DNA from: Sulfuritalea hydrogenivorans sk43H
Lineage (GTDB): Bacteria; Pseudomonadota; Gammaproteobacteria; Burkholderiales; Rhodocyclaceae
Reading direction: 5' to 3'
DNA length: 64,000 nucleotides
Assembly (NCBI RefSeq): GCF_000828635.1
Contig: NZ_AP012547.1
Span: 3,100,001-3,164,000 of the forward strand
Made by a program: the position numbers and the translations under genes. Positions 1 through 64,000 of the stretch are shown here, in pieces (within the stretch, counting starts at the first letter, position 1; every line of letters starts with the position of its first letter). The notes under the pieces are model-generated. The model ran no database searches, was not told the DNA's origin, and worked only from the letters and a program-made list of their open reading frames with translations.

Positions 1-1
1 C

Positions 2-1194
<1,193 letters not shown>

Positions 1195-1198
<4 letters not shown>

Positions 1199-2214
1199 GC
1201 ACTGACCATCGCGCGGCAGCGCCACCCAGCGGCCCCGTGCCGTGGGACAAAGCGTTCGCGCTGAAACTGCTGGCCGACATGGTGCGCATCCGCCGGATGG
1301 AGGAGAAGTCGGCCGAGATGTATGGCGCGGGCAAGATTCGCGGCTTCCTGCATCTCTACATCGGCGAGGAGGCGACGGCGGTCGGCGCGCTGCACGCGCT
1401 GGCGGCAGAGGACAACATCGTCGCCACCTACCGCGAACACGGCCATGCGCTGGTGCGCGGCATGGACATGGGCGCGATCATGGCCGAGATGTACGGCAAG
1501 CGTGAAGGCTGCGCGCGCGGCCGCGGCGGCTCGATGCATTTGTTCGACAAGGCGACGCGGCTGTTCGGCGGCAATGCCATCGTCGGTGGCGGGTTGCCGC
1601 TGGCGGTCGGCTTGGGGCTGGCCGCGAAAATGCAGAAGGAGAAACGCATCACCGCCTGCTTCTTCGGCGACGGCGCGGTGGCCGAAGGCGCCTTCCACGA
1701 ATCGCTGAACCTGGCTGCCTTGTGGAAACTGCCGGTGCTGTTCTGCTGCGAGAACAATCTCTTCGGCATGGGCACGGCCATCGAGCGCGCCGAATCGCAG
1801 ACCGACCTTTGCGTCAAGGCGACGTCCTACAACATGCCGGCGCTGAAGGTCGACGGCATGGATATCGTCGCCGTGCATGAGGTCACGAAACAGGCCGCGC
1901 AGCGCGTGCGCGCCGGCGAGGGGCCGGTCTTCGTCGAGTACCAGACCTACCGCTTCCGCGCCCACTCGATGTTCGACGCAGAGCTCTACCGGCAGAAGGC
2001 CGAGGTCGAGGAATGGAAAACGCGCGGGCCGATTCATACGTTTACTGCCCGGCTCAAGGCCGAGGGCAAGCTGACCGAAGAGGAATTCCTCGCCATCGAT
2101 GCCGCGGCGAATGCGGAAGTCGACGCGGCGGTTGCCTTCGCCGAGGCCGGCACCTGGGAGCCGGTCGAGGACCTGCTCAAGGACGTCCATACGCCTGCGG
2201 AGAATGCGCCATGA
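1195..2214 (+). CDS. pdhA: 2-oxoacid (pyruvate-type) dehydrogenase E1 component, alpha subunit
   Basis: 339-residue thiamine-diphosphate E1 alpha subunit, the usual length for the heterotetrameric E1 family. It has the signature [17 protein letters not shown] near the N-terminus and the ThDP/Mg motif beginning [12 protein letters not shown] at about residue 158 and ending CENN. It decarboxylates pyruvate or a related 2-oxoacid together with the beta subunit encoded next. The start ATG overlaps the preceding stop by 4 nt, and the stop overlaps the next ATG. The HLYIGEEA pattern is pyruvate-dehydrogenase-like, but acetoin dehydrogenase subunits look very similar, so the substrate is inferred. 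Confidence 0.88.
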
Positions 2215-3185
2215 GCCGCAAGCTCAGCTACCGCGAAGCCATGCGCGAGGCGATGCACGAAGCACTGACGGACGATCCGCGCGTGTTCCTCATGGGCGAG
2301 GACGTCGGCATGTACGGCGGCACCTATGCCTTCTCCAAGGGCTTCCTCGCCGAATTCGGCCCCGAGCGCATCCGCGACACGCCGCTGTCGGAGCTCGGCT
2401 TCGTCGGCGCCGGCATCGGCGCGGCGCTGGGCGGCATGCGGCCCATCGTCGAGGTGATGACGGTGAATTTCAGCCTGCTGGCGCTGGACCAGATCGTGAA
2501 CAGCGCGGCGACCTTCCGCCATATGTCGGGCGGGCAGTTCTCGGTGCCGCTGGCGATCCGCATGACCACCGGCGCCGGCCGCCAGTTGGCGGCGCAGCAC
2601 TCGCACAGCCTCGAAGGCTGGTACGCGCACATTCCCGGCATCAAGGTGCTGGCCCCCGCCACCATCGAGGATGCGCGCGGCATGCTGGCACCGGCGCTGC
2701 GTGACCCCGACCCGGTGGTGATTTTCGAGCACGCCGGGCTGTTCAACATGGAAGGCGAATTGGCCGACGACTGGAAGGTCGACATCAGTTCGGCCAAGGT
2801 GCGGCGCCAGGGCAAGGACGTCGCCATCATCACCCACGGCGGTTCCTTGCCCAAGGCGCTGGCAGCCGCGGAGCAGCTCGCGGCGGCTGGCATCGACGCC
2901 GAGGTGCTCGACCTGCGCGTGCTGCGTCCGCTCGATACCGCGGCCATCATGGCCTCGATCGCCAAGTGCCATCGCGCCGTGGTGGTCGATGAGGGCTGGC
3001 GCACCGGAAGCCTCGCCGCCGAAGTGATGGCGCGCATCATGGAGAACGCCTTCTACGAACTCGATGCGCCGCTGGCGCGGGTCTGCTCCGAGGAGGTGCC
3101 GATTCCCTACGCCAAGCACCTGGAAGACGCCGCGTTGCCACAAGCGGAAAAGATCGTCGCCGCCGTCAAGGAGATGCTGGGATGA
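2211..3185 (+). CDS. pdhB: 2-oxoacid (pyruvate-type) dehydrogenase E1 component, beta subunit
   Basis: 324-residue E1 beta subunit with the transketolase pyrimidine-binding domain (early segment [17 protein letters not shown], then [20 protein letters not shown]) and the C-terminal transketolase domain ([27 protein letters not shown]). It pairs with the alpha subunit to form the E1 enzyme. Starts and stops overlap on both sides by 4 nt (ATGA), which implies stoichiometric coupled translation with E1 alpha and E2. Length and motifs are normal for pyruvate or acetoin dehydrogenase beta subunits. Confidence 0.9.
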
Positions 3186-4390
3186 TTGAATTCAAGCTGC
3201 CCTCGCTGGGCGCCGACATGGACGAGGGCACCCTGCTCGAATGGAAAGTCGGCGTTGGCGACACGGTGAAGAAGGGCCAGGTGGTCGCCATTGTCGACAC
3301 CAGCAAGGCCGCCGTGGATGTCGAAAGCTGGCAGGAGGGCACCGTCCACCAATTGATTGCCGAGATCGGACAGAAGATGCCTGTCGGCACCGTGATGGCA
3401 TTGCTGCTCCAGGCCGGCGAGACCGCGCCTGCGGAAGTCGGCGCCGGCGCTACGGCGAAGCCGATGCCCAAGGCAGCGCCGGCGATGGCTGCCGCAGTTT
3501 CCGCCGCCGCAACCGCTGCGGCTCCTGTTGCCGCGTCGCGGCGCATGATTTCGCCCGCCGCGCGCAAGCATGCTGAGGAAAAGGGCGTCGACCTCGACCG
3601 CATCGCCGGCACCGGCCCGCATGGCGCGGTGACGCTGGAGGACGTCGAGAATGCGGCCGCGGCAAAACCACCGGCTGCGGCGGCGCCGGCCGCGAAGCCG
3701 GCCGACCGCGCCCCGGACAGAACCGCCGACATGCGCAAGACCATCGCCGCCGCGATGAGCCGTTCCAAGCGCGAGATTCCGCACTACTACGTCGCCGAGG
3801 ACATTCCGCTGGCGAAGGCGCTGGCGTGGCTGCAATCAACGAATGCGCAGCGCAGCATGGCCGAGCGCCTGCTGCCGGCCGTACTGCTGCTCAAGGCCGT
3901 TGCCGTCGCGCTGAAGCGCTATCCCGAGCTCAACGGCTATTTCCGGGACGGCGGCTTCGTGCCCATTGCCGCGATCCATCTCGGCGTGGCCATTTCCCTG
4001 CGCCAGGGCGGGCTGATCGCGCCGGCACTGCTCGATGCCGACGGCAAACCCCTGACGCAACTGATGCAGGGGCTGACCGACCTGGTCAAGCGCACGCGCG
4101 CCGGCTCGCTGCGCAGCTCCGAGATGAACGAGGCGACGATCACCGTGACCAATCTCGGCGACCAGGGATCGCAGTCGGTGTTCGGCGTCATCACGCCGCC
4201 GCAGGTGGCGCTGGTGGGCTTCGGCCGCGTCGCCGAACGGCCCTGGGCCGAGGATGGCGGGCTCAAGGTGCTGCCGGTGGTGACGGCCAGCCTCTCGGCC
4301 GACCACCGCGTTTCCGACGGCCATCGCGGCGCGCTGTTCCTGCGCGAACTGAATGACTTGCTGCAACGACCCGAGGAGCTGGACCGATGA
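3182..4390 (+). CDS. Dihydrolipoamide acyltransferase, E2 component
   Basis: 402 residues with complete E2 architecture: an N-terminal lipoyl domain with the lipoylated lysine at about residue 42 (DTSKAAVD), an Ala/Pro-rich linker, a peripheral-subunit-binding domain at about 121-157 ([16 protein letters not shown]), a second Ala-rich linker and the catalytic domain ending in the HxxxDG motif HRVSDG (His375, Asp379). It transfers the acyl group made by E1 to CoA. No E3 (lipoamide dehydrogenase) gene is in the operon portion seen here. The first linker contains a copy of the dispersed 24 bp element (3434-3457), translated as EVGAGATA. The 3' end overlaps the ACP gene start by 4 nt. Confidence 0.9.
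3434..3457 (+). repeat. Dispersed 24 bp element, diverged copy in E2 linker
   Basis: Matches the family consensus at 21 of 24 positions; the core reads AGTCGGCGCCGGC. It lies in the flexible linker of the E2 gene in sense orientation, encoding EVGAGATA. Confidence 0.55.
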
Positions 4391-4638
4391 ACGACGCCGA
4401 AATTCGCACGATCGCCCTGAGCACCCTCAAGTCCATTGCGCCGGAAGTCGAAACCGACGAGCTGCGTGGCGACCGCCCGTTGCGCAATCAGGTTGACCTG
4501 GACTCGATGGACTGGCTGAACTTCCTGCTCGGGCTCCACGAGAAACTCAAGGTGGACATCCCCGAGGCCGATTACGCCCGGCTGATCACCCTCGACGACG
4601 TGGTGAACTATCTGCAGAAGAAACTCGGCGCCGGATGA
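4387..4638 (+). CDS. Acyl carrier protein-like phosphopantetheine-binding protein
   Basis: 83 residues with the classic carrier-protein motif DLDSMDW; Ser40 is the expected 4'-phosphopantetheine attachment site. Acidic helix II and length fit a free-standing ACP. It is the last gene of the synthetase/E1/E2 operon and overlaps E2 by 4 nt, so it is co-expressed with an acyl-CoA-forming dehydrogenase rather than with fatty-acid synthesis genes. A role in receiving or delivering an acyl group linked to that complex is inference. It is not the housekeeping acpP, which normally carries the motif DSLD and sits beside fab genes. Confidence 0.8.
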   Translation: MNDAEIRTIALSTLKSIAPEVETDELRGDRPLRNQVDLDSMDWLNFLLGLHEKLKVDIPEADYARLITLDDVVNYLQKKLGAG

Positions 4639-4675
4639 AGGCGCCTGGCAGCAAATTCGCTTCCCGAAAATGCAC

Positions 4676-4834
4676 CTATCTGCCGGCGGCCGGCTTGCCC
4701 ATTGGTCTGGCGGACAGGCGGGAATGTATGGCGTCGATGATTTCCGCTTCACGCGGACTCAGCGAGAACAATCCGTAGCGTCGCCAGGCGCGGATCGCGC
4801 CGCGAAGTTCCTGGAAGGAAAATGATGGTTTCAT
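4676..4834 (-). CDS. Small protein of unknown function (52 aa)
   Basis: Unrecognised short reading frame beginning MKPSFSFQELRGAIRAW, rich in Arg/Ala with two predicted amphipathic helices. Support is modest: the ATG is preceded by AGGAGG at 7-8 nt spacing, and it lies opposite to both neighbours in an otherwise empty interval between the ACP gene and pcm. A longer in-frame upstream extension exists but lacks a better start. The size and helical RxxLxxLSPRE pattern are reminiscent of small basic proteins such as DUF1127 types, but no diagnostic motif is visible. Confidence 0.45.
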   Translation of the reverse strand: MKPSFSFQELRGAIRAWRRYGLFSLSPREAEIIDAIHSRLSARPMGKPAAGR

Positions 4835-4906
4835 TGTGCGCCTCCTGGGGAATCCATTTCCCGAAATGAACCAAGGGTAGCGAGTGTCCATTTGCGAGCA
4901 TATGGC

Positions 4907-5086
4907 ATGCCAAACACCCGTATCGATCTGAAACCGCGCCGATTCAAGGTCTTGCGAAAACCATTGAAAGTTTTCCACACTTCCGTGCGGCTGAAACGGC
5001 AAGAAGTGCTGGAAAATCAGCCGATATCGCCGGCGACACAACCGGTTGCCGACGTGTTGGCATCCCCGCTGAAGGAAACCGCGTGA
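4907..5086 (+). CDS. Possible small basic protein upstream of pcm
   Basis: 59-codon frame starting MPNTRIDLKPRRFKVL, very rich in Lys/Arg in its first half, ending in a GTGA overlap with the start of pcm. That overlap is the main argument for reality, because translational coupling is common here. There is no clear Shine-Dalgarno sequence and no family was recognised. It could equally be untranslated leader of pcm. Confidence 0.25.
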   Translation: MPNTRIDLKPRRFKVLRKPLKVFHTSVRLKRQEVLENQPISPATQPVADVLASPLKETA

Positions 5087-5757
5087 GCTTCGGCAACAAG
5101 ACGGACCCGGATTGCCTGCTGGACGAAATTCGCGAGGAACTCCGGGAGACGCAGTTGCTTACCGGTCGCCCGGTTCTCGAACAGCGGGTAATGGAAGCCT
5201 TGCGGCAGACCCCGCGCGACGAGTTCGTGCCGCATGAACTGCGCCATGTCGCCTATGCCAACCGCCCGCTGCCGATCGGTCACGGGCAGACCATTTCGCA
5301 ACCCTACATCGTGGCCCTGATGACCGACCTGATTCATCCCCGGCCTGGCGACGTGGTGCTCGAGATCGGCACCGGCTCCGGCTATCAGGCCGCGATCCTG
5401 TCGCAACTGGTGAAGCGGGTCTATTCCATGGAAATCATCGAGGAGCTTGCCGCGGACGCCGGCGCACGGCTGCGGCGACTGGGCTACGACAATATCGAAG
5501 TGCGTGCGGGCAACGGGCGCCTGGGCTGGCCCGAACATGCGCCTTACGACGCGATCATCGTCACGGCGGCCACCAGCCGCATTCCCCACGCGCTGATCGG
5601 GCAGCTAAAACCCGGCGGCACCCTGGTCATCCCCATCGGCAGCCAGCATGCGGCGCAGGAACTGCTGGTCGTAAACAAGCGCGGGGACGGAAGCACTGAA
5701 GAAAAGCATGTCCTGCCGGTGGTCTTCGTTCCCCTGACCGGAACCGGCGAAGACTGA
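5083..5757 (+). CDS. pcm: Protein-L-isoaspartate O-methyltransferase
   Basis: 224-residue repair methyltransferase that methylates isoaspartyl residues in aged proteins using S-adenosylmethionine. The family signature FVPHELRHVAYANRPLPIG, the TISQPYIVALMTDLI segment and the SAM-binding motif VLEIGTGSGYQAAIL are intact. The start is GTG, overlapping the end of a possible small upstream ORF. In many proteobacteria pcm lies near surE and nlpD; that context is absent here. Confidence 0.92.
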   Translation: MSFGNKTDPDCLLDEIREELRETQLLTGRPVLEQRVMEALRQTPRDEFVPHELRHVAYANRPLPIGHGQTISQPYIVALMTDLIHPRPGDVVLEIGTGSGYQAAILSQLVKRVYSMEIIEELAADAGARLRRLGYDNIEVRAGNGRLGWPEHAPYDAIIVTAATSRIPHALIGQLKPGGTLVIPIGSQHAAQELLVVNKRGDGSTEEKHVLPVVFVPLTGTGED

Positions 5758-5852
5758 ACGGTGCACCGGGACGCCCGGCCTGCCGCAGTTCGCGGGCATG
5801 GTTGTATCATTGCCGATCAAGCCGAATTTGCTTCATTGACAGGAGAAAGATC

Positions 5853-6089
5853 GTGGCCTCACATGAGAACAAGACAAAAGTGACGATTTTGACCGGGTCC
5901 TACCGCATCAAGGGCTACATCGATCTCTTGCCCGGAGCGCGCGTGACGGATTTCATCCTTGAATCGAAAAATTTCGTCGTGGTCATGGATGCGGAAGTCA
6001 GCACCGCCGACGCAGGCAGCCGCCAGGTGCTGCTGGCCCCGTTCCTGGACGTGAATCGGGACCACATCCAGATCATCACCGTTTGCTAG
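5853..6089 (+). CDS. Small conserved protein, DUF6812-like
   Basis: 78 residues from a GTG start with AGGAGA 12 nt upstream. The sequence (VTILTGSYRIKGYIDLLPGAR, then VTDFILESKNFVVVMDAEV) resembles small proteins grouped as DUF6812; that assignment is from memory and function is unknown. The alternating hydrophobic pattern suggests a small beta-barrel-like fold. The gene stands alone between pcm and the alcohol dehydrogenase gene. No signal peptide or membrane segment. Confidence 0.6.
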   Translation: MASHENKTKVTILTGSYRIKGYIDLLPGARVTDFILESKNFVVVMDAEVSTADAGSRQVLLAPFLDVNRDHIQIITVC

Positions 6090-6154
6090 GCAGCAGCAAG
6101 GCGTACCGGCTGACCCTGTCCGATGCGAGGCACTGACGGCAAGGGCAGTCGCGG

Positions 6155-7156
6155 ATGAAGACCCGGATGCGCGCCATGATGCTCGACCGGCCCGGCACGC
6201 CGCTGCGCATGGTCGACCTGCCGGTGCCGCGGCCCGGCCCCGGCGCCCTCCTGATCGAGGTGGAGGCCTGCGGCGTGTGCCGCACCGACCTGCACCTGAT
6301 CGATGGCGAATTGCCGAATCCCCTGCTGCCGGTGATTCCCGGCCATGAAATCGTCGGCTGCGTCGCCGCCATCGGCGCGGACGTCCACGGCTTCCGCAGC
6401 GGCCAGCGCGTCGGCGTGCCCTGGCTGGGCTGGACCTGCGGCACCTGCCGCTTCTGCAGCAGCGGCCGCGAAAACCTCTGCGATGCGGCGCGCTTCACCG
6501 GCTACCAGATCCACGGCGGCTACGCCGAATACACCGTGGCCGATGCCCGCTACTGCTTTCCGCTGCCCGACGACGGCGACGCCGCGCAACTGGCGCCGCT
6601 GCTTTGCGCCGGCCTGATCGGCTACCGCGCCCTGCGCATGGCCGGCACATCGAATCGTATCGGCATATACGGTTTCGGCGCCGCCGCGCATATCGTCGCC
6701 CAGGTGCTGAAATTCCAGGAGCGGGAGTTCCATGCCTTCACCCGCCCCGATGACACGGCCAGCCAGGACTTCGCCCACCGCCTCGGCGCCGTCTGGGCCG
6801 GCAGCACCGACCAGCAACCGCCGGCACTGCTCGATGCCGCTCTGATCTTCGCCCCTGCCGGCCCGCTGGTTCCGGCGGCACTGCGCCATCTGGAAAAAGG
6901 CGGCAGCGTGGTTTGCGCGGGCATCCACATGAGCGAAATTCCCGCCTTCCCCTACGAGATCCTCTGGGGCGAACGCAGCATCCGTTCGGTTGCCAACCTG
7001 ACCCGCCGCGACGGACTGGAATTCCTCGAACTCGCGCCGCGGATACCCATTCGTACGGAGGTCCATCCCATGCCGCTGGCGCAGGCCAACGAAGCGCTGG
7101 AGCAATTGCGCCAGGGAAAGTTCCAGGGAGCAGCGGTACTGACGATGAACGGCTAG
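6155..7156 (+). CDS. Zinc-dependent alcohol dehydrogenase family protein
   Basis: 333-residue medium-chain dehydrogenase/reductase. Catalytic zinc ligands are visible in CGVCRTDLHL and PGHEIVG; the structural zinc loop has four cysteines in WTCGTCRFCSSGRENLCD; the nucleotide-binding loop is GIYGFGAAAH. These indicate NAD(P)-linked oxidation or reduction of alcohols and aldehydes. The length and the C-terminal segment fit the AdhA-like zinc-binding group. It converges with the Lon-like gene and overlaps its end by 4 nt; neighbours give no substrate clue. Confidence 0.85.
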   Translation: MKTRMRAMMLDRPGTPLRMVDLPVPRPGPGALLIEVEACGVCRTDLHLIDGELPNPLLPVIPGHEIVGCVAAIGADVHGFRSGQRVGVPWLGWTCGTCRFCSSGRENLCDAARFTGYQIHGGYAEYTVADARYCFPLPDDGDAAQLAPLLCAGLIGYRALRMAGTSNRIGIYGFGAAAHIVAQVLKFQEREFHAFTRPDDTASQDFAHRLGAVWAGSTDQQPPALLDAALIFAPAGPLVPAALRHLEKGGSVVCAGIHMSEIPAFPYEILWGERSIRSVANLTRRDGLEFLELAPRIPIRTEVHPMPLAQANEALEQLRQGKFQGAAVLTMNG

Positions 7157-9585
7157 TCGTTGCTGCCGTCCGCTTCCTTGCGGGGACGGCGCTTGCGCTT
7201 GCCGCCGCCGGCGAAGGACTGGCGCACCTGCGACATCTCCATCATGCGTGTGGCGACCAGGTAGTTGATGCTGCCTTCCGGCACCGCGCCTTCGTCGTCC
7301 GGCTCCCCGGCCGGAATGCCGGTCAACAGCTCGATGGCCTGCTCGACGCTGGCGACGGCATGGATGCGGAATTTTCCCTCAGCACAGGCGGCCACCACGT
7401 CCTTGCGCAGCATCAGGTGTTTGAGGTTGGCGTCGGGAATCAGCACGCCTTGCCGCCCGGTAAGACCGCGCAGGCGGCAAATGTCGAAGAAGCCTTCGAT
7501 TTTTTCATTGACGCCGCCGATGGCCTGCACCAGCCCGAACTGGTTGACCGAACCGGTGATGGCCAGCGACTGGTCGATCGGCGCACCGGACAGGGCCGAG
7601 AGCAGCGCGCATAGCTCGGCCAGCGAGGCGCTGTCGCCCTCGACCGGACCATAGGATTGTTCGAACACCAGGCTGGCCGAAAGCGACAGCGGGACCTGGC
7701 TGGAATAGCGCGTGGCGAGGAAGGATGACAGGATCATCACGCCCTTGGAGTGGATCGGGCCGCCCATTTCCGTCTCGCGCTCGATGTCGATCACATCGCC
7801 CTCGCCCACCCTCACCGTCGCGGTGATGCGCACCGGATGGGCGAAGCGGAAGTCTCCGAGGTCGATCACGGCGAGGCCGTTGATCTGGCCGACATGGCCG
7901 CCGCTGGAGGTGATCAGCAGGGTGTTCTTCAGGATCGCCTGCTGGTAGTGGTCACGCATCCGGTCATGGCGTCTGGTCTGCGCCGCCAGCGCCTCCTCGA
8001 CATCCTCGGCGCCGACCACCGCGCGGCCGGCACGGCCGGCGCAATGATCCGCCTCGTGCAGCAGACCCGCGATGTGCCGGGTATTGGTGGTGAGGCGCTC
8101 GGCATCGCCGGCAAAGCGCGCCGACTGCTCGATGACGCGCGCCACGGCATCCCGCTGAAATGGGCGCAAACCGTCGCGACGGCAAAGATCGCCGATCCTG
8201 CGGGCAAAGCGCCGGGTGCTGTCGTCGCTGCGTTCGACATCGGTTTCGAAATCGGCGGCGACGCGGAACAGCTCGCTGAACTCCGGATCGTATTCCTTGA
8301 GCAGGTAGTACAGCAGCGGCTCGCCGAACAGCACCACCTTGCACGACAGCGCGACCGGCGCCGGCACCAGCGGCAGCGCGCTGGCGAAACCCAGGTTGCG
8401 CTCCAGCGACTCGATGCGGATTTCCCCGGCCTTGAGGGTGCGCTTGAGCGCCTCCCAGGCGAAGGGCTGGCGCAGGATCTTGTCCGCGTCGAGCATCAGG
8501 AAGCCGCCGTTGGCACGATGCAGCGCGCCGGCCTTGATCAGCGTGAAGTTGGTCACCAGCGTGCCCATGTGGGCCATGTGATCGACGCGGCCGAGCAGGT
8601 TGGGATAGGTCGGGTTGTCCTCGACGACGATCGGCGCCGAGTTGCTGCCGCCGTTATCGACGAGCAGATTGACCTGGTAGCGCTGCACCGAAATGCCATC
8701 GCCGGTCAGCTCGAATCCCTCGCTGTCGCCGCGCTGCTCGCGCAGGCTTTCGCCGTACTCGACGATGTCGGCCAGCACTTCGTCGAGGAAGATCAGGACA
8801 TTCTCCAGCCCGGCGTAGCGCTCCTTCAACTCGTCGATCAGATGCCCGATGGCGAGGCTCATGGTGTCGCGGCCGAGTTGCTTGAGGCGCCCCTGCATTT
8901 CCCGCCGCCAGCGCGGAAACTGATGCAGCAGCTTTTGCAGGCGCTCCCCGAATTCGCCAATCAGATGACCCAGGCGCTGCTTCTCCTCGTCCGCCAGCGC
9001 GGCAAAAACATCGGGCGCCATCGGCTCTTCGCCGGCCAGCGGGGCAAAGGCAAAGCCCTGCGGCGTGCGTACCAGGGCGATGCCCTGCTGTCGGGATTCG
9101 TCGCCGAGCTGGTTCAAAGCGCCGGTTTCGCGTTCCTTGAATTCGTTCTGGATGGCCTCGGCGTGGGTGCGGAAATCCTCGCTGTCGAAGGCCGCCGAAA
9201 TCGCCGGCTCCAGTTCCTCGATCAGGCGCTGCATGTCGCGCCGCAGGTCGGCGCCACGTCCCGCCGGCAGCGTCAGGATGCGCGGCGTCTGGGCATCGGC
9301 GAAGTTGTTGACGTAACAGCAATCGACAGGTGCCGCCAGGCTTGCGGCCTTTGCCTGCAACAATTCGCGCACGTCGTCGTGCCGGCTGCTGCCCGGTTCG
9401 CCGAGCACGAACAGGTTGTAGCCGGGGCGGGCGATGTCGATGGCAAAACGCAAGGCCTCGACGGCGCGCGCCTGACCGAAGACTTCATCGAGTGGCGGCA
9501 GCTGGTCGGAGGTTTCGAAATCGAGCAGCGCGGAATCGCAATGGCGATAGAGCGCCTGCGTATCAAGAGGCTTGAGATCATTCAC
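7153..9585 (-). CDS. Lon-family ATP-dependent protease (AAA_32/S16 type)
   Basis: 810 residues from a GTG start (VNDLKPLD). The C-terminal S16 protease domain is intact: catalytic Ser652 in EGDSASLAE and Lys695 in GGVNEKIEGFF, 43 residues apart as in Lon. The ATPase half carries the Walker-B-like segment GGFLMLDADKIL, but the P-loop at residues 62-69 reads GEPGSSRH, lacking the usual GK[ST]. It lacks the N-terminal substrate domain of LonA, so it belongs to the Lon-related YcbZ-like group of soluble proteases. The last ~20 residues are very basic. Regulated protein turnover is a family-level inference; the substrate is unknown. Confidence 0.87.
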   Translation of the reverse strand: MNDLKPLDTQALYRHCDSALLDFETSDQLPPLDEVFGQARAVEALRFAIDIARPGYNLFVLGEPGSSRHDDVRELLQAKAASLAAPVDCCYVNNFADAQTPRILTLPAGRGADLRRDMQRLIEELEPAISAAFDSEDFRTHAEAIQNEFKERETGALNQLGDESRQQGIALVRTPQGFAFAPLAGEEPMAPDVFAALADEEKQRLGHLIGEFGERLQKLLHQFPRWRREMQGRLKQLGRDTMSLAIGHLIDELKERYAGLENVLIFLDEVLADIVEYGESLREQRGDSEGFELTGDGISVQRYQVNLLVDNGGSNSAPIVVEDNPTYPNLLGRVDHMAHMGTLVTNFTLIKAGALHRANGGFLMLDADKILRQPFAWEALKRTLKAGEIRIESLERNLGFASALPLVPAPVALSCKVVLFGEPLLYYLLKEYDPEFSELFRVAADFETDVERSDDSTRRFARRIGDLCRRDGLRPFQRDAVARVIEQSARFAGDAERLTTNTRHIAGLLHEADHCAGRAGRAVVGAEDVEEALAAQTRRHDRMRDHYQQAILKNTLLITSSGGHVGQINGLAVIDLGDFRFAHPVRITATVRVGEGDVIDIERETEMGGPIHSKGVMILSSFLATRYSSQVPLSLSASLVFEQSYGPVEGDSASLAELCALLSALSGAPIDQSLAITGSVNQFGLVQAIGGVNEKIEGFFDICRLRGLTGRQGVLIPDANLKHLMLRKDVVAACAEGKFRIHAVASVEQAIELLTGIPAGEPDDEGAVPEGSINYLVATRMMEMSQVRQSFAGGGKRKRRPRKEADGSND

Positions 9586-9746
9586 GACAAATACACCCGG
9601 ATTCCTGCGGCTCGTTGTCAGTCCATGCCGACGCGGCGCAAACCGGCATGTCGGCGATGGTGCATGCCCACGTCTTTACGGCGTCGGCTATCCGGGATTA
9701 TGCCGCCGATTCACGCACGGATTGCATGCGCCGCATTCGGCGGGAA

Positions 9747-9818
9747 TGGGAGTCGGCGCCGGCTCGCTCTGCGCACCTGGGATTCCGCTTCGCGGGCAGG
9801 TGACGGCGCCGACTCCCA
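9747..9818. repeat. Inverted repeat carrying the dispersed-element core in both arms
   Basis: The interval 9586-9821 between the Lon-like gene and tusE holds no convincing gene. It contains a perfect 14 bp inverted repeat: TGGGAGTCGGCGCC at 9747-9760 and its complement at 9805-9818, separated by 44 bp. Both arms contain AGTCGGCGCC, close to the core of the 24 bp dispersed element. There is no T-run, so it is not a classical terminator, although it could form a stem between two reverse-strand genes. Confidence 0.5.
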
Positions 9819-9821
9819 AGC

Positions 9822-10151
9822 TTATACGCAGCCAGTCGGCTTCGGCATCCCGGCGTAACGAGCCGCCTGCTTTGCCGGACCGTAAGGGAACAGGTCGAAA
9901 AGATATTTCTTGTCGCCGAACTGCTCGCCCAGCGAATCGCCGATCAGCTTCGACATGACGCGCAGATTCGGCGCGGTGCCGTTTTCGGCGTAGTACTCGC
10001 GAATCCAGCGCACCACCTGCCAGTGCTCGTCGGCAAGCGTCAACTCGTCGCGCTCGGCAAGGCATTGCGCGACCTCCTCGCTCCAGTCGTCCAGCGAAGC
10101 CAGGTAGCCTTCGGCGTCGGTTTCAATCTCGCGGCCATTTACGTTGATCAT
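9822..10151 (-). CDS. tusE: TusE/DsrC family sulfur carrier, single-cysteine form
   Basis: 109 residues with family landmarks DEHWQVVRWIREYYAENGTAPN and the C-terminal arm ending KPTGCV. The penultimate cysteine is present. The second cysteine that DsrC proteins carry about ten residues earlier is replaced (KQAARYAGMPKPTGCV, Ala where DsrC has Cys). The single-Cys form argues for TusE, the persulfide carrier for 2-thiouridine tRNA modification, rather than the dissimilatory sulfite reductase partner. A palindromic, IscR-like sequence lies 30-60 bp upstream. Confidence 0.85.
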   Translation of the reverse strand: MINVNGREIETDAEGYLASLDDWSEEVAQCLAERDELTLADEHWQVVRWIREYYAENGTAPNLRVMSKLIGDSLGEQFGDKKYLFDLFPYGPAKQAARYAGMPKPTGCV

Positions 10152-10183
10152 GGTTTTATCTCTCTGTAGAAGGGTTAGGGGTA

Positions 10184-10208
10184 ATACTTGAGTATTTTTG
10201 TCGGATTA
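10184..10208. promoter_or_regulatory. Candidate IscR/Rrf2-type operator between tusE and iorA
   Basis: The site begins ATACTTGAGTATTTTT and continues GTCGG; by eye it agrees with about 20 of 25 positions of the remembered type 1 IscR consensus. It lies 33 bp upstream of tusE and ~220 bp upstream of iorA, a sulfur carrier and a 4Fe-4S enzyme. The inner arms AATACT/AGTATT also form a short palindrome. The rest of the 10152-10429 interval shows nothing else clear. The call is inference. Confidence 0.35.
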
Positions 10209-10429
10209 TAGGTCATGAAAATTGGTTTAGCCATAAAGTGTTCTGCGTTCGGCATCTCACATTCTTATCGCCTACCGCTGGATCGGCGCGGCTTCAGGGA
10301 ATGGGGGCACGCTACTCTGGACGCCTACCCCGCAAATCCGGATAATTCAGCCTGCTGAATCTGTTGATGACCTGCGCAACCGGGTAACCCCGCCGCAGGT
10401 CAATTTTTTCCCTTGTCCGCGAGAACACC

Positions 10430-12310
10430 ATGGCCGCCGTAATGCCCCAAATGGCACCCCCCGCCGCCGCTACCCGGCTTCTGCTTTCCGGCAACGAAGC
10501 CGTTGCCCGCGCCGTCTGGGAATCCGGCGTGCGCGTTGCCGCTGCCTACCCCGGCACGCCCGCCACCGAGATCATCGAATCCGTGGCGCGTTATCCCGAC
10601 CTCCACGCCGAATGGTCGGTCAATGAAAAGGTTTCGATGGAAGTTGCGCTCGGCGCCTCGATGACCGGCGCGCGAGCCTTCTGCGCCATGAAGCATGTCG
10701 GCCTCAACGTCGCCAGCGATTGCCTGATGACCATGACCATCACCGGCGCCAACGGCGGCCTGGTGATCGCCGTGGCCGACGACGTCGGCATGTCCTCTTC
10801 GCAGAACGAGCAGGACTCGCGCTTCTGGGGCCGCTTCGCGCACATCCCGGTGTTGGAGCCGGCGGATTCGCAGGAAGCCTACGAGATGACGAAGCTCGCC
10901 TTCGATTTCTCGGAGAAATACGAAACGCCGGTGCTGCTGCGCCTGACCACGCGCATCTGCCACGTCAAGGGACTGGTCACCGTCGGCGAGCGCGTTGCGC
11001 ACGAACCCGCCGGTTTCGTCAAGAACCCGCAGCGCTGGGTCATGGTCCCGGCCCACGCCAAGACCCGCATCCCCAGCCTGTTTCAGCGCGACGAAACCCT
11101 GCGCGCGGTGAGCGAAGCATCGCCGCTGAATGTACTGGAAGCCGGCACGGACCGCAGCGTCGGCTTCGTCGCCTCGGGCCCGGCCTACATGCATGTCAAG
11201 GAAGCCTTTCCGAACGCACCGGTGCTGAAGCTCGGTTTTTCCTACCCCTGGCCGCCGCAAAAAGTGCGCGAACTGGCGGCGATGTGCGACAAGCTGGTGG
11301 TGGTCGAGGAAACCGAACTGCTGCTCGAAACCGAAATCAAGGCTGCGGGCATCGCCTGCCACGGCAAGGACGTGCTGCCGCGGATCGGCGAGCTGTCGCC
11401 ACAGGTGCTGATCCCGGCGGTGGATCGCCTGCTCGGCAAACCGGTACCGCCGCCGGCGCCCGCCGCCGCGCCGCTGAAGGTGTTTCCGCGGCCACCGACG
11501 CTGTGCGCCTCCTGCCCGCACATGGGCATCTACTACACGCTCTCGCAAATCAAGAACATCATCGTCTCCGGCGACATCGGCTGCTACACGCTCGGCGCCG
11601 GCCATCCGTGGAACGCGCTCGACACCACGATCTGCATGGGCGCCACGATGGGCGTCGCGCTCGGCATCGACAAGGGCCGTGGCGAAGTCGACAAGAACAA
11701 GCGCATCCTCGCCGTGATCGGCGATTCGACCTTCATGCACATGGGCATGCAGGGCCTGCTCGACATCACCTACAACAAGGGCAATGTCACCGTGCTGCTG
11801 CTCGACAACAACACCACGGGCATGACCGGCGGCCAGGCAACGCCGGCCTCGGGCAAGGACATCCACGGCAAGGAAGCGCCGCGTGTGGACCTGGCCAAGG
11901 TGGTCGAAGCGCTCGGCGTGCCCAACGAGCGGATCAAGGTGGTCGACCCCTATGAGTTGCCCGTCCTGTTCAAGACCATCCGCGATGAAATCAAGACCGA
12001 AGGCCCCTCGGTGATCATCGCGCGCCGGCCCTGCGTGCTGATCGACGACTTCAAGCCCTTCCGGCCCTATCTGGTCGAGGAAGACAAGTGCACCGGCTGC
12101 GGCAACTGCATCGAGGTCGGCTGCCCGGCGATCCACGTCACGCACCGCGAGAAAGTGATCAAGCCCTCCGGCAAGGAAGTCGAACTGGCCTTCGTCAATA
12201 TCGACAACCAGGCCTGCACCGGCTGCGGCCTCTGCGTGCAGCCCTGCGCGCCGGACGCGATCCAGCACGTGCCGCGGCGCGACATCCCGATTCACATCGT
12301 AAAGACATGA
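10430..12310 (+). CDS. iorA: Indolepyruvate ferredoxin oxidoreductase, alpha subunit
   Basis: 626 residues, full length for IorA. The N-terminal pyruvate:ferredoxin-type domain (AAAYPGTPATEIIESVA, EWSVNEKVSMEVA) is followed by the thiamine-diphosphate domain with GDSTFMHMGMQGLLD and DNNTTGMTGGQ, then two C-terminal 4Fe-4S clusters (CTGCGNCIEVGCP and CTGCGLCVQPCAP). With IorB it decarboxylates aryl pyruvates from Trp, Phe or Tyr to arylacetyl-CoA, reducing ferredoxin. iorB follows after 7 bp. The enzyme is oxygen-sensitive in characterised members, which fits a facultatively anaerobic lifestyle. Confidence 0.95.
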   Translation: MAAVMPQMAPPAAATRLLLSGNEAVARAVWESGVRVAAAYPGTPATEIIESVARYPDLHAEWSVNEKVSMEVALGASMTGARAFCAMKHVGLNVASDCLMTMTITGANGGLVIAVADDVGMSSSQNEQDSRFWGRFAHIPVLEPADSQEAYEMTKLAFDFSEKYETPVLLRLTTRICHVKGLVTVGERVAHEPAGFVKNPQRWVMVPAHAKTRIPSLFQRDETLRAVSEASPLNVLEAGTDRSVGFVASGPAYMHVKEAFPNAPVLKLGFSYPWPPQKVRELAAMCDKLVVVEETELLLETEIKAAGIACHGKDVLPRIGELSPQVLIPAVDRLLGKPVPPPAPAAAPLKVFPRPPTLCASCPHMGIYYTLSQIKNIIVSGDIGCYTLGAGHPWNALDTTICMGATMGVALGIDKGRGEVDKNKRILAVIGDSTFMHMGMQGLLDITYNKGNVTVLLLDNNTTGMTGGQATPASGKDIHGKEAPRVDLAKVVEALGVPNERIKVVDPYELPVLFKTIRDEIKTEGPSVIIARRPCVLIDDFKPFRPYLVEEDKCTGCGNCIEVGCPAIHVTHREKVIKPSGKEVELAFVNIDNQACTGCGLCVQPCAPDAIQHVPRRDIPIHIVKT

Positions 12311-12317
12311 ACCAGTC

Positions 12318-12932
12318 ATGAGCCAGAACGACATCACCAACATCCTCGTCTGCGGCATCGGCGGCCAGGGCGTCATGACGGCCACCGAGATCCTTGCCGA
12401 AGCCGCCATCGCCGAAGGCCACGACGTCAAGAAAACCGAGGTGGCCGGCATGGCCCAGCGCGGCGGCGTGGTCACCTCGCACCTGCGCTTCGGCCGCAAG
12501 GTCCTGTCGCCGCAGATCGAGCCGGGCACGGTGCAGGTGCTGCTCGGCTTCGAGGGCGCCGAGGCCCTGCGCTGGTCGCACTACCTGCGGCCCGACGGCC
12601 TGGCGCTGGTGAACAACGCCAAGCTGGTGCCGCCGGTGGTCGAACTCGGCCTCTTCGACTACCCCGAGGATCCGACCGGACAGATGCGCACCTCCGGCCA
12701 CCGCGTCGTCTCCTTCGATGCCCTGTCGATCGCCCGCGAACTGGGCGAGATCCGGCTTGGCAATACGGTCATGCTCGGTGCCATCGCCGACTACCTGCCC
12801 TTCGCGCCGGACGTCCTCCTCGCGTGCATCGTCAAGCGCTTTGCACGCAAGGGCGAGCAGGTAGTCGACGCCAATCGCCGCGCCTTTGCGGCAGGTCGCG
12901 AAGCCGTGGCGAAGCAGCTCGCCACCGCCTGA
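12318..12932 (+). CDS. iorB: Indolepyruvate ferredoxin oxidoreductase, beta subunit
   Basis: 204 residues of the gamma-domain pyruvate:ferredoxin oxidoreductase family, opening with NILVCGIGGQGVMTATEILAE and followed by KKTEVAGMAQRGGVVTSHLR, the typical IorB start. It forms the heterodimer with IorA. It starts 7 bp after iorA, so the two are co-transcribed. folD follows after 20 bp and may be in the same transcript. Confidence 0.94.
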   Translation: MSQNDITNILVCGIGGQGVMTATEILAEAAIAEGHDVKKTEVAGMAQRGGVVTSHLRFGRKVLSPQIEPGTVQVLLGFEGAEALRWSHYLRPDGLALVNNAKLVPPVVELGLFDYPEDPTGQMRTSGHRVVSFDALSIARELGEIRLGNTVMLGAIADYLPFAPDVLLACIVKRFARKGEQVVDANRRAFAAGREAVAKQLATA

Positions 12933-12952
12933 ATTGAAAACGGAACACGATC

Positions 12953-13800
<848 letters not shown>

Positions 13801-13804
<4 letters not shown>

Positions 13805-14301
13805 AACCACTGGTCGGCATCGTCATGGGATCGGATTCGGACTGGCCGGTGATGCAGGCGGCAGCCGCGATGCTCAAGGAATTCGGCGTGCCCTTCGAGG
13901 CCAAGGTGGTCTCGGCGCATCGCACGCCGGACCTGCTGTTCGATTACGCCGCCATGGCACAGGAACGCGACCTGCGCGCCATCATCGCCGGGGCCGGCGG
14001 CGCGGCCCATCTGCCGGGCATGCTGGCGGCCAAGACCATCGTCCCGGTGCTGGGCGTGCCGGTACCGTCGAAGCACCTCAATGGCCTCGACTCCCTGCTT
14101 TCCATCGTGCAGATGCCGAAGGGCATTCCGGTCGCCACCTTCGCCATCGGCGAAGCCGGCGCGGCCAACGCGGCGCTGACCGCGATCGCCATCATCGCCA
14201 CGGGTAACGACGATTACGGCCGCGCGCTGGCACTGAAGCTGGTGGATTTCCGCGCGCGCCAGAGCGAGAAGGTGATGGCGATGAGCTTGCCCGGCCTCTG
14301 A
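13801..14301 (+). CDS. purE: N5-carboxyaminoimidazole ribonucleotide mutase
   Basis: 166 residues. Class I PurE signature: [13 protein letters not shown] near the N-terminus, [15 protein letters not shown] and [18 protein letters not shown]. It moves the carboxyl group on N5-CAIR to form CAIR in purine synthesis. It overlaps folD by 4 nt at its start and hemF by 1 nt at its stop (TGATGG). purK is not adjacent in this window. Confidence 0.97.
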
Positions 14302-15197
14302 TGGATATCACTTCGGTTCGCGACTATTTCACCTGCCTGCAGGATCGCATCGTCGACGAGCTGGAAGCCGTCGAAGGCGCTCCCTTCCTGCGCGATGCGT
14401 GGGAACGTCCGCAGGGCGGCGGCGGGATTTCCCGACTGATCGAAGACGGCAAGGTGTTCGAGCGCGGCGGCGTCAACTTCTCCCACGTCATGGGCGAGCA
14501 GATGCCCGCCTCGGCCACCGCGCATCGCCCCGAACTGGCCGGCCGCCGCTGGCAGGCGATGGGCATCTCGCTGGTGCTGCACCCGCGCAACCCGTATTGC
14601 CCGACCTCGCACATGAACGTGCGCTTCTTCGTCGCCGAAAAGGACGGCGAGGAGCCGGTCTGGTGGTTCGGCGGCGGCATGGACCTGACGCCCTACTACG
14701 GCTTCGAACAGGACGCCGAGCATTTCCATCGCAGCTGTTATGCCGCGCTGGAGCCCTTCGGCGTGGCGACCTACCATCACTTCAAGGGCTGGTGCGACCG
14801 CTATTTCTTCCTCAAGCATCGCAACGAAGCGCGTGGCATCGGCGGCATTTTCTTCGACGATCTCAACCAGGAAACCTTCGCGCACTGCTTCGCCCTGACG
14901 CAGAGCGTCGGCGATCATTTCACCGATGCCTACCTGCCGATCATCCGGCGCCGCAATGACATCGTCTATGGCGAGCGCGAGCGCGACTTCCAGGCCTACC
15001 GGCGCGGGCGCTACGTCGAATTCAACCTGGTCTGGGATCGCGGCACGCTGTTCGGCCTGCAATCGGGCGGCCGCACCGAATCCATCCTGATGTCGCTGCC
15101 GCCCACCGTCAAGTGGCGCTACGACTGGCAGCCTGAAGCGGGCAGCGAAGAAGAAAAGCTTTACACCGACTTCCTGCCGCCGCGCGACTGGGTTTAG
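14301..15197 (+). CDS. hemF: Oxygen-dependent coproporphyrinogen III oxidase
   Basis: 298 residues, normal length. HemF hallmarks are present: [42 protein letters not shown], the metal-site region [20 protein letters not shown] and the C-terminal [32 protein letters not shown]. It oxidatively decarboxylates coproporphyrinogen III to protoporphyrinogen IX and needs O2. The start overlaps the purE stop. It lies beside further heme genes on the opposite strand. Confidence 0.97.
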
Positions 15198-15198
15198 C

Positions 15199-15430
15199 GT
15201 GAAATGACTCGTTCGGAGCGCATGGTGATAGCCGAGCGCAGCGAGCAAATCAGTAGCCTCCCCGTGAGGGGGCGAGGCGGGGTTTCGCACCGCATGCGGT
15301 GCGCCGCCGCAGCCGGCTGGCTGTGCAAAGCCAGCCGTGGGCCGCGAAGCGGATGGGAGGGGAGGGCCTTCAATTTGCCCTTCGCGTGTTTCATCTTTGG
15401 CGGGTAGCACTCGGTGCCATGAGCGTTAGC
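15199..15430 (+). repeat. ~230 bp intergenic repeat, copy A
   Basis: Fills the space between hemF and hemY. It is homologous (roughly 70% by eye) to the reverse complement of 18443-18669. It is packed with hairpin-forming segments: CTCCCCGTGAGGGGGCGAG, CGCACCGCATGCGGTGCG and GGCTGGCTGTGCAAAGCCAGCC. Short open frames inside are explained by the repeat and are not counted as genes. Confidence 0.75.
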
Positions 15431-15433
15431 GCT

Positions 15434-16618
15434 TCACAGCATCGCTGCGGCGCGATAGTGCCGTATCGCCAGCGCCGACTCTTCGAGCTGGTCCAGCAGT
15501 TGCGCCAATTCGACATGCGCGGCGCGCGATGGCGCGATGGCCAGCGCGGCTTCGAGATAGCTGCGCGCCTTGCCCCATAGCTGCTGCTGGCGGCACAGCC
15601 GTCCCAGCGTCAGCAACAGGGCGCCGTCGCGCGGCATGCGCTGCAGCCATTTTTCGGCTTGCGCGATACGCCCGAGAACATCGCCTGCGGGCTCACCGGG
15701 CTTGCCGCACTCGCCGTAGGCCAGCACCAGTCCGGCATCCCAGCGTTCATCCAGCGCGTCTTCGATCACGCGCTGGGCTTCGCGGCAATCGCCGGCTGTC
15801 GAGAGCGCACGCGCTGTTTCCAGCGCCAGTGCAGCTTCGGCGCGGTCTGCGTCATCGAGTTCGTGCCAGTAGCGCATCAATCCGGAAGGGTCGTCACGCA
15901 GGGCACGCAGGGCTTCGCGCACGGCGCGGCTGCGAATCGGCGCCGCCTGTTCGGCGGTCAGCGCCTGGTGCTTTTCGAGTTGACGGACCAGGCGCGCCAC
16001 TTCGCGCCAGTTGCCCAGTCCCTGCTCGGCACGCAGGCTGAGGCGCAGGGCCGCGATGTGCCTCCCCTGACGCGCGGCAAGCTGTTGCAGGGCGTCGCGG
16101 GCGTCGTCGAAGCGCCGCTCTTCGAGGGCGAATTCGGCTTCGGTCATCAGGCGCGCCGCCCGCAACCCGGCGCCGTCATGCCCGCGAACGAGCGCCGCCC
16201 AATGCGCGATGCGCCCAGCATCGCGCAGGGCATGCGCGGCGCGCCAGCCCGCCAGCGCGAGCATGCCGGCACCGGCCTGATCCGGCCCGGCCTTTTCGAC
16301 GCAGCGAATGGCGTGCCCGTAACGTCCTTCCTGCAACAGGCGCCATGCGTCGCGCAAAGCGACGGAAGCCTTTTCCTGCTGTCGCCGGCGGCGGAACTCC
16401 GCCACGGCGCGCGGCAGTCCGAGGGTATGGCTGACCGCGCGCGCCAGCAGGTAAATCGCGAAGAATCCCGCGATGCAGAGCAGCAGGAACAGGTTGAGCG
16501 AAACCTCCGCACGCCAGGGCGGCAGCACCAGCAGCACGTAACCCTCGTTGTAGCGGGCGGCCAGGGCCAGCCCCACCGCAAGCGCGGCGAGAGTCAGCAA
16601 CCAGAACACGGCGCGCAT
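15434..16618 (-). CDS. hemY: HemY heme-biosynthesis membrane protein
   Basis: 394 residues with two transmembrane segments near the N-terminus (about 5-25 and 40-62), the HemY signature RYNEGYVLLVLPPWRAEVSLN, then a long TPR-like helical region. This is the proteobacterial HemY linked to late heme synthesis or heme delivery, not protoporphyrinogen oxidase of the same name in Gram-positives. It lies 8 bp after hemX in the order hemD-hemX-hemY. A copy of the dispersed 24 bp element (15459-15482) forms part of its last codons, read as ESALAIR. Confidence 0.9.
   Translation of the reverse strand: MRAVFWLLTLAALAVGLALAARYNEGYVLLVLPPWRAEVSLNLFLLLCIAGFFAIYLLARAVSHTLGLPRAVAEFRRRRQQEKASVALRDAWRLLQEGRYGHAIRCVEKAGPDQAGAGMLALAGWRAAHALRDAGRIAHWAALVRGHDGAGLRAARLMTEAEFALEERRFDDARDALQQLAARQGRHIAALRLSLRAEQGLGNWREVARLVRQLEKHQALTAEQAAPIRSRAVREALRALRDDPSGLMRYWHELDDADRAEAALALETARALSTAGDCREAQRVIEDALDERWDAGLVLAYGECGKPGEPAGDVLGRIAQAEKWLQRMPRDGALLLTLGRLCRQQQLWGKARSYLEAALAIAPSRAAHVELAQLLDQLEESALAIRHYRAAAML
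15459..15482 (-). repeat. Dispersed 24 bp element, in hemY
   Basis: Contains the core CCAGCGCCGACT on the plus strand. It lies near the 3' end of reverse-strand hemY in sense orientation and is translated as ESALAIR. Confidence 0.7.
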
Positions 16619-16626
16619 CGCGATGC

Positions 16627-17682
16627 CTAGCGGGCGGCGCCCGCGCCCCGCTCGCGGGCGAACTTCAGGTTGCGCAGGGCGGTAAGGGTTTCCGCCAGGC
16701 CCGGCAGGTCAAAACTGACATCCGTCGTGGCCAGCACCTTGAGTGTCGACTGAGCCGCCTGGACAGGCTTGGCGCGGCCGTCAAAGTAGCGGTCGAGCTG
16801 CTCGCGCGACTGGCGAATCTCTTCATGGAAGACCTTGCCGTCGCGCTGCAGCAGCGCCAGCCGGGCATTGAGCAGGCGCAGCTTGAGGTTCTCGCGCAGG
16901 AAGAAACTCTGGTTTGGGGCAAGCAAGGCAGGATCGCCGTGATCGATGCGCTCGATGCGCACCAGCTGCCGGAATTCGCGCCACAAGTCGGCACCCAGCT
17001 GGCGCCAGTAGTCGACGCTCACCGGCCTGGCCGCCGCTGCCGGCTTTGCCGTTTCGGCCCGGGGCCGCTGCTCGTAGGCCAGCGGCAGGCTGTCGACCGC
17101 CGCCACCACGCTTTCGATCTTCAGCGACAAGCCACTGATGTTGGCCCCCGGCGTTCCCTTGAGGCGCTCGATGTCGCGCGCGATGAGTTTCCTGACCGGC
17201 AGGAACTGCGGCTGGACGGAGCGGGCGAGCCGCGCGTCGGCGCCCTGCAACGCGATCAGCGCGGCCTCGACGTTGCCGGCAAACTGCAACTGCTGCATGG
17301 CGAGCACCACGGCTTGTTCGACTTCGGCCAGCAGGCGTTCGTCGCGGCTGCTGGAAAGCTCCTGGTACATGGCCTCCAGCGCCACGGCCTGGCTCTGCGT
17401 TTCGGCCAGTTTGGCTTCGAGCACGCCGACCTTGGCCTGCAAGGCCGCCAATGCCTCCTGGCTCTGCCGGGCCAGGGCACGCCCTTCCTTGGCCACGGAG
17501 TCGCCGTCAGCGAGGCGCCGCGCCAATTCCTGTTGCAGGCCGGCGACCTGCATGCGCGTGTCGACCCACTGCGCAACGAGCAAGGCAATGGCGACGGCGG
17601 CAATGCGCACCGTCGGTCGGCGCACGGCATCGCGCCACCGGCTGGCGGCTGGCGCCGAATCAGTTTGAGCTGGAGTTTCCAT
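16627..17682 (-). CDS. hemX: HemX-like uroporphyrinogen-III C-methyltransferase family protein
   Basis: 351 residues: a short cytoplasmic N-terminus, one membrane helix at about 28-45 (VRIAAVAIALLVAQWVD), a coiled coil rich in Ala/Glu/Leu/Gln (about 50-110) and a HemX C-terminal domain (DYWRQLGADLWREFRQLVRI). Despite the family name these proteins have no demonstrated methyltransferase centre and probably scaffold heme enzymes. The start overlaps the hemD 3' end by 23 bp, the arrangement expected of a gene often fused to hemD. Confidence 0.9.
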   Translation of the reverse strand: METPAQTDSAPAASRWRDAVRRPTVRIAAVAIALLVAQWVDTRMQVAGLQQELARRLADGDSVAKEGRALARQSQEALAALQAKVGVLEAKLAETQSQAVALEAMYQELSSSRDERLLAEVEQAVVLAMQQLQFAGNVEAALIALQGADARLARSVQPQFLPVRKLIARDIERLKGTPGANISGLSLKIESVVAAVDSLPLAYEQRPRAETAKPAAAARPVSVDYWRQLGADLWREFRQLVRIERIDHGDPALLAPNQSFFLRENLKLRLLNARLALLQRDGKVFHEEIRQSREQLDRYFDGRAKPVQAAQSTLKVLATTDVSFDLPGLAETLTALRNLKFARERGAGAAR

Positions 17683-18442
17683 GAGAGGCGAAGTATTGCA
17701 TGAGTCCGGCCATCAGTCCGTCATCGCCGGGATCGGTTGGAATGACGTTGGTCAGGCCAAGGGCCTGCGCCTGTGCGGCGATGCGCACATGCGGCACGAA
17801 GGCCGGGGTCTTCTTCAGCCAGGCCTGTCCGAGATGCCCCAGCATGTCGAAAAAATTGCGCAGGCCTTCGCTGCTGGTCAGGGTCACGGCATCGAGCCGT
17901 CCCTGTTCCCACAGCTTGAGCAGGGGCGCAGGATCGGTTTGCGGCCGTGCGCGACGGTAGCAAGCCACGTATTCGATGCTGGCGCCGCGCGCCTTGAGGG
18001 TATCGCCCAGCACGTCGCGGCCGCCGTTGCCGCGAAAAATGATCACGCGCTTGCCCGCGACATCGGTCAGTTCGGGGAGTTCGAGCAGGGCTTCCGAATC
18101 GAAACGCAAGGGCGGCGAAATCACGTCATGGATGCCGTTGCGTGCCAGTTCGCGTTCGCTGCTCTTGCCCAGCGCGGCCACGCGCAGGGCGGCGGGCCAG
18201 GAACGGCGCGGCAGGATCAGGGCCAGCGCCTTTTCGATCGCATTGGGACTGACGAAGACGGCGAGGTCGAAGCTGTCGAGACGGATCGCCGCGTCGAGCA
18301 CCGGGCCGGCATCTTCGATGTCGCGAATTTCCAGCACCGGATAGAGCACCGGGATCGCTCCCTGTTCGGTCAAGGCCGTGGCGAAATGCGCCGCCTGCCC
18401 GGCCGGGCGCGTCACCACGACATGGCGCCCGGTCAACGGCAT
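17660..18442 (-). CDS. hemD: Uroporphyrinogen-III synthase
   Basis: 260 residues from ATG at 18442 (MPLTGRHVVVTRPAGQAAHF); longer upstream in-frame sequence is repeat copy B and is excluded. Recognised from the VTRPAGQA start, the FVSPNAIEKAL segment, RVIIFRGNGGRDVLGDTLKARGA, and the VTLTSSEGLRNFF active-site loop. It cyclises hydroxymethylbilane with D-ring inversion. HemD is poorly conserved in general, but context next to hemC and hemX makes the call firm. Confidence 0.93.
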   Translation of the reverse strand: MPLTGRHVVVTRPAGQAAHFATALTEQGAIPVLYPVLEIRDIEDAGPVLDAAIRLDSFDLAVFVSPNAIEKALALILPRRSWPAALRVAALGKSSERELARNGIHDVISPPLRFDSEALLELPELTDVAGKRVIIFRGNGGRDVLGDTLKARGASIEYVACYRRARPQTDPAPLLKLWEQGRLDAVTLTSSEGLRNFFDMLGHLGQAWLKKTPAFVPHVRIAAQAQALGLTNVIPTDPGDDGLMAGLMQYFASHGNSSSN

Positions 18443-18669
18443 AACTAACGCTCCAGGCGCCGAGCGCCACCCGCCGAATACGAAACACGCAAAACGATTG
18501 GTCGCCCGCCCCCCTTCCGCTCCGCGGCCCACGTCTGGCTTTGCACAGCCAGCCGGCTGCGGCGGCGCGACGCATGCGTCGCGAATTCCCGCCTCGCCCC
18601 TCGCGGGGGGTTACCAATCGGCGCGCTGCGCGCGTTCATCACAAGGGGCTCCGAACAAGGAGTTTCACA
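18443..18669 (-). repeat. ~230 bp intergenic repeat, copy B (inverted relative to copy A)
   Basis: Occupies the whole hemC-hemD gap. Read on the reverse strand it aligns with 15199-15430 through the same landmarks: GTTCGGAGC, GAGGGGCGAGGCGGG, CGACGCATGCGTCG, GCCGGCTGGCTGTGCAAAGC, GTGGGCCGCG, TTGCGTGTTTC, GGCGGGT and GAGCGTTA. The central palindrome differs in sequence from copy A (CGACGCATGCGTCG versus GCACCGCATGCGGTGC) while remaining self-complementary. Confidence 0.75.
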
Positions 18670-19617
18670 TCAGCTTCCGAGCGAGGCGAGGATTTCGGCG
18701 GCGCCCTGCGCACGCAACTCGGCGGCCAGTTGCAGGCCGAGCGCTTCGGGATCGACCAGGCCGCCCGTCACTTCGGCATGCGCCATGCGCGTGCCGTCGG
18801 GCGAGGCGACGAAGCCGCGCAGATATAGATTGCCTGCGCGCATTTCGGCATAGGCTCCCAACGGAACCTCGCAGCTGCCGGCCAGCGCCCGCGATACGGC
18901 GCGTTCGGCGCGCACGCAGGCGGCGGTGGCGGCATCATTCAGCGGCGCGACCCAGGCCGCGACTTCCGGACGCGAGGCCAGCGCTTCGATGCCCAGCGCC
19001 CCCTGTCCGGCGGCCGGCAGCGAATCCTCGGCGGGCAGCACGGCACGGATGCGATCGCCCAGACCCAGGCGCTTGAGGCCGGCGGCGGCGAGAATGATGG
19101 CGTCGAACTGGCCTTCGTCGAGCTTGCGCAGGCGGGTGTCGAGATTGCCGCGCAGGGGGGTGACGGCGAGATAGGGATAACGCGCATGCAGCTGGGCTTC
19201 GCGACGCAGACTCGACGTACCGACCACGGCGCCCGGCGGCATGTCCGCCAGGCTGGCGTACTTGCCCGACACCAGCGCATCGAGCGGCACTTCGCGCGGG
19301 CCGATGGCGATCAGCGAGAACTCCGGCTCCATCACCATCGGCACATCCTTCATGGAATGCACGGCGAGATCGGCGGCGCCGTCGAGCAGGGCGGCTTCAA
19401 GCTCCTTGACGAACAGCCCCTTGCCGCCGACCTTGGACAAGGGTCGGTCGAGAATCTGGTCGCCGCGCGTGGTCATGCCGAGCAGCTCGACACGGCAGGC
19501 CGGATACAATTGCTGCAACAGGCTGCGCACATGTTCGGCCTGCCACAATGCAAGGCGGGATTCGCGCGTGGCGATGACGATGCGTTCGGGGGCAGAAACT
19601 GGGGGCATGGCGCTCAC
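18670..19617 (-). CDS. hemC: Hydroxymethylbilane synthase (porphobilinogen deaminase)
   Basis: 315 residues (about 312 if the second ATG is used). Motifs: [16 protein letters not shown] at the N-terminus, [68 protein letters not shown], and the cofactor cysteine in [14 protein letters not shown]. It polymerises four porphobilinogens. It is the first gene of the reverse heme cluster, divergent from ppc; the divergent gap 19618-19791 includes a copy of the 24 bp element. Confidence 0.96.
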
Positions 19618-19742
19618 TGGAATGGGTCGTGGATCAGCTACAAACAGGCAAGCGAACAGTAAAATTGATCACTTGATTTTGCGGACGATTTTAGCATGGA
19701 CGCCGGGCAGGCCTGCGATTGCGGCGCTCAAGCCGCCGCAAT

Positions 19743-19766
19743 CGCCGTGTCGCCAGCGCCGACTTT
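19743..19766 (-). repeat. Dispersed 24 bp element, hemC-ppc gap
   Basis: Near-consensus copy, one base from the consensus (GTG where most have GTA), ending CCAGCGCCGACTTT. It sits between divergent hemC and ppc, ~26 bp before the chosen ppc start. Confidence 0.75.
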
Positions 19767-19791
19767 CCGCGTGCCGCCCACAAAGGCAATG

Positions 19792-22581
19792 ATGAATTCA
19801 ACCAACACCGACAGACACAGACCGCCGATGACCGAATCGACTGAAAAAGATGCGCCGCTGCGCGATGACATTCGCCTGCTGGGGCGACTCCTCGGCGATA
19901 CGCTGCGCGACCAGGAAGGCGCCGAATCCTTCGACACGGTCGAGCGCATCCGCCAACTGGCGATCCGCTTTCATCGCAACGACGATCCCGCCGCCCGGCA
20001 GGGCCTGGAGTCGCTCTTCGCCGATTTGCCGAACAACCGGACCACGCTGGTTGCGCGCGCCTTCAGCTATTTCTCGCACCTGGCGAACATTGCCGAAGAC
20101 CAGCACCACATCCGTCGCGCCCGCGCCCACGCCCTGGCCGGATCCAGATCGCGCGAAGGCAGTCTCGCGCATACGGTGCAGCGCGCCACCGAAGCCGGCA
20201 TCGGCGGCAAGGCGTTGTCGAACTTCTTCGCCCGCGCCGAGGTCTGCCCGGTACTGACGGCACATCCGACCGAAGTGCAGCGCAAGAGCATTCTCGACTG
20301 TCAGTGGAAAATCGCCCGGCTGCTGGATGAGCGCGATCGCACCGAACTCACGCCGGAGGAGCGCGAGGTGCACGAAGAAGCTATCCGGCGCGCCGTGCTG
20401 ACGCTGTGGCAGACGCGGATGCTGCGCCGGGCCAAGCTCTCGGTGATGGACGAGGTGGCGAATGCCCTCTCCTTCTACGACACCACCTTCCTGCGCGAAC
20501 TGCCCCGGCTTTACAACGCGCTCGAAGATCATCTGACGAAGCAGGTTGCCGACTGGCCGGGTGACGAACTCAAGCCCTTCCTCCATCCCGGTTCATGGAT
20601 CGGCGGCGACCGCGACGGCAATCCCTTCGTCACCGCGGAGATTCTGGAAAGCGCCATGCGTGCCCAGAGCCGCAAGTCGCTCGGCTTCCTGCTCGATCAA
20701 TTGCACAACCTGGGTGCCGACCTGTCTCCCACATCCGTACTGGTGAAGATTTCCGACGAACTGCAGGCACTCGCGGCGCGCTCGCCCGACCACAGCCCGC
20801 ATCGCGACGACGAACCTTATCGCCGCGCGATCGCCGGCATGTATGCGCGACTGTCGGCCAGCGCACGCCAGCTCGACGGCCTCGAAGCGCCGCGCCATGC
20901 GCTCGGCGAGGCCGCGCCCTACGCCTCTGCCGCCGAATTCGCCGCCGACCTCGACATCCTCCATCACTCGCTGCTGGCCAACCACTCGCGCCTGCTGGCC
21001 CGCGGCCGCCTGCGACGCCTGCGGCGCGCCGTGGCGGTGTTCGGCTTCCACCTGGCGCCGCTCGACCTGCGCCAGAACTCCGAAGTACACGCCCGCACCG
21101 TCGCCGAACTGCTGGCCGTCGCCCGTCCCGGCATCGACTATCTGCGCCTCGACGAAGAGGCGCGCATTCGCCTGCTGCAGGAAGAGCTCGCCACGCCGCG
21201 CCCCCTTGCCGCTCCCGGCATCGCCTATTCGGACGAGACGCGCGACGAGCTGGCGATTTTCCGCACCGCGCGCTCGATTCAGCAGCGCTTCGGCAAGGCC
21301 GCGATCCAGAACGTGATCATTTCCAAGACCGACGGTGTCTCGGACATCCTCGAACTCGCGATCCTGCTGAAGGAAGTCGGCCTGCTGCGGCCGAGCGAGA
21401 GTGCGCTGGACGTCAACATCGTGCCCCTGTTCGAAACAATCGGTGACCTCGAACATTCTGACATCATCATGGATCGCCTGCTCGGCCTGCCGGTCTACAG
21501 CCGGCTGCTCGGCAGCCGCGGCGCGCTGCAGGAAGTCATGCTCGGCTATTCGGACAGCAACAAGGACGGCGGCTTCCTGACGTCCGGCTGGTCGCTCTAC
21601 CGCGCCGAAATCAAGCTCACCGAGGTCTTTGCGCGCCACGGCGTCACCCTGCGCCTGTTCCACGGCCGCGGCGGTTCCGTCGGCCGTGGCGGCGGCCCCA
21701 GCTATCAGGCCATCCTCGCCCAGCCGCAAGGCGCCGTCCAAGGCCAGATCCGCATCACCGAACAGGGAGAAGTCATCGCCTCGAAATACGCCAACCCCGA
21801 TCTGGGTCGACGCAATCTTGAAATCCTTGCCGCGGCGACGCTGGAAGCAACCCTGCTGCCGCATCAGCACGACAATCCTCGGCCGGAATTCCTCGCGGCG
21901 ATGGACACGCTCTCGGCCACGGCTTTCAAGGCTTACCGGCGCATGGTCTACGAGACACCCGGCTTCGAGCGCTATTTCTGGGAATCCACCGTGATTTCCG
22001 AGATTGCCGCGCTCAACATCGGCAGCCGCCCCGCCTCGCGCAAGAAGACCACGGCGATCGAGGACCTGCGGGCGATTCCGTGGGTATTTTCCTGGGCGCA
22101 GTGCCGCCTGATGCTGCCGGGATGGTTCGGCTTCGGCGCCGCGATCTCCGCGTGGAAGGAAGAACGCGGCGTGGCCGGCATGGCGCTGCTGGCGGAAATG
22201 AACCGCGAATGGGGCTTCTTCCGCACCCTGCTCTCCAACATGGACATGGTGCTGGCCAAGAGCGATATCGCAATCGCCGAGCGCTATTCCCGACTGGTGA
22301 AAGACCCAGCCCTGCGCGACGCGATCTTCCCCAGGCTGAAGGAAGAATGGCAGGCGGCCATCGCGGCATTGCTGGAGATTACCGGCCAGACCGAACTGCT
22401 GGCCGACAACCCGCTGCTGAAGCGTTCGATCCGCAACCGCTTCCCCTATCTCGACCCGCTCAACCACCTGCAGGTGGAGTTGCTGCGTCGGCATCGCGCC
22501 GGCGCCGTGGATGAAGCGGTGAAGCGTGGCATCCACCTGACCATCAACGGCGTCGCGGCCGGCTTGCGCAACAGTGGTTAA
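19792..22581 (+). CDS. ppc: Phosphoenolpyruvate carboxylase
   Basis: 929 residues from the ATG at 19792, chosen because AAAGG lies a few bases upstream; ATGs at 19789 and 19828 are alternatives. An in-frame extension upstream runs through the dispersed repeat and is rejected. Catalytic motifs are intact: [40 protein letters not shown] and the C-terminal GLRNSG. It carboxylates phosphoenolpyruvate to oxaloacetate. Together with maeB and pckG within 8 kb it forms a C3/C4 interconversion neighbourhood. Confidence 0.96.
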
Positions 22582-22620
22582 AGCGGCTCGAAGTTCAGCC
22601 GGTCGCCAGGCCGGAAAACC

Positions 22621-23586
22621 TCAGCCCGCGCTTGCACCCGGCCGCTGGGCCAGCGATGCGTTCTCGACCCAGCGCTTGATGCGGTTGGCGTCGCCGATGC
22701 GGGTCAGCCTGCCCCAGGAATCGAGCAGCACGATGATGGTCGGCTTGTTGTTGAGCCAGGCCTGCATCACCAGGCATTTCCCGGCCTCGTTGATGTAACC
22801 GGTCTTGGACAGGCCGATCTCCCAGGTCGGACTCTTGACCAGGGTATTGGTGTTGCGGAAGTGCTGAGGGCGACCGGCGATGCTGAACTCGCCTTCCGAC
22901 GTCGTCGAAAACTCGCGGATCAGCGGGTACTGGTGTGCGGCATCGACCATTTTCGCCAGGTCGCGCGGGCTCGATACATTGGCAGCCGTCAATCCGGTGG
23001 CGTCCTGAAAGCGCGTATCGGCGAGGCCCAGTGCCTGCGCCTTCTGGTTCATCGCGGCGATGAAGGCATCGCGCCCGCCCGGATAGTGGCGCGACAGGGC
23101 CGAGGCGGCACGGTTCTCGGAAGACATCAGGGCCAGGCGCAGCATTTCCTCGCGCGCCAGATGCGTGCCGACCTTCAGACGCGAGCGCGTTCCCTTGAGA
23201 ACGTCGACATCCTCTTCGTTGATTACCAGGGTTTCGGTCAGGTCGGGCTTGCCGTCGAGCACGACCATCGCTGTCATCAGTTTGGTAATCGACGCGATCG
23301 GCAGGATCGCGTTCGGGTTCTTTTCGAACAGGATCGCGCCGGTGGTCTGGTCCAGCACCAACGCCGCAGAGGACTGCACGGCCAGATGCCGGGCGTCGTC
23401 AAGCGATGTCACGCGATGCGCTGACTTGGCACGCAGCGTGTGCTTGACCCGGGCCAGCTTTGCTGCGCCAGGTGCCTTCTTTTTTGCCGCAACGGTTTTC
23501 TTTTTGGTGGCGGCCGCGACGTCAGTCGGCGTCACGCCAGCGCCGACTATTGCGGCGGCCAACAACACCAGTAGTGCTTTCTTCAT
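22621..23586 (-). CDS. pbpG: D-alanyl-D-alanine endopeptidase, PBP7/8 family
   Basis: 321 residues with a signal peptide (MKKALLVLLAAAIVGAG), a Lys/Ala-rich linker (about 25-50), and an S11 peptidase domain with all three active-site boxes: SITK (Ser99, Lys102), SEN and KTG (LSKTGYINEAG). It cleaves peptidoglycan cross-links in the periplasm. A copy of the dispersed 24 bp element (23527-23550) lies within the signal-peptide region, giving IVGAGVTPTD. Confidence 0.9.
   Translation of the reverse strand: MKKALLVLLAAAIVGAGVTPTDVAAATKKKTVAAKKKAPGAAKLARVKHTLRAKSAHRVTSLDDARHLAVQSSAALVLDQTTGAILFEKNPNAILPIASITKLMTAMVVLDGKPDLTETLVINEEDVDVLKGTRSRLKVGTHLAREEMLRLALMSSENRAASALSRHYPGGRDAFIAAMNQKAQALGLADTRFQDATGLTAANVSSPRDLAKMVDAAHQYPLIREFSTTSEGEFSIAGRPQHFRNTNTLVKSPTWEIGLSKTGYINEAGKCLVMQAWLNNKPTIIVLLDSWGRLTRIGDANRIKRWVENASLAQRPGASAG
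23527..23550 (-). repeat. Dispersed 24 bp element, in pbpG signal peptide
   Basis: Core CCAGCGCCGACT intact, upstream half diverged. Sense orientation relative to pbpG, translated VGAGVTP. Confidence 0.65.
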
Positions 23587-23703
23587 GGAGATGCTCCTCC
23601 CGCTATCCGGGCATTCTAGCAGAGGATATCCCCTCTGCCATAAGCTGTATCGGCAGTTATCGTTAGAAATAAAGGAGTTGAACCCATGATCTAAGCGACA
23701 ACA

Positions 23704-24840
23704 TTAACTCAAATCAAGGAACTGGCGCACCTCGTCGCGGCGCGCTAGGGTATCGGCGTAACCCAGATCGATCAAAGCCTTGGTATAGGGCCGCTCGAAC
23801 AGCAGATAACTCGTCAGCGCACCGCCGTTTCGATTCATGGCGCCCAGGCCGCGCAGCATGGTACGCACCGGCCACGGCAAAGCCTTGGCATGACGCGCGG
23901 CAAGATGGTCAAGGCGCTGCGAGGGCGCGATGGTCAGCACTTCGATGGGCCTCAGGCTCATCCCCTTTTCACGCCGAACGTCTGCTGGGATCAGCGACAG
24001 CGTATTGTTGATGCGCCCCATGCGTTCCAGATCGACCGACATGCTGTCGAGAAAGATGCTGGACAGCGCGTGGCCGGCAATTTGCGCCAGCGAGGGATAG
24101 ATTTCGGCGCGCGGCCGGGCATTCTCGTCGGCCATCCGGCCGGCGCCGATCACCAGGATCTTGTCGGCGCCGAGATGAATCGCCGGCGAAACCGGCGCCA
24201 CCTGCCGCATCGAACCGTCGCCGAACCATTCGCGGTTGATATGGACGGCCGGGAAAATGAAGGGGATGGCGCTGGATGCCATCAGGTGATCGAGGGAAAT
24301 CTCGGCGGCGGCGCCAACCCGCTGGCTGCGCCGCCAGCCTTCGATATCCGCGCGCCCCTGGTAAAAACTCACGCTTTGCCCCGACGAGTAGCCGGAACAG
24401 GTGATGCTGATCGAATGCAGGGCGCGGTTTTCGATGGCTTTCGCGATGCGGCTGAAGTCGAGGCTGTCGTCGAGCAAACGGCGCAGCGGCGAATTGTCCA
24501 GCAGCGAGCGTGGTGAATGCCTGGTCAGCCAGCCCACCGCCAGCGTCGACACCCAGCGCGCGCCGGAGATACCCATGCTCAGTGGATCCGCTCGATACAC
24601 TTGCTGCGCGCTGAAGTTCTCCCAGACCTGCAACAGGTTGTCCACCCCCGCCGCGAAATCCTCGGCCCATACCGCCATCGATGCGGCGTTGATCGCCCCG
24701 GCCGAAGTGCCGCACAGGATCGGAAACGGATTGCGCCGCGGCTCCGGCAGCAGTTCGCGGATCGCCTTCAGCACGCCGGCCTGATAGCCGGCGCGAGCGC
24801 CGCCGCCGGTCAGGATCAGGGCGGTACGGGATTCCGTCAT
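23704..24840 (-). CDS. Patatin-like phospholipase family protein
   Basis: 378 residues. The patatin Ser/Asp dyad is visible: oxyanion loop GGGARAGYQAGVL at residues 12-24, nucleophile elbow GTSAGAINAASMA, and Asp in FGDGSMRQ. No signal peptide, so a cytoplasmic or membrane-associated lipid acyl hydrolase is likely. It starts 7 bp after the maeB stop on the same strand and could be co-transcribed with it. The substrate cannot be read from the sequence. Confidence 0.88.
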   Translation of the reverse strand: MTESRTALILTGGGARAGYQAGVLKAIRELLPEPRRNPFPILCGTSAGAINAASMAVWAEDFAAGVDNLLQVWENFSAQQVYRADPLSMGISGARWVSTLAVGWLTRHSPRSLLDNSPLRRLLDDSLDFSRIAKAIENRALHSISITCSGYSSGQSVSFYQGRADIEGWRRSQRVGAAAEISLDHLMASSAIPFIFPAVHINREWFGDGSMRQVAPVSPAIHLGADKILVIGAGRMADENARPRAEIYPSLAQIAGHALSSIFLDSMSVDLERMGRINNTLSLIPADVRREKGMSLRPIEVLTIAPSQRLDHLAARHAKALPWPVRTMLRGLGAMNRNGGALTSYLLFERPYTKALIDLGYADTLARRDEVRQFLDLS

Positions 24841-24847
24841 GCGCGAA

Positions 24848-27130
24848 TCAACTGCCGCTCCTGGCCTGTTGCTGCGCTTCGACCGAAAGCAGGGCGGTCA
24901 CATTGACGATGCGCCGCACGGTTGCGGTCGGCGTCAGGATATGCACCGGGCGCGCGGCGCCGAGCAGCATGGGACCCACCGTCAGTCCGTCACCCGCGGA
25001 AGTCTTGATCAGGTTGAAGGCGATATTGGCGGCGTCCAGGGTCGGCATGATCAGCAGGTTGGCCTGGCCCTTCAAGGTCGAATTGGGGAATACCTGGCGC
25101 CGGATGTCGTCGGACAGCGCGGTGTCGCCATGCATTTCGCCATCCACCTCGAGTTCGGGCGCGACTTCGCGCAGTATCTCCAGGGCGCGGCGCATCTTGA
25201 TGGACGTCGGTGTGTCCTCGGCGCCGAAGTTGGAGTGCGAAAGCAGCGCCGCGCGAGGCGCCAGGCCGAAGCGGCGAACCTCCTCCGCCCCCAGCCGGGC
25301 AAACTCGGCGATCTGTTCCGCGCTTGGATCGTAATTCACGTAGGTATCGCCGATGAACAACGTGCGCTTGGGCAGGATCAGCAGGTTCATGGCGTAGAAA
25401 TTCTCGATGCCCGGCTTCAGCCCGATCACGTCGGCGATGTAGCGCAGGTGCAGCGAGTGCTTGCCGAAGGTGCCACACAGCAGCGCATCGGCATAGTTGT
25501 GCCGTACCAGCATGGCGCCGATCAGCGTCGTGCGCCGCCGCATTTCGCGCTTGGCATATTCGATGCCGACCCCCTTGCGACAGGTCAGCTCGTAGTAGTC
25601 CTGCCACAGTTCCTTGTAGCGTGGATCGGAGTCGGGATTGACCAGTTCGAAGTGGTCGCCCGGACGGATGCGCAGCCCGTAGCGGGCGATGCGCTGCTCG
25701 ACCACCTCCGGGCGGCCGATCAGGATCGGTCGCGCCAGGCCCTCGTCGCAGACGGCCTGCGCGGCGCGCAGGACCCGTTCGTCCTCGCCTTCGGCGAAGA
25801 CCACGCGCGCCGGTTTCTTCTTGGCGGCGGAAAACACGGGGCGCATCAGCAGCCCGGTCGAATAGACGAAATCGTTCAGTTGCTGGGCATAGGCCTCCAT
25901 GTCGGCGATCGGCCGCGTGGCGACGCCGGAGTCCATCGCCGCTTGCGCCACCGCCGGCGCCACCTTGATGATGAGCCGTGGATCGAAGGGCTTCGGGATC
26001 AGGTACTCGGGGCCGAAGGAGAGTTCCTCCGTGCCATAGGCGGCCGTCACCACCTCCGACTGCTCGGCGTGCGCCAGTTCCGCGATCGCCCGCACCGCGG
26101 CGACTTTCATTGCTTCATTGATGGTCGTCGCGCCGACATCGAGCGCGCCCCTGAACATGAACGGGAAGCACAGCACATTGTTGACCTGGTTCGGATAATC
26201 CGAACGCCCGGTACCGATGATGGCGTCGGGGCGCACGGCCTTGGCCTCTTCGGGACGGATTTCCGGGTCCGGGTTGGCCATCGCGAGAATCAGTGGATCG
26301 CGCGCCATGGTCTTGACCATTTCCGGCTTGAGGACGCCGGCCGTGGACAAGCCGAGGAAAATGTCGGCGCCGGGCATCGCATCGCCCAGCGTGCGTGCGT
26401 CGGTTGCCTGCGCGTAGCGCGCCTTGGAGGCATCAAGGCCCTCGCGTCCGGTGTGGATCACGCCCTTGCTATCGACTGCGACAACATTCTTCGGATCGAG
26501 ACCAAGGCTGACCAGCAGATCGAGGCAGGCGATCGCCGCCGCGCCGGCACCGGAACAGACCAGCTTGACCTGGGCAATGTCCTTGCCGACCACGCGCATG
26601 CCGTTGAGCACGGCGGCGCTGGCGATGATCGCCGTGCCGTGCTGGTCGTCGTGGAAGACCGGGATCTTCATCCGCTCGCGCAGCTTGGCCTCGACGTAGA
26701 AGCACTCGGGCGCCTTGATGTCTTCCAGGTTGATGCCGCCGAAGGTCGGCTCCAGCGAAGCGATGATGTCGACCAGCTTGTCCGGATCGTTCTCGGCCAC
26801 CTCGATGTCGAAGACGTCGATGCCGGCAAACTTCTTGAACAGCACACCCTTGCCTTCCATCACCGGCTTGCCGGCCAGGGGGCCGATGTTGCCCAGCCCC
26901 AATACGGCCGTGCCATTGGTGATGACGGCGACCAGGTTGGCGCGCGAGGTGTACAGCGCCGCCGTCGATGGATCGCGCACGATTTCGTCGCAGGCGGCGG
27001 CAACGCCCGGCGAATAGGCCAGCGACAGGTCGGCCTGGTTGGTCAGGGCCTTGGTCGGGGTAACGGCAATCTTGCCGGGTTTGGGGCTGCGGTGATATTC
27101 CAGCGCCGCGGCGCGAATGCGTTCATCCAT
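24848..27130 (-). CDS. maeB: NADP-dependent malic enzyme with phosphotransacetylase-like C-terminal domain
   Basis: 760 residues from ATG at 27130, preceded by AAGGAG. The N-terminal malic-enzyme half has [41 protein letters not shown] and [19 protein letters not shown]; the C-terminal half is the PTA-like domain ([31 protein letters not shown]) typical of MaeB, where it is regulatory rather than catalytic. It decarboxylates malate to pyruvate with NADPH. A longer in-frame extension upstream is excluded because it crosses the dispersed repeat and lacks a ribosome site. Confidence 0.95.
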
Positions 27131-27167
27131 GAATGGTTTCTCCTTTTTGCTTTGACCCCAATTGTAT

Positions 27168-27191
27168 CGCCGTGTCCCCAGCGCCGACTTT
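27168..27191 (-). repeat. Dispersed 24 bp element, maeB-pckG gap
   Basis: Near-consensus copy (GTGTCC variant) ending CCAGCGCCGACTTT, located 38 bp upstream of the maeB start in the divergent maeB-pckG interval. Confidence 0.75.
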
Positions 27192-27424
27192 GCGGCAAAC
27201 CACCTGTTTCCCTGCGCAATTCCCCCTGAGTGCGGCAAGCAGGGCGTTGCCGACGGCCGCCCGGCGCGTGCGGCAGTTGATTGTGGGATAATTATTGTTT
27301 ATCAAAATCCGTGGCCCGGGCCACACCGTCCCCGTCGCGGACTGCCGAACGCCGCTCCGATCCTGACTTCCGGATCCCCGGCCGACCGGCGCGAATTCAA
27401 AATCAGAGTGGAGATTATCGCGTC

Positions 27425-29256
<1,832 letters not shown>

Positions 29257-29257
<1 letters not shown>

Positions 29258-29280
29258 CAGTCGGCGCTGGGACCACGGCG
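29257..29280 (+). repeat. Dispersed 24 bp element, after pckG
   Basis: Begins at the last base of the pckG stop codon; core AGTCGGCGCTGG on the plus strand followed by GACCACGGCG. It lies between pckG and the co-oriented aminotransferase gene. Confidence 0.7.
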
Positions 29281-29339
29281 AAAACCCGCAACGGCCGTCC
29301 TGCCTCGCGCAAGACGGCCGTTTGCTTTTGGAGAACGGA

Positions 29340-30500
29340 ATGAACATCGCTGCCCGCATGGCGCAAATCGCTCCATTTCATGTCATGGAGCTAATGGCAC
29401 AGGCACAGGCCCTTGAGGATCAAGGACGGACGATCACGCACCTGGAGGTCGGCGAACCCGACTTTGCAACCGCCGCTCCCATTCTTGAAGCAGCCCAGCG
29501 CTTTCTCTCGGGCGGACACGTCCATTACACGGCCGCCCTGGGTTTGCCCCGGTTGCGCGAGGCGATCAGCGGCTTCTATCACACGCGTCACGGACTCGAC
29601 ATCCCGCCGGAACGGATCGTGGTCACCGCCGGTGCGTCCGGCGCACTGCTGCTGGCACTCGGCGTGCTGGTGAATCCCGGCGACGAATGGCTGCTGCCCG
29701 ATCCAGGCTACCCCTGCAACCGGCATTTTGTGCGCTTGCTCGAAGGCAAGCCGGTATCGCTCGCGGTTGAAGCGGCATCGAACTACCAACCGACGGCAGC
29801 ACAACTGGCTGAATCCTGGACACCCCGGACACGCGGACTGCTGGTGGCTTCACCCGCCAATCCGACCGGCGCCCTGCTTGACCCGGAAACCATGGCGTCA
29901 CTGGCCAATGGCGTCGCAACGCGGGGCGGCAGCCTGCTGGTCGACGAGATCTATCACGGACTGACGTATGGCATTGATGCGACATCCGCGCTGTCCGTCA
30001 GCGATGATGCATTCGTGATCAACAGCTTCTCGAAGTACTTCGGCATGACAGGTTGGCGGCTGGGCTGGCTGGTCGCGCCGCAGCGCTTTGTGCGAGAGAT
30101 CGAGAAGCTGGCGCAGAACCTCTATATCGCGCCGTCGACCGTCGCCCAGCATGCCGCGCTGGCGGCCTTCCATCCCGAAACCACCGCCATTCTCGAAGCG
30201 CGCCGCCAGGAATTTTCCTCGCGGCGGGACATTCTCCTGCCGGGATTGCGCACCCTCGGCTTCGAGATTGCGGCCGAACCGCAGGGTGCCTTTTATGTAT
30301 ATGCGAACAGCAGCAGGCTGGCCGAGGACAGCTTCACGCTTGCCGAGCAGCTATTGACACAAGCCGGCGTGGCCGCAACCCCCGGGCTGGATTTCGGCAG
30401 CAACGCACCGCAAAGCCACATGCGCTTTGCCTATACGGTCGGCCGGGGACGGATCGAAGAAGGTCTCGACCGCATGGCGACGTTCCTGAGTTCCCGATAG
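29340..30500 (+). CDS. Class I/II pyridoxal-phosphate aminotransferase
   Basis: 386 residues from ATG at 29340 with GGAG ~9 nt upstream. Fold-type I features: THLEVGEPDF near the N-terminus, VTAGASGALLLAL, DEWLLPDPGYPCNRHF, VASPANPTGALLD, DEIYHGLTYG and the PLP lysine in INSFSKYFGMTGWRLGW. It resembles alanine/aspartate-type aminotransferases; the exact amino donor is not clear. It is 82 bp after pckG on the same strand, but with a repeat between them. Confidence 0.87.
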   Translation: MNIAARMAQIAPFHVMELMAQAQALEDQGRTITHLEVGEPDFATAAPILEAAQRFLSGGHVHYTAALGLPRLREAISGFYHTRHGLDIPPERIVVTAGASGALLLALGVLVNPGDEWLLPDPGYPCNRHFVRLLEGKPVSLAVEAASNYQPTAAQLAESWTPRTRGLLVASPANPTGALLDPETMASLANGVATRGGSLLVDEIYHGLTYGIDATSALSVSDDAFVINSFSKYFGMTGWRLGWLVAPQRFVREIEKLAQNLYIAPSTVAQHAALAAFHPETTAILEARRQEFSSRRDILLPGLRTLGFEIAAEPQGAFYVYANSSRLAEDSFTLAEQLLTQAGVAATPGLDFGSNAPQSHMRFAYTVGRGRIEEGLDRMATFLSSR

Positions 30501-30502
30501 CG

Positions 30503-30582
30503 GGGATACCGTCCTCGGCCAAAGGAACTCGAGGCCTTGCCTGCCGGGAATTGCGCTTTATGTCCCGCCGGGACGGTATCCC
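30503..30582. repeat. 12 bp perfect inverted repeat downstream of the aminotransferase
   Basis: GGGATACCGTCC at 30503-30514 pairs with GGACGGTATCCC at 30571-30582, leaving a 56 nt loop. It starts 3 nt after the aminotransferase stop. There is no T-tract directly after it. A processing or stabilising hairpin is possible. Confidence 0.4.
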
Positions 30583-30607
30583 TTGGTGGGACGCGCGCCG
30601 TCGATAA

Positions 30608-30649
30608 AACGATAAAAGAAAGCGCGTGCCGAGTTAACAGCACGCGCTT
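30608..30649 (-). terminator. Rho-independent terminator of the H1-like gene
   Basis: Stem AAGCGCGTG/CACGCGCTT around the loop CCGAGTTAACAG (30620-30649), followed on the reverse strand by TTCTTTTATC. It lies ~60 bp beyond the H1-like gene stop. Confidence 0.75.
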
Positions 30650-30707
30650 GCTATCCACTGAGCGCCGCGATCAGTCCCGCAGGACTAAACGCAGGCCGAT
30701 GCTACCG

Positions 30708-31331
30708 TCAGGGACGGGAACCGGTGGGAAACGGCCAAGCCGCTGCAGGATTCAGCGACGACTTGATGCCGGGTGCAGCTGCAGTCGAAGGTGCGGCAGC
30801 AGCAGCGGGCTTCGCGGCCGGCTTTGCTGCAGCCTTCTTCGGTGCCGCCTTCTTTGCAGCCGGCTTTGCAGCAGGCTTCGCAGCAGGCTTCTTGGCGGCG
30901 GGCTTCTTCGCGGCCGGCTTCTTGGCAGCGGGCTTCTTCGCAGCAGGCTTCTTGGCGGCGGGCTTCTTCGCGGCCGGTTTCTTGGCAGCGGGCTTCTTCG
31001 CAGCAGCCTTCTTCGGTGCAGCCTTCTTCGCGGCAGGCTTCTTGGCGGCAACCTTCTTCGCAGCCGGCTTCTTGGCAGCGACTTTCTTCGGTGCAGCCTT
31101 CTTTACAGCAGGCTTCTTGGCAGCCGGCTTCTTGGCAACAGCCTTCTTCGCGGCGGGCTTCTTCGCGGCCGGTTTCTTGGCAGCGGGCTTCTTCGCAGCG
31201 GGCTTGGCAGCCGCCTTCTTTACAGCCGGCTTTTTGGCGGCTGGCTTCTTCGGGGCCGCAGACTTCTTAGCGGCGGGCTTAGCCGCAGCCTTCTTTGCGG
31301 CCGGCTTCTTGGCTTTCTTGGTATCAGCCAT
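30708..31331 (-). CDS. Histone H1-like Lys/Ala-rich DNA-binding protein
   Basis: 207 residues from the ATG at 31331 (MADTKKAKKPAAKKAAAK), preceded by a strong AAGGAGGTT. Nearly the whole protein is repeats of the type PAAKK/KKA, with a short conserved tail (SLNPAAAWPFPTGSRP) seen in betaproteobacterial H1-like/AlgP-like proteins. Expected to bind and compact DNA through Lys-rich tails. The repetitive coding DNA (about 30870-31320) makes length polymorphism likely. In related Burkholderiales a protein of this type is remembered near nrdAB; here only an apparent nrd-type promoter remains ~500 bp upstream. Confidence 0.85.
   Translation of the reverse strand: MADTKKAKKPAAKKAAAKPAAKKSAAPKKPAAKKPAVKKAAAKPAAKKPAAKKPAAKKPAAKKAVAKKPAAKKPAVKKAAPKKVAAKKPAAKKVAAKKPAAKKAAPKKAAAKKPAAKKPAAKKPAAKKPAAKKPAAKKPAAKKPAAKKPAAKPAAKPAAKKAAPKKAAAKPAAKPAAAAAPSTAAAPGIKSSLNPAAAWPFPTGSRP
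30870..31320 (-). repeat. Degenerate tandem codon repeats in the H1-like gene
   Basis: Units of 15-30 bp such as GGCTTCTTGGCAGCG and GGCTTCTTCGCGGCC (plus strand) alternate with small variations and encode PAAKK repeats. They are prone to slippage in whole-codon steps. Confidence 0.75.
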
Positions 31332-31344
31332 GTTGAACCTCCTT

Positions 31345-31833
31345 AACAAATTAACAGGAAAGAACCACCACTACTTTTTTACTGCAACCCGTCTGGGCTA
31401 GCACGGATTATCCAACGCTCCGATGCAATCGAAAGCGACGAATTCCCCACGTTTATCCGCCTATCACTTCGTTTTGAAACCCGGAATGACAAACGCACAA
31501 ACAATCAAACATCATATCCTGTCGACCACAATCCCCCGCAACGCCCGTCTGGCGCCGTTTGGCACGATCATGCCGATCGCGTGCGAACGCACGTCCGCCC
31601 TGCGCATCGACGCGGCGGACAGTCATCTGGATTTGCGGAGTGAATGGCTTGCGGGGAGATGAATGCAGGCGCTGGTGCGTGACCATGGCGACAGAAGACA
31701 GCTGGGCAACCCCGTTGCGGTCGGTGTAAAACTCGCCCAAAACTTCCTGCATTCAGATCTCCCGTCTTTGCGTCATGAAGCCGGTGATGATCGGGACACT
31801 GCGACCTGCCTCGCCCCTTCCGTACAACGACCT
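31345..31833. other. Gene-poor stretch between the H1-like gene and an orphan promoter
   Basis: About 490 bp without a convincing gene. A reverse-strand frame at 31453-31752 (99 codons, ATG preceded by GGGAGA) and forward frames at 31423-31662 and 31663-31869 resemble no known family and do not share the strong third-position GC bias of neighbours. The stretch would be transcribed leftward from the promoter at 31869-31897 and may be the 5' leader of the H1-like gene or a scar of lost genes. Confidence 0.4.
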
Positions 31834-31877
31834 ACTATATCTAGTGGGTCATCGACGATCTGGCACTAATTGTAGTG
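31834..31877. promoter_or_regulatory. Pair of NrdR-like boxes
   Basis: Box 1 ACTATATCTAGT (31834-31845) and box 2 CACTAATTGTAGTG (31864-31877) are palindromes whose centres are 31 bp apart, three DNA turns, which is the known NrdR spacing. By eye they match 12 and 11 of 16 positions of the NrdR consensus, including the CTA/TAG arms. No ribonucleotide reductase gene lies on either side. Confidence 0.6.
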
Positions 31878-31897
31878 GTTGATTTTTTTGACTGCAA
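31869..31897 (-). promoter_or_regulatory. Sigma70-like promoter overlapped by NrdR-like box 2
   Basis: On the reverse strand TTGCAG (31892-31897) and TACAAT (31869-31874) are separated by 17 bp, and the -10 element lies inside NrdR-like box 2, a repression geometry. It points toward the H1-like gene. Confidence 0.55.
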
Positions 31898-31945
31898 GAG
31901 TTTTTTGATGTAAACGCAAAAATAATCGTTGCAGCTTTGCGACAC

Positions 31946-32503
31946 TCATGTTCTTGCGTCGCGCACCCGATGCCATTCGAAGCATGGACCCGGATCCGTC
32001 TTTCGCCCGGGCGCGATGTCGCTGTGACCGACCACGCCTGCAATCGGGTAGCGCCGATTCAGTTCGGCAAGCAGCCGGTTGAGCGTCATGTATTGAGCAT
32101 CCTCGAACGGCAGCAGGTCGCAACCCTCGAGCTCGATGCCAATCGAGAAATCATTGCAGCGCTCCCGGCCTCGCCAGCTGGAAACGCCTGCATGCCAGGC
32201 GCGGCGGGAGCAGGGAACGAACTGGATCAACTCACCGTCGCGACGGACAAGAAAGTGGGCCGAGACCCGCAAGTCCCGTATCTCCCCGAAATAGGGATGA
32301 GTCGCCGGATCGAGGCAGTTGGTAAACAACTGGATGATTCCCGGACCGTCGAATTCGTTCGGCGGCAGGCTGATGGCGTGGATGACGATCAGGCTGACCG
32401 GCTGATCGACCGGCCGCTCGTCGCAATTCGGCGAGGGCACGCGCCGTACGCCGGACAACCATCCTTCATCGTCCATCGCATCCGGCGCCTGCACCGACTT
32501 CAC
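31946..32503 (-). CDS. ampD: 1,6-anhydro-N-acetylmuramyl-L-alanine amidase
   Basis: 185 residues of the amidase_2 family, the length of AmpD. It starts with DDEGWLSGVRRVPSPNCDERP and SLIVIHAISLPPNEF (zinc His), then VSAHFLVRRDGELIQFVPCSRRAWHAGVS, SIGIELEGCD, and GHSDIAPGRKTDPGPCFEW (second zinc His and Asp). Cytoplasmic murein recycling. The start overlaps the pilR 3' end by 4 bp; pilS-pilR-ampD form one reverse-strand unit. Confidence 0.95.
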   Translation of the reverse strand: MKSVQAPDAMDDEGWLSGVRRVPSPNCDERPVDQPVSLIVIHAISLPPNEFDGPGIIQLFTNCLDPATHPYFGEIRDLRVSAHFLVRRDGELIQFVPCSRRAWHAGVSSWRGRERCNDFSIGIELEGCDLLPFEDAQYMTLNRLLAELNRRYPIAGVVGHSDIAPGRKTDPGPCFEWHRVRDART

Positions 32504-33870
32504 TCGTTCATTCCCAGTCGCGCCATACGGTAGCGCAATGAGCGGAAGGTGACTCCCAGCAGCCTTGCAGCCGCAGTGCGATTGTTGTTCGACTGCTTGA
32601 GGGCATCGAGAATCGCCTGGCGCTCCACCTGGTCCAGGTGATCCTGCAGGGAGCCGCCGACTGCGCTGGTGGTGGCGCCAGTCAATTGGGATGGCGCCAG
32701 ATTGAGATCCACCACGTCGATACGGTCGCCGGCCATCAGCGCCAGGGCGCGCTCCATCACGTTTTCAAGTTCCCGCACGTTGCCCGGGAAGGGATAACCC
32801 TGCAAAGCTTCAAGGGCCGGGGCGGTCAGCAGCGGCGGCTCCAGGTCGGCAGCCCGGGCCAGGCGGCCCAGAATGTGTTGCGCCAGCATCGGGATGTCTT
32901 CGCGACATTCCCTCAAGGCCGGCATTCGCAACTCGATGACATTGAGGCGGTAGAACAAATCCTGGCGGAACCGCCCCTTCTCGACCAGCACCTTGAGATC
33001 CTGATGCGTAGCGCAAATCACCCGCACATCGACCGCCTCCTCGGTGGTGGCGCCCACCTTGCGCACCCGCTTTTCCTGAATCGCCCGCAACAGCTTGACC
33101 TGCATCGTCAAGGGCAGTTCCGCAACCTCGTCCAGAAACAGGGTGCCGCCATCGGCCACATGAAAGAAGCCTTCACGATCATCGCTGGCGCCGGTGAATG
33201 CACCCTTGCGATATCCGAAAAACTCGCTTTCCATGAGGTTCTCGGGGATCGCCCCGCAATTGACCGGCACAAAAGCGCGGTCGCGGCGGGCGCCCAGGGT
33301 GTGGATCAGTCGCGCCGCGAGCTCCTTGCCGCTCCCTGACTCGCCCGAGATATGAACCGGAGCCTGACTGCGTGCCACGCGATCGATCAGCATGCGGACT
33401 TGCCCGATTGCCGTCGACTGCCCAAGCAGTCCGGACTCGCCGCCGATGCCGCCATCCGAATCGGGGCTGGGCAACTCGAGCGCCGACTTGACCATGCCGC
33501 GCAACTGATCGAGCGACACGGGCTTGGCGATGTAGTCGAAGGCCCCGGCCTTGAGCGCGGATACGGCGTTCTCCGCGCTGCCATGCGCCGTAATCACCGC
33601 CACCGGCAGGTCGGCAACGGTGGCGGCAATGTGACGCACCAGCTCCAGGCCCTCGCCATCGGGCAGGCGCATGTCGGTCAGGCATAACTGGTAGCGCTGA
33701 CCGACCAGCATGCGGCGCGCCTCGGCGAGCGATCCGACGCAGTCCGCGTGGAGCCCCATGCGCGCCAGCGTCAGGTCGAGCAACTCGCGGATGTCCGCCT
33801 CGTCGTCGACCACCAGTACCCGCTTGGCCTCGCCACGACAACGGGGGCGGCGTTCATTCTTCAGTGACAT
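32500..33870 (-). CDS. pilR: Sigma54-dependent response regulator PilR
   Basis: 456 residues in NtrC order: receiver domain (VLVVDDEADIREL; phosphoacceptor Asp66 in CLTDMRLPDG), AAA+ domain with Walker A GESGSGKELAARL and sigma54-contact motif GAFTGA, and a Fis-type HTH (NNNRTAAARLLGVTFRSLRYR). It activates sigma54 promoters, classically pilA. The start overlaps the pilS stop by 10 bp. A matching sigma54-like promoter precedes the pilin-like gene at 48.9 kb. Confidence 0.93.
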   Translation of the reverse strand: MSLKNERRPRCRGEAKRVLVVDDEADIRELLDLTLARMGLHADCVGSLAEARRMLVGQRYQLCLTDMRLPDGEGLELVRHIAATVADLPVAVITAHGSAENAVSALKAGAFDYIAKPVSLDQLRGMVKSALELPSPDSDGGIGGESGLLGQSTAIGQVRMLIDRVARSQAPVHISGESGSGKELAARLIHTLGARRDRAFVPVNCGAIPENLMESEFFGYRKGAFTGASDDREGFFHVADGGTLFLDEVAELPLTMQVKLLRAIQEKRVRKVGATTEEAVDVRVICATHQDLKVLVEKGRFRQDLFYRLNVIELRMPALRECREDIPMLAQHILGRLARAADLEPPLLTAPALEALQGYPFPGNVRELENVMERALALMAGDRIDVVDLNLAPSQLTGATTSAVGGSLQDHLDQVERQAILDALKQSNNNRTAAARLLGVTFRSLRYRMARLGMNE

Positions 33871-35480
33871 GCGACTCCCTCGGCAGTGATGCGGAAATGG
33901 GCGCCCGGTTTCTCATCCAGCAGTTCGAGTCGGGCGCCGCTGGCTTCGCACAACTCGCGTGCAATGTAGAGCCCCAGGCCGGTGCCCGCGCCGTGAGTTG
34001 TAAAGAAGGGCTCGAATACCTGATTGCGTTGCGCCTCATCTACCCCCGGGCCGTCGTCAATGATATGCAATTCCACGCAATTTGCCGCGGTGGCGGTCCT
34101 CGCCTCCAATCTCACCGCGCCATTCGCCGCGCTGGCATGACGCAGCGCATTCCCCAGCAGGTTCCACAGCACGCGATACAAATGGCCCCGATCGAAACGC
34201 AGCTCGACATCTCCCTCGCCGACTCGCACCCTCATCGCCGCCGATGCATCGTGCAGGGCCAGTTCCTCAAGAAATCCTGAAAGGAATACCTGCCAGCGCA
34301 ACACTTCCGGTTGCGCGCGGTCGCGGCGCCCGAGTTCCAGCACCTCGGTCACGAGGCGGTTCAAACGGCGGGTATTGTCATGAATGATGCGGGCCAGGCG
34401 TTGATGCAGGGGATCGGTATCTTCCTCGACCAGCAATTCCGCGGCGTGGCTGATGGCCGCCAGGGGATTGCGAATTTCGTGCGCCATGTTGGCGGTAAGC
34501 CGCCCGAGCGCAGCCAGCTTCAGCTGCTGCGCCTGGGACTGAATGCGCTCCATGTCTTCCAGGTAGATCAGCGCCTGTCCGCCGGACTCGGCCGAGGGCA
34601 AATAGCGCACCCGCAACAGGCGCCCGCTTTCCTGCCGGAGCATTTCCACCATTTCCACGGGCTGGGCACTCCAGGTCCTGTAACGCTCGGCCAACCCGCT
34701 GGAAAACCTCGCCAGTTCCGCGCCATCTGCCGCCTTCACATCCAGCAGCGCTTCGGCACGCGGGTTGAGCTGGCGCACCCTTCCCTCGCCGTCCACCACC
34801 AGTACCCCGTCTTCCATGTCCCGGATGATCCGCTCGCTGATGCGCAACTGGTCGTTGAGTTCCCGCCCGCGTTCCCGCGCCAGCGTCTCGTTGGCGACCA
34901 CCTTCTGCGCCAGCAGCCGGGCGATGATCGCCGTGCCGAAAAAGGCGATGCTGATGATCCCGGTGCGCACGAAGTCCGCCGGGTCTGCGTCCCAGGTCAG
35001 CGCGCGCCAGCTTTCCTCCAGGAGCATCGCCACCGTGGCCAGCGCGGCGTAAAACAAGGTCATGCGCCCCTGCCCGACCAGCGCGGCGCCCGCCACCACG
35101 ACCAGCAGCAGGATGGCGATTCCGCTCTTCTGTCCGCCGCTGGCAAACATCATCAGCGTCAAGGCGGCGATGTCGACCGCCACCTGCACCGAAAGCTGAA
35201 GATTGAAATGGCGCGGTCTGCGCAGCAATGCGACAAGAAATGCAATCGCCAGCAGCAGATAGACGGCGGCTACCCTGTCAAACAGCCTGGCATCCTGCGT
35301 GCCGAGACTGATGGTGTCGCCAAAGACCAGTGCCGCCACCAGGAACAGCAGGGCAATCGACAAGCGGTAGATCGAGAAGAAACGCAGCGAACGCCAGAAG
35401 GATTCGATGGCGTCGGACTCCTCCGCCACCGGAATCGATACGCTCAAGACCGGGCTCCCAGCCGTCGATGCTCTTCGCAA
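33861..35480 (-). CDS. pilS: PilS-type sensor histidine kinase
   Basis: 539 residues. The N-terminal ~190 residues form about six membrane helices (e.g. IYRLSIALLFLVAALVFG), followed by a PAS-like segment, the H-box in NMAHEIRNPLAAISHAAELL, and an HATPase domain (NLLGNALRHA, DDGPGVDEAQR, GTGLGLYIAREL). It phosphorylates PilR. The start overlaps the upstream small membrane protein gene by 37 bp; a downstream start near SVSIPVAEESD is possible. Confidence 0.92.
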   Translation of the reverse strand: MRRASTAGSPVLSVSIPVAEESDAIESFWRSLRFFSIYRLSIALLFLVAALVFGDTISLGTQDARLFDRVAAVYLLLAIAFLVALLRRPRHFNLQLSVQVAVDIAALTLMMFASGGQKSGIAILLLVVVAGAALVGQGRMTLFYAALATVAMLLEESWRALTWDADPADFVRTGIISIAFFGTAIIARLLAQKVVANETLARERGRELNDQLRISERIIRDMEDGVLVVDGEGRVRQLNPRAEALLDVKAADGAELARFSSGLAERYRTWSAQPVEMVEMLRQESGRLLRVRYLPSAESGGQALIYLEDMERIQSQAQQLKLAALGRLTANMAHEIRNPLAAISHAAELLVEEDTDPLHQRLARIIHDNTRRLNRLVTEVLELGRRDRAQPEVLRWQVFLSGFLEELALHDASAAMRVRVGEGDVELRFDRGHLYRVLWNLLGNALRHASAANGAVRLEARTATAANCVELHIIDDGPGVDEAQRNQVFEPFFTTHGAGTGLGLYIARELCEASGARLELLDEKPGAHFRITAEGVACH

Positions 35481-35662
35481 CAGTAATCGCGCCCGGCCTC
35501 GCTGACAGACTCAACACGGGGGAAATGCACGCCGCAATGCGTGCATTGCGCCATGGCTTCGGGCTGCGGCGCTGCCGGTGGCGGCTTGCTGCGCCGCTTG
35601 GACGCGCGCACCAGCGCATAGATCACGGCGAGCACGACAATGAAGAGGAGGAACTTGGCCAC
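35444..35662 (-). CDS. PP0621-family small membrane protein
   Basis: 72 residues: an N-terminal membrane helix (FLLFIVVLAVIYALV), a basic Pro-rich linker and a zinc-ribbon-like CTHCGVHFPRVES..CCEEH segment with four Cys/His candidates. This is the small protein that precedes pilS in many beta- and gammaproteobacteria. Function unknown; co-transcription with pilSR is inferred from the 37 bp overlap. Confidence 0.8.
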   Translation of the reverse strand: MAKFLLFIVVLAVIYALVRASKRRSKPPPAAPQPEAMAQCTHCGVHFPRVESVSEAGRDYCCEEHRRLGARS

Positions 35663-35692
35663 TGCGGTCAGTCCTCCGCAACGGTATGAAGC

Positions 35693-35769
<77 letters not shown>

Positions 35770-35855
35770 ATGGCAAGTTGGTGGCAAGGATGGACATTGC
35801 GGGAACAGACCGGGTAATTCAGTCCGAGAGATCATCCTTGCAAACATTGCGGTGG

Positions 35856-36824
35856 TCAAAAACTTCGTTGCACCGCAAAGTCTGCTAATTGTAGCAGCGT
35901 TTCCCTGAACTTTGAATCCGGCAGCGGCTTCAATGCTGCCTTGGCCATCTCCGCTTCGTCTACGCCATGCCGGCGCGCCGCATCAAGCGCGCCGCTGGAA
36001 CGCACCGCGGCCAGCACTTCGGCGAAACTGTCGCTGCTGGCGTTCTCGATGGCGCCGCGCACCAGGGCGGCCTGCTGCGGGCTGCCGTGCTGGATGACGT
36101 GAATCAGGGGCAGCGTCGGCTTGCCTTCGGCCAGGTCGTCGCCGAGATGCTTGCCGGTTTCCGCCTCCTTGCCCGAATAGTCGAGCACGTCGTCGATCAA
36201 CTGGAATGCGGTGCCAATGTGCGTGCCGTAGGCCGCCATCGCCTCTTCGACCTCGGCGCCCGCGTTGCCGAGAATGGCGCCGAGCCGTCCGGCGGCCTCG
36301 AACAGCTTGGCGGTCTTGTAACGGATCACCCGCAGGTAGTCATCCACCTCGATGTCTGCGTTGCGGCAATTCATCAGTTGCAGCACTTCGCCCTCGGCGA
36401 TGACATTGGTTGCATCCGCCAGCACCTGCATCACCCGCATGCTGCCGACACCGACCATTATCTGGAATGCGCGGGAATACAGGAAATCGCCGACCAGCAC
36501 GCTGGCCGGATTGCCGAACACCGCGTTTGCAGTATCGCGGCCACGCCGCAGCGACGACTCGTCGACCACGTCGTCGTGCAGCAGCGTGGCGGTATGGATG
36601 AACTCGACCACCGCAGCCAGTTCGTGATGGCGGGTTCCCGAATATCCGCAGGCATTCGCGGAAAGCAGCACCAGTGCGGGGCGCATGCGCTTGCCGCCGG
36701 CGGAAATGATGTACTCGGCGACCTGGCGCACCAGTACCACTTCCGAATGCAGGCGCGCCCTGACGACAGCGTCCACCGCGTGCATATCGGCGTCTATCGA
36801 AGCATACAAGTTGGTGAAATTCAC
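35856..36824 (-). CDS. ispB: Octaprenyl-diphosphate synthase (trans-polyprenyl transferase)
   Basis: 322 residues using a GTG start at 36824 (MNFTNLYASIDADMHAVDA), which aligns with E. coli IspB length; the open frame extends to 36920 with an extra ~32 residues of unlikely composition. First Asp-rich motif DDVVDESSLRRGRD and second QLIDDVLDYSG are intact; GGKRMRPALVLL and ATLLHDD precede them. It makes the ubiquinone side chain. It stands downstream of algR and upstream of tRNA-Pro on the same strand. Confidence 0.93.
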   Translation of the reverse strand: MNFTNLYASIDADMHAVDAVVRARLHSEVVLVRQVAEYIISAGGKRMRPALVLLSANACGYSGTRHHELAAVVEFIHTATLLHDDVVDESSLRRGRDTANAVFGNPASVLVGDFLYSRAFQIMVGVGSMRVMQVLADATNVIAEGEVLQLMNCRNADIEVDDYLRVIRYKTAKLFEAAGRLGAILGNAGAEVEEAMAAYGTHIGTAFQLIDDVLDYSGKEAETGKHLGDDLAEGKPTLPLIHVIQHGSPQQAALVRGAIENASSDSFAEVLAAVRSSGALDAARRHGVDEAEMAKAALKPLPDSKFRETLLQLADFAVQRSF

Positions 36825-36938
36825 GACGGATATCAAGTGTTGCGACAAAGGAGCGATGTTAGGCGGCGCGTCTGCCTGCGTCAACGGAACTGCGCGGAAC
36901 TGCGCCCCGATGTTCCGCATGCACTTCGCTAATCTTCA

Positions 36939-37703
36939 CTACCCCGCAAGCTTGAGCAGGGTCTTGACCTGCGCCCACTGTCGACGACTGACGGGCAGGC
37001 GTTCCGTGGTTCCGTCCAGGATCACCTGCCAGTGCGCCTCTCCGTCGCCTTCGTCAGCCGCCCGCTCCACTCCTGTAACCACGGCGCGCGCCACCAGGCA
37101 GTTGCGATGGATGCGCAGGAAGCGCTCGCTGAACTCCGCCTCAAGATGGACCAGCGACTCCTCCAGAAGATACTCGCGCCCCGCGGTATGCGCAGTGACG
37201 TATTTTTGTTCCGCCTTCAGGTAAAGAATTTCCGCGACCGGCACCAGAAGAATGCGGCCGCGCTCCAGGCAGGACAGGTTTTGCCGTATCGCCAGCGCCG
37301 ACTTTTCGAGGCGAACCGCATCGTCGGCATGGCGCCTTGCCTTGCGCAAGGCATCGGCCAGACGGGTGGCGCGTACCGGCTTGACCAGATAATCCAGCGC
37401 GGCCAGTTCGAAGGCCTGCACCGCATATTGGTCGAAGGCGGTGACGAAGATCACGGCCGGCGTGCTCGGCAACCGCGCCAGATGGCGGGCCAGCTCCACG
37501 CCATCCATGCCGGGCATGCGAATATCGATCAGCGCCACATCGAGGTCACCGGCCTGCGCCCGCTCCAGCGCGGCAAAGCCGTCCGCGGCCTCGGCCACCA
37601 CCGTGCTCGGCACCTCGGCGGCGATGTCGCCCAGCAAGTCGCGCAAACGCGCACGCGCCGGAGCCTCGTCATCGACCAGCAGAAGGCGCAAGGCTTCACT
37701 CAT
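36939..37703 (-). CDS. algR: LytTR response regulator, AlgR-like
   Basis: 254 residues: receiver (LLLVDDEAPARARLRDLL; phosphoacceptor in VALIDIRMPGMDG) and C-terminal LytTR DNA-binding domain (ERGRILLVPVAEILYLKAEQKYVTAHT, RIHRNCLVA). It pairs with the adjacent LytS-type kinase, whose 3' end it overlaps by 4 bp. A copy of the dispersed 24 bp element (37282-37305) lies in the inter-domain region, read as EKSALAIR. Confidence 0.92.
   Translation of the reverse strand: MSEALRLLLVDDEAPARARLRDLLGDIAAEVPSTVVAEAADGFAALERAQAGDLDVALIDIRMPGMDGVELARHLARLPSTPAVIFVTAFDQYAVQAFELAALDYLVKPVRATRLADALRKARRHADDAVRLEKSALAIRQNLSCLERGRILLVPVAEILYLKAEQKYVTAHTAGREYLLEESLVHLEAEFSERFLRIHRNCLVARAVVTGVERAADEGDGEAHWQVILDGTTERLPVSRRQWAQVKTLLKLAG
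37282..37305 (-). repeat. Dispersed 24 bp element, in algR linker
   Basis: Consensus at all but the first base of the 24 bp. In sense orientation within algR, encoding KSALAIR between the receiver and LytTR domains. Confidence 0.75.
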
Positions 37704-38731
37704 CGTTCAGCCGCCTGACGGTAGGGAAACTCGATGGAAACACAAAAGCGGCCGCCGCTCACCTCGGTCGTCATGGTTGCTTCCAGATCAAAGAACAGCA
37801 TCAGCCGCTCTCGAATGTTGGTCAGGGCCATCTGGTTGCCGTGCTTGTGGCTTTCCGCCGCGGACATCGGATTGGAAAGTTCGACCCGCAGCCGGGAGCC
37901 CCTGCATTCGAAGCGGATGGTGATTTCACCCGGTTCGGTCGCCGGCTCGATGCCGTGATACACCGCGTTTTCCAGCAAGGGCTGGAGCATCAGCGGCGGC
38001 ACCAGCGGGTCCGGCGGACAGGCCGCCATGTCCCACACCACGCGCACGCGCTCGCCCAGCCGCAAGCGTTCGAGATTGATGTACTGCCGCGCCACGAAGA
38101 TTTCTTCCGACAGCGGAACCAGATCGGCATTTTCACGCATCAGCACGCGAAACAGGTCGGCCAGTTCCTCCAGCGCCGTCTCCGCCCGACGCGGATCGGA
38201 GCGGATCACCCCGAGTACGGCATTCAGCGCATTGAACAGGAAATGCGGCCGGATGCGCGCGGTCAGCGCCAGCAAACGCGCCTCGGCCAGAGCGGGCGAA
38301 CGCGAACGCCCGCCGATCTCGAATCCACCAAGCAACAAGGCGGCGCCAATCACCGCCCACAAGGAGGTTCGGCTGAAGCCTCCCGCATCCGGCTCGATCA
38401 AATGCAGCTCGGCAAAGAAACTGCGCACGGCGGCTGTCACCAACAGCACCAGCATGACAACCGCAACCACGCCCAGCCATTTGGGCAGGCGCGCGAACCA
38501 GTTGCTCAGGAGGCTGAGCAGGGCCAGGCTGGCCAGTATCACCGGCTCGACCACGATGGCAAGCTCAAAAAATTCGGCGACAAAAAACCGCCACTCGCGA
38601 TTGGCGGCCAGGGTTCCCAGCAGGGCCCCGAAATTCACCGCAAGCAGGACACGCAACCAGATGCCGAAGTTGCGGAAGTCCGGCAAACCGGTGAGCGGAG
38701 GGTTTTCCCTTATACTTCGCGCTTGGCTCAA
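37700..38731 (-). CDS. algZ: LytS/AlgZ-type sensor histidine kinase
   Basis: 343 residues with about four N-terminal membrane helices and a His_kinase domain of the LytS type: phosphoacceptor His in TARIRPHFLFNALNAVLGVIR, then PLMLQPLLENAVYHGIEP and MALTNIRERLMLFF. Cognate to the LytTR regulator encoded next. Divergent from argH with a 69 bp gap; algZ-algR-argH is the usual betaproteobacterial order, but hemC is here 18 kb away rather than adjacent. Confidence 0.9.
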   Translation of the reverse strand: MSQARSIRENPPLTGLPDFRNFGIWLRVLLAVNFGALLGTLAANREWRFFVAEFFELAIVVEPVILASLALLSLLSNWFARLPKWLGVVAVVMLVLLVTAAVRSFFAELHLIEPDAGGFSRTSLWAVIGAALLLGGFEIGGRSRSPALAEARLLALTARIRPHFLFNALNAVLGVIRSDPRRAETALEELADLFRVLMRENADLVPLSEEIFVARQYINLERLRLGERVRVVWDMAACPPDPLVPPLMLQPLLENAVYHGIEPATEPGEITIRFECRGSRLRVELSNPMSAAESHKHGNQMALTNIRERLMLFFDLEATMTTEVSGGRFCVSIEFPYRQAAER

Positions 38732-38800
38732 TTGCCCGTCACCTTTGATTTTCCAGTGTTTTTATTGCCTGTTTTTGCCAACTGACCTGGCAGCCCGATT

Positions 38801-40204
38801 ATGACAGAACCGAAACCTCCAGCGTCTCCCGCCGCCCCGACCGCGTGGTCCGGACGCTTTTCCGAGCCCGTCTCCGACCTCGTCAAACGCTATACCGCTT
38901 CGGTGTTCTTCGATCGCCGCATGTGGCGGCAGGACATTCGGGCATCGCTGGCGCATGCGCGCATGCTGGCGCGGCAAGGCATCATCGCCGCAACCGACCT
39001 GGCCGCCATCGAGCAGGGTATGGCGACGATCACCGGCGAGATCGAGGCCGGCGGTTTCAACTGGAATCTCGACGACGAAGACGTCCATCTCAACATCGAG
39101 AAACGACTCACGGCCCTGGTCGGCGATGCCGGCAAGCGGCTGCACACCGGCCGTTCGCGCAACGACCAGGTCGCCACCGACATCCGGCTCTGGCTGCGCG
39201 ACACCATCGACGACATCGATGGACTGCTGCGCGATTTCCAGAAGGCCCTGCTCGACACGGCGGAAGCCCACGTCGACACTCCGCTGCCCGGCTTCACGCA
39301 CCTGCAGGTGGCGCAGCCCGTCACCTTCGGCCACCACCTGCTGGCCTATTTCGAAATGCTGCGCCGCGACCGCGAGCGCTTCGCCGACTGCCGCCGTCGC
39401 GTCAATCGCCTGCCGCTGGGTGCCGCCGCACTGGCCGGCACCACGTTCCCGATCGACCGCGAAGCCGTGGCGCGCGAACTCGGTTTCGAGTCCGTCTGCG
39501 AGAATTCACTGGACGCCGTTTCCGACCGCGACTTCGCCATCGAGTTCTGTGCCGCCGCCTCGCTGGTGATGACCCACATCTCGCGTTTTTCGGAAGAACT
39601 GATTCTGTGGATGAGCCCGCGCGTCGGCTTCATCGATCTCGCCGACCGCTTCTGCACCGGCTCGTCGATCATGCCGCAGAAGAAAAATCCCGACGTGCCC
39701 GAACTGGCGCGCGGCAAGACCGGCCGCGTCTTCGGCCACCTGATGGGCCTGCTGACGCTCATGAAGGGCCAGCCGCTGGCCTACAACAAGGACAACCAGG
39801 AAGACAAGGAACCCCTGTTCGACACCGCCGACACGCTGAGCGACACCTTGCGCATCTTCGCCGACCTGGTCCCCGGCATTAAAGTCAAGCCGGAAGCCAT
39901 GGCCGCCGCCCTGCGCCAGGGCTACGCCACCGCGACCGACCTCGCCGACTATCTGGTAAAGAAGGGACTGCCCTTCCGCGACGCCCACGAAGCCGTGGCG
40001 CGCGCCGTGCGCGCCTGCGAAGCCCGCGGCTGCGACCTGCCTGAATTGACGCTCGACGAACTGCGCTCGTTCTCGCCGCTGGTCGGCGAGGATGCCTTCG
40101 CCGTGCTGACCGTCGCCGGCTCGCTCGCCGCCCGCGATCACCTCGGTGGCACCGCGCCGGCCCAGGTGCGTGCCGCCATCGCACGTTGCCGCACGCGGCT
40201 CTGA
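38801..40204 (+). CDS. argH: Argininosuccinate lyase
   Basis: 467 residues, normal length. Signatures: [19 protein letters not shown]-like start, [40 protein letters not shown] and the fumarase-family [20 protein letters not shown]. It splits argininosuccinate to arginine and fumarate. It is followed at 10 bp by the Ser/Thr kinase gene, possibly co-transcribed. Confidence 0.97.
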
Positions 40205-40214
40205 TCAGTTATCG

Positions 40215-41528
40215 ATGGCCATTCCCGAGCGCATAGGCAAGTACGAGATTCGCAAGAAGCTCGGGGAAGGCGCCACCTCGATCGTCTACCTCGGCTACGA
40301 CCCGTTCGCCGAACGGGAAGTCGCGGTCAAGGCCATCTTTCCGGAAGTCCTGCGCGACAAGGAGCGCGGCCGGCTGTATCGCCATCTGCTGATGACCGAG
40401 GCCTCGCTTGCCGGCAAGCTCATGCATCCGCACATCGTGCAGATTTTCGATGCCGTGCTGGACGAAGAGCAGAGCTACATCGTCATGGAATACGTTTCGG
40501 GCGGCACGCTCGAACCATTCTGCAGCCCGAGCACCCTGCTGCCGGTGGACCGCCTGGTGGAGATCATCTTCAAGTGCACCCGCGCGCTCGACTATGCCTT
40601 CCGCGCCGGCATCACCCACCGCGACATCAAGCCGGCGAACATTCTGCTGGTCAGCTCCGGCGACAGCGCCGAACGCAGCAGTGGCGACATCAAGATCTCC
40701 GATTTCGGCGCGGCGATGATGACCAGCGGCGAGCAAACGCGCACGCAGGTATCGGGCGTCGGCTCGCCGGCCTACATGTCGCCGCAGCAGGTGCGCGACA
40801 TGACGCTCAATCACCAGACGGACATCTACTCGCTGGGCGTGGTGATGTACCAGTTGCTGACCGGGCGGCTGCCGTTCCAGTCGACCTCCAACTACGGCAT
40901 GATCTACCAGATCTGCAACACCGATCCACCGCCGCCCTCCACCTTCCGCTCGGACATGCCGACCAGCCTCGATGCCGTGGTCGCGCGCGCCATGCAGAAG
41001 GAGATCGAAGCGCGCTACCAGAGCTGGGAAGAGTTCTCCCACGACCTGGCTCAATCCTTCCGCAACAAGCAGCTTTCGGCACAACGCCAGGCATTTCCCG
41101 ACAGCGAAAAATTCGAGGCGCTGCGGGCGCTGCGCTTCTTCAATGAATTCTCCGACGTCGACCTGTGGGAAGTCGTGCGCTTCTCGCGCTGGGACGAAGT
41201 TGCCGCCGGCACGGTGATCATGAGGGACGGCGAACGGGGCGACTTCTTCGCGTTCCTGCTTGACGGCGAACTGATGGTCTCGAAGAGCGGACATTCCCTC
41301 GGCACGCTGGCCGCCGGCGAATGCTTCGGCGAAATGGCCATCATTCGCCGCGGCCAGCATACCCGGGGCGCCGACGTCGTCGCACAGACCGGAACCCGGG
41401 TCGTCACCATTTCGGCGCAAGCGCTGCAGCATGCCTCGGACGTATGCCGGATGCACTTCTACCAGGGCTTTCTCGACGTCATTGCCGGCCGCCTGGCCGA
41501 CGCCAACGCCCGCCTGGCATCGCTTTGA
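40215..41528 (+). CDS. Serine/threonine protein kinase with C-terminal cyclic-nucleotide-binding domain
   Basis: 437 residues from ATG at 40215. The kinase domain (about 8-280) has GEGATSIVYLG, the Lys in EVAVKAIFPE, catalytic HRDIKPANIL, DFGAAM and GSPAYMSPQQ. The C-terminal ~125 residues form a cNMP-binding fold with phosphate-cassette FGEMAIIRRGQHTRGADV, retaining the Glu and Arg that contact cyclic nucleotide. This is a single-chain kinase with the same two modules as eukaryotic PKG but in reverse order. Direct control by cAMP or cGMP is inferred. A class III cyclase gene lies 4 kb downstream. Confidence 0.88.
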   Translation: MAIPERIGKYEIRKKLGEGATSIVYLGYDPFAEREVAVKAIFPEVLRDKERGRLYRHLLMTEASLAGKLMHPHIVQIFDAVLDEEQSYIVMEYVSGGTLEPFCSPSTLLPVDRLVEIIFKCTRALDYAFRAGITHRDIKPANILLVSSGDSAERSSGDIKISDFGAAMMTSGEQTRTQVSGVGSPAYMSPQQVRDMTLNHQTDIYSLGVVMYQLLTGRLPFQSTSNYGMIYQICNTDPPPPSTFRSDMPTSLDAVVARAMQKEIEARYQSWEEFSHDLAQSFRNKQLSAQRQAFPDSEKFEALRALRFFNEFSDVDLWEVVRFSRWDEVAAGTVIMRDGERGDFFAFLLDGELMVSKSGHSLGTLAAGECFGEMAIIRRGQHTRGADVVAQTGTRVVTISAQALQHASDVCRMHFYQGFLDVIAGRLADANARLASL

Positions 41529-42427
41529 CATCGGGGTTGGGCGCCGTCGAAGTTGATGCCATTGCGGCGGCGATTGCCAAGCGCAGCGGAACCTCCTTCA
41601 CCCCTTCATCGGTCAGCCCGGTCGGCGGCGGCTCGATTCATCGCGCTTGGCATCTCACAGACGGCGTCCGCCACTATTTTGTAAAAGTCGGCGCTGGCGG
41701 GACGGCGCCGATGTTCGCCGCCGAAGCGCTGGCGCTGCAAACGATTTCGCATGCCGCCGTAGTGCGGACGCCGACTGTCGTCGCCATGGAGAGCACGGAA
41801 ACCCTGGCGTTCCTGGTGCTGGAACATCTTGAACTGGCCGCGCTGGATCAGCCAGGCGGAGCCCGGCTCGGCAGCGCCCTGGCGCAACTGCATCGCATCA
41901 CCGGCGACGCCTTCGGCTGGGACGGGGACAATTTCATCGGCGCCACGCCGCAGATCAATACACCCCATCGCAGCTGGCCGCATTTCTTCGGCGAACGCCG
42001 CCTGCGACCGCAACTGCAACTCGCGCTGCAAAACGGCATGGACAAGGCGCTGGTGGCAAAAGGCGACGCGATCATCGAGCGCATCGGCGGCCTGTTCATC
42101 AGCTATCAGCCGCTGCCCAGCCTGCTGCACGGCGATCTGTGGTCGGGCAACGCGGCGCAATGCGACGACGCGCCGGTGATCTTCGACCCGGCCAGCTACT
42201 ACGGCGACCGCGAAACCGACATCGCCATGGCCGAACTGTTCGGCGGCTTTCCCACCAGCTTTTTTGCCGCCTATCGCACGGCGTGGCCGCTCGACTCAGG
42301 CTATGAAGCGCGCAAGCCGCTCTACAACCTGTACCACATCCTGAATCATTTCAACCTGTTCGGAAGCGCCTACCTGGGGCAGGCGCAACGCATGATCGAA
42401 CGGCTGCTGAAAGAACTCAGACGCTAA
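41525..42427 (+). CDS. Fructosamine kinase family protein
   Basis: 300 residues using a TTG start that overlaps the kinase stop (TTGA); no ATG lies at the right place. Family motifs: PVGGGSIHRAWHL, YFVKVGAG..MFAAEALAL, LVLEHLEL, NFIGATPQINTPHRSWPHFFGERRL, LLHGDLWSGNAA and FDPASYYGDRETDIAM. It phosphorylates ketosamines on glycated proteins to destabilise them (deglycation). A copy of the 24 bp element (41684-41707) encodes the VKVGAGGTA stretch right at the conserved FVK lysine. Confidence 0.88.
   Translation: MTSGLGAVEVDAIAAAIAKRSGTSFTPSSVSPVGGGSIHRAWHLTDGVRHYFVKVGAGGTAPMFAAEALALQTISHAAVVRTPTVVAMESTETLAFLVLEHLELAALDQPGGARLGSALAQLHRITGDAFGWDGDNFIGATPQINTPHRSWPHFFGERRLRPQLQLALQNGMDKALVAKGDAIIERIGGLFISYQPLPSLLHGDLWSGNAAQCDDAPVIFDPASYYGDRETDIAMAELFGGFPTSFFAAYRTAWPLDSGYEARKPLYNLYHILNHFNLFGSAYLGQAQRMIERLLKELRR
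41684..41707 (+). repeat. Dispersed 24 bp element, in fructosamine kinase
   Basis: AAAGTCGGCGCTGGCG on the plus strand then GGACGGCG; sense orientation, encoding KVGAGGTA adjacent to the ATP-binding-lobe lysine. Confidence 0.7.
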
Positions 42428-42428
42428 C

Positions 42429-42752
42429 TTAAGCGGCGCCGACAATCGGCTCCAGCTGCTTCTGCAATTCGCCCGACTGGTACATCTCGGTCATGATGTC
42501 GCTGCCGCCGACGAACTCGCCCTTGATGTAGAGCTGCGGCACCGTCGGCCAGTTGGCGTAATCCTTGACGCCTTGGCGCACCTCCGGGTCGGCCAGCACA
42601 TCGACCGTGACGAAATCCTTGACGCCACAGGCCTGGAGGATCTGCACCGCGCGCGCGGAAAAGCCGCACTGCGGGAATTGCTTGTTGCCCTTCATGTAGA
42701 GCACAACGGGATTACCGGTGACGGTCTCGTGGATTTTCTGCTTGGCGTCCAT
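42429..42752 (-). CDS. grxD: Monothiol glutaredoxin Grx4 family
   Basis: 107 residues from ATG at 42752. Active-site CGFS in GNKQFPQCGFSARAVQIL, then NWPTVPQLYIKGEFVGGSDIMTEM. Grx4 proteins bind and pass 2Fe-2S clusters together with BolA. It converges with the fructosamine kinase gene with only 1 bp between stops. Confidence 0.95.
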   Translation of the reverse strand: MDAKQKIHETVTGNPVVLYMKGNKQFPQCGFSARAVQILQACGVKDFVTVDVLADPEVRQGVKDYANWPTVPQLYIKGEFVGGSDIMTEMYQSGELQKQLEPIVGAA

Positions 42753-42952
42753 GGCTGATTCCAAAATAGTTGAGTAAATAAGTCGGGATATTGTAGCGGC
42801 GGGAAGTCCTGCTGGTCAAGCGTGGCATCCGGATTGGGCAAGATCAGGAACCTTGGGCCCGGCGCCGACTCGAAGCGATGTATGCGTGCCGATGTAAGGT
42901 TTCAGAAGGCGCCGCGTCAAAGCAGTACACTTCCCTGCCATCGAGAGCCCAC

Positions 42953-43876
42953 ATGCCAACCCATTCCAGCCATGCCATTCCCCCGTCGGAAATCACGCCG
43001 CGCGCGCTGTTCGAGCGTCGCCGCGAGTTCCTGCGGCTGTCGACCGGCGCAGCGCTCGCCGGGCTGCTCCCCTCCGCGCAGGCGAAGCTGGCACCGGGCC
43101 GGCCCAGCGCTTACTCGACCACCGACTCGCCGACGCCGCTCAGGCATGTCACGAGCTACAACAACTATTACGAATTCGGCACCGACAAGGAAGACCCGGC
43201 GCGCACCGCCCACGCATTGCGCGTGCGGCCGTGGACGCTGGTCATCGAAGGCCTGGTCAAGCAACCGAAAACCCTGGGCATCGAAGACATCCTGAAACTG
43301 GCGCCGCTCGAAGAACGCATCTACCGCCTGCGCTGCGTCGAGGGCTGGAGCATGGTGATTCCCTGGCTGGGTTTCCCGGTGGCGAGCCTGCTGAAACTGG
43401 TGGAACCTCTGGGCAGCGCCAAGTATGTCGAGTTCATCACCGCCGTACAGCCGGAAACCATGCCCGGCGTGCGGAGCCGGGTGCTGGATTGGCCCTATGT
43501 CGAAGGCCTGCGCATGGACGAAGCCATGCATCCGCTGGCGATCATCGCCGTCGGCCTGTATGGCGATGTGCTGCCGAACCAGAACGGGGCGCCACTGCGC
43601 CTCGTGGTGCCGTGGAAGTACGGCTTCAAGAGCGGCAAATCGATCGTCAGGATTCGCCTCACCGACACCGAGCCGCGCACCTCCTGGATGAAATCCGCGC
43701 CGCGCGAATACGGCTTCTACTCCAACGTCAACCCCGAGGTCGATCACCCGCGCTGGAGCCAGGCGACCGAGCGGCGCATCGGCGAATTCGCCAAGCGCAA
43801 GACGCTGATGTTCAATGGCTACACGGAACAGGTCGGCCAGCTTTACACCGGGATGGACCTGAGGAAGCAGTTTTGA
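42953..43876 (+). CDS. msrP: Periplasmic methionine sulfoxide reductase, molybdopterin subunit
   Basis: 307 residues with a twin-arginine signal ([23 protein letters not shown]). YedY/MsrP signatures: [28 protein letters not shown], the molybdenum-ligand Cys in [14 protein letters not shown], and [16 protein letters not shown]. It repairs oxidised methionine in envelope proteins, fed electrons by MsrQ. The start at 42953 places the Tat motif 28 residues in. It overlaps msrQ by 4 nt. Confidence 0.95.
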
Positions 43877-44547
43877 ATCCTGCCCTCATCAAGCCACCGC
43901 TGTTTCTTGCCTGCCTGGCGCCACTCGCCTATTACGCCTGGGGCGCGCAAGCCGACACGCTGGGCGCCAATCCGATCGAAGCCGTCACACGCGGCCTCGG
44001 CACCTGGGCGCTGAATTTCCTCTTGATCACGCTGACGGTGACGCCGCTGCGCAAGTATTCCGGCTGGGCCTGGCTGGGTCGCCTGCGCCGGATGCTGGGG
44101 CTGTTCGTATTTTTCTACGCCGCCCTGCATCTGAGTACCTACCTCTGGTTCGACCAGTTCTTCGACTGGCCGGCAATCGCCAAGGATATCCTGAAGCGCC
44201 CCTTCATCACCGTCGGCATGGTCAGCTTCGCGCTGCTGGTGCCGCTGGCCGCGACCTCGAACGCCTTCGCCATCCGCAAGCTCGGCGGCCGTCGCTGGCA
44301 GGAGCTGCATCGCAGCGTCTATCTGATCGGAATTCTGACCGTGCTGCACTATGCCTGGATGGTCAAGGCCGACATCAGCAAACCGCTGCTCTATGCGGTG
44401 ATGCTCGGCGTGCTGCTCGGGCTGCGGGTCTGGTGGCGGGTCCAGGAGCGCAACCGGCAACTGGCCGGCGCCTATTTGCCGAAGCCGCGCGGGCGCATCA
44501 TCCCGATCGCCGTCAAAAAACAGGCTTCGTCAGACGGATCAGCCTGA
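43873..44547 (+). CDS. msrQ: Heme-binding membrane subunit of methionine sulfoxide reductase
   Basis: 224 residues from a TTG start overlapping the msrP stop (TTGA). Six membrane helices; heme-ligand candidate histidines in [13 protein letters not shown] and [19 protein letters not shown], as in ferric-reductase-like MsrQ. It passes quinol or flavin electrons to MsrP. Its 3' end overlaps the convergent methyltransferase gene by 35 bp. Confidence 0.92.
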
Positions 44548-45112
44548 ACCATCCCGAGGCCAGCGCCGCTTCATTGGCCGTCACGTCGATGCCGCCGACG
44601 GATTCCAGCACGTCTTCGAACACCACATCGAGGCGCGTCGCGACATGGCGCGTGAGCGGATTGAGAACACGCTTCCAGCCGGCTTCGCCGCGCCGCAGGA
44701 ACTTGTCGAAGACCAGCAACGTCCCGCCCGGCTTCAACACGCGCACCGCTTCGGCAAGACAGAGAGTCGGCGCCGGCACCACGGCGAGGATCAGATGCAA
44801 CACCGCCACATCGAAGCTGGCATCATGAAACGGCAAGCGCTGCGCGTCGCCGCGCAAGGGCGTGAAGTGCAGGCCGGAGGCACGCGGGCGGGCACGCGCG
44901 AGCATCGCGGCAGTCAGATCGAGTCCGACATAGCGATGCTGGGCCGGCAAGTGGGGAAGGTCGAGACCGGTGCCGACTCCCATCAACAACACATCGCGCG
45001 GCGGCTCGTCGACCAGCGCGGCCAGGCTGCGCTTGCGCGCGCCACGCGTGGCGGCGGTCAGAAACGCATCGTAAAAAGGCGCGACCAGCGTGTAGCTGTG
45101 CTTGAGGCTCAA
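44513..45112 (-). CDS. Class I SAM-dependent methyltransferase
   Basis: 199 residues from a TTG start that overlaps the apaG stop (TTGA). It starts LSLKHSYTLVAPFYDAFL; motif I is VLLMGVGTGLDLPHLP, followed by YVGLDLTAAML, GDAQRLPFHDASFDVAVL and VLKPGGTLLVFDK, a UbiE/phospholipid-methyltransferase-like pattern. The substrate is uncertain: phospholipid N-methylation is possible for the YxxxAPFYD group. A diverged copy of the 24 bp element (44763-44786) lies inside in antisense orientation. Confidence 0.82.
   Translation of the reverse strand: MSLKHSYTLVAPFYDAFLTAATRGARKRSLAALVDEPPRDVLLMGVGTGLDLPHLPAQHRYVGLDLTAAMLARARPRASGLHFTPLRGDAQRLPFHDASFDVAVLHLILAVVPAPTLCLAEAVRVLKPGGTLLVFDKFLRRGEAGWKRVLNPLTRHVATRLDVVFEDVLESVGGIDVTANEAALASGWFRLIRLTKPVF
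44763..44786 (+). repeat. Dispersed 24 bp element, diverged copy in methyltransferase
   Basis: Five mismatches to the consensus; AGTCGGCGCCGGC then ACCACGGCG. It is the only coding copy found in antisense orientation to its gene. Confidence 0.4.
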
Positions 45113-45492
45113 TGCAGCACGCGCGGCATCGAAAGTACGAACTCCGCAATCGGCGCCTCGAACTGCACGCCATCCTCGGCCGTCATCTGGTAGCAACCCT
45201 TCATCGTTCCCACCGGCGTGGCGAGTTGGCAACCGCTGGTGTATTCGAAACTCTGGCCGGGCGCCAGCAGGGGTTGGTGGCCGACCACGCCGAGGCCGCG
45301 GACTTCCTGGACATGGCCCTCGGCGTCGGTGATGATCCAGTGCCGCGAGATCAACTGCGCCGGGACGTTGCCGGTGTTGCTGATGGTGACCGAGTAGGAG
45401 AAGACATGGCGATTGATCGCCGGATCGGACTGCTCCGCAATATAGTGGGGCGTCACGACAACCGCCATTTCGTATTTCTTTGCCTCGGCCAT
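45109..45492 (-). CDS. apaG: ApaG family protein
   Basis: 127 residues from ATG at 45492 (MAEAKKYEMAVVVTPHYIAEQSDP). Signatures: HVFSYSVTISNTGNVPAQLISRHWII, GLGVVGHQPLLAPGQSFEYTSG and GTMKGCYQM. A small fibronectin-III-like fold protein of unclear role, first seen in Co/Mg resistance and often next to apaH or ksgA; neither is here. Longer upstream extension lacks a better start. Confidence 0.94.
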   Translation of the reverse strand: MAEAKKYEMAVVVTPHYIAEQSDPAINRHVFSYSVTISNTGNVPAQLISRHWIITDAEGHVQEVRGLGVVGHQPLLAPGQSFEYTSGCQLATPVGTMKGCYQMTAEDGVQFEAPIAEFVLSMPRVLH

Positions 45493-45659
45493 GGGCTGGC
45501 ATTCAACACCAAATGGCGCCGCGGAGCAAGAATCCATTTGGCGGATGCGGCATCCCGTGATCTGTCATGATCATTCATTCTTGACCATTGCCGCCGATTC
45601 CGCGACACTTCGGCTATGCGAGTCAGTTAGCCGCCATCCATATTGCACAAACGCGCTTC

Positions 45660-46967
45660 ATGACCTCTCCCGAATCGAGTATCGCACCCTCCGGTTTTTA
45701 CGACAGGCTGCGCAACGCCGGCATCGAGCCCGACGACAGCGAAGAAACGCGGCTGAACAAGTCGCTGCTGATGCTGGCGACAGGCCTGATCAGCGTCACG
45801 ATCATGATCTGGGTGACGATTTACTCGATTCTCGGCCCCTCGTTCTCGACCACCCTGCCCTTCGCCTTCCAGCTGCTGCTGGCGGGCAACATGCTGTTCT
45901 ACATCAAGTCGCGGAACTTCGATTTCTTCCGCATCAGCCAGCTGGGCCTGTTCCTTTTTTTGCCCTTCGTCGCGCATTGGGCTGGCGGCACCATCATTTC
46001 CACCAGCGGCGTGCTGCTCTGGGCCCTGCTGGCCCCGGTGGGCGCCATCCTCTGCGTCGGCGTCAACCAGTCGATCGGCTGGTTCATTGCCTGGGTCACC
46101 CTGACGGCCTTGTCCGGTTTCGTCGACTACTATCTTGCCGATTCCGTGATGTCGAAGGCGGCCAATGTGCCGGTACGTACCACCATCGTCTTTTTCACGC
46201 TCAACTTCATTTCGATATCGGCCATCATCTACCTGCTGCTGCGCATGTCGATCGCCGAAAAGCGCAAGGCGCAGGACCGTCTCGAAGAAGCCCACCAACA
46301 AGTGCAACTGGAGCAGGAACGCTCCGAAAAACTGCTGCTCAACATCCTGCCCGGCCCCGTCGCGGAGCGGCTGAAGCACTCGAACCAGACCATTGCCGAC
46401 GGTTTTTCCGATGTGACGGTAATGTTCGCCGACATCGTCAACTTCACCCAGGTGGCAGCCGCGATGTCGCCGTCACAGGTGTTCGCCATGTTGAACCGGA
46501 TCTTCTCCGCTTTCGACGAACTGGCCGAACAATACGGGCTGGAAAAGATAAAGACCATCGGCGATGCCTACATGGTGGCCGGCGGACTGAACGAAGACTC
46601 CTTGGAATATTCGGCCGCCATCGCCGACATGGCCGTAGCCATGCGCGACCTGCTGCGGCGCGATTTCGCGGTCAATGCCTCGCAGCTTGAAATCCGCATC
46701 GGCATCGGTACCGGGCCGATCGTCGCCGGGGTACTGGGGAAGAAAAAATTCATCTACGATCTCTGGGGCGACACCGTGAACATCGCCAGCCGCATTACCG
46801 CGGAAGGCGTGCCCGGCATGATCCAGTGCGACACCACCACATACCACCGCCTGGCGGCGAGCTTCGATTTTCATGAGCCGCAAGCCATCTATCTCAAGGG
46901 CAAGGGCAACATGACGGTGTATCGCCTGATCGGCCGCAAGGGCGCGGGCGACATCGAAGCAGGTTAG
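45660..46967 (+). CDS. Membrane-bound class III adenylate cyclase
   Basis: 435 residues from ATG at 45660. Six membrane helices (about 35-200), a coiled linker (KRKAQDRLEEAHQQVQLEQERSEKLLLNILP), then a cyclase homology domain: metal Asp in MFADIVNFTQ and KTIGDAYMVAGG, Lys in EKIKTIGD and Asp in YDLWGDTVNIASRI for adenine, with Asn/Arg of NIASR. The specificity residues point to ATP rather than GTP. The architecture matches the MASE-like/six-helix class of bacterial cyclases. Its product could act on the cNMP-binding kinase 4 kb upstream. Confidence 0.9.
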   Translation: MTSPESSIAPSGFYDRLRNAGIEPDDSEETRLNKSLLMLATGLISVTIMIWVTIYSILGPSFSTTLPFAFQLLLAGNMLFYIKSRNFDFFRISQLGLFLFLPFVAHWAGGTIISTSGVLLWALLAPVGAILCVGVNQSIGWFIAWVTLTALSGFVDYYLADSVMSKAANVPVRTTIVFFTLNFISISAIIYLLLRMSIAEKRKAQDRLEEAHQQVQLEQERSEKLLLNILPGPVAERLKHSNQTIADGFSDVTVMFADIVNFTQVAAAMSPSQVFAMLNRIFSAFDELAEQYGLEKIKTIGDAYMVAGGLNEDSLEYSAAIADMAVAMRDLLRRDFAVNASQLEIRIGIGTGPIVAGVLGKKKFIYDLWGDTVNIASRITAEGVPGMIQCDTTTYHRLAASFDFHEPQAIYLKGKGNMTVYRLIGRKGAGDIEAG

Positions 46968-48676
46968 GCGGCCTGTTCCAGCCGGAAACAGACCCGCCCG
47001 GCCCGATTCTCGATCAGGTTCAAACGGTATCCCGCGGCCTCGGCATAACGCGCGGCATGATAAAGCCCGATGCCATAGCCACTCTCCGAAGACACGGGGC
47101 CAACGAACAGGCTGGATGCGATGTCCTCGGCCATCGCCGAGCCGCTGTCGCAGACGATCAGCCTGAAGCCTTCGCCGGTATGCTCCAGTTCTACCTGCGC
47201 ACGCAGCTCCGGCTCCCGCAAGTGCTTTTCCGCGACGTTGCGGATCAGGTTGTCGATTACGCCTGAAAAGACTTCGGCCGGCAGTTCTCCCGTAATCGGA
47301 GACTCTGCCGTGAAATCGATCCAGTGCATCACCCCCATGCGCTGGCTAAGATCCTGCCACCATTCCGCGGCGCTTACCCAGCGGGCCGACGCGATGCTTT
47401 GCGGCGCATTGAGCTTGGCCAGGGTCTCGGCCAGCCGGTCGGTTATCGCCGGCAACTGGCGCCGCAACAGCGACTGATACTCCAGCGACGACTCCGCGCC
47501 CGGCTCCAGGCCCGCCGAACACAGCGCATTCAACGACTGCAGCAGGTTCTTCACATCGTGCGTCAACCGGGCTCCGGTCTCGTGCACCGCCTGCATGTAG
47601 GAAAGCTGCTTCAGGGCCTGCGCACGCTGCTTGTCGGCGTGAAGCTGGGCAAGATACTGTGCCAGCAGGTTGAAGTGCCAAATCAGCGTCGGCGACAGGG
47701 TGTGCTGCGTGTAGAGGACCAGCACCATGCCGCCGTGGCTGAACTCCCAGCGACGGCCTGCTATTTCCCCGAAACGTCCGCTGCTTTTGCCGGCGATCCA
47801 TTCGCCGCCTGTCACCCAGGGCAGCCGCTGCCCGATTCCGGCACACGCCCGTTCGAGAAATACCTGCGGATCTTCTTCGCGCAATGCCAGATTGGACAAC
47901 GCCTGCAGCCACTTTTCGACCGGCAGGCCGATCGACATCCAGTAGCGTGAGAACAGGCCGCCGATCCCGGAAAAACCCGAATGCGGATTCCACGCCAGGC
48001 CCAGCAACAGCAGCATCGCTCCGGTCAGCAGCATCGCTTGCAGCAGTGCTTCGACGTAGGTGCTGCCCAGCAGCAGCATGGCCGCCAGGCTGCCCAGCAT
48101 CAACACCGCCAGCAGTAGAAACACGAACAGGCTATAGACGAAATCGACCACTTCGCGCGCGCTGTCCGTTTCCTTCCCCTGCGGCAGCATCGCCATCACC
48201 ACCAGAAGCACGGGCAAACCGACATAGCCCAGCGAAAGGATCGGTGCCGGCGGCTTGGCCATCGGCACCGCCATCGGCGCAGCGATCACAAACAGCGCCA
48301 CCACCAGAAAGCCCAGCGCCATCATGTAGAACAGCCGGGGAGCACGCGCCCCGAACAACATGACCTTGCCGCCGACAATGCCGCCCAGCATCATGATCCA
48401 CAACAGCAGCATCCAGGGTTTCAGGAATACCGCACCGGCCAGAACGATGGCGGCCAAACCGACGACCCACACCACGGACAGGCGCTGCTCGGCGTGGACA
48501 AAGGGTTGCCAGAGCAGGAACAATCCGAGATGGGCAATGAACAACGTCTTGCCGAGCCATGCGTCCGGTCCCTGCAAAAGCACGAAATACAATGCCAGCA
48601 GCAGGGCCAGCAACAATCCGCGCCGCACCGCAATCAGGCGTGACGACAGCGTTGAAGGAAGGGGAAAAATCGGCAC
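46964..48676 (-). CDS. Orphan membrane sensor histidine kinase
   Basis: 570 residues. About 7-9 membrane helices in the first ~235 residues, a GAF-like middle region, then an H-box-like segment ETGARLTHDVKNLLQSLNAL and an ATPase domain with DNLIRNVAEKHL and YGIGLYHAARYAEAAGY. No response regulator gene is adjacent. The arrangement of a long membrane part, GAF and kinase recalls PrsK-like kinases of exopolysaccharide systems, but that is not certain. Its 3' end overlaps the convergent cyclase gene by 4 bp. Confidence 0.82.
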   Translation of the reverse strand: MPIFPLPSTLSSRLIAVRRGLLLALLLALYFVLLQGPDAWLGKTLFIAHLGLFLLWQPFVHAEQRLSVVWVVGLAAIVLAGAVFLKPWMLLLWIMMLGGIVGGKVMLFGARAPRLFYMMALGFLVVALFVIAAPMAVPMAKPPAPILSLGYVGLPVLLVVMAMLPQGKETDSAREVVDFVYSLFVFLLLAVLMLGSLAAMLLLGSTYVEALLQAMLLTGAMLLLLGLAWNPHSGFSGIGGLFSRYWMSIGLPVEKWLQALSNLALREEDPQVFLERACAGIGQRLPWVTGGEWIAGKSSGRFGEIAGRRWEFSHGGMVLVLYTQHTLSPTLIWHFNLLAQYLAQLHADKQRAQALKQLSYMQAVHETGARLTHDVKNLLQSLNALCSAGLEPGAESSLEYQSLLRRQLPAITDRLAETLAKLNAPQSIASARWVSAAEWWQDLSQRMGVMHWIDFTAESPITGELPAEVFSGVIDNLIRNVAEKHLREPELRAQVELEHTGEGFRLIVCDSGSAMAEDIASSLFVGPVSSESGYGIGLYHAARYAEAAGYRLNLIENRAGRVCFRLEQAA

Positions 48677-48767
48677 GTGGGAAAGGTATTGCCGGAATGG
48701 CAGAGACCAAGAGAAGGCTTATTCTGCCCCACCGGCGAGCAAATCATCTGCCAAATAACTGACGAAG

Positions 48768-48785
48768 CTGTCCAATATTCGACAG
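48768..48785. promoter_or_regulatory. Candidate PilR enhancer site (CTGTC-N8-GACAG)
   Basis: Inverted repeat CTGTC at 48768-48772 and GACAG at 48781-48785. PilR sites are described as (C/G)TGTC half-sites. It lies ~60-80 bp upstream of the -24/-12 element, a normal enhancer distance. Confidence 0.4.
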
Positions 48786-48847
48786 ATACCACTTAAGTTG
48801 GATTCAAAATTGATGATAACTCACTGAAACAACGCCAAATTAATTTG

Positions 48848-48862
48848 TGGTACAATAAATGC
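48848..48862 (+). promoter_or_regulatory. Sigma54-type (-24/-12) promoter of the pilin gene
   Basis: TGGTACAATAAATGC matches TGGCAC-N5-TTGC with invariant GG and GC at the correct spacing; the -12 GC lies 43 nt before the ATG. It overlaps a TACAAT that could instead be read as a sigma70 -10, but no good -35 lies 17 bp upstream. Confidence 0.6.
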
Positions 48863-48905
48863 TAGTTATTCACCATCAAACAACCACCCTGCGGGGGAGA
48901 TGATC

Positions 48906-49625
48906 ATGAGAAGCAAACAATCCGGTTTTACCCTGGTCGAAATCGCCATCGTGCTGGTCATCATCGGCCTGCTTCTGGGCGGCGTGCTGAAAGGCCAGGA
49001 GTTGATCAACAGCGCGAAAGTGAAAAATCTTGCGACCGACTTCCGCAACGTCCCGCTGTTCATTTACGGTTATCAGGACAAGTATCGGGCATTGCCTGGT
49101 GACGACGGGCAAGCCGCCGCTCACGTCGCAGGTGCGACCGTGGCTACAACCCCGGCTGCCGCACCGGCTGCCCGTAGCAACGGCGTGATCGAGGGTGCGT
49201 GGGACTCAACAACGCAAACCGACGAATCCTTCCTGTTCTGGCAGCATGTCCGACTCGCCGGCCTAGCTGCAGGTCCAACTGCCGTTGCCGACACCAACTA
49301 TCAGCCGCGGAATGCGGATGGTGGCATTATCGGCATCACCACCAATGACAACGCCGCTCCCTACATTGCCGGCATGAGGGGCACTTATCTCGTCTGCACC
49401 CAGGGCGTCCTTGGCAAGTATGCACGACAGCTCGACACGACGATGGATGACGGCTGCCCCAATACGGGCTCGATCCGGGTCGTGCCTGGAACCCCCGCCG
49501 GAACCACCACTGGCAACGTGTCGGCCGGTTTGGTGCCGATCGCGGCGGGCGCAGTCTGCCCGATCACGGCTGGCGGACCAACCTTGGATGATTCGACGTC
49601 CTACACGGTCTGCATGACGATGTAA
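48906..49625 (+). CDS. Type IV pilin-like prepilin
   Basis: 239 residues from ATG at 48906, with GGGGGAGA a few bases upstream; an in-frame ATG at 48900 is the alternative. Class III signal with cleavage after Gly in KQSG/FTLVEIAIVLVIIGLLLGG; Glu5 of the mature form is present. The globular part has the LPGDD motif seen in a family of betaproteobacterial prepilin-like proteins and a C-terminal Cys pair (VCPITAG..YTVCMTM). It is a single-gene unit with its own promoter and terminator. It may be a major pilin or a secretion pseudopilin; sequence does not decide. Confidence 0.85.
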   Translation: MRSKQSGFTLVEIAIVLVIIGLLLGGVLKGQELINSAKVKNLATDFRNVPLFIYGYQDKYRALPGDDGQAAAHVAGATVATTPAAAPAARSNGVIEGAWDSTTQTDESFLFWQHVRLAGLAAGPTAVADTNYQPRNADGGIIGITTNDNAAPYIAGMRGTYLVCTQGVLGKYARQLDTTMDDGCPNTGSIRVVPGTPAGTTTGNVSAGLVPIAAGAVCPITAGGPTLDDSTSYTVCMTM

Positions 49626-49645
49626 AAGGTCTTGCACACCATCAA

Positions 49646-49676
49646 TAAAAAGCCCGCTTCGGCGGGCTTTTTATTT
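49646..49676. terminator. Bidirectional rho-independent terminator
   Basis: AAAAAGCCCGC/GCGGGCTTTTT stem with TTCG loop and T-runs on both strands, between the convergent pilin gene and the antiporter gene; its right end overlaps the antiporter stop. Confidence 0.92.
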
Positions 49677-51650
49677 CTGCTTGCCGCGCAGCAGCGCCTC
49701 CTCCCCGGCCGTTACCGCCGCCGCGTTGCCGATCAGCACCACCACGTCGCCCTCGATCAGTTCCAGCAGCGGCTCCAGCTTCAGGGCGCGCTGCGAGCGA
49801 CGGCGAATCGCCGTAACACCAGCGCCGACTCTCGCCAGATCGATCTCACCGACCCGGCGGCCAATGGCCCAAGTGCCGGGCGTCAGGGTCACGGCATGCA
49901 GGCGCGGCTGGTCGGCGTCGGCCAGATGGGCGCCGGCGTCGGTGGCGCCGTGGAAGAAGCCGCGCAGCAGCGAATAGTGCTGTTCGCGCATTTCGCGCAG
50001 GCGCTTGATCACCTTGTGCATAGGTATGCCTGACAGCGCCAGCGCGTGGGTGGCCAGCATCACGCTCGATTCGAGGGCTTCCGGCACCACTTCGGCGGCG
50101 CCGGCGGCATAGAGCTTTTCGACATCGTCCTGCTCCCGTGCCCGCGACACGATGGCGACATCGGGACGCAGTTCCCTGACGCGGTGGATCACCCGCAGCG
50201 CGGCGTCGATGTCGGCGAAGGTGATGATCACCACGCTGGCGCGCGACAGGCCGGCCGCCAGCAGGGTTTCCTTCTTCGACGAATCGCCGTAGGACACTGG
50301 CTCGGCCGCCATGCTGGCTTCGCGCACGCGCTCGGGGTCGAGATCGAGCGCCATGAACGAGATGCCCTCGGCTTCGAGGAAGCGCGCCAGATGCTGGCCG
50401 GTGCGCCCGTAGCCGCAGAGGATCGCATGCTTGTCGGTGGTCAGCGACTGGGCCGCGAGTTGCGTCAGTTGCATCGAGCGCAGCAACCATTCCGAAGCGA
50501 CGAAGCGAAACACCAGCCGGTCGGAGAAATGCACGATCAGCGGCGCCAGCAGGAGCGACAGCACCATTGCCGCCAATACCGGCTGCAGCGTCGCGGCGTC
50601 GAGCAGATTCACGTCCCCGGCCCGCGCAAGAATCACGAAGCCGAATTCGCCACCGGCGCACAGCCACAAGCCGCTGCGCATGGCAGTGCCCGGCGAACTT
50701 CCCAGCAGCCTTGATGCGACGCCGATGATGACCAGCTTGAACGCCACCAGCGCCGCCAGGATGCCCGCCACCAGAATCCATTGGCCGGCGATCTGCGGCA
50801 CATTGAGGCGCATGCCGATGGCCACGAAGAACAGGCCCAGCAGCACGTCGCGAAAGGGTTTGATGTCTTCTTCCACCTGATAGCGGTATTCGGTTTCGCC
50901 GATCAGCATGCCGGCGGTGAAGGCGCCCAGGGCCAGCGACAGGCCCGCCAGTTCGGTCAACCAGGCGAGGCCGAGGGTGATCAGCAGCACGTTGAGCATG
51001 AACAGTTCCGCGGACTTGCGGCGCGCCACCAGATAGAACCAGGCCGAGAGCATGCGCTGACCGATGAACAACACCAGCGCGAGCAGCACCATGGCCTTGA
51101 ACGCCGCCAGCAGCAGGGCTTCGGCCATCACCTCGAGCGGTTGCGACAACGCCGGGATCATCACCAGCAGCGGCACCACGGCGATGTCCTGGAACAGCAG
51201 GACGCCGATCACTTCGCGGCCGTGCGGTGCGTCGAGTTCGCCGCGCTCGGTCAGCAGCTTGGACAGCATGGCCGTCGATGACATCGCCAGCGCGCCACCC
51301 AGCGCAAGGCCGGCCAGCCACGGAATGCCGGCGACCCGGGCAAGCAGGGTCGCCACCAGCACGGACACGACAACCTGCAGCAGGCCAAGACCGAACACGA
51401 TGCGCTTCATGCTGTACAGCCGGGCCAGCGAAAATTCGAGGCCGATGCTGAACATCAGGAACACCACGCCGAACTCGGCCAGGTGTCGCGTCTGCTCGGT
51501 ATCCGGCACCCAGCCCGCCGCATGCGGCCCCAGGGCCGCACCCACCAGCAGGTAGCCCATGATCGGCGGCAGGCCGAGCATGCGGAAAATCACCACGACG
51601 ACGACAGCGGCGGCAAGCAGCAGCAGGATGAGGGGCAGAGTCTCTGTCAT
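49671..51650 (-). CDS. Monovalent cation:proton antiporter-2 family (KefB/YbaL type)
   Basis: 659 residues. About 12 membrane helices (Na_H_exchanger, residues ~5-385), a TrkA-N Rossmann domain (AILCGYGRTGQHLARFLEAE) and a TrkA-C domain near the end (LIEGDVVVLIGNAAAV). It exports K+ or Na+ in exchange for H+, gated by NAD(H) or glutathione adducts in KefB/C relatives. A copy of the 24 bp element (49809-49832) lies in the TrkA-C region, read LARVGAGVTAIRRRS. Confidence 0.9.
   Translation of the reverse strand: MTETLPLILLLLAAAVVVVVIFRMLGLPPIMGYLLVGAALGPHAAGWVPDTEQTRHLAEFGVVFLMFSIGLEFSLARLYSMKRIVFGLGLLQVVVSVLVATLLARVAGIPWLAGLALGGALAMSSTAMLSKLLTERGELDAPHGREVIGVLLFQDIAVVPLLVMIPALSQPLEVMAEALLLAAFKAMVLLALVLFIGQRMLSAWFYLVARRKSAELFMLNVLLITLGLAWLTELAGLSLALGAFTAGMLIGETEYRYQVEEDIKPFRDVLLGLFFVAIGMRLNVPQIAGQWILVAGILAALVAFKLVIIGVASRLLGSSPGTAMRSGLWLCAGGEFGFVILARAGDVNLLDAATLQPVLAAMVLSLLLAPLIVHFSDRLVFRFVASEWLLRSMQLTQLAAQSLTTDKHAILCGYGRTGQHLARFLEAEGISFMALDLDPERVREASMAAEPVSYGDSSKKETLLAAGLSRASVVIITFADIDAALRVIHRVRELRPDVAIVSRAREQDDVEKLYAAGAAEVVPEALESSVMLATHALALSGIPMHKVIKRLREMREQHYSLLRGFFHGATDAGAHLADADQPRLHAVTLTPGTWAIGRRVGEIDLARVGAGVTAIRRRSQRALKLEPLLELIEGDVVVLIGNAAAVTAGEEALLRGKQK
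49809..49832 (-). repeat. Dispersed 24 bp element, in antiporter gene
   Basis: CGCCGTAACA then CCAGCGCCGACT on the plus strand; sense relative to the antiporter gene, encoding VGAGVTA. Confidence 0.7.
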
Positions 51651-51721
51651 GGGGCAGGCAATAAGGGAAGATGCCGGTCGCGGTTGCTATAATTTGGCTC
51701 CATCATAAACGCCAGCCCCCG

Positions 51722-52723
51722 ATGAACCAAGCCATCAAGCCGTCCACTGCCAGCGTCCATGACGATGCTCGCGTCACAGGCATGGGCCGTCAGGTGCTCG
51801 AAATCGAAGCGGCCGCCGTCGCGGCGCTGGCGCGGCGGATCGGGCCCGAGTTCTGCGCCGCCGTCGCGCTGATACTCGAAAGCCGCGGCCGCGTGGTGGT
51901 CAGCGGCATCGGCAAGTCCGGCCATATTGCCCGCAAGCTGGCCGCCACCTTCGCCAGCACCGGCACGCCGGCCTATTTCGTTCATGCGGCCGAAGCCGTG
52001 CATGGCGACCTGGGCATGATCACCCGCGACGATGTCCTGATCGCGATTTCCAATTCCGGCGAGAACGACGAACTGCTGACCATCGTGCCGCTGGTGAAGC
52101 GCCTGGGAGGCAAGCTGATCGCCATCACCGGCAACGAGACCTCATCCCTGGCGCAGGAAGCCGACATCCACCTCGATGCCCGTGTCGATCAGGAAGCCTG
52201 CCCGCTGAATCTGGCGCCGACCGCCAGCACCACGGCCGCGCTGGCCCTTGGCGATGCCCTCGCCGTCGCCCTGCTCGACGCGCGCGGCTTTGGTGCCGAA
52301 GATTTCGCCCGCTCCCATCCCGGCGGCGCGCTGGGCCGCAAGCTGCTCACCCACGTTGCCGACGTCATGCAAGTCGACGTGCCGACGCTGACCGAGGATG
52401 CGCTGGTGCCGGCCGCGCTGGCGGCCATGACGCGAGGCGGCATGGGCATGGCGGTGATACTCGATGCCGCCGGAGGCATCACGGGGATATTCACCGACGG
52501 CGACCTGCGGCGCGCCATGGAGCGCCTCGGCGACTTGCGTGCCACCCCGGTGTCCGCAGTCATGACCCGCAATCCCCGCAGCATCGGACCGCGCCGCCTG
52601 GCCGTCGAGGCGGTGGAGATGATGGAAGCCAACAAGATCAACCAGCTCGTGGTGAAGGATGACGCCGGCGCGCTGTGTGGTGCATTGAACATGCACGACC
52701 TGTTCCGGGCGAAGGTCGTCTGA
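51722..52723 (+). CDS. kdsD: D-arabinose 5-phosphate isomerase
   Basis: 333 residues: an SIS sugar-isomerase domain (VVVSGIGKSGHIARKLAATFASTGTPA, HAAEAVHGDLGMI, ISNSGENDELL, PTASTTAALALGDALAVAL) then two CBS domains (HVADVMQVDVPTL, VMTRNPRSIGPRRLAVEAVEMM). It converts ribulose 5-phosphate to arabinose 5-phosphate, the first step to Kdo. A TATAAT at 51688-51693 may be the promoter -10. The stop overlaps the kdsC start by 1 nt. Confidence 0.96.
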   Translation: MNQAIKPSTASVHDDARVTGMGRQVLEIEAAAVAALARRIGPEFCAAVALILESRGRVVVSGIGKSGHIARKLAATFASTGTPAYFVHAAEAVHGDLGMITRDDVLIAISNSGENDELLTIVPLVKRLGGKLIAITGNETSSLAQEADIHLDARVDQEACPLNLAPTASTTAALALGDALAVALLDARGFGAEDFARSHPGGALGRKLLTHVADVMQVDVPTLTEDALVPAALAAMTRGGMGMAVILDAAGGITGIFTDGDLRRAMERLGDLRATPVSAVMTRNPRSIGPRRLAVEAVEMMEANKINQLVVKDDAGALCGALNMHDLFRAKVV

Positions 52724-53259
52724 TGGGCAACAACGTAACCGCGGCAGCCGACAAAGCGACCCGCCTTGTCCTGATGGGCTTCGACGTGGACGGCGTGCTG
52801 ACCGATGGCACGCTCTACTTCAGTTCCCAGGGCGACGAAATCAAGGCTTTCTCCAGCCTCGATGGCCACGGCCTGAAGATGCTGCAGCGTTCCGGAATCG
52901 AGGTTGCCGTCATCAGCGGACGCAGTTCCCGCGCGCTCGAACTGCGCGCCAAGAACCTCGGCATCACGGAATTGCACATGGGCGTCGACGACAAGCGCGC
53001 GTTGCTGATCCAGCTGGCGGCGAAGCGCGGCATCGAACTCACGCAAGCCGGCTACATGGGCGACGACGTGGTGGACCTGCCGATCCTGCGCGCCTGCGGC
53101 TTTTCCGCCGCGGTGGCTGACGCGCACGACGAAGTTCGCGCCCGCGTGGATTACGTTGCCAGCAAAGGCGGCGGTCGAGGCGCCGTGCGCGAGGTCTGCG
53201 ACCTGATCATCCGCGCCCAGGGCAAGTGGGATGCGGCGATGGCGGAGTACCTCGCATGA
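52723..53259 (+). CDS. kdsC: 3-deoxy-D-manno-octulosonate-8-phosphate phosphatase
   Basis: 178 residues of the C0 HAD family. Nucleophile motif GFDVDGVLTDGTLYFSSQG, VISGRSSRALELRAKNLGI, the Lys in KRALL and GYMGDDVVDLPILRACGFSAAV. It hydrolyses Kdo 8-phosphate to Kdo. ATG at 52723 overlaps the kdsD stop, and the stop overlaps the lptC start (ATGA). Confidence 0.96.
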   Translation: MGNNVTAAADKATRLVLMGFDVDGVLTDGTLYFSSQGDEIKAFSSLDGHGLKMLQRSGIEVAVISGRSSRALELRAKNLGITELHMGVDDKRALLIQLAAKRGIELTQAGYMGDDVVDLPILRACGFSAAVADAHDEVRARVDYVASKGGGRGAVREVCDLIIRAQGKWDAAMAEYLA

Positions 53260-53831
53260 AAGATCGCGCCGCCTCGCTGTTTCCGCTGGCCATGCTGGTG
53301 CTGCTGGCGGCGCTGACCTTCTGGCTCAACCGGGTCATTCAGGGCGACAATCCGCGTGGCCCGCAACGGCACGATCCCGACTACTGGGTGGAGCGCTTCG
53401 AAGTGCGCCGCTTCGACACCGAAGGCAGGCTGCAACACACCGTGGTCGCCGACAACCTGTTGCATTACCCGGACGACGACACGACCATCGTCGCCGCGCC
53501 GCATGTCACCTACCATCAAACGCCGCCGACGGAAATATTCGCGCGCATGGCTTACATCGGCAAGGATGGCAAGGAAGTCGATCTGGTCGACAACGTGCGG
53601 GTGATTCGCCACGGCGCGGCAGCCGGTTCGCCATCGACCGTGCTTGAAACCAGGACACTGAAGATCTTTCCCGATTCCGAAAAGGGACACACCAACGATC
53701 CGGTGGTAATCACCCAGGGGAAAAGCATCATGAATGGTACCGGACTCGACATCGACAACAGATCCGGCATCTCGGTGCTGTACGGCCGCGTTACCGGCAC
53801 CCTCCATCGCAACCGGACCGAGACACCATGA
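53256..53831 (+). CDS. lptC: LPS export ABC transporter periplasmic protein LptC
   Basis: 191 residues with an N-terminal membrane anchor (LFPLAMLVLLAALTFWLN) and an LptC beta-jellyroll region (YWVERFEVRRFDTEGRLQHTVVADNLLHYPDDD). It bridges LptBFG in the inner membrane to LptA. The start overlaps the kdsC stop and the end overlaps the lptA start by 4 nt. Confidence 0.93.
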   Translation: MKDRAASLFPLAMLVLLAALTFWLNRVIQGDNPRGPQRHDPDYWVERFEVRRFDTEGRLQHTVVADNLLHYPDDDTTIVAAPHVTYHQTPPTEIFARMAYIGKDGKEVDLVDNVRVIRHGAAAGSPSTVLETRTLKIFPDSEKGHTNDPVVITQGKSIMNGTGLDIDNRSGISVLYGRVTGTLHRNRTETP

Positions 53832-54472
53832 ACCAAATCCTTCGACTCGCTGCCATTGCCGGAATCGCCGGCCTCTTGCTTGCCGCCACCGCGGCAAGAG
53901 CCGAAAAGGCCGACCGCGACAAGCCGGTCAATATCGAAGCCGATCGGGTTTCGGTCGATGACGTAAGCAAGGTCCAGACCTTCGAAGGCAACGTGCAGCT
54001 GGTCAAGGGCACGCTGATCATCCGCGCCGAGCGGATCGTCGTTACCCAGGACGACGACGGCTATCAGCGCGGCGTGGCGACCGGCACCCCCGGCACGCTG
54101 CCGCGCTTCAAGCAGAAGCGCGAGGGCCAGGACGACTATATCGAAGGCGAAGGCGAGCGCATCGTGCATGATGCCAAGGCCGAGAAGACCGAATTCTTCA
54201 ATCGCGCCTGGGTCAAGAGCGGCCTCGACGAAGTGCGCGGCCAGTTCATTTCCTACGACGCCAGGACCGAGAACTATTTCGTCACCAGCGGCCCCAACGG
54301 CACCCGCGCCCAGCCGGGCAGCGGCGAACGGGTCCGCGCCACCATCCAGCCGAAGAACAAGGACGCCGGCACGGCAGCGCCCGCGGCGCCTGCCCGTCCG
54401 GCTGCGGCCCCGGCGCCTGCATTGAAGGGCGCCCAGAACATCGCCAACCCCCGTCAGGAGACAGCGCAGTGA
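53828..54472 (+). CDS. lptA: Lipopolysaccharide transport periplasmic protein LptA
   Basis: 214 residues with a signal peptide ([21 protein letters not shown]) and an OstA-like domain ([41 protein letters not shown]). It forms the periplasmic bridge for LPS. The tail is Ala/Pro-rich and probably disordered. The usual next gene, lptB, is absent; a crotonase gene follows instead with a 4 nt overlap. Confidence 0.94.
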
Positions 54473-55245
54473 ATTACGAAAACATCATCGTCGAAACCCG
54501 TGGCAAGGTCGGGCTGATCACGCTCAACCGGCCCAAGGCCCTCAACGCCCTCAACGACACATTGATCGACGAGATCGGCGCCGCCTTCGACGGTTTCGAA
54601 GCCGACGAAAACGTCGGCTGCATCGTCATCACCGGCTCCGAAAAGGCTTTCGCCGCCGGCGCCGACATCGGCGCCATGGCCGGCTGGAATTTCATGGACG
54701 TCTACAAGGCAAACTACATCAGCCGCAACTGGGACCGCATCCCGCGCTGCCGCAAGCCGGTCATCGCCGCGGTCGCCGGCTTCGCCCTGGGCGGCGGCTG
54801 CGAGCTGGCGATGATGTGCGACATGATCTACGCCGCCGATACCGCCAAGTTCGGCCAGCCCGAGATCAAGCTCGGCATCCTGCCCGGCGCTGGCGGCACC
54901 CAGCGCCTGCCGCGCGCGGTGGGCAAGGCCAAGGCCATGGACATGTGCCTCACGGCCCGCTTCATCGACGCCCAGGAAGCCGAGCGCGCCGGGCTGGTGG
55001 CACGCATCATCCCGGCCGACAAGTTGCTCGAAGAAACCCTCGCGGCAGCCGAGACCATCGCCGGATTCTCGCTCCCGGTGGTGATGATGATCAAGGAATC
55101 GGTCAATCGCGCCTACGAATCCAGCCTGCAGGAAGGCCTGCTGTTCGAGCGCCGCACTTTCCATTCGGCCTTCGCCCTGGCGGATCAGAAGGAAGGCATG
55201 GCCGCCTTCGTCGAAAAGCGGAAACCCGCTTTCCGCGACAGCTAA
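54469..55245 (+). CDS. Enoyl-CoA hydratase/isomerase (crotonase)
   Basis: 258 residues from GTG at 54469 with AGGAGA upstream. Crotonase signatures: [35 protein letters not shown], oxyanion and Glu-containing [42 protein letters not shown]. The second catalytic Glu is in the QPEIKLG motif. It hydrates trans-2-enoyl-CoA esters; it resembles short-chain enoyl-CoA hydratases (PaaF/FadB1 type). Coupled to lptA by overlap, an unusual partner. Confidence 0.92.
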
Positions 55246-55268
55246 ACATCCTTTCGCATTGCAACATC

Positions 55269-55295
55269 AAAGGCCCTTTGGGGCCTTTTTCTTTT
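55269..55295 (+). terminator. Terminator after the enoyl-CoA hydratase gene
   Basis: Stem AAAGGCCC/GGGGCCTTT with short loop followed by TTTCTTTT, 24 bp after the stop. Confidence 0.88.
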
Positions 55296-55340
55296 ATATA
55301 AGCTATTGTTACAAATAGATTAATAATAAACAGGAAATAT

Positions 55341-55392
55341 TTGGTGCGGCGCACCAAAAAACTCTTGACAGGCAAAATTTCATCCCTATAAT
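55341..55392 (+). promoter_or_regulatory. Strong sigma70 promoter of the phasin gene with upstream palindrome
   Basis: TTGACA (55365-55370) and TATAAT (55387-55392), 16 bp apart, are both perfect consensus hexamers. Just upstream is the palindrome TTGGTGCGGCGCACCAA (55341-55357), and GCACTGCAAC follows the -10. TGC/GCA-rich sites in this position are typical of PhaR-type regulation of phasins; that link is inference. Confidence 0.8.
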
Positions 55393-55492
55393 GCAAAGCA
55401 TGATGCACTGCAACATCGCCCGGACGGACAGGGTGAGCATTCCGAACACGAAACCCAAGCCCCGTTTCAAACCCATTTTCCAGGAGATCATC

Positions 55493-56056
55493 ATGAACGC
55501 CACTACCGAACAATTCGCCAGCGCCAACAAGGCCAACGTCGAAACCCTGCTGACCATCGCCAACACGGCTTTCGCCAGCGCCGAGCGCCTTGCCGCCCTG
55601 AACCTGAACACCGCCCGCGCCATCCTCGAAGACAGCGTTGCCAATGCCAAGGCTCTGCTCGCCGTCAAGGACGTGCAGCAACTGGTTGCCATGCAAACCA
55701 CGCTGGCCCAGCCCGCTGTTGAAAAGGCCGTTGCCTACTCGCGCAGCGTGTATGAGATCGCCACCCAGACCCAGGAAGAACTGTCCAAGGTTGTCGAAGG
55801 CCAGTTTTCCGAAATCAACAAGAATGTCGCTTCCGCCCTCGACAAGGCCGCCAAGAACGCACCGGCCGGTTCCGATGTCGCCGTGGCTGCCGTGAAGTCG
55901 GCGATTGCCGCCGCCAACTCGGCCTATGACAGCATGACCAAGGCTGCCAAGCAAGTTGCCGAAATCGCTGAAGCCAATGTCGCCGCCGCCACCACCGCGA
56001 CCGTCAAGGCTGTCGGCACCGGCGCCGCTGCGCCGAAGGCCAAGAAAGCCGCCTAA
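55493..56056 (+). CDS. phaP: Phasin (polyhydroxyalkanoate granule-associated protein)
   Basis: 187 residues from ATG at 55493 (CAGGAG 7 nt upstream). The Phasin_2 family pattern is clear: MNATTEQFASANKANVETLL, then amphipathic helices rich in Ala with AERLAALNLNTARAILEDSVANAKALL, and a Lys/Ala tail. It coats PHA granules. A strong consensus promoter and terminator make it an abundant single-gene transcript. Confidence 0.93.
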   Translation: MNATTEQFASANKANVETLLTIANTAFASAERLAALNLNTARAILEDSVANAKALLAVKDVQQLVAMQTTLAQPAVEKAVAYSRSVYEIATQTQEELSKVVEGQFSEINKNVASALDKAAKNAPAGSDVAVAAVKSAIAAANSAYDSMTKAAKQVAEIAEANVAAATTATVKAVGTGAAAPKAKKAA

Positions 56057-56104
56057 GCGACTTTCCCAACGTCTCCTCCTCCGGCCCCGCAAAAGGGCTG
56101 GTTT

Positions 56105-56145
56105 CAGACCCGATGCCCCCAAAGGCCTCGGGTCTTTTTTCTTTT
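56105..56145 (+). terminator. Terminator after phaP
   Basis: Stem AGACCCGA/TCGGGTCT (56106-56113, 56128-56135) followed by TTTTTTCTTTT. Confidence 0.9.
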
Positions 56146-56178
56146 GGAAGCCTCGGAGCGCAGCTTTCACCCGCGCCA

Positions 56179-56202
56179 AGTGTCGGCGCTGGCAATACGG
56201 CG
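56179..56202 (+). repeat. Dispersed 24 bp element, after phaP
   Basis: GTCGGCGCTGGCAATACGGCG on the plus strand with the adjacent A/G positions changed; intergenic, between the phaP terminator and an inverted repeat. Confidence 0.7.
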
Positions 56203-56215
56203 ATCACCCCATTTT

Positions 56216-56354
56216 CCGCAGATGACGCAGATTTTCGCAGATTAAAACGCAGTACTTCATAGGGTTGGAGGTACTCGCGGACAAACCTGATGGGGATGAG
56301 CAAGGCGCGTCAAGCGTGTTGATCCATCTGCGAAAATCTGCGAAATCTGCGGAT
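56216..56354. repeat. CGCAGAT-type inverted repeat
   Basis: Arm 1 (56216-56244) contains GACGCAGATTTTCGCAGAT; arm 2 (56321-56354) is nearly its complement and contains ATCTGCGAAAATCTGCG. About 80 bp of unremarkable sequence, including a small internal GTACTTC..GGTACTC match, lies between. Such CGCAGAT repeats are scattered in many proteobacterial genomes. It ends 19 bp before the aminotransferase stop. Confidence 0.7.
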
Positions 56355-56372
56355 CAACTGCTTTTTCCAGGA

Positions 56373-57539
56373 TCAAAGCGCCCGCAAGCGCTCGCCCGCC
56401 GCCGCCAGCGTCGCTTCGTTCTTGGCGAAGCAGAAGCGGATCACGCGCTGATCGTCGCCATCGGGATTGAAGGCCGAAACGGGAATCGCCGCAACGCCGT
56501 GCTGCTTGGTCAGCCGCTGGACAAAACTCGTATCCGGCTCGTCGCTGATCGCGGCATAGGTGGCCAACTGAAAATACGTGCCGGCGCAGGGCAGCAGGAC
56601 AAAGCGCGAGCCTTCCAGCTGCTGGCGGAAAAAATCGCGCTTGGCCTGGTAGAAGCTCGCCAGAGTGTCCGCGAACTCGGGGTGTTCGCGCATGAAATCG
56701 GCCAGCGCAAGCTGGGCCGGGTGATGCACGGTGAACACGATGAACTGGTGCGCCTTGCGAAACTCGCCCATCAGTGCGCGCGGGGCCAGGCAATAGGCCA
56801 CCTTCCAGCCGGTCACATGATAGGTCTTGCCGAAACTGGAAACGACGAAGCTGCGCTCGCGCAGGCCCGGGTAGCGGGTCACGCTTTCATGGCGGAGCGA
56901 TCCGCCGTCCTGCTGGTCGAATACGACATGTTCATAGACTTCGTCGCTGACCACGACGATTTTCGTATCGCGCACCAGGGTTTCCAGCATGGCCATGTCG
57001 GCCGCCGACCACACCGAACCGCTGGGGTTGTGCGGCGAATTGATGATGATCATGCGCGTGCGCGGCGTGATGAGGGCACGCACTTCGTCCCAGTCGGGCT
57101 TGAACTCGGGAAAGCGCAAATGCGCATGCACCGCATGGCCGCCGTTGAGTTCGATGCCCGGCACGTAGGAGTCGTAGACCGGGGCGAAAACAATCACCTC
57201 GTCGCCCGGCCGGACACAAGCGGCGATGGCGGTATAGATGGCCTGGGTCGCGCCCGCCGTCACCGTCACCTCGGTCTCCGGATCGTAGTTGGCGAGGTAT
57301 AGCCGCGCCACCTTTTCCGCGATCGCCTCGCGCAGCGAAGCCACGCCGGCCATGGGCGGATACTGGTTGGCGCCAGCCGCCATGTGATGCGTGACGCGCT
57401 CGAGCAGCCGCGGCGAGGGCGAAAAGTCGGGAAAGCCCTGCGAAAGGTTGATCGCGCCATGCTCGGCGGCAAGCCGCGACATGACGGTGAATATCGTGGT
57501 GCCGACGTTCGGCAGGCGGGAAGGAAGATAGAGTGTCAT
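56373..57539 (-). CDS. Pyridoxal-phosphate aminotransferase (methionine aminotransferase-like)
   Basis: 388 residues from ATG at 57539. Fold-type I landmarks: INLSQGFPDFSPSPRLL, QYPPMAGVASLREAIA, VTAGATQAIYTAIAA, APVYDSYVPGIELNGG, INSPHNPSGSVW and the PLP lysine in SSFGKTYHVTGWKVAY. The GFPDF and YPPMAG patterns match the YbdL/KAT-like group acting on methionine and aromatic amino acids. Divergent from the GGDEF gene. Confidence 0.9.
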   Translation of the reverse strand: MTLYLPSRLPNVGTTIFTVMSRLAAEHGAINLSQGFPDFSPSPRLLERVTHHMAAGANQYPPMAGVASLREAIAEKVARLYLANYDPETEVTVTAGATQAIYTAIAACVRPGDEVIVFAPVYDSYVPGIELNGGHAVHAHLRFPEFKPDWDEVRALITPRTRMIIINSPHNPSGSVWSAADMAMLETLVRDTKIVVVSDEVYEHVVFDQQDGGSLRHESVTRYPGLRERSFVVSSFGKTYHVTGWKVAYCLAPRALMGEFRKAHQFIVFTVHHPAQLALADFMREHPEFADTLASFYQAKRDFFRQQLEGSRFVLLPCAGTYFQLATYAAISDEPDTSFVQRLTKQHGVAAIPVSAFNPDGDDQRVIRFCFAKNEATLAAAGERLRAL

Positions 57540-57742
57540 GGTCGCTAGTATGGCCGATCGGAGCCTGCGGTGGAATACCGCAGAAAGCGCCAAAAGACGC
57601 TGTGCACCGGATCAGGGCATCCGTAAATATGCATCGCCTTCGGTATCGGTGCCATCGGGCTTGCGGTTAGAATCGCCTGACTATTTCTCGCCTGATGAAG
57701 CCCCCGGCCTGAGTGTTGCATGGCCGGCTATTTTCCCCCGAC

Positions 57743-58906
57743 ATGACTCGCCTCATCCGCAGCATCTGGCATCACGCATGGACATCCGTGCTCGTCGAAA
57801 TGAGCACCCAGGAAGTCCGCTGGCTGCTCAGTGCGCGTCAGCATATTTCCCTGCTGCACAAGCGCCGCACTACGATGATCGTCTCGCGGGTACGCCTCGT
57901 CGCCGCGTTGTTCTCCATCCTGACGCCCCTGTGGATCATCATCGACATTGCGGCTTTCCCGCGCGAAGTCTGGCTGCCATTGGTGGTCGGCCGCATCGCC
58001 GCAACCATCGCCTTCGGCATGATTACCCTGCTGGCAATCAAGATGCGCACCATGAATGATGCCTACCGCGTACTGGCCATGCTGTTCGCGGTGCCGACGG
58101 CATTCTTCCTGTTCTCCTACCAGCACATGGCGCAGTTCCAGCTGCACGGGATTCAGCAGGCTTTTTCCACCGGCTACGCCTTCCTGCCCTTTGTCATGCT
58201 GGCGGGATTGTCGATCTTTCCGCTGACGCTGCTGGAAAACATCATATTCATTTCACCGCTGCTGCTGATGCAGTTCATCGCCGGCATCCTGCGCCTGCCG
58301 GTACTCGACTGGCCGACCTTCGCCGCCTCGTTCTGGCTGATGCTGCTGATCGCAGGCGTCTCGGTGCTGGCCGGAATTTCACAACTCGCCTTCATCATTG
58401 TCCTGGTGCGGGAAGCCATCCGCGACCATATGACCGGCTGCTTTTCGCGCCAGAGCGGTGAAGAATTGCTGGAGCTTCAGTTCGCCATGTCGCTGCGCAA
58501 CCACGCGCCGCTGACGGTAGCTTTTCTCGACCTCGACCACTTCAAGCAGATTAACGACCGCTTCGGTCACGAAGCCGGCGATGCCGTGCTGATCGGCGTC
58601 GCCTCGGCGATTCAGGAGCATCTGCGCCAGGGCGACGTGTTCATCCGCTGGGGTGGAGAGGAGTTCATCCTGGTCATGCCCAATACCACGCCCGCGCAGG
58701 CCTCGGTCGCCTTGCAGCGCGTGCGTGAGGAGGGACTCGGCCTGCGGCCTGACGGCACACCGATTACCGCCAGCATCGGCATCGCAGAACGCATCGAAGA
58801 CAGTCTCGGCGACTGGCGCACCTTGGTAGACAAGGCCGATGTCCGCATGTATGAAGCCAAGCAGGGCGGCCGCGACCGCATTGTCGGCCCCGGCGCCCAG
58901 GCGTAG
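57743..58906 (+). CDS. Membrane-bound diguanylate cyclase
   Basis: 387 residues from ATG at 57743 (MTRLIRSIW). About six membrane helices up to residue ~225, then a GGDEF domain with active-site RWGGEEFILVMP and the inhibitory I-site RQGD five residues before it. This indicates active synthesis of c-di-GMP with product feedback. The N-terminal five- to six-helix sensor resembles MASE-type modules; the signal is unknown. No obvious operon partners. Confidence 0.9.
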   Translation: MTRLIRSIWHHAWTSVLVEMSTQEVRWLLSARQHISLLHKRRTTMIVSRVRLVAALFSILTPLWIIIDIAAFPREVWLPLVVGRIAATIAFGMITLLAIKMRTMNDAYRVLAMLFAVPTAFFLFSYQHMAQFQLHGIQQAFSTGYAFLPFVMLAGLSIFPLTLLENIIFISPLLLMQFIAGILRLPVLDWPTFAASFWLMLLIAGVSVLAGISQLAFIIVLVREAIRDHMTGCFSRQSGEELLELQFAMSLRNHAPLTVAFLDLDHFKQINDRFGHEAGDAVLIGVASAIQEHLRQGDVFIRWGGEEFILVMPNTTPAQASVALQRVREEGLGLRPDGTPITASIGIAERIEDSLGDWRTLVDKADVRMYEAKQGGRDRIVGPGAQA

Positions 58907-58915
58907 CGCCGCTTT

Positions 58916-58939
58916 CGCCGTATCGTCAGCGCCGACTTC
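58916..58939 (-). repeat. Dispersed 24 bp element, GGDEF-FKBP gap
   Basis: CGCCGTATCGTCAGCGCCG and then ACTTC; two mismatches from the consensus. It lies between convergent genes. Confidence 0.75.
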
Positions 58940-58957
58940 TAACGGCGCTTCACTGGC

Positions 58958-59302
58958 TCAATCCAGTCCGAGCAGTTCCACCTCGAAAACCAGCGTCGCA
59001 TTGGGCGGGATCACGCCACCCGCGCCGCGCGCGCCGTAGCCGAGTGCCGGCGGAATGGTGAGTTTGCGGGTGCCGCCGATCCTCATCCCCTGCACGCCCT
59101 CGTCCCATCCGGCAATGACGTGCCGGGCGCCAAGCGGAAACTCGAAAGGCTCGTTGCGGTCCTTGCTCGAATCGAATTTGGAACCGTTCGTGAGCCATCC
59201 GGTGTAGTGCACCGAAACCGTCTGCCCGACGCGGGCTTCCTCGCCTTCGCCGACGATCAGTTCTTCGATGACAAGCCCGCTGGCCGTGGTGGTCTGACTC
59301 AT
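58958..59302 (-). CDS. FKBP-type peptidyl-prolyl cis-trans isomerase
   Basis: 114 residues, a single cytoplasmic FKBP domain without a signal peptide: [40 protein letters not shown] and [29 protein letters not shown]. It catalyses proline isomerisation in protein folding. Followed on the same strand, but upstream in genome order, by the PAS-GGDEF-EAL gene 36 bp away. Confidence 0.94.
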
Positions 59303-59338
59303 TGCCTTGCTCCGGATGTTGGTTGAACGATGTGCCGA

Positions 59339-61924
59339 TTATGCCTGAGAGCGCTGATTCGGCAGCGGACTGAATATCCCGTCGGCGAGTGTCGGCGGCA
59401 ACGGGCGCGAGAACAGGTAGCCCTGGAATTTTTCGCAGCCGAGGCCGCGCAGGATGTCCAGCTGCTCGGCGGTTTCGACGCCTTCGGCCAGCGTATCGAG
59501 GCCCAGGCTCCGGGCCAGGCCGATGATGGCGGTAACGATGGCCGCATCTTCCGGATCGACGGTGAGGTCGCGCACAAAGCCCTGGTCGACTTTCAGCTTG
59601 TGCACCGGGAAACGCTTGAGGTAACTGAGGCTGGAATATCCGGTGCCGAAATCGTCGATCGCCAGGCGCACACCCATGGCGGCGATCTCCTCGAGCTTGT
59701 CCCGGGTTTCGTCGATGTCCTGCATCAGCGTCGTCTCGGTAATCTCCAGTTCCAGCAGCCGGGCCGGCTGCCCCGTCTCCAGCAAAATGCGTCGCAGGGT
59801 CTCGACCAGGTCCTTCTGCCGGAACTGGCGCGGCGAGAGGTTGACCGAGATGGGCAGCAGCGGACGCCCCTCCTGCTGCCATTCGCGATTCTGCCGCAGC
59901 GCTTCGGCCAGCACCCACTCCCCGACCGGCACGATGAGCCCGGTTTCTTCCGCGATCGGAATGAACTCGCCCGGCTCGATCAGTCCGCGCTCCGGATCGC
60001 TCCAGCGTACCAGCGCCTCCATGCCGCATACGGTTCGCCGCGGCCAGTCGATCAAGGGCTGGTAATGCAGCAGCAGTTGCCCTCCATCGATGGCCTGGCG
60101 CAGTCTGTTCTCCAGCGTGAAGAAATGCTCGGCCTGCTCGTTCATCGCCCGGGCGAAGAACTGGAAGTTGTTGCGCCCGACCGCCTTGGCGTGATACATC
60201 GCAGTATCGGCGCTCTTCATGAGTCCGAAAACCTCGTCGCCGTCATCGGGAAAGATGCTGATGCCGATCGACGGCGTCGCATGCAGCTGATGGCCATCGA
60301 TGCTTGCCGCCGCCCCCAGCGCGCCAAGAATCTTCTCCGCCACCTGCACCGCATCGTCGGGCGACGATACCTCGTGCAGCACGATGACGAATTCATCGCC
60401 GCCCAGGCGCGACACCGTATCGACCGCCCGCACGACGCTCGTCAGGCGACTGGCCACATGCTTCAGCAGTTCATCGCCGATGGCGTGGCCCAGGGTGTCA
60501 TTGACGTTCTTGAAGCGATCGAGATCGAGGAACATCACCGCGACGCGATGCCGGCCGCGCAGCGCCTGGGCCAACGCCTGCTCCAGCCGGTCATGCAGCA
60601 GCGTGCGATTGGGCAAGCCGGTCAGGCTGTCATGGTGGGCGATATGCCAGATGCGCTGCTCGGCCTGCATCCGCTCGAATACCTCTTCCTGCAACTGGGT
60701 GTTGGCGCTTGCCAGCTCGGCGGTACGCTCGACCACGCGCTGTTCGAGCTCTTCGTGGGCGCGCAGCAAGGCTTCCTCCGCCTGATGCCGCTCGGTGACG
60801 TCCTCGAAAATCCAGGTCATGTCGATGCTGTCGGCCTGGCCGACAACCCGGCGTCCGGTACTGCGTACCCAGAACGCGTGGCCATCCTTGTGCCGCACCC
60901 GGTTCTCGCCGATATATGTCCCGCCGGCCATGACCACCGACAAGACCGCGGCGCCATTGCGCTGGTAGTCCTCCTCGTTGAGATAGAACACCCGCGTCGA
61001 ACGACCCGCCAGTTCATCCTGCTGGTAGCCGAAGATCTCGGCCAGCCTGCGATTGCAGCGTTGCACCATGCGATCCCGCGCGAACAGGATGCCCACTGCC
61101 GCATTGTCGAAAATCAGTTGCTGTTCGTCGAAGGCCTGACGCGCACGCTCTTCCGTTTCGCGCGTCGCGGTAAAGTCCTCCGTCAGCCAGACCGAACCGG
61201 CATGCGGGTTGCCCGGATCAAAGGCGCTGCCGCTGACGCGCAGCCACGTTTGCGAACCATCCCGGCGCACAAACAACTGCTCGCGGCGATGCACCCTGCC
61301 GGCGGCGAACTCGGAATAGACCTGTTCGCCGGTGCGCTGGAACTCCTCCTCGGAGTTGAACAGCCGCCGCGACGACTGGCCCAGCAGCGAGCCGGTCGGC
61401 AAATCGAATATCTCCTCGAAGCGGCGATTGCAGCGCACGAAGATGCGGTTGCGCACCACGGCGATGCCGGCCGAGGCCGTATCCAGGATGGCCGACAGCT
61501 CGCGCGTGCTGCGCTCGAGGGCATCGATCATCAGGCGGTCTTCGGCGATGTCCTCGATCATCCACAGGGTGCCGTCCCGGGGATGATGGGGATCGACCGC
61601 CTTGGCCGACACGCGGCACCAGAACAGGCTGCCGTCCTTGCGCTTGAGCTGCGTCTCGGTGCGGAAGGGATGTCCCGCCGCCAGCACCGGACCTGCCTCG
61701 CGCCCCAGGGCTGAATAGGCTTCCTGGTCGGCATAGAGAATCAGCGCGGGCTGGTCGACGAACTCGCTCAGGCTGTAGCCGAACATCTCGGCGCACAGGC
61801 GATTGGCCTGGATCAGGCGCCGATTGTGGGAAAACAGGATGCCGATCGTGGCATTCTCGAAAATCGCGTTGAGTTCGAGCGCGGCCTTCTTCGGCGGCAG
61901 GGAAAGCGGGCCGCTGCTCATCAT
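59339..61924 (-). CDS. PAS-PAS-PAS-GGDEF-EAL c-di-GMP signalling protein
   Basis: 861 residues from ATG at 61924. Three PAS sensor domains (starting [42 protein letters not shown]), a coiled coil ([19 protein letters not shown]), then GGDEF ([10 protein letters not shown] with I-site RAVD) and EAL ([54 protein letters not shown]). Both catalytic motifs look intact, so it could make or degrade c-di-GMP. No membrane helices, so cytoplasmic sensing, perhaps of redox or light through PAS cofactors. The start overlaps the upstream dehydrogenase gene stop by 4 nt. Confidence 0.93.
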
Positions 61925-62802
61925 GCCGGGTCCGTTGCGCTGCCGGCTTCGAGCACCCGCAGCAGTGAAGCAGTGTCTTCCCTGCCCCAGCCCCGCGCCA
62001 TGACCGCATTCAATTGCTGTCCGACTGCAGCTGACACCGGCAACGGTGCGCCAATCCGGGTTGCCTCTTCCATCAGCAACGCATAGTCCTTGTGGTGCAG
62101 CCGCGCTTCGACGCCGGGTGCGAATTCGCGGCTTGCCATGCGCCCGCCGAACACGTCCAGCACGCGCGAGCCGGCCGAGCCGTGCAGCATCGCGGCACGC
62201 ACCCTGGCGAAGTCGACGCCCGAAGCGGCTGCCAATCGTGCCGCTTCCGCCGCGGCCTCGATTGCCGCCACCATCACCATCTGGTTGCAGGCCTTGGCGA
62301 CCTGGCCGGCGCCGGCTTCGCCCACCCGCACAACGGTCTTGCCCAGCACCTCGAAGAACGGCTGGAGGCGTGCCGCCAGCGCCGACTTTCCGCCCCACAT
62401 GATGGCCAGCGAAGCGTTCTGCGCGCCGACACTGCCGCCGGAAACCGGGGCATCGACGAAATCAACGGCCTGCGCGGCATGCCTTGCCGCGATGCGGCGC
62501 GCCGCCGACGGCGCGATGGTCGAGAAATCGACATGCAGGCTGCCCGGCGCAAAACCCTGTGCCAGGCCCTGCGGCCCGAAAGCCAGCCCCTCGACATCGG
62601 CACTGCCGGTGACGTTGGTGAAAACCACTGTGCAGTGGCGCGCAAGCTCGGCCGGCGAGTCCCGCCACAGCGCGCCCTGCCCGATCAGCGCGGCGGCCGA
62701 CTCCCGCCGCCGCGACCAGACCGACAACGCATGCCCCGCGCGCAACAAATGCTCCGCCATCGGGCGGCCCATGGCGCCAAGGCCGATGAAGCCCAGTTGC
62801 AT
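61921..62802 (-). CDS. NAD(P)-dependent beta-hydroxyacid dehydrogenase, paralog 1
   Basis: 293 residues from ATG at 62802. Rossmann start [20 protein letters not shown], substrate-binding [19 protein letters not shown], and the catalytic Lys region [13 protein letters not shown]. Member of the 3-hydroxyisobutyrate/2-hydroxy-3-oxopropionate reductase family. It is a tandem paralog of the next gene, only 5 bp away. A copy of the 24 bp element (62367-62390) encodes KSALAAR. Confidence 0.85.
62367..62390 (-). repeat. Dispersed 24 bp element, partial, in dehydrogenase paralog 1
   Basis: Core CCAGCGCCGACTTT intact, upstream half shortened. Sense orientation, encoding GKSALAAR. Confidence 0.6.
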
Positions 62803-62807
62803 GACGA

Positions 62808-63683
62808 CTAGTCCGGAGTGCTCATTTTCTCGAGCAGCTTCAACGCGGCAATCGAGTCGTCCTCGCCCATGCCGCTGCCGACCATCGCATTGAACATCTG
62901 TGCGGTGGCCGCCGCCGAGGGCAGCATCAAGCCCAGGCGATGTGCCTCTCCCATCACGATGCGCAAGTCCTTCTGGTGCATCCAGGCCTTGAAGCCCGGC
63001 TTGAAATTCCGGTCGAGCATGCGCTGGCCGTGGTTTTCCAGGATCTTCGAGTAGGCAAAGCCGCCCAGCAGGGCCTCGCGTACCCGCGCCGGATCGACAC
63101 CGCTCTTCTGCGCGAAATTGAACGCCTCGGCCACCGCCATGACGCCGACCCCGGTAAGGATCTGGTTGCAGGCCTTGGCCACCTGTCCGGCGCCGCTGCC
63201 GCCGATCAGGGTCGCCGACTTGCCCATCTTGTCGAACAGCGGCTTGACCTTTTCGAACACCTCCGGCTTGCCGCCGACCATGATGGTCAGCGCCGCGTTG
63301 ATCGCGCCCGTTTCGCCGCCCGACACCGGGGCGTCGAGAAACTCGATGTCCCGCTCCGCCAGATGCAAGCCGATATGCCGCGCCGCATCGGGCGCGATGG
63401 TGCTCATGTCGACCACGATCAGACCCGGTGCCGCCCCTTCCGCCAGCCCCTGAGGGCCGAGGCAGACGGCCTCGACGTCGGGCGCATCGGCCACCATGAC
63501 GATGACCACTTCGGCGTGCCGCGCCACTTCGGCCGGATTGACATGGATCTTCGCATTGACGCCGGCAAAGGGAGCCAGCGCTTCCGGCCGGCGCGCCCAC
63601 AGATGCAGCGAATGCCCGGCCTTTTCCAGGTGCAGGGCCATCGGGCGGCCCATCAGGCCAAGGCCTATGAATCCTACTTTCAT
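62808..63683 (-). CDS. 2-hydroxy-3-oxopropionate reductase-like dehydrogenase, paralog 2
   Basis: 291 residues. MKVGFIGLGLMGRPMALHLEKAG, LDAPVSGGETGAINAALTIMVGG and [13 protein letters not shown] mark the GarR/GlxR-type tartronate semialdehyde reductase family; 3-hydroxyisobutyrate dehydrogenase is the alternative. It is the closer of the two paralogs to GarR in the DAPVSGGE motif. A GGAGAAAA-type ribosome site precedes its ATG. Probably co-transcribed with paralog 1 and the PAS-GGDEF-EAL gene downstream. Confidence 0.86.
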   Translation of the reverse strand: MKVGFIGLGLMGRPMALHLEKAGHSLHLWARRPEALAPFAGVNAKIHVNPAEVARHAEVVIVMVADAPDVEAVCLGPQGLAEGAAPGLIVVDMSTIAPDAARHIGLHLAERDIEFLDAPVSGGETGAINAALTIMVGGKPEVFEKVKPLFDKMGKSATLIGGSGAGQVAKACNQILTGVGVMAVAEAFNFAQKSGVDPARVREALLGGFAYSKILENHGQRMLDRNFKPGFKAWMHQKDLRIVMGEAHRLGLMLPSAAATAQMFNAMVGSGMGEDDSIAALKLLEKMSTPD

Positions 63684-63722
63684 GATGTTTTCTCCTCGGG
63701 GGGGGTCATGTTTTGCTTCTTG

Positions 63723-64000
63723 TCAGGTGCCAATCGCCTTGAGAATCAGCGGCACCAGCGGCTCCGGCAGCGTGATGCCGCCGCTGGTGGCAAAGGCACG
63801 GGCGTGCTCCGACATTTTCCTCCAGGTCTTGCGAATGATGTCGAGCCATTTTTCCTCGCTGTACTCGGCATGCTGGCCGGCAAAGCCGAGCATGTAGTGT
63901 TCGATGAATACGAGGTCCGTGACATCTTCCAGCAGTTGCGTATCGGCATTGACCTTGAGGCCGCGCTTGCTCACCGCCGCCATGACCGGATCGATCATTG
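63723..64000 (-). CDS. DUF4202-like protein (5' truncated by window edge)
   Basis: C-terminal ~92 residues; the frame is open at the window edge. TQLLEDVTDLVFIEHYMLGFAGQH and the KTWRKMSEHARA end resemble the DUF4202 family, which I recall from proteins encoded near sulfur or glutamate metabolism genes; this is recollection and function is unknown. Same strand as and 40 bp upstream of the dehydrogenase pair. Confidence 0.6.
   Translation of the reverse strand, partial: MIDPVMAAVSKRGLKVNADTQLLEDVTDLVFIEHYMLGFAGQHAEYSEEKWLDIIRKTWRKMSEHARAFATSGGITLPEPLVPLILKAIGT

What the first reader, a model, noticed from the sequence alone, without database searches (positions are those of the whole stretch)
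3434..62390. A 24 bp element repeated at least 11 times in 64 kb, in genes and between them
Eleven sites share the exact 10-mer CAGCGCCGAC, and most extend to a 24 bp consensus whose first ten bases are about CGCCGTATCG: 15459, 19743, 23527, 27168, 29257, 37282, 41684, 49809, 56179, 58916 and 62367. Two more diverged copies are at 3434 and 44763. A fixed 12-mer is expected well under once by chance in this length. The copies are single, not tandem, and spaced about one per 5-6 kb, a density like that of DNA uptake signals, Chi-like sites or binding sites of a nucleoid protein. I do not recall a described element with this sequence.
Basis: partly seen in the sequence, partly recalled or inferred. 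Interest (0 to 1): 0.82.

Follow-up and report, generated by a model that had tools for sequence, protein, structure and literature searches.

The report
Genome-wide DNA-uptake-like signal with dialects
A 24-letter DNA word is scattered hundreds of times through the genomes of a group of environmental bacteria, and close relatives use their own spelling of it, which looks like a password for recognising and taking up DNA of their own kind.

Summary
The window holds 15 copies of a sharply bounded ~24 bp motif, CGCCGTVYCGCCAGCGCCGACTYT. Its core CCAGCGCCGACT occurs 448 times in this 3.80 Mb genome (225 forward, 223 reverse) against 3 for the reversed control. It is abundant (68-548 copies) in 21 of 199 sampled family genomes, in six genera. 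Some close relatives without it carry private dialects: CAGCACCAACTGG (326 in one genome, 0-3 in 26 others), GCGTCGACTTTT (245 against 0-3) and GGCTGACTTTG (40-97 in three genomes of one genus, 0-6 in 25 others). Where an orthologous site lacks the motif, the alignment shows no insertion-sized gap (16 of 16 pairs). Two inverted pairs form long hairpins between convergent genes.

This behaves like the DNA uptake sequences of Neisseria and Pasteurellaceae but differs in sequence; my literature searches found no report of it. Best reading (0.72): an uptake-sequence system in a third bacterial family. Not shown: uptake itself, and the receptor. A ComP-family pilin is present but equally common in motif-free relatives. 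Against: the motif also occurs in phage-type contigs.

The parts
3245..3268 (-). motif copy (CACCGTGTCGCCAACGCCGACTTT), inside a predicted gene
   Evidence: matrix score 31.6
3434..3457 (-). motif copy, A to G variant of the core, inside a predicted gene
   Evidence: score 32.2
15459..15482 (+). motif copy inside a predicted gene
   Evidence: score 35.5
19743..19766 (+). motif copy, nearest to consensus in the window
   Evidence: score 42.5
23527..23550 (+). motif copy inside a predicted gene
   Evidence: score 31.9
27168..27191 (+). motif copy inside a predicted gene
   Evidence: score 35.6
29257..29280 (-). motif copy overlapping the end of a predicted gene
   Evidence: score 27.6
37282..37305 (+). 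motif copy inside a predicted gene
   Evidence: score 37.6
41684..41707 (-). motif copy inside a gene; several relatives align here without a gap and without the motif
   Evidence: score 36.3; alignments
41755..41778 (+). weak motif copy, inverted relative to 41684
   Evidence: score 20.4
44763..44786 (-). motif copy; called intergenic by my simple gene finder
   Evidence: score 28.6
49809..49832 (+). motif copy inside a predicted gene
   Evidence: score 35.5
56179..56202 (-). intergenic motif copy
   Evidence: score 33.9
58916..58939 (+). intergenic motif copy
   Evidence: score 37.7
62366..62389 (+). motif copy inside a predicted gene
   Evidence: score 30.2

Best explanation
The motif is a DNA uptake sequence. 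A surface protein of the type IV pilus / competence machinery prefers DNA that carries it, so DNA of the same clade is taken up and recombined more often. Over time this bias fills the genome with copies by substitution and gene conversion, in both orientations and wherever the protein sequence tolerates it. When the receptor's preference drifts, the whole set of copies follows, which gives dialects. Shown here: the repeat, its genome-wide spread, strand balance, gap-free replacement at orthologous sites, enrichment between genes, biased reading frame, hairpin pairs and at least three genus- or species-level dialects. Inferred: that the reader of the motif is an uptake receptor, that cells take up this DNA preferentially, and that drive by uptake bias built the distribution.
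For: (1) Counts: 448 against 3 reversed-control in this genome; 21 of 199 family genomes with 68-548 copies, the other 178 with 0-21. (2) Private dialects: CAGCACCAACTGG 326 in G014 and 0-3 in 26 others; GCGTCGACTTTT 245 in G045 and 0-3 in 26 others; GGCTGACTTTG 97, 43, 40 in the three g66 genomes and 0-6 in 25 others. G014 and G045 keep the same 24 bp frame. (3) Not inserted: of 55 site-relative pairs covering 20 own sites, 39 share the motif and 16 lack it with indels <=3; none has a gap >=15. Sites are better conserved than flanks when shared (0.85 against 0.75) and worse when one side lacks the motif (0.62 against 0.705). (4) 34 of 96 sites are intergenic although predicted genes cover 84% of the sample. 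(5) Frame bias: 41 of 60 intragenic copies use two of six frames, encoding VGAGxTA or AVSPAPT. (6) Two inverted pairs between convergent genes, with 25 and 23 bp stems. (7) Balanced strands. (8) 0 sites in the 8 of 92 5-kb bins with GC below 0.60, and 0 in 60 kb that begins with a Tn7-like element. (9) ComEC found in all 21 canonical-motif genomes; 11 pilin-like genes, one in the ComP_DUS Pfam family. Published passages describe the same traits for DUS/USS: point-mutation rather than insertion origin and scarcity in new DNA (PMC7811141), inverted pairs as terminators (PMC2397512), dialects (PMC3630211).
Against: No uptake, binding or transformation data exist for these bacteria in what I saw. 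The ComP_DUS family is in 185 of 199 family genomes with or without the motif, and is not detected in G138 or G045, which carry the motif or a dialect. ComEC is not detected in G149, a dialect genome 85% complete. A ComM-type gene in this strain appears cut by a Tn7-like element. Density (one per 4.8 kb) is lower than in Neisseria or Haemophilus. The two hairpins lack a clear T run.
Confidence: 0.72

Rival explanations
1. Binding site of a chromosome-organising or nucleoid protein, kept by selection across the genome, with dialects caused by coevolution of that protein.
For: Genome-wide, roughly random spacing (gap CV 0.93 against 0.87-1.14 for random placement); sharp 24 bp site; coordinated dialects also fit a binding protein; presence in phage-type contigs is no obstacle.
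Against: Copies rewrite protein sequence inside genes and are missing from low-GC bins and from a 60 kb stretch with a Tn7-like element, which a chromosome-wide organiser would not predict. No clustering by replichore was seen over the 1.65 Mb examined.
Confidence: 0.15
2. A short mobile element (REP or MITE type) spread by a transposase.
For: Sharp edges and very similar copies; five copies 316-385 bp apart in viral locus L381.
Against: No insertion-sized gap in 55 own-side pairs. In one search, of 19 own-only or relative-only pairs, 18 had indels <=3 and one a 6 bp indel. Single copies are not palindromic (fold -3.8 kcal/mol), and 60 of 96 lie inside genes.
Confidence: 0.04
3. Chi-like or KOPS-like oriented recombination or segregation signal.
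For: Dense, genome-wide.
Against: No polarity: 225 to 223 over the genome and 95 to 100 in the first 1.65 Mb from dnaA.
Confidence: 0.03
4. Transcriptional regulator or terminator element.
For: 34 of 96 sites are intergenic; 12 of 32 intergenic sites with genes on both sides lie between convergent genes.
Against: 60 of 96 sites are inside genes, on either strand, far too many for a regulon; only two close inverted pairs outside genes in 464 kb.
Confidence: 0.04

Closest known systems
DNA uptake sequence (DUS) of Neisseriaceae with its receptor ComP
   Same: Hundreds to thousands of single copies on both strands, in and between genes, inverted pairs as hairpins, scarce in acquired DNA, several dialects among relatives (passages of PMC2397512 and PMC3630211). 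Both contain GCCGT near one end.
   Different: 24 bp instead of 10-12 bp; lacks the conserved CTG core reported for all Neisseriaceae dialects, except that the g66 dialect contains GGCTGACTTTG; lower density; other family; receptor unknown.
Uptake signal sequence (USS) of Pasteurellaceae
   Same: Arises by point mutation rather than insertion and is under-represented in new DNA (passages of PMC7811141); extended motif with a T-rich end.
   Different: Unrelated sequence (USS inner core GCGGT, passage); gammaproteobacteria; density about one per kb.
REP / MITE repeats
   Same: Short, numerous, sharply bounded.
   Different: Not inserted, not palindromic singly, largely intragenic.

Membership tests
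DUS/USS-type uptake sequence (kind) | Short motif hugely over-represented on both strands | tested here: met
   225/223 against 2/1 reversed; 96 against 4 in 464 kb
DUS/USS-type uptake sequence (kind) | Arises by substitution or recombination, not insertion | tested here: met
   16 of 16 motif-less pairs with indels <=3; 18 of 19, the other with 6 bp
DUS/USS-type uptake sequence (kind) | Favours permissive sites (between genes, tolerant reading frames) | tested here: met
   34 of 96 intergenic against 16% of bases; 41 of 60 intragenic copies in two frames
DUS/USS-type uptake sequence (kind) | Lineage dialects | tested here: met
   Three reciprocal dialects; a fourth in G023 is only suggestive
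DUS/USS-type uptake sequence (kind) | Rare in recently acquired DNA | tested here: inconclusive
   0 in 60 kb beside a Tn7-like element and 0 in 8 low-GC bins, but present in viral contigs
DUS/USS-type uptake sequence (kind) | Competence machinery present | tested here: inconclusive
   ComEC and pilins found; ComEA, DprA, PilQ and PilT not searched; a ComM-type gene appears interrupted
DUS/USS-type uptake sequence (kind) | Motif raises DNA uptake | not testable with these tools
   needs an uptake assay
Neisseriaceae DUS proper | CTG core of the 10-12 mer DUS | tested here: not met
   Consensus of this genome has none, so it is not filed as a DUS dialect
Neisseriaceae DUS proper | ComP receptor | tested here: inconclusive
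   PF16732 hit 43.9 bits, but the family is in 185 of 199 genomes irrespective of motif
REP/MITE | Inserted element with empty sites | tested here: not met
Chi/KOPS | Polarity relative to replication | tested here: not met
   95 to 100 in the first 1.65 Mb

The most novel reading that the evidence does not exclude
The motif is a clade-wide self-marking code read by a protein outside the known DUS/ComP and USS systems, serving self/non-self discrimination in a free-living environmental family, and copied by its phages, which would gain entry or recombination with host DNA by carrying the password.
Probability: 0.25. Interest if true: 0.92.

Novelty: new variant of a known kind. Interest (0 to 1): 0.8.

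Why it matters
Sequence-specific DNA uptake is described for species of two families, Pasteurellaceae and Neisseriaceae (passage of PMC7811141), largely host-associated. A third lineage, free-living and with a different, longer, GC-rich word and several dialects, would show that such passwords evolve repeatedly. It would give a new comparative test of whether uptake bias alone fills genomes with signals, and a way to find the receptor by comparing sister genera with different dialects (G008 and G014).

Tried and rejected
Rejected: transposed repeat (gap-free alignments); oriented Chi/KOPS signal (strand balance); chance. Considered and not supported as the specific receptor: the ComP_DUS-family pilin at 3023878 (family present in 185 of 199 genomes; its homologues look alike in genomes with and without the motif).

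Led nowhere or weak: a first expectation-maximisation run with a low threshold drifted into codon periodicity in all 30 genome samples and was discarded. The second, stricter run still drifted on simulated sequence for this genome (53, 61, 1 and 67 simulated sites) and once for G029 (24), G045 (12) and G114 (7), so I rely on the fixed matrix and on reciprocal whole-genome counts. In one search it found 3 sites in 40 kb of G008 and 1 in 40 kb of G066, although G066 has 43 copies of the g66 word genome-wide. G023 looked like a mixed or decaying dialect (16 sites, 0 in simulations), but its de novo top words are not the motif. G029, a close relative, shows no motif in 100 kb (2 sites). Other close relatives without one were sampled thinly (G065 17.8 kb, G051 18.8 kb, G124 and G097 40 kb each), and G189 and G135 only by the 12-mer count. 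The largest motif gap by exact 12-mer (62.9 kb) is not itself unusual under random placement (p 0.10). A script that gave a row to two groups failed and was rerun.

Literature: 'DNA uptake sequence' with 'Rhodocyclaceae', 0 papers; 'uptake sequence' with 'Rhodocycl', 0; 'uptake signal sequence' with 'Azoarcus', 2 on genomic islands, listing only; the string CAGCGCCGAC, 27 papers, 20 titles seen, none on uptake by title; broader lists. The library holds open-licence papers only.

Full report
WHAT IS THERE. The window holds 11 exact copies of CAGCGCCGAC (shuffle mean 0.75, largest 4). Aligned exact-core copies (49 from 464 kb of this genome) show a motif with sharp edges: a weak A/T lead, CGCCGT, two variable bases (not T; then C or T), CG, CCAGCGCCGACT, and a pyrimidine-T-pyrimidine tail. 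A weight matrix finds 96 sites scoring >=14 in 464 kb against 4 in a Markov simulation, with a clean gap between true sites and background. Of the 96, 26 match all 21 key positions and 79 have two mismatches or fewer. Fifteen lie in the window.

GENOME AND RELATIVES. The genome is a single contig of 3,802,648 bases with the window at 3,100,001-3,164,000. That this is Sulfuritalea itself is my inference. The 12-mer occurs 225 and 223 times on the two strands; reversed control 2 and 1. Among 199 family genomes, 21 in six genera (g1, g8, g19, g38, g46, g64) have 68-548 copies and the other 178 have 0-21. Among 300 genomes of the order, the extended pattern is abundant only in four family members (58-380 copies); 13 others have 1-4 copies and 283 none.

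DIALECTS. In a GyrB tree of 50 rows, genomes with the canonical motif need five changes of label (shuffled mean 16.3), because close relatives such as G045 (87% GyrB identity) and G014 interrupt them. Sampling those relatives showed why: they carry the same 24 bp frame with altered letters. De novo counting, without any matrix, gives AAAGTCGACG 18 times in 120 kb of G045 (0.64 expected), AGCACCAACT 18 times in 92 kb of G014 (0.47) and AAAGTCAGCC 8 and 5 times in 40 kb each of G114 and G066 (0.11 and 0.05). Whole-genome counts are reciprocal: 326 in G014 against 0-3 in 26 others; 245 in G045 against 0-3 in 26 others; 97, 43 and 40 in the three g66 genomes against 0-6 in 25 others. Counting dialects lowers the changes needed on the tree to four, or three with G023, as would fit one origin and a few losses within one supported clade of 33 rows (95/94). 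Seven rows of that clade showed neither the motif nor a dialect, some sampled thinly.

HOW COPIES ARISE. Own stretches were aligned to relatives. In 55 pairs covering 20 own sites, 39 share the motif and 16 lack it; none of the 16 has an indel above 3 bases at the site. An earlier smaller set gave 37 shared, 14 own-only and 4 relative-only without larger gaps, and one relative-only with a 6 bp indel. Several motif-less partners match the flanks at about 80% but the site at about 54% (for example L018 and L073): a block rewritten in place, keeping the reading frame and changing amino acids. A Neisseria study reports DUS too divergent from homologues for single point mutations and infers recombination (abstract passage, PMC2397512). 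Shared sites are better conserved than their flanks (0.85 against 0.75).

WHERE COPIES SIT. With a simple codon-usage gene finder, 60 of 96 sites are inside genes, 34 between genes and 2 at gene ends, although genes cover 84%. Of 60 intragenic copies, 26 read antisense as VGAGxTA and 15 read sense as AVSPAPT. Two pairs in inverted orientation, 27-28 bases apart between convergent genes, fold into 25 and 23 bp stems (-56.6 and -50.1 kcal/mol) whose arms share the same departures from consensus; neither is followed by a clear T run. Spacing is otherwise near random. Sites rise with GC (Spearman 0.37 over 92 bins) and are absent from all 8 bins below 0.60 GC. The longest exact-match gap, 458.5-521.4 kb, has no matrix site in the 60 kb sampled. 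It opens with TnsA-, TniB- and TniQ-family genes and a Mu-type transposase next to the C-terminal part of a ComM-type (Mg-chelatase-like) gene; the far end of that element was not located. Another long gap (163-197 kb) proved to hold five variant sites.

MACHINERY. ComEC is found in 194 of 199 family genomes, including all 21 canonical-motif genomes, but not in G149 of g66. This genome has 11 pilin-like genes. One, beside a FimT/GspH-type gene, belongs to Pfam ComP_DUS (43.9 bits, cut-off 27.3), but the family is in 185 of 199 genomes and not detected in motif-bearing G138 and G045. So it is a candidate, not an identified receptor.

AGAINST. Beyond the selecting copy these loci hold 0.071 sites per kb against 0.149 in named genome loci. 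By eye on translated frames some look like host DNA and others like phage (no family search was run). This fits prophages that picked up the signal, or host contamination, but it is not what a pure self-DNA signal predicts.

CONCLUSION. The anatomy and evolution match uptake sequences of DUS/USS kind, with a word different from both. It is therefore filed as working like an uptake sequence and as a likely new variant of that kind, not as a member of the Neisseria DUS or Pasteurellaceae USS. Uptake and receptor remain to be shown.

Noticed in passing
G147 stretches L173, L174 (same family, genus g62): A different 10-mer, GTCGACCGTG, occurs 12 times in 40 kb (0.41 expected), some in perfect palindromes by eye; none in 40 kb of G112 of the same genus or in the window. 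Possibly another species-level signal.
   Followed up: partly
this genome, 460002-465367 (L287): Tn7-like transposition genes (TnsA, Mu-type transposase, TniB, TniQ families) abut the C-terminal part of a ComM-type gene; further along are E2/ThiF/JAB-type genes.
   Followed up: partly
viral loci L352-L471: Phage-type contigs carry the motif; L381 has five copies 316-385 bp apart.
   Followed up: partly
G257:C3, G234:C29, G419:C24, G304:C34: Genomes of other families with two motif copies within about 4-8 kb: transferred segments or contamination.
   Followed up: no
window 48906-49625 (+): A 239 aa pilin-like protein with only the N-methylation motif recognised.
   Followed up: no
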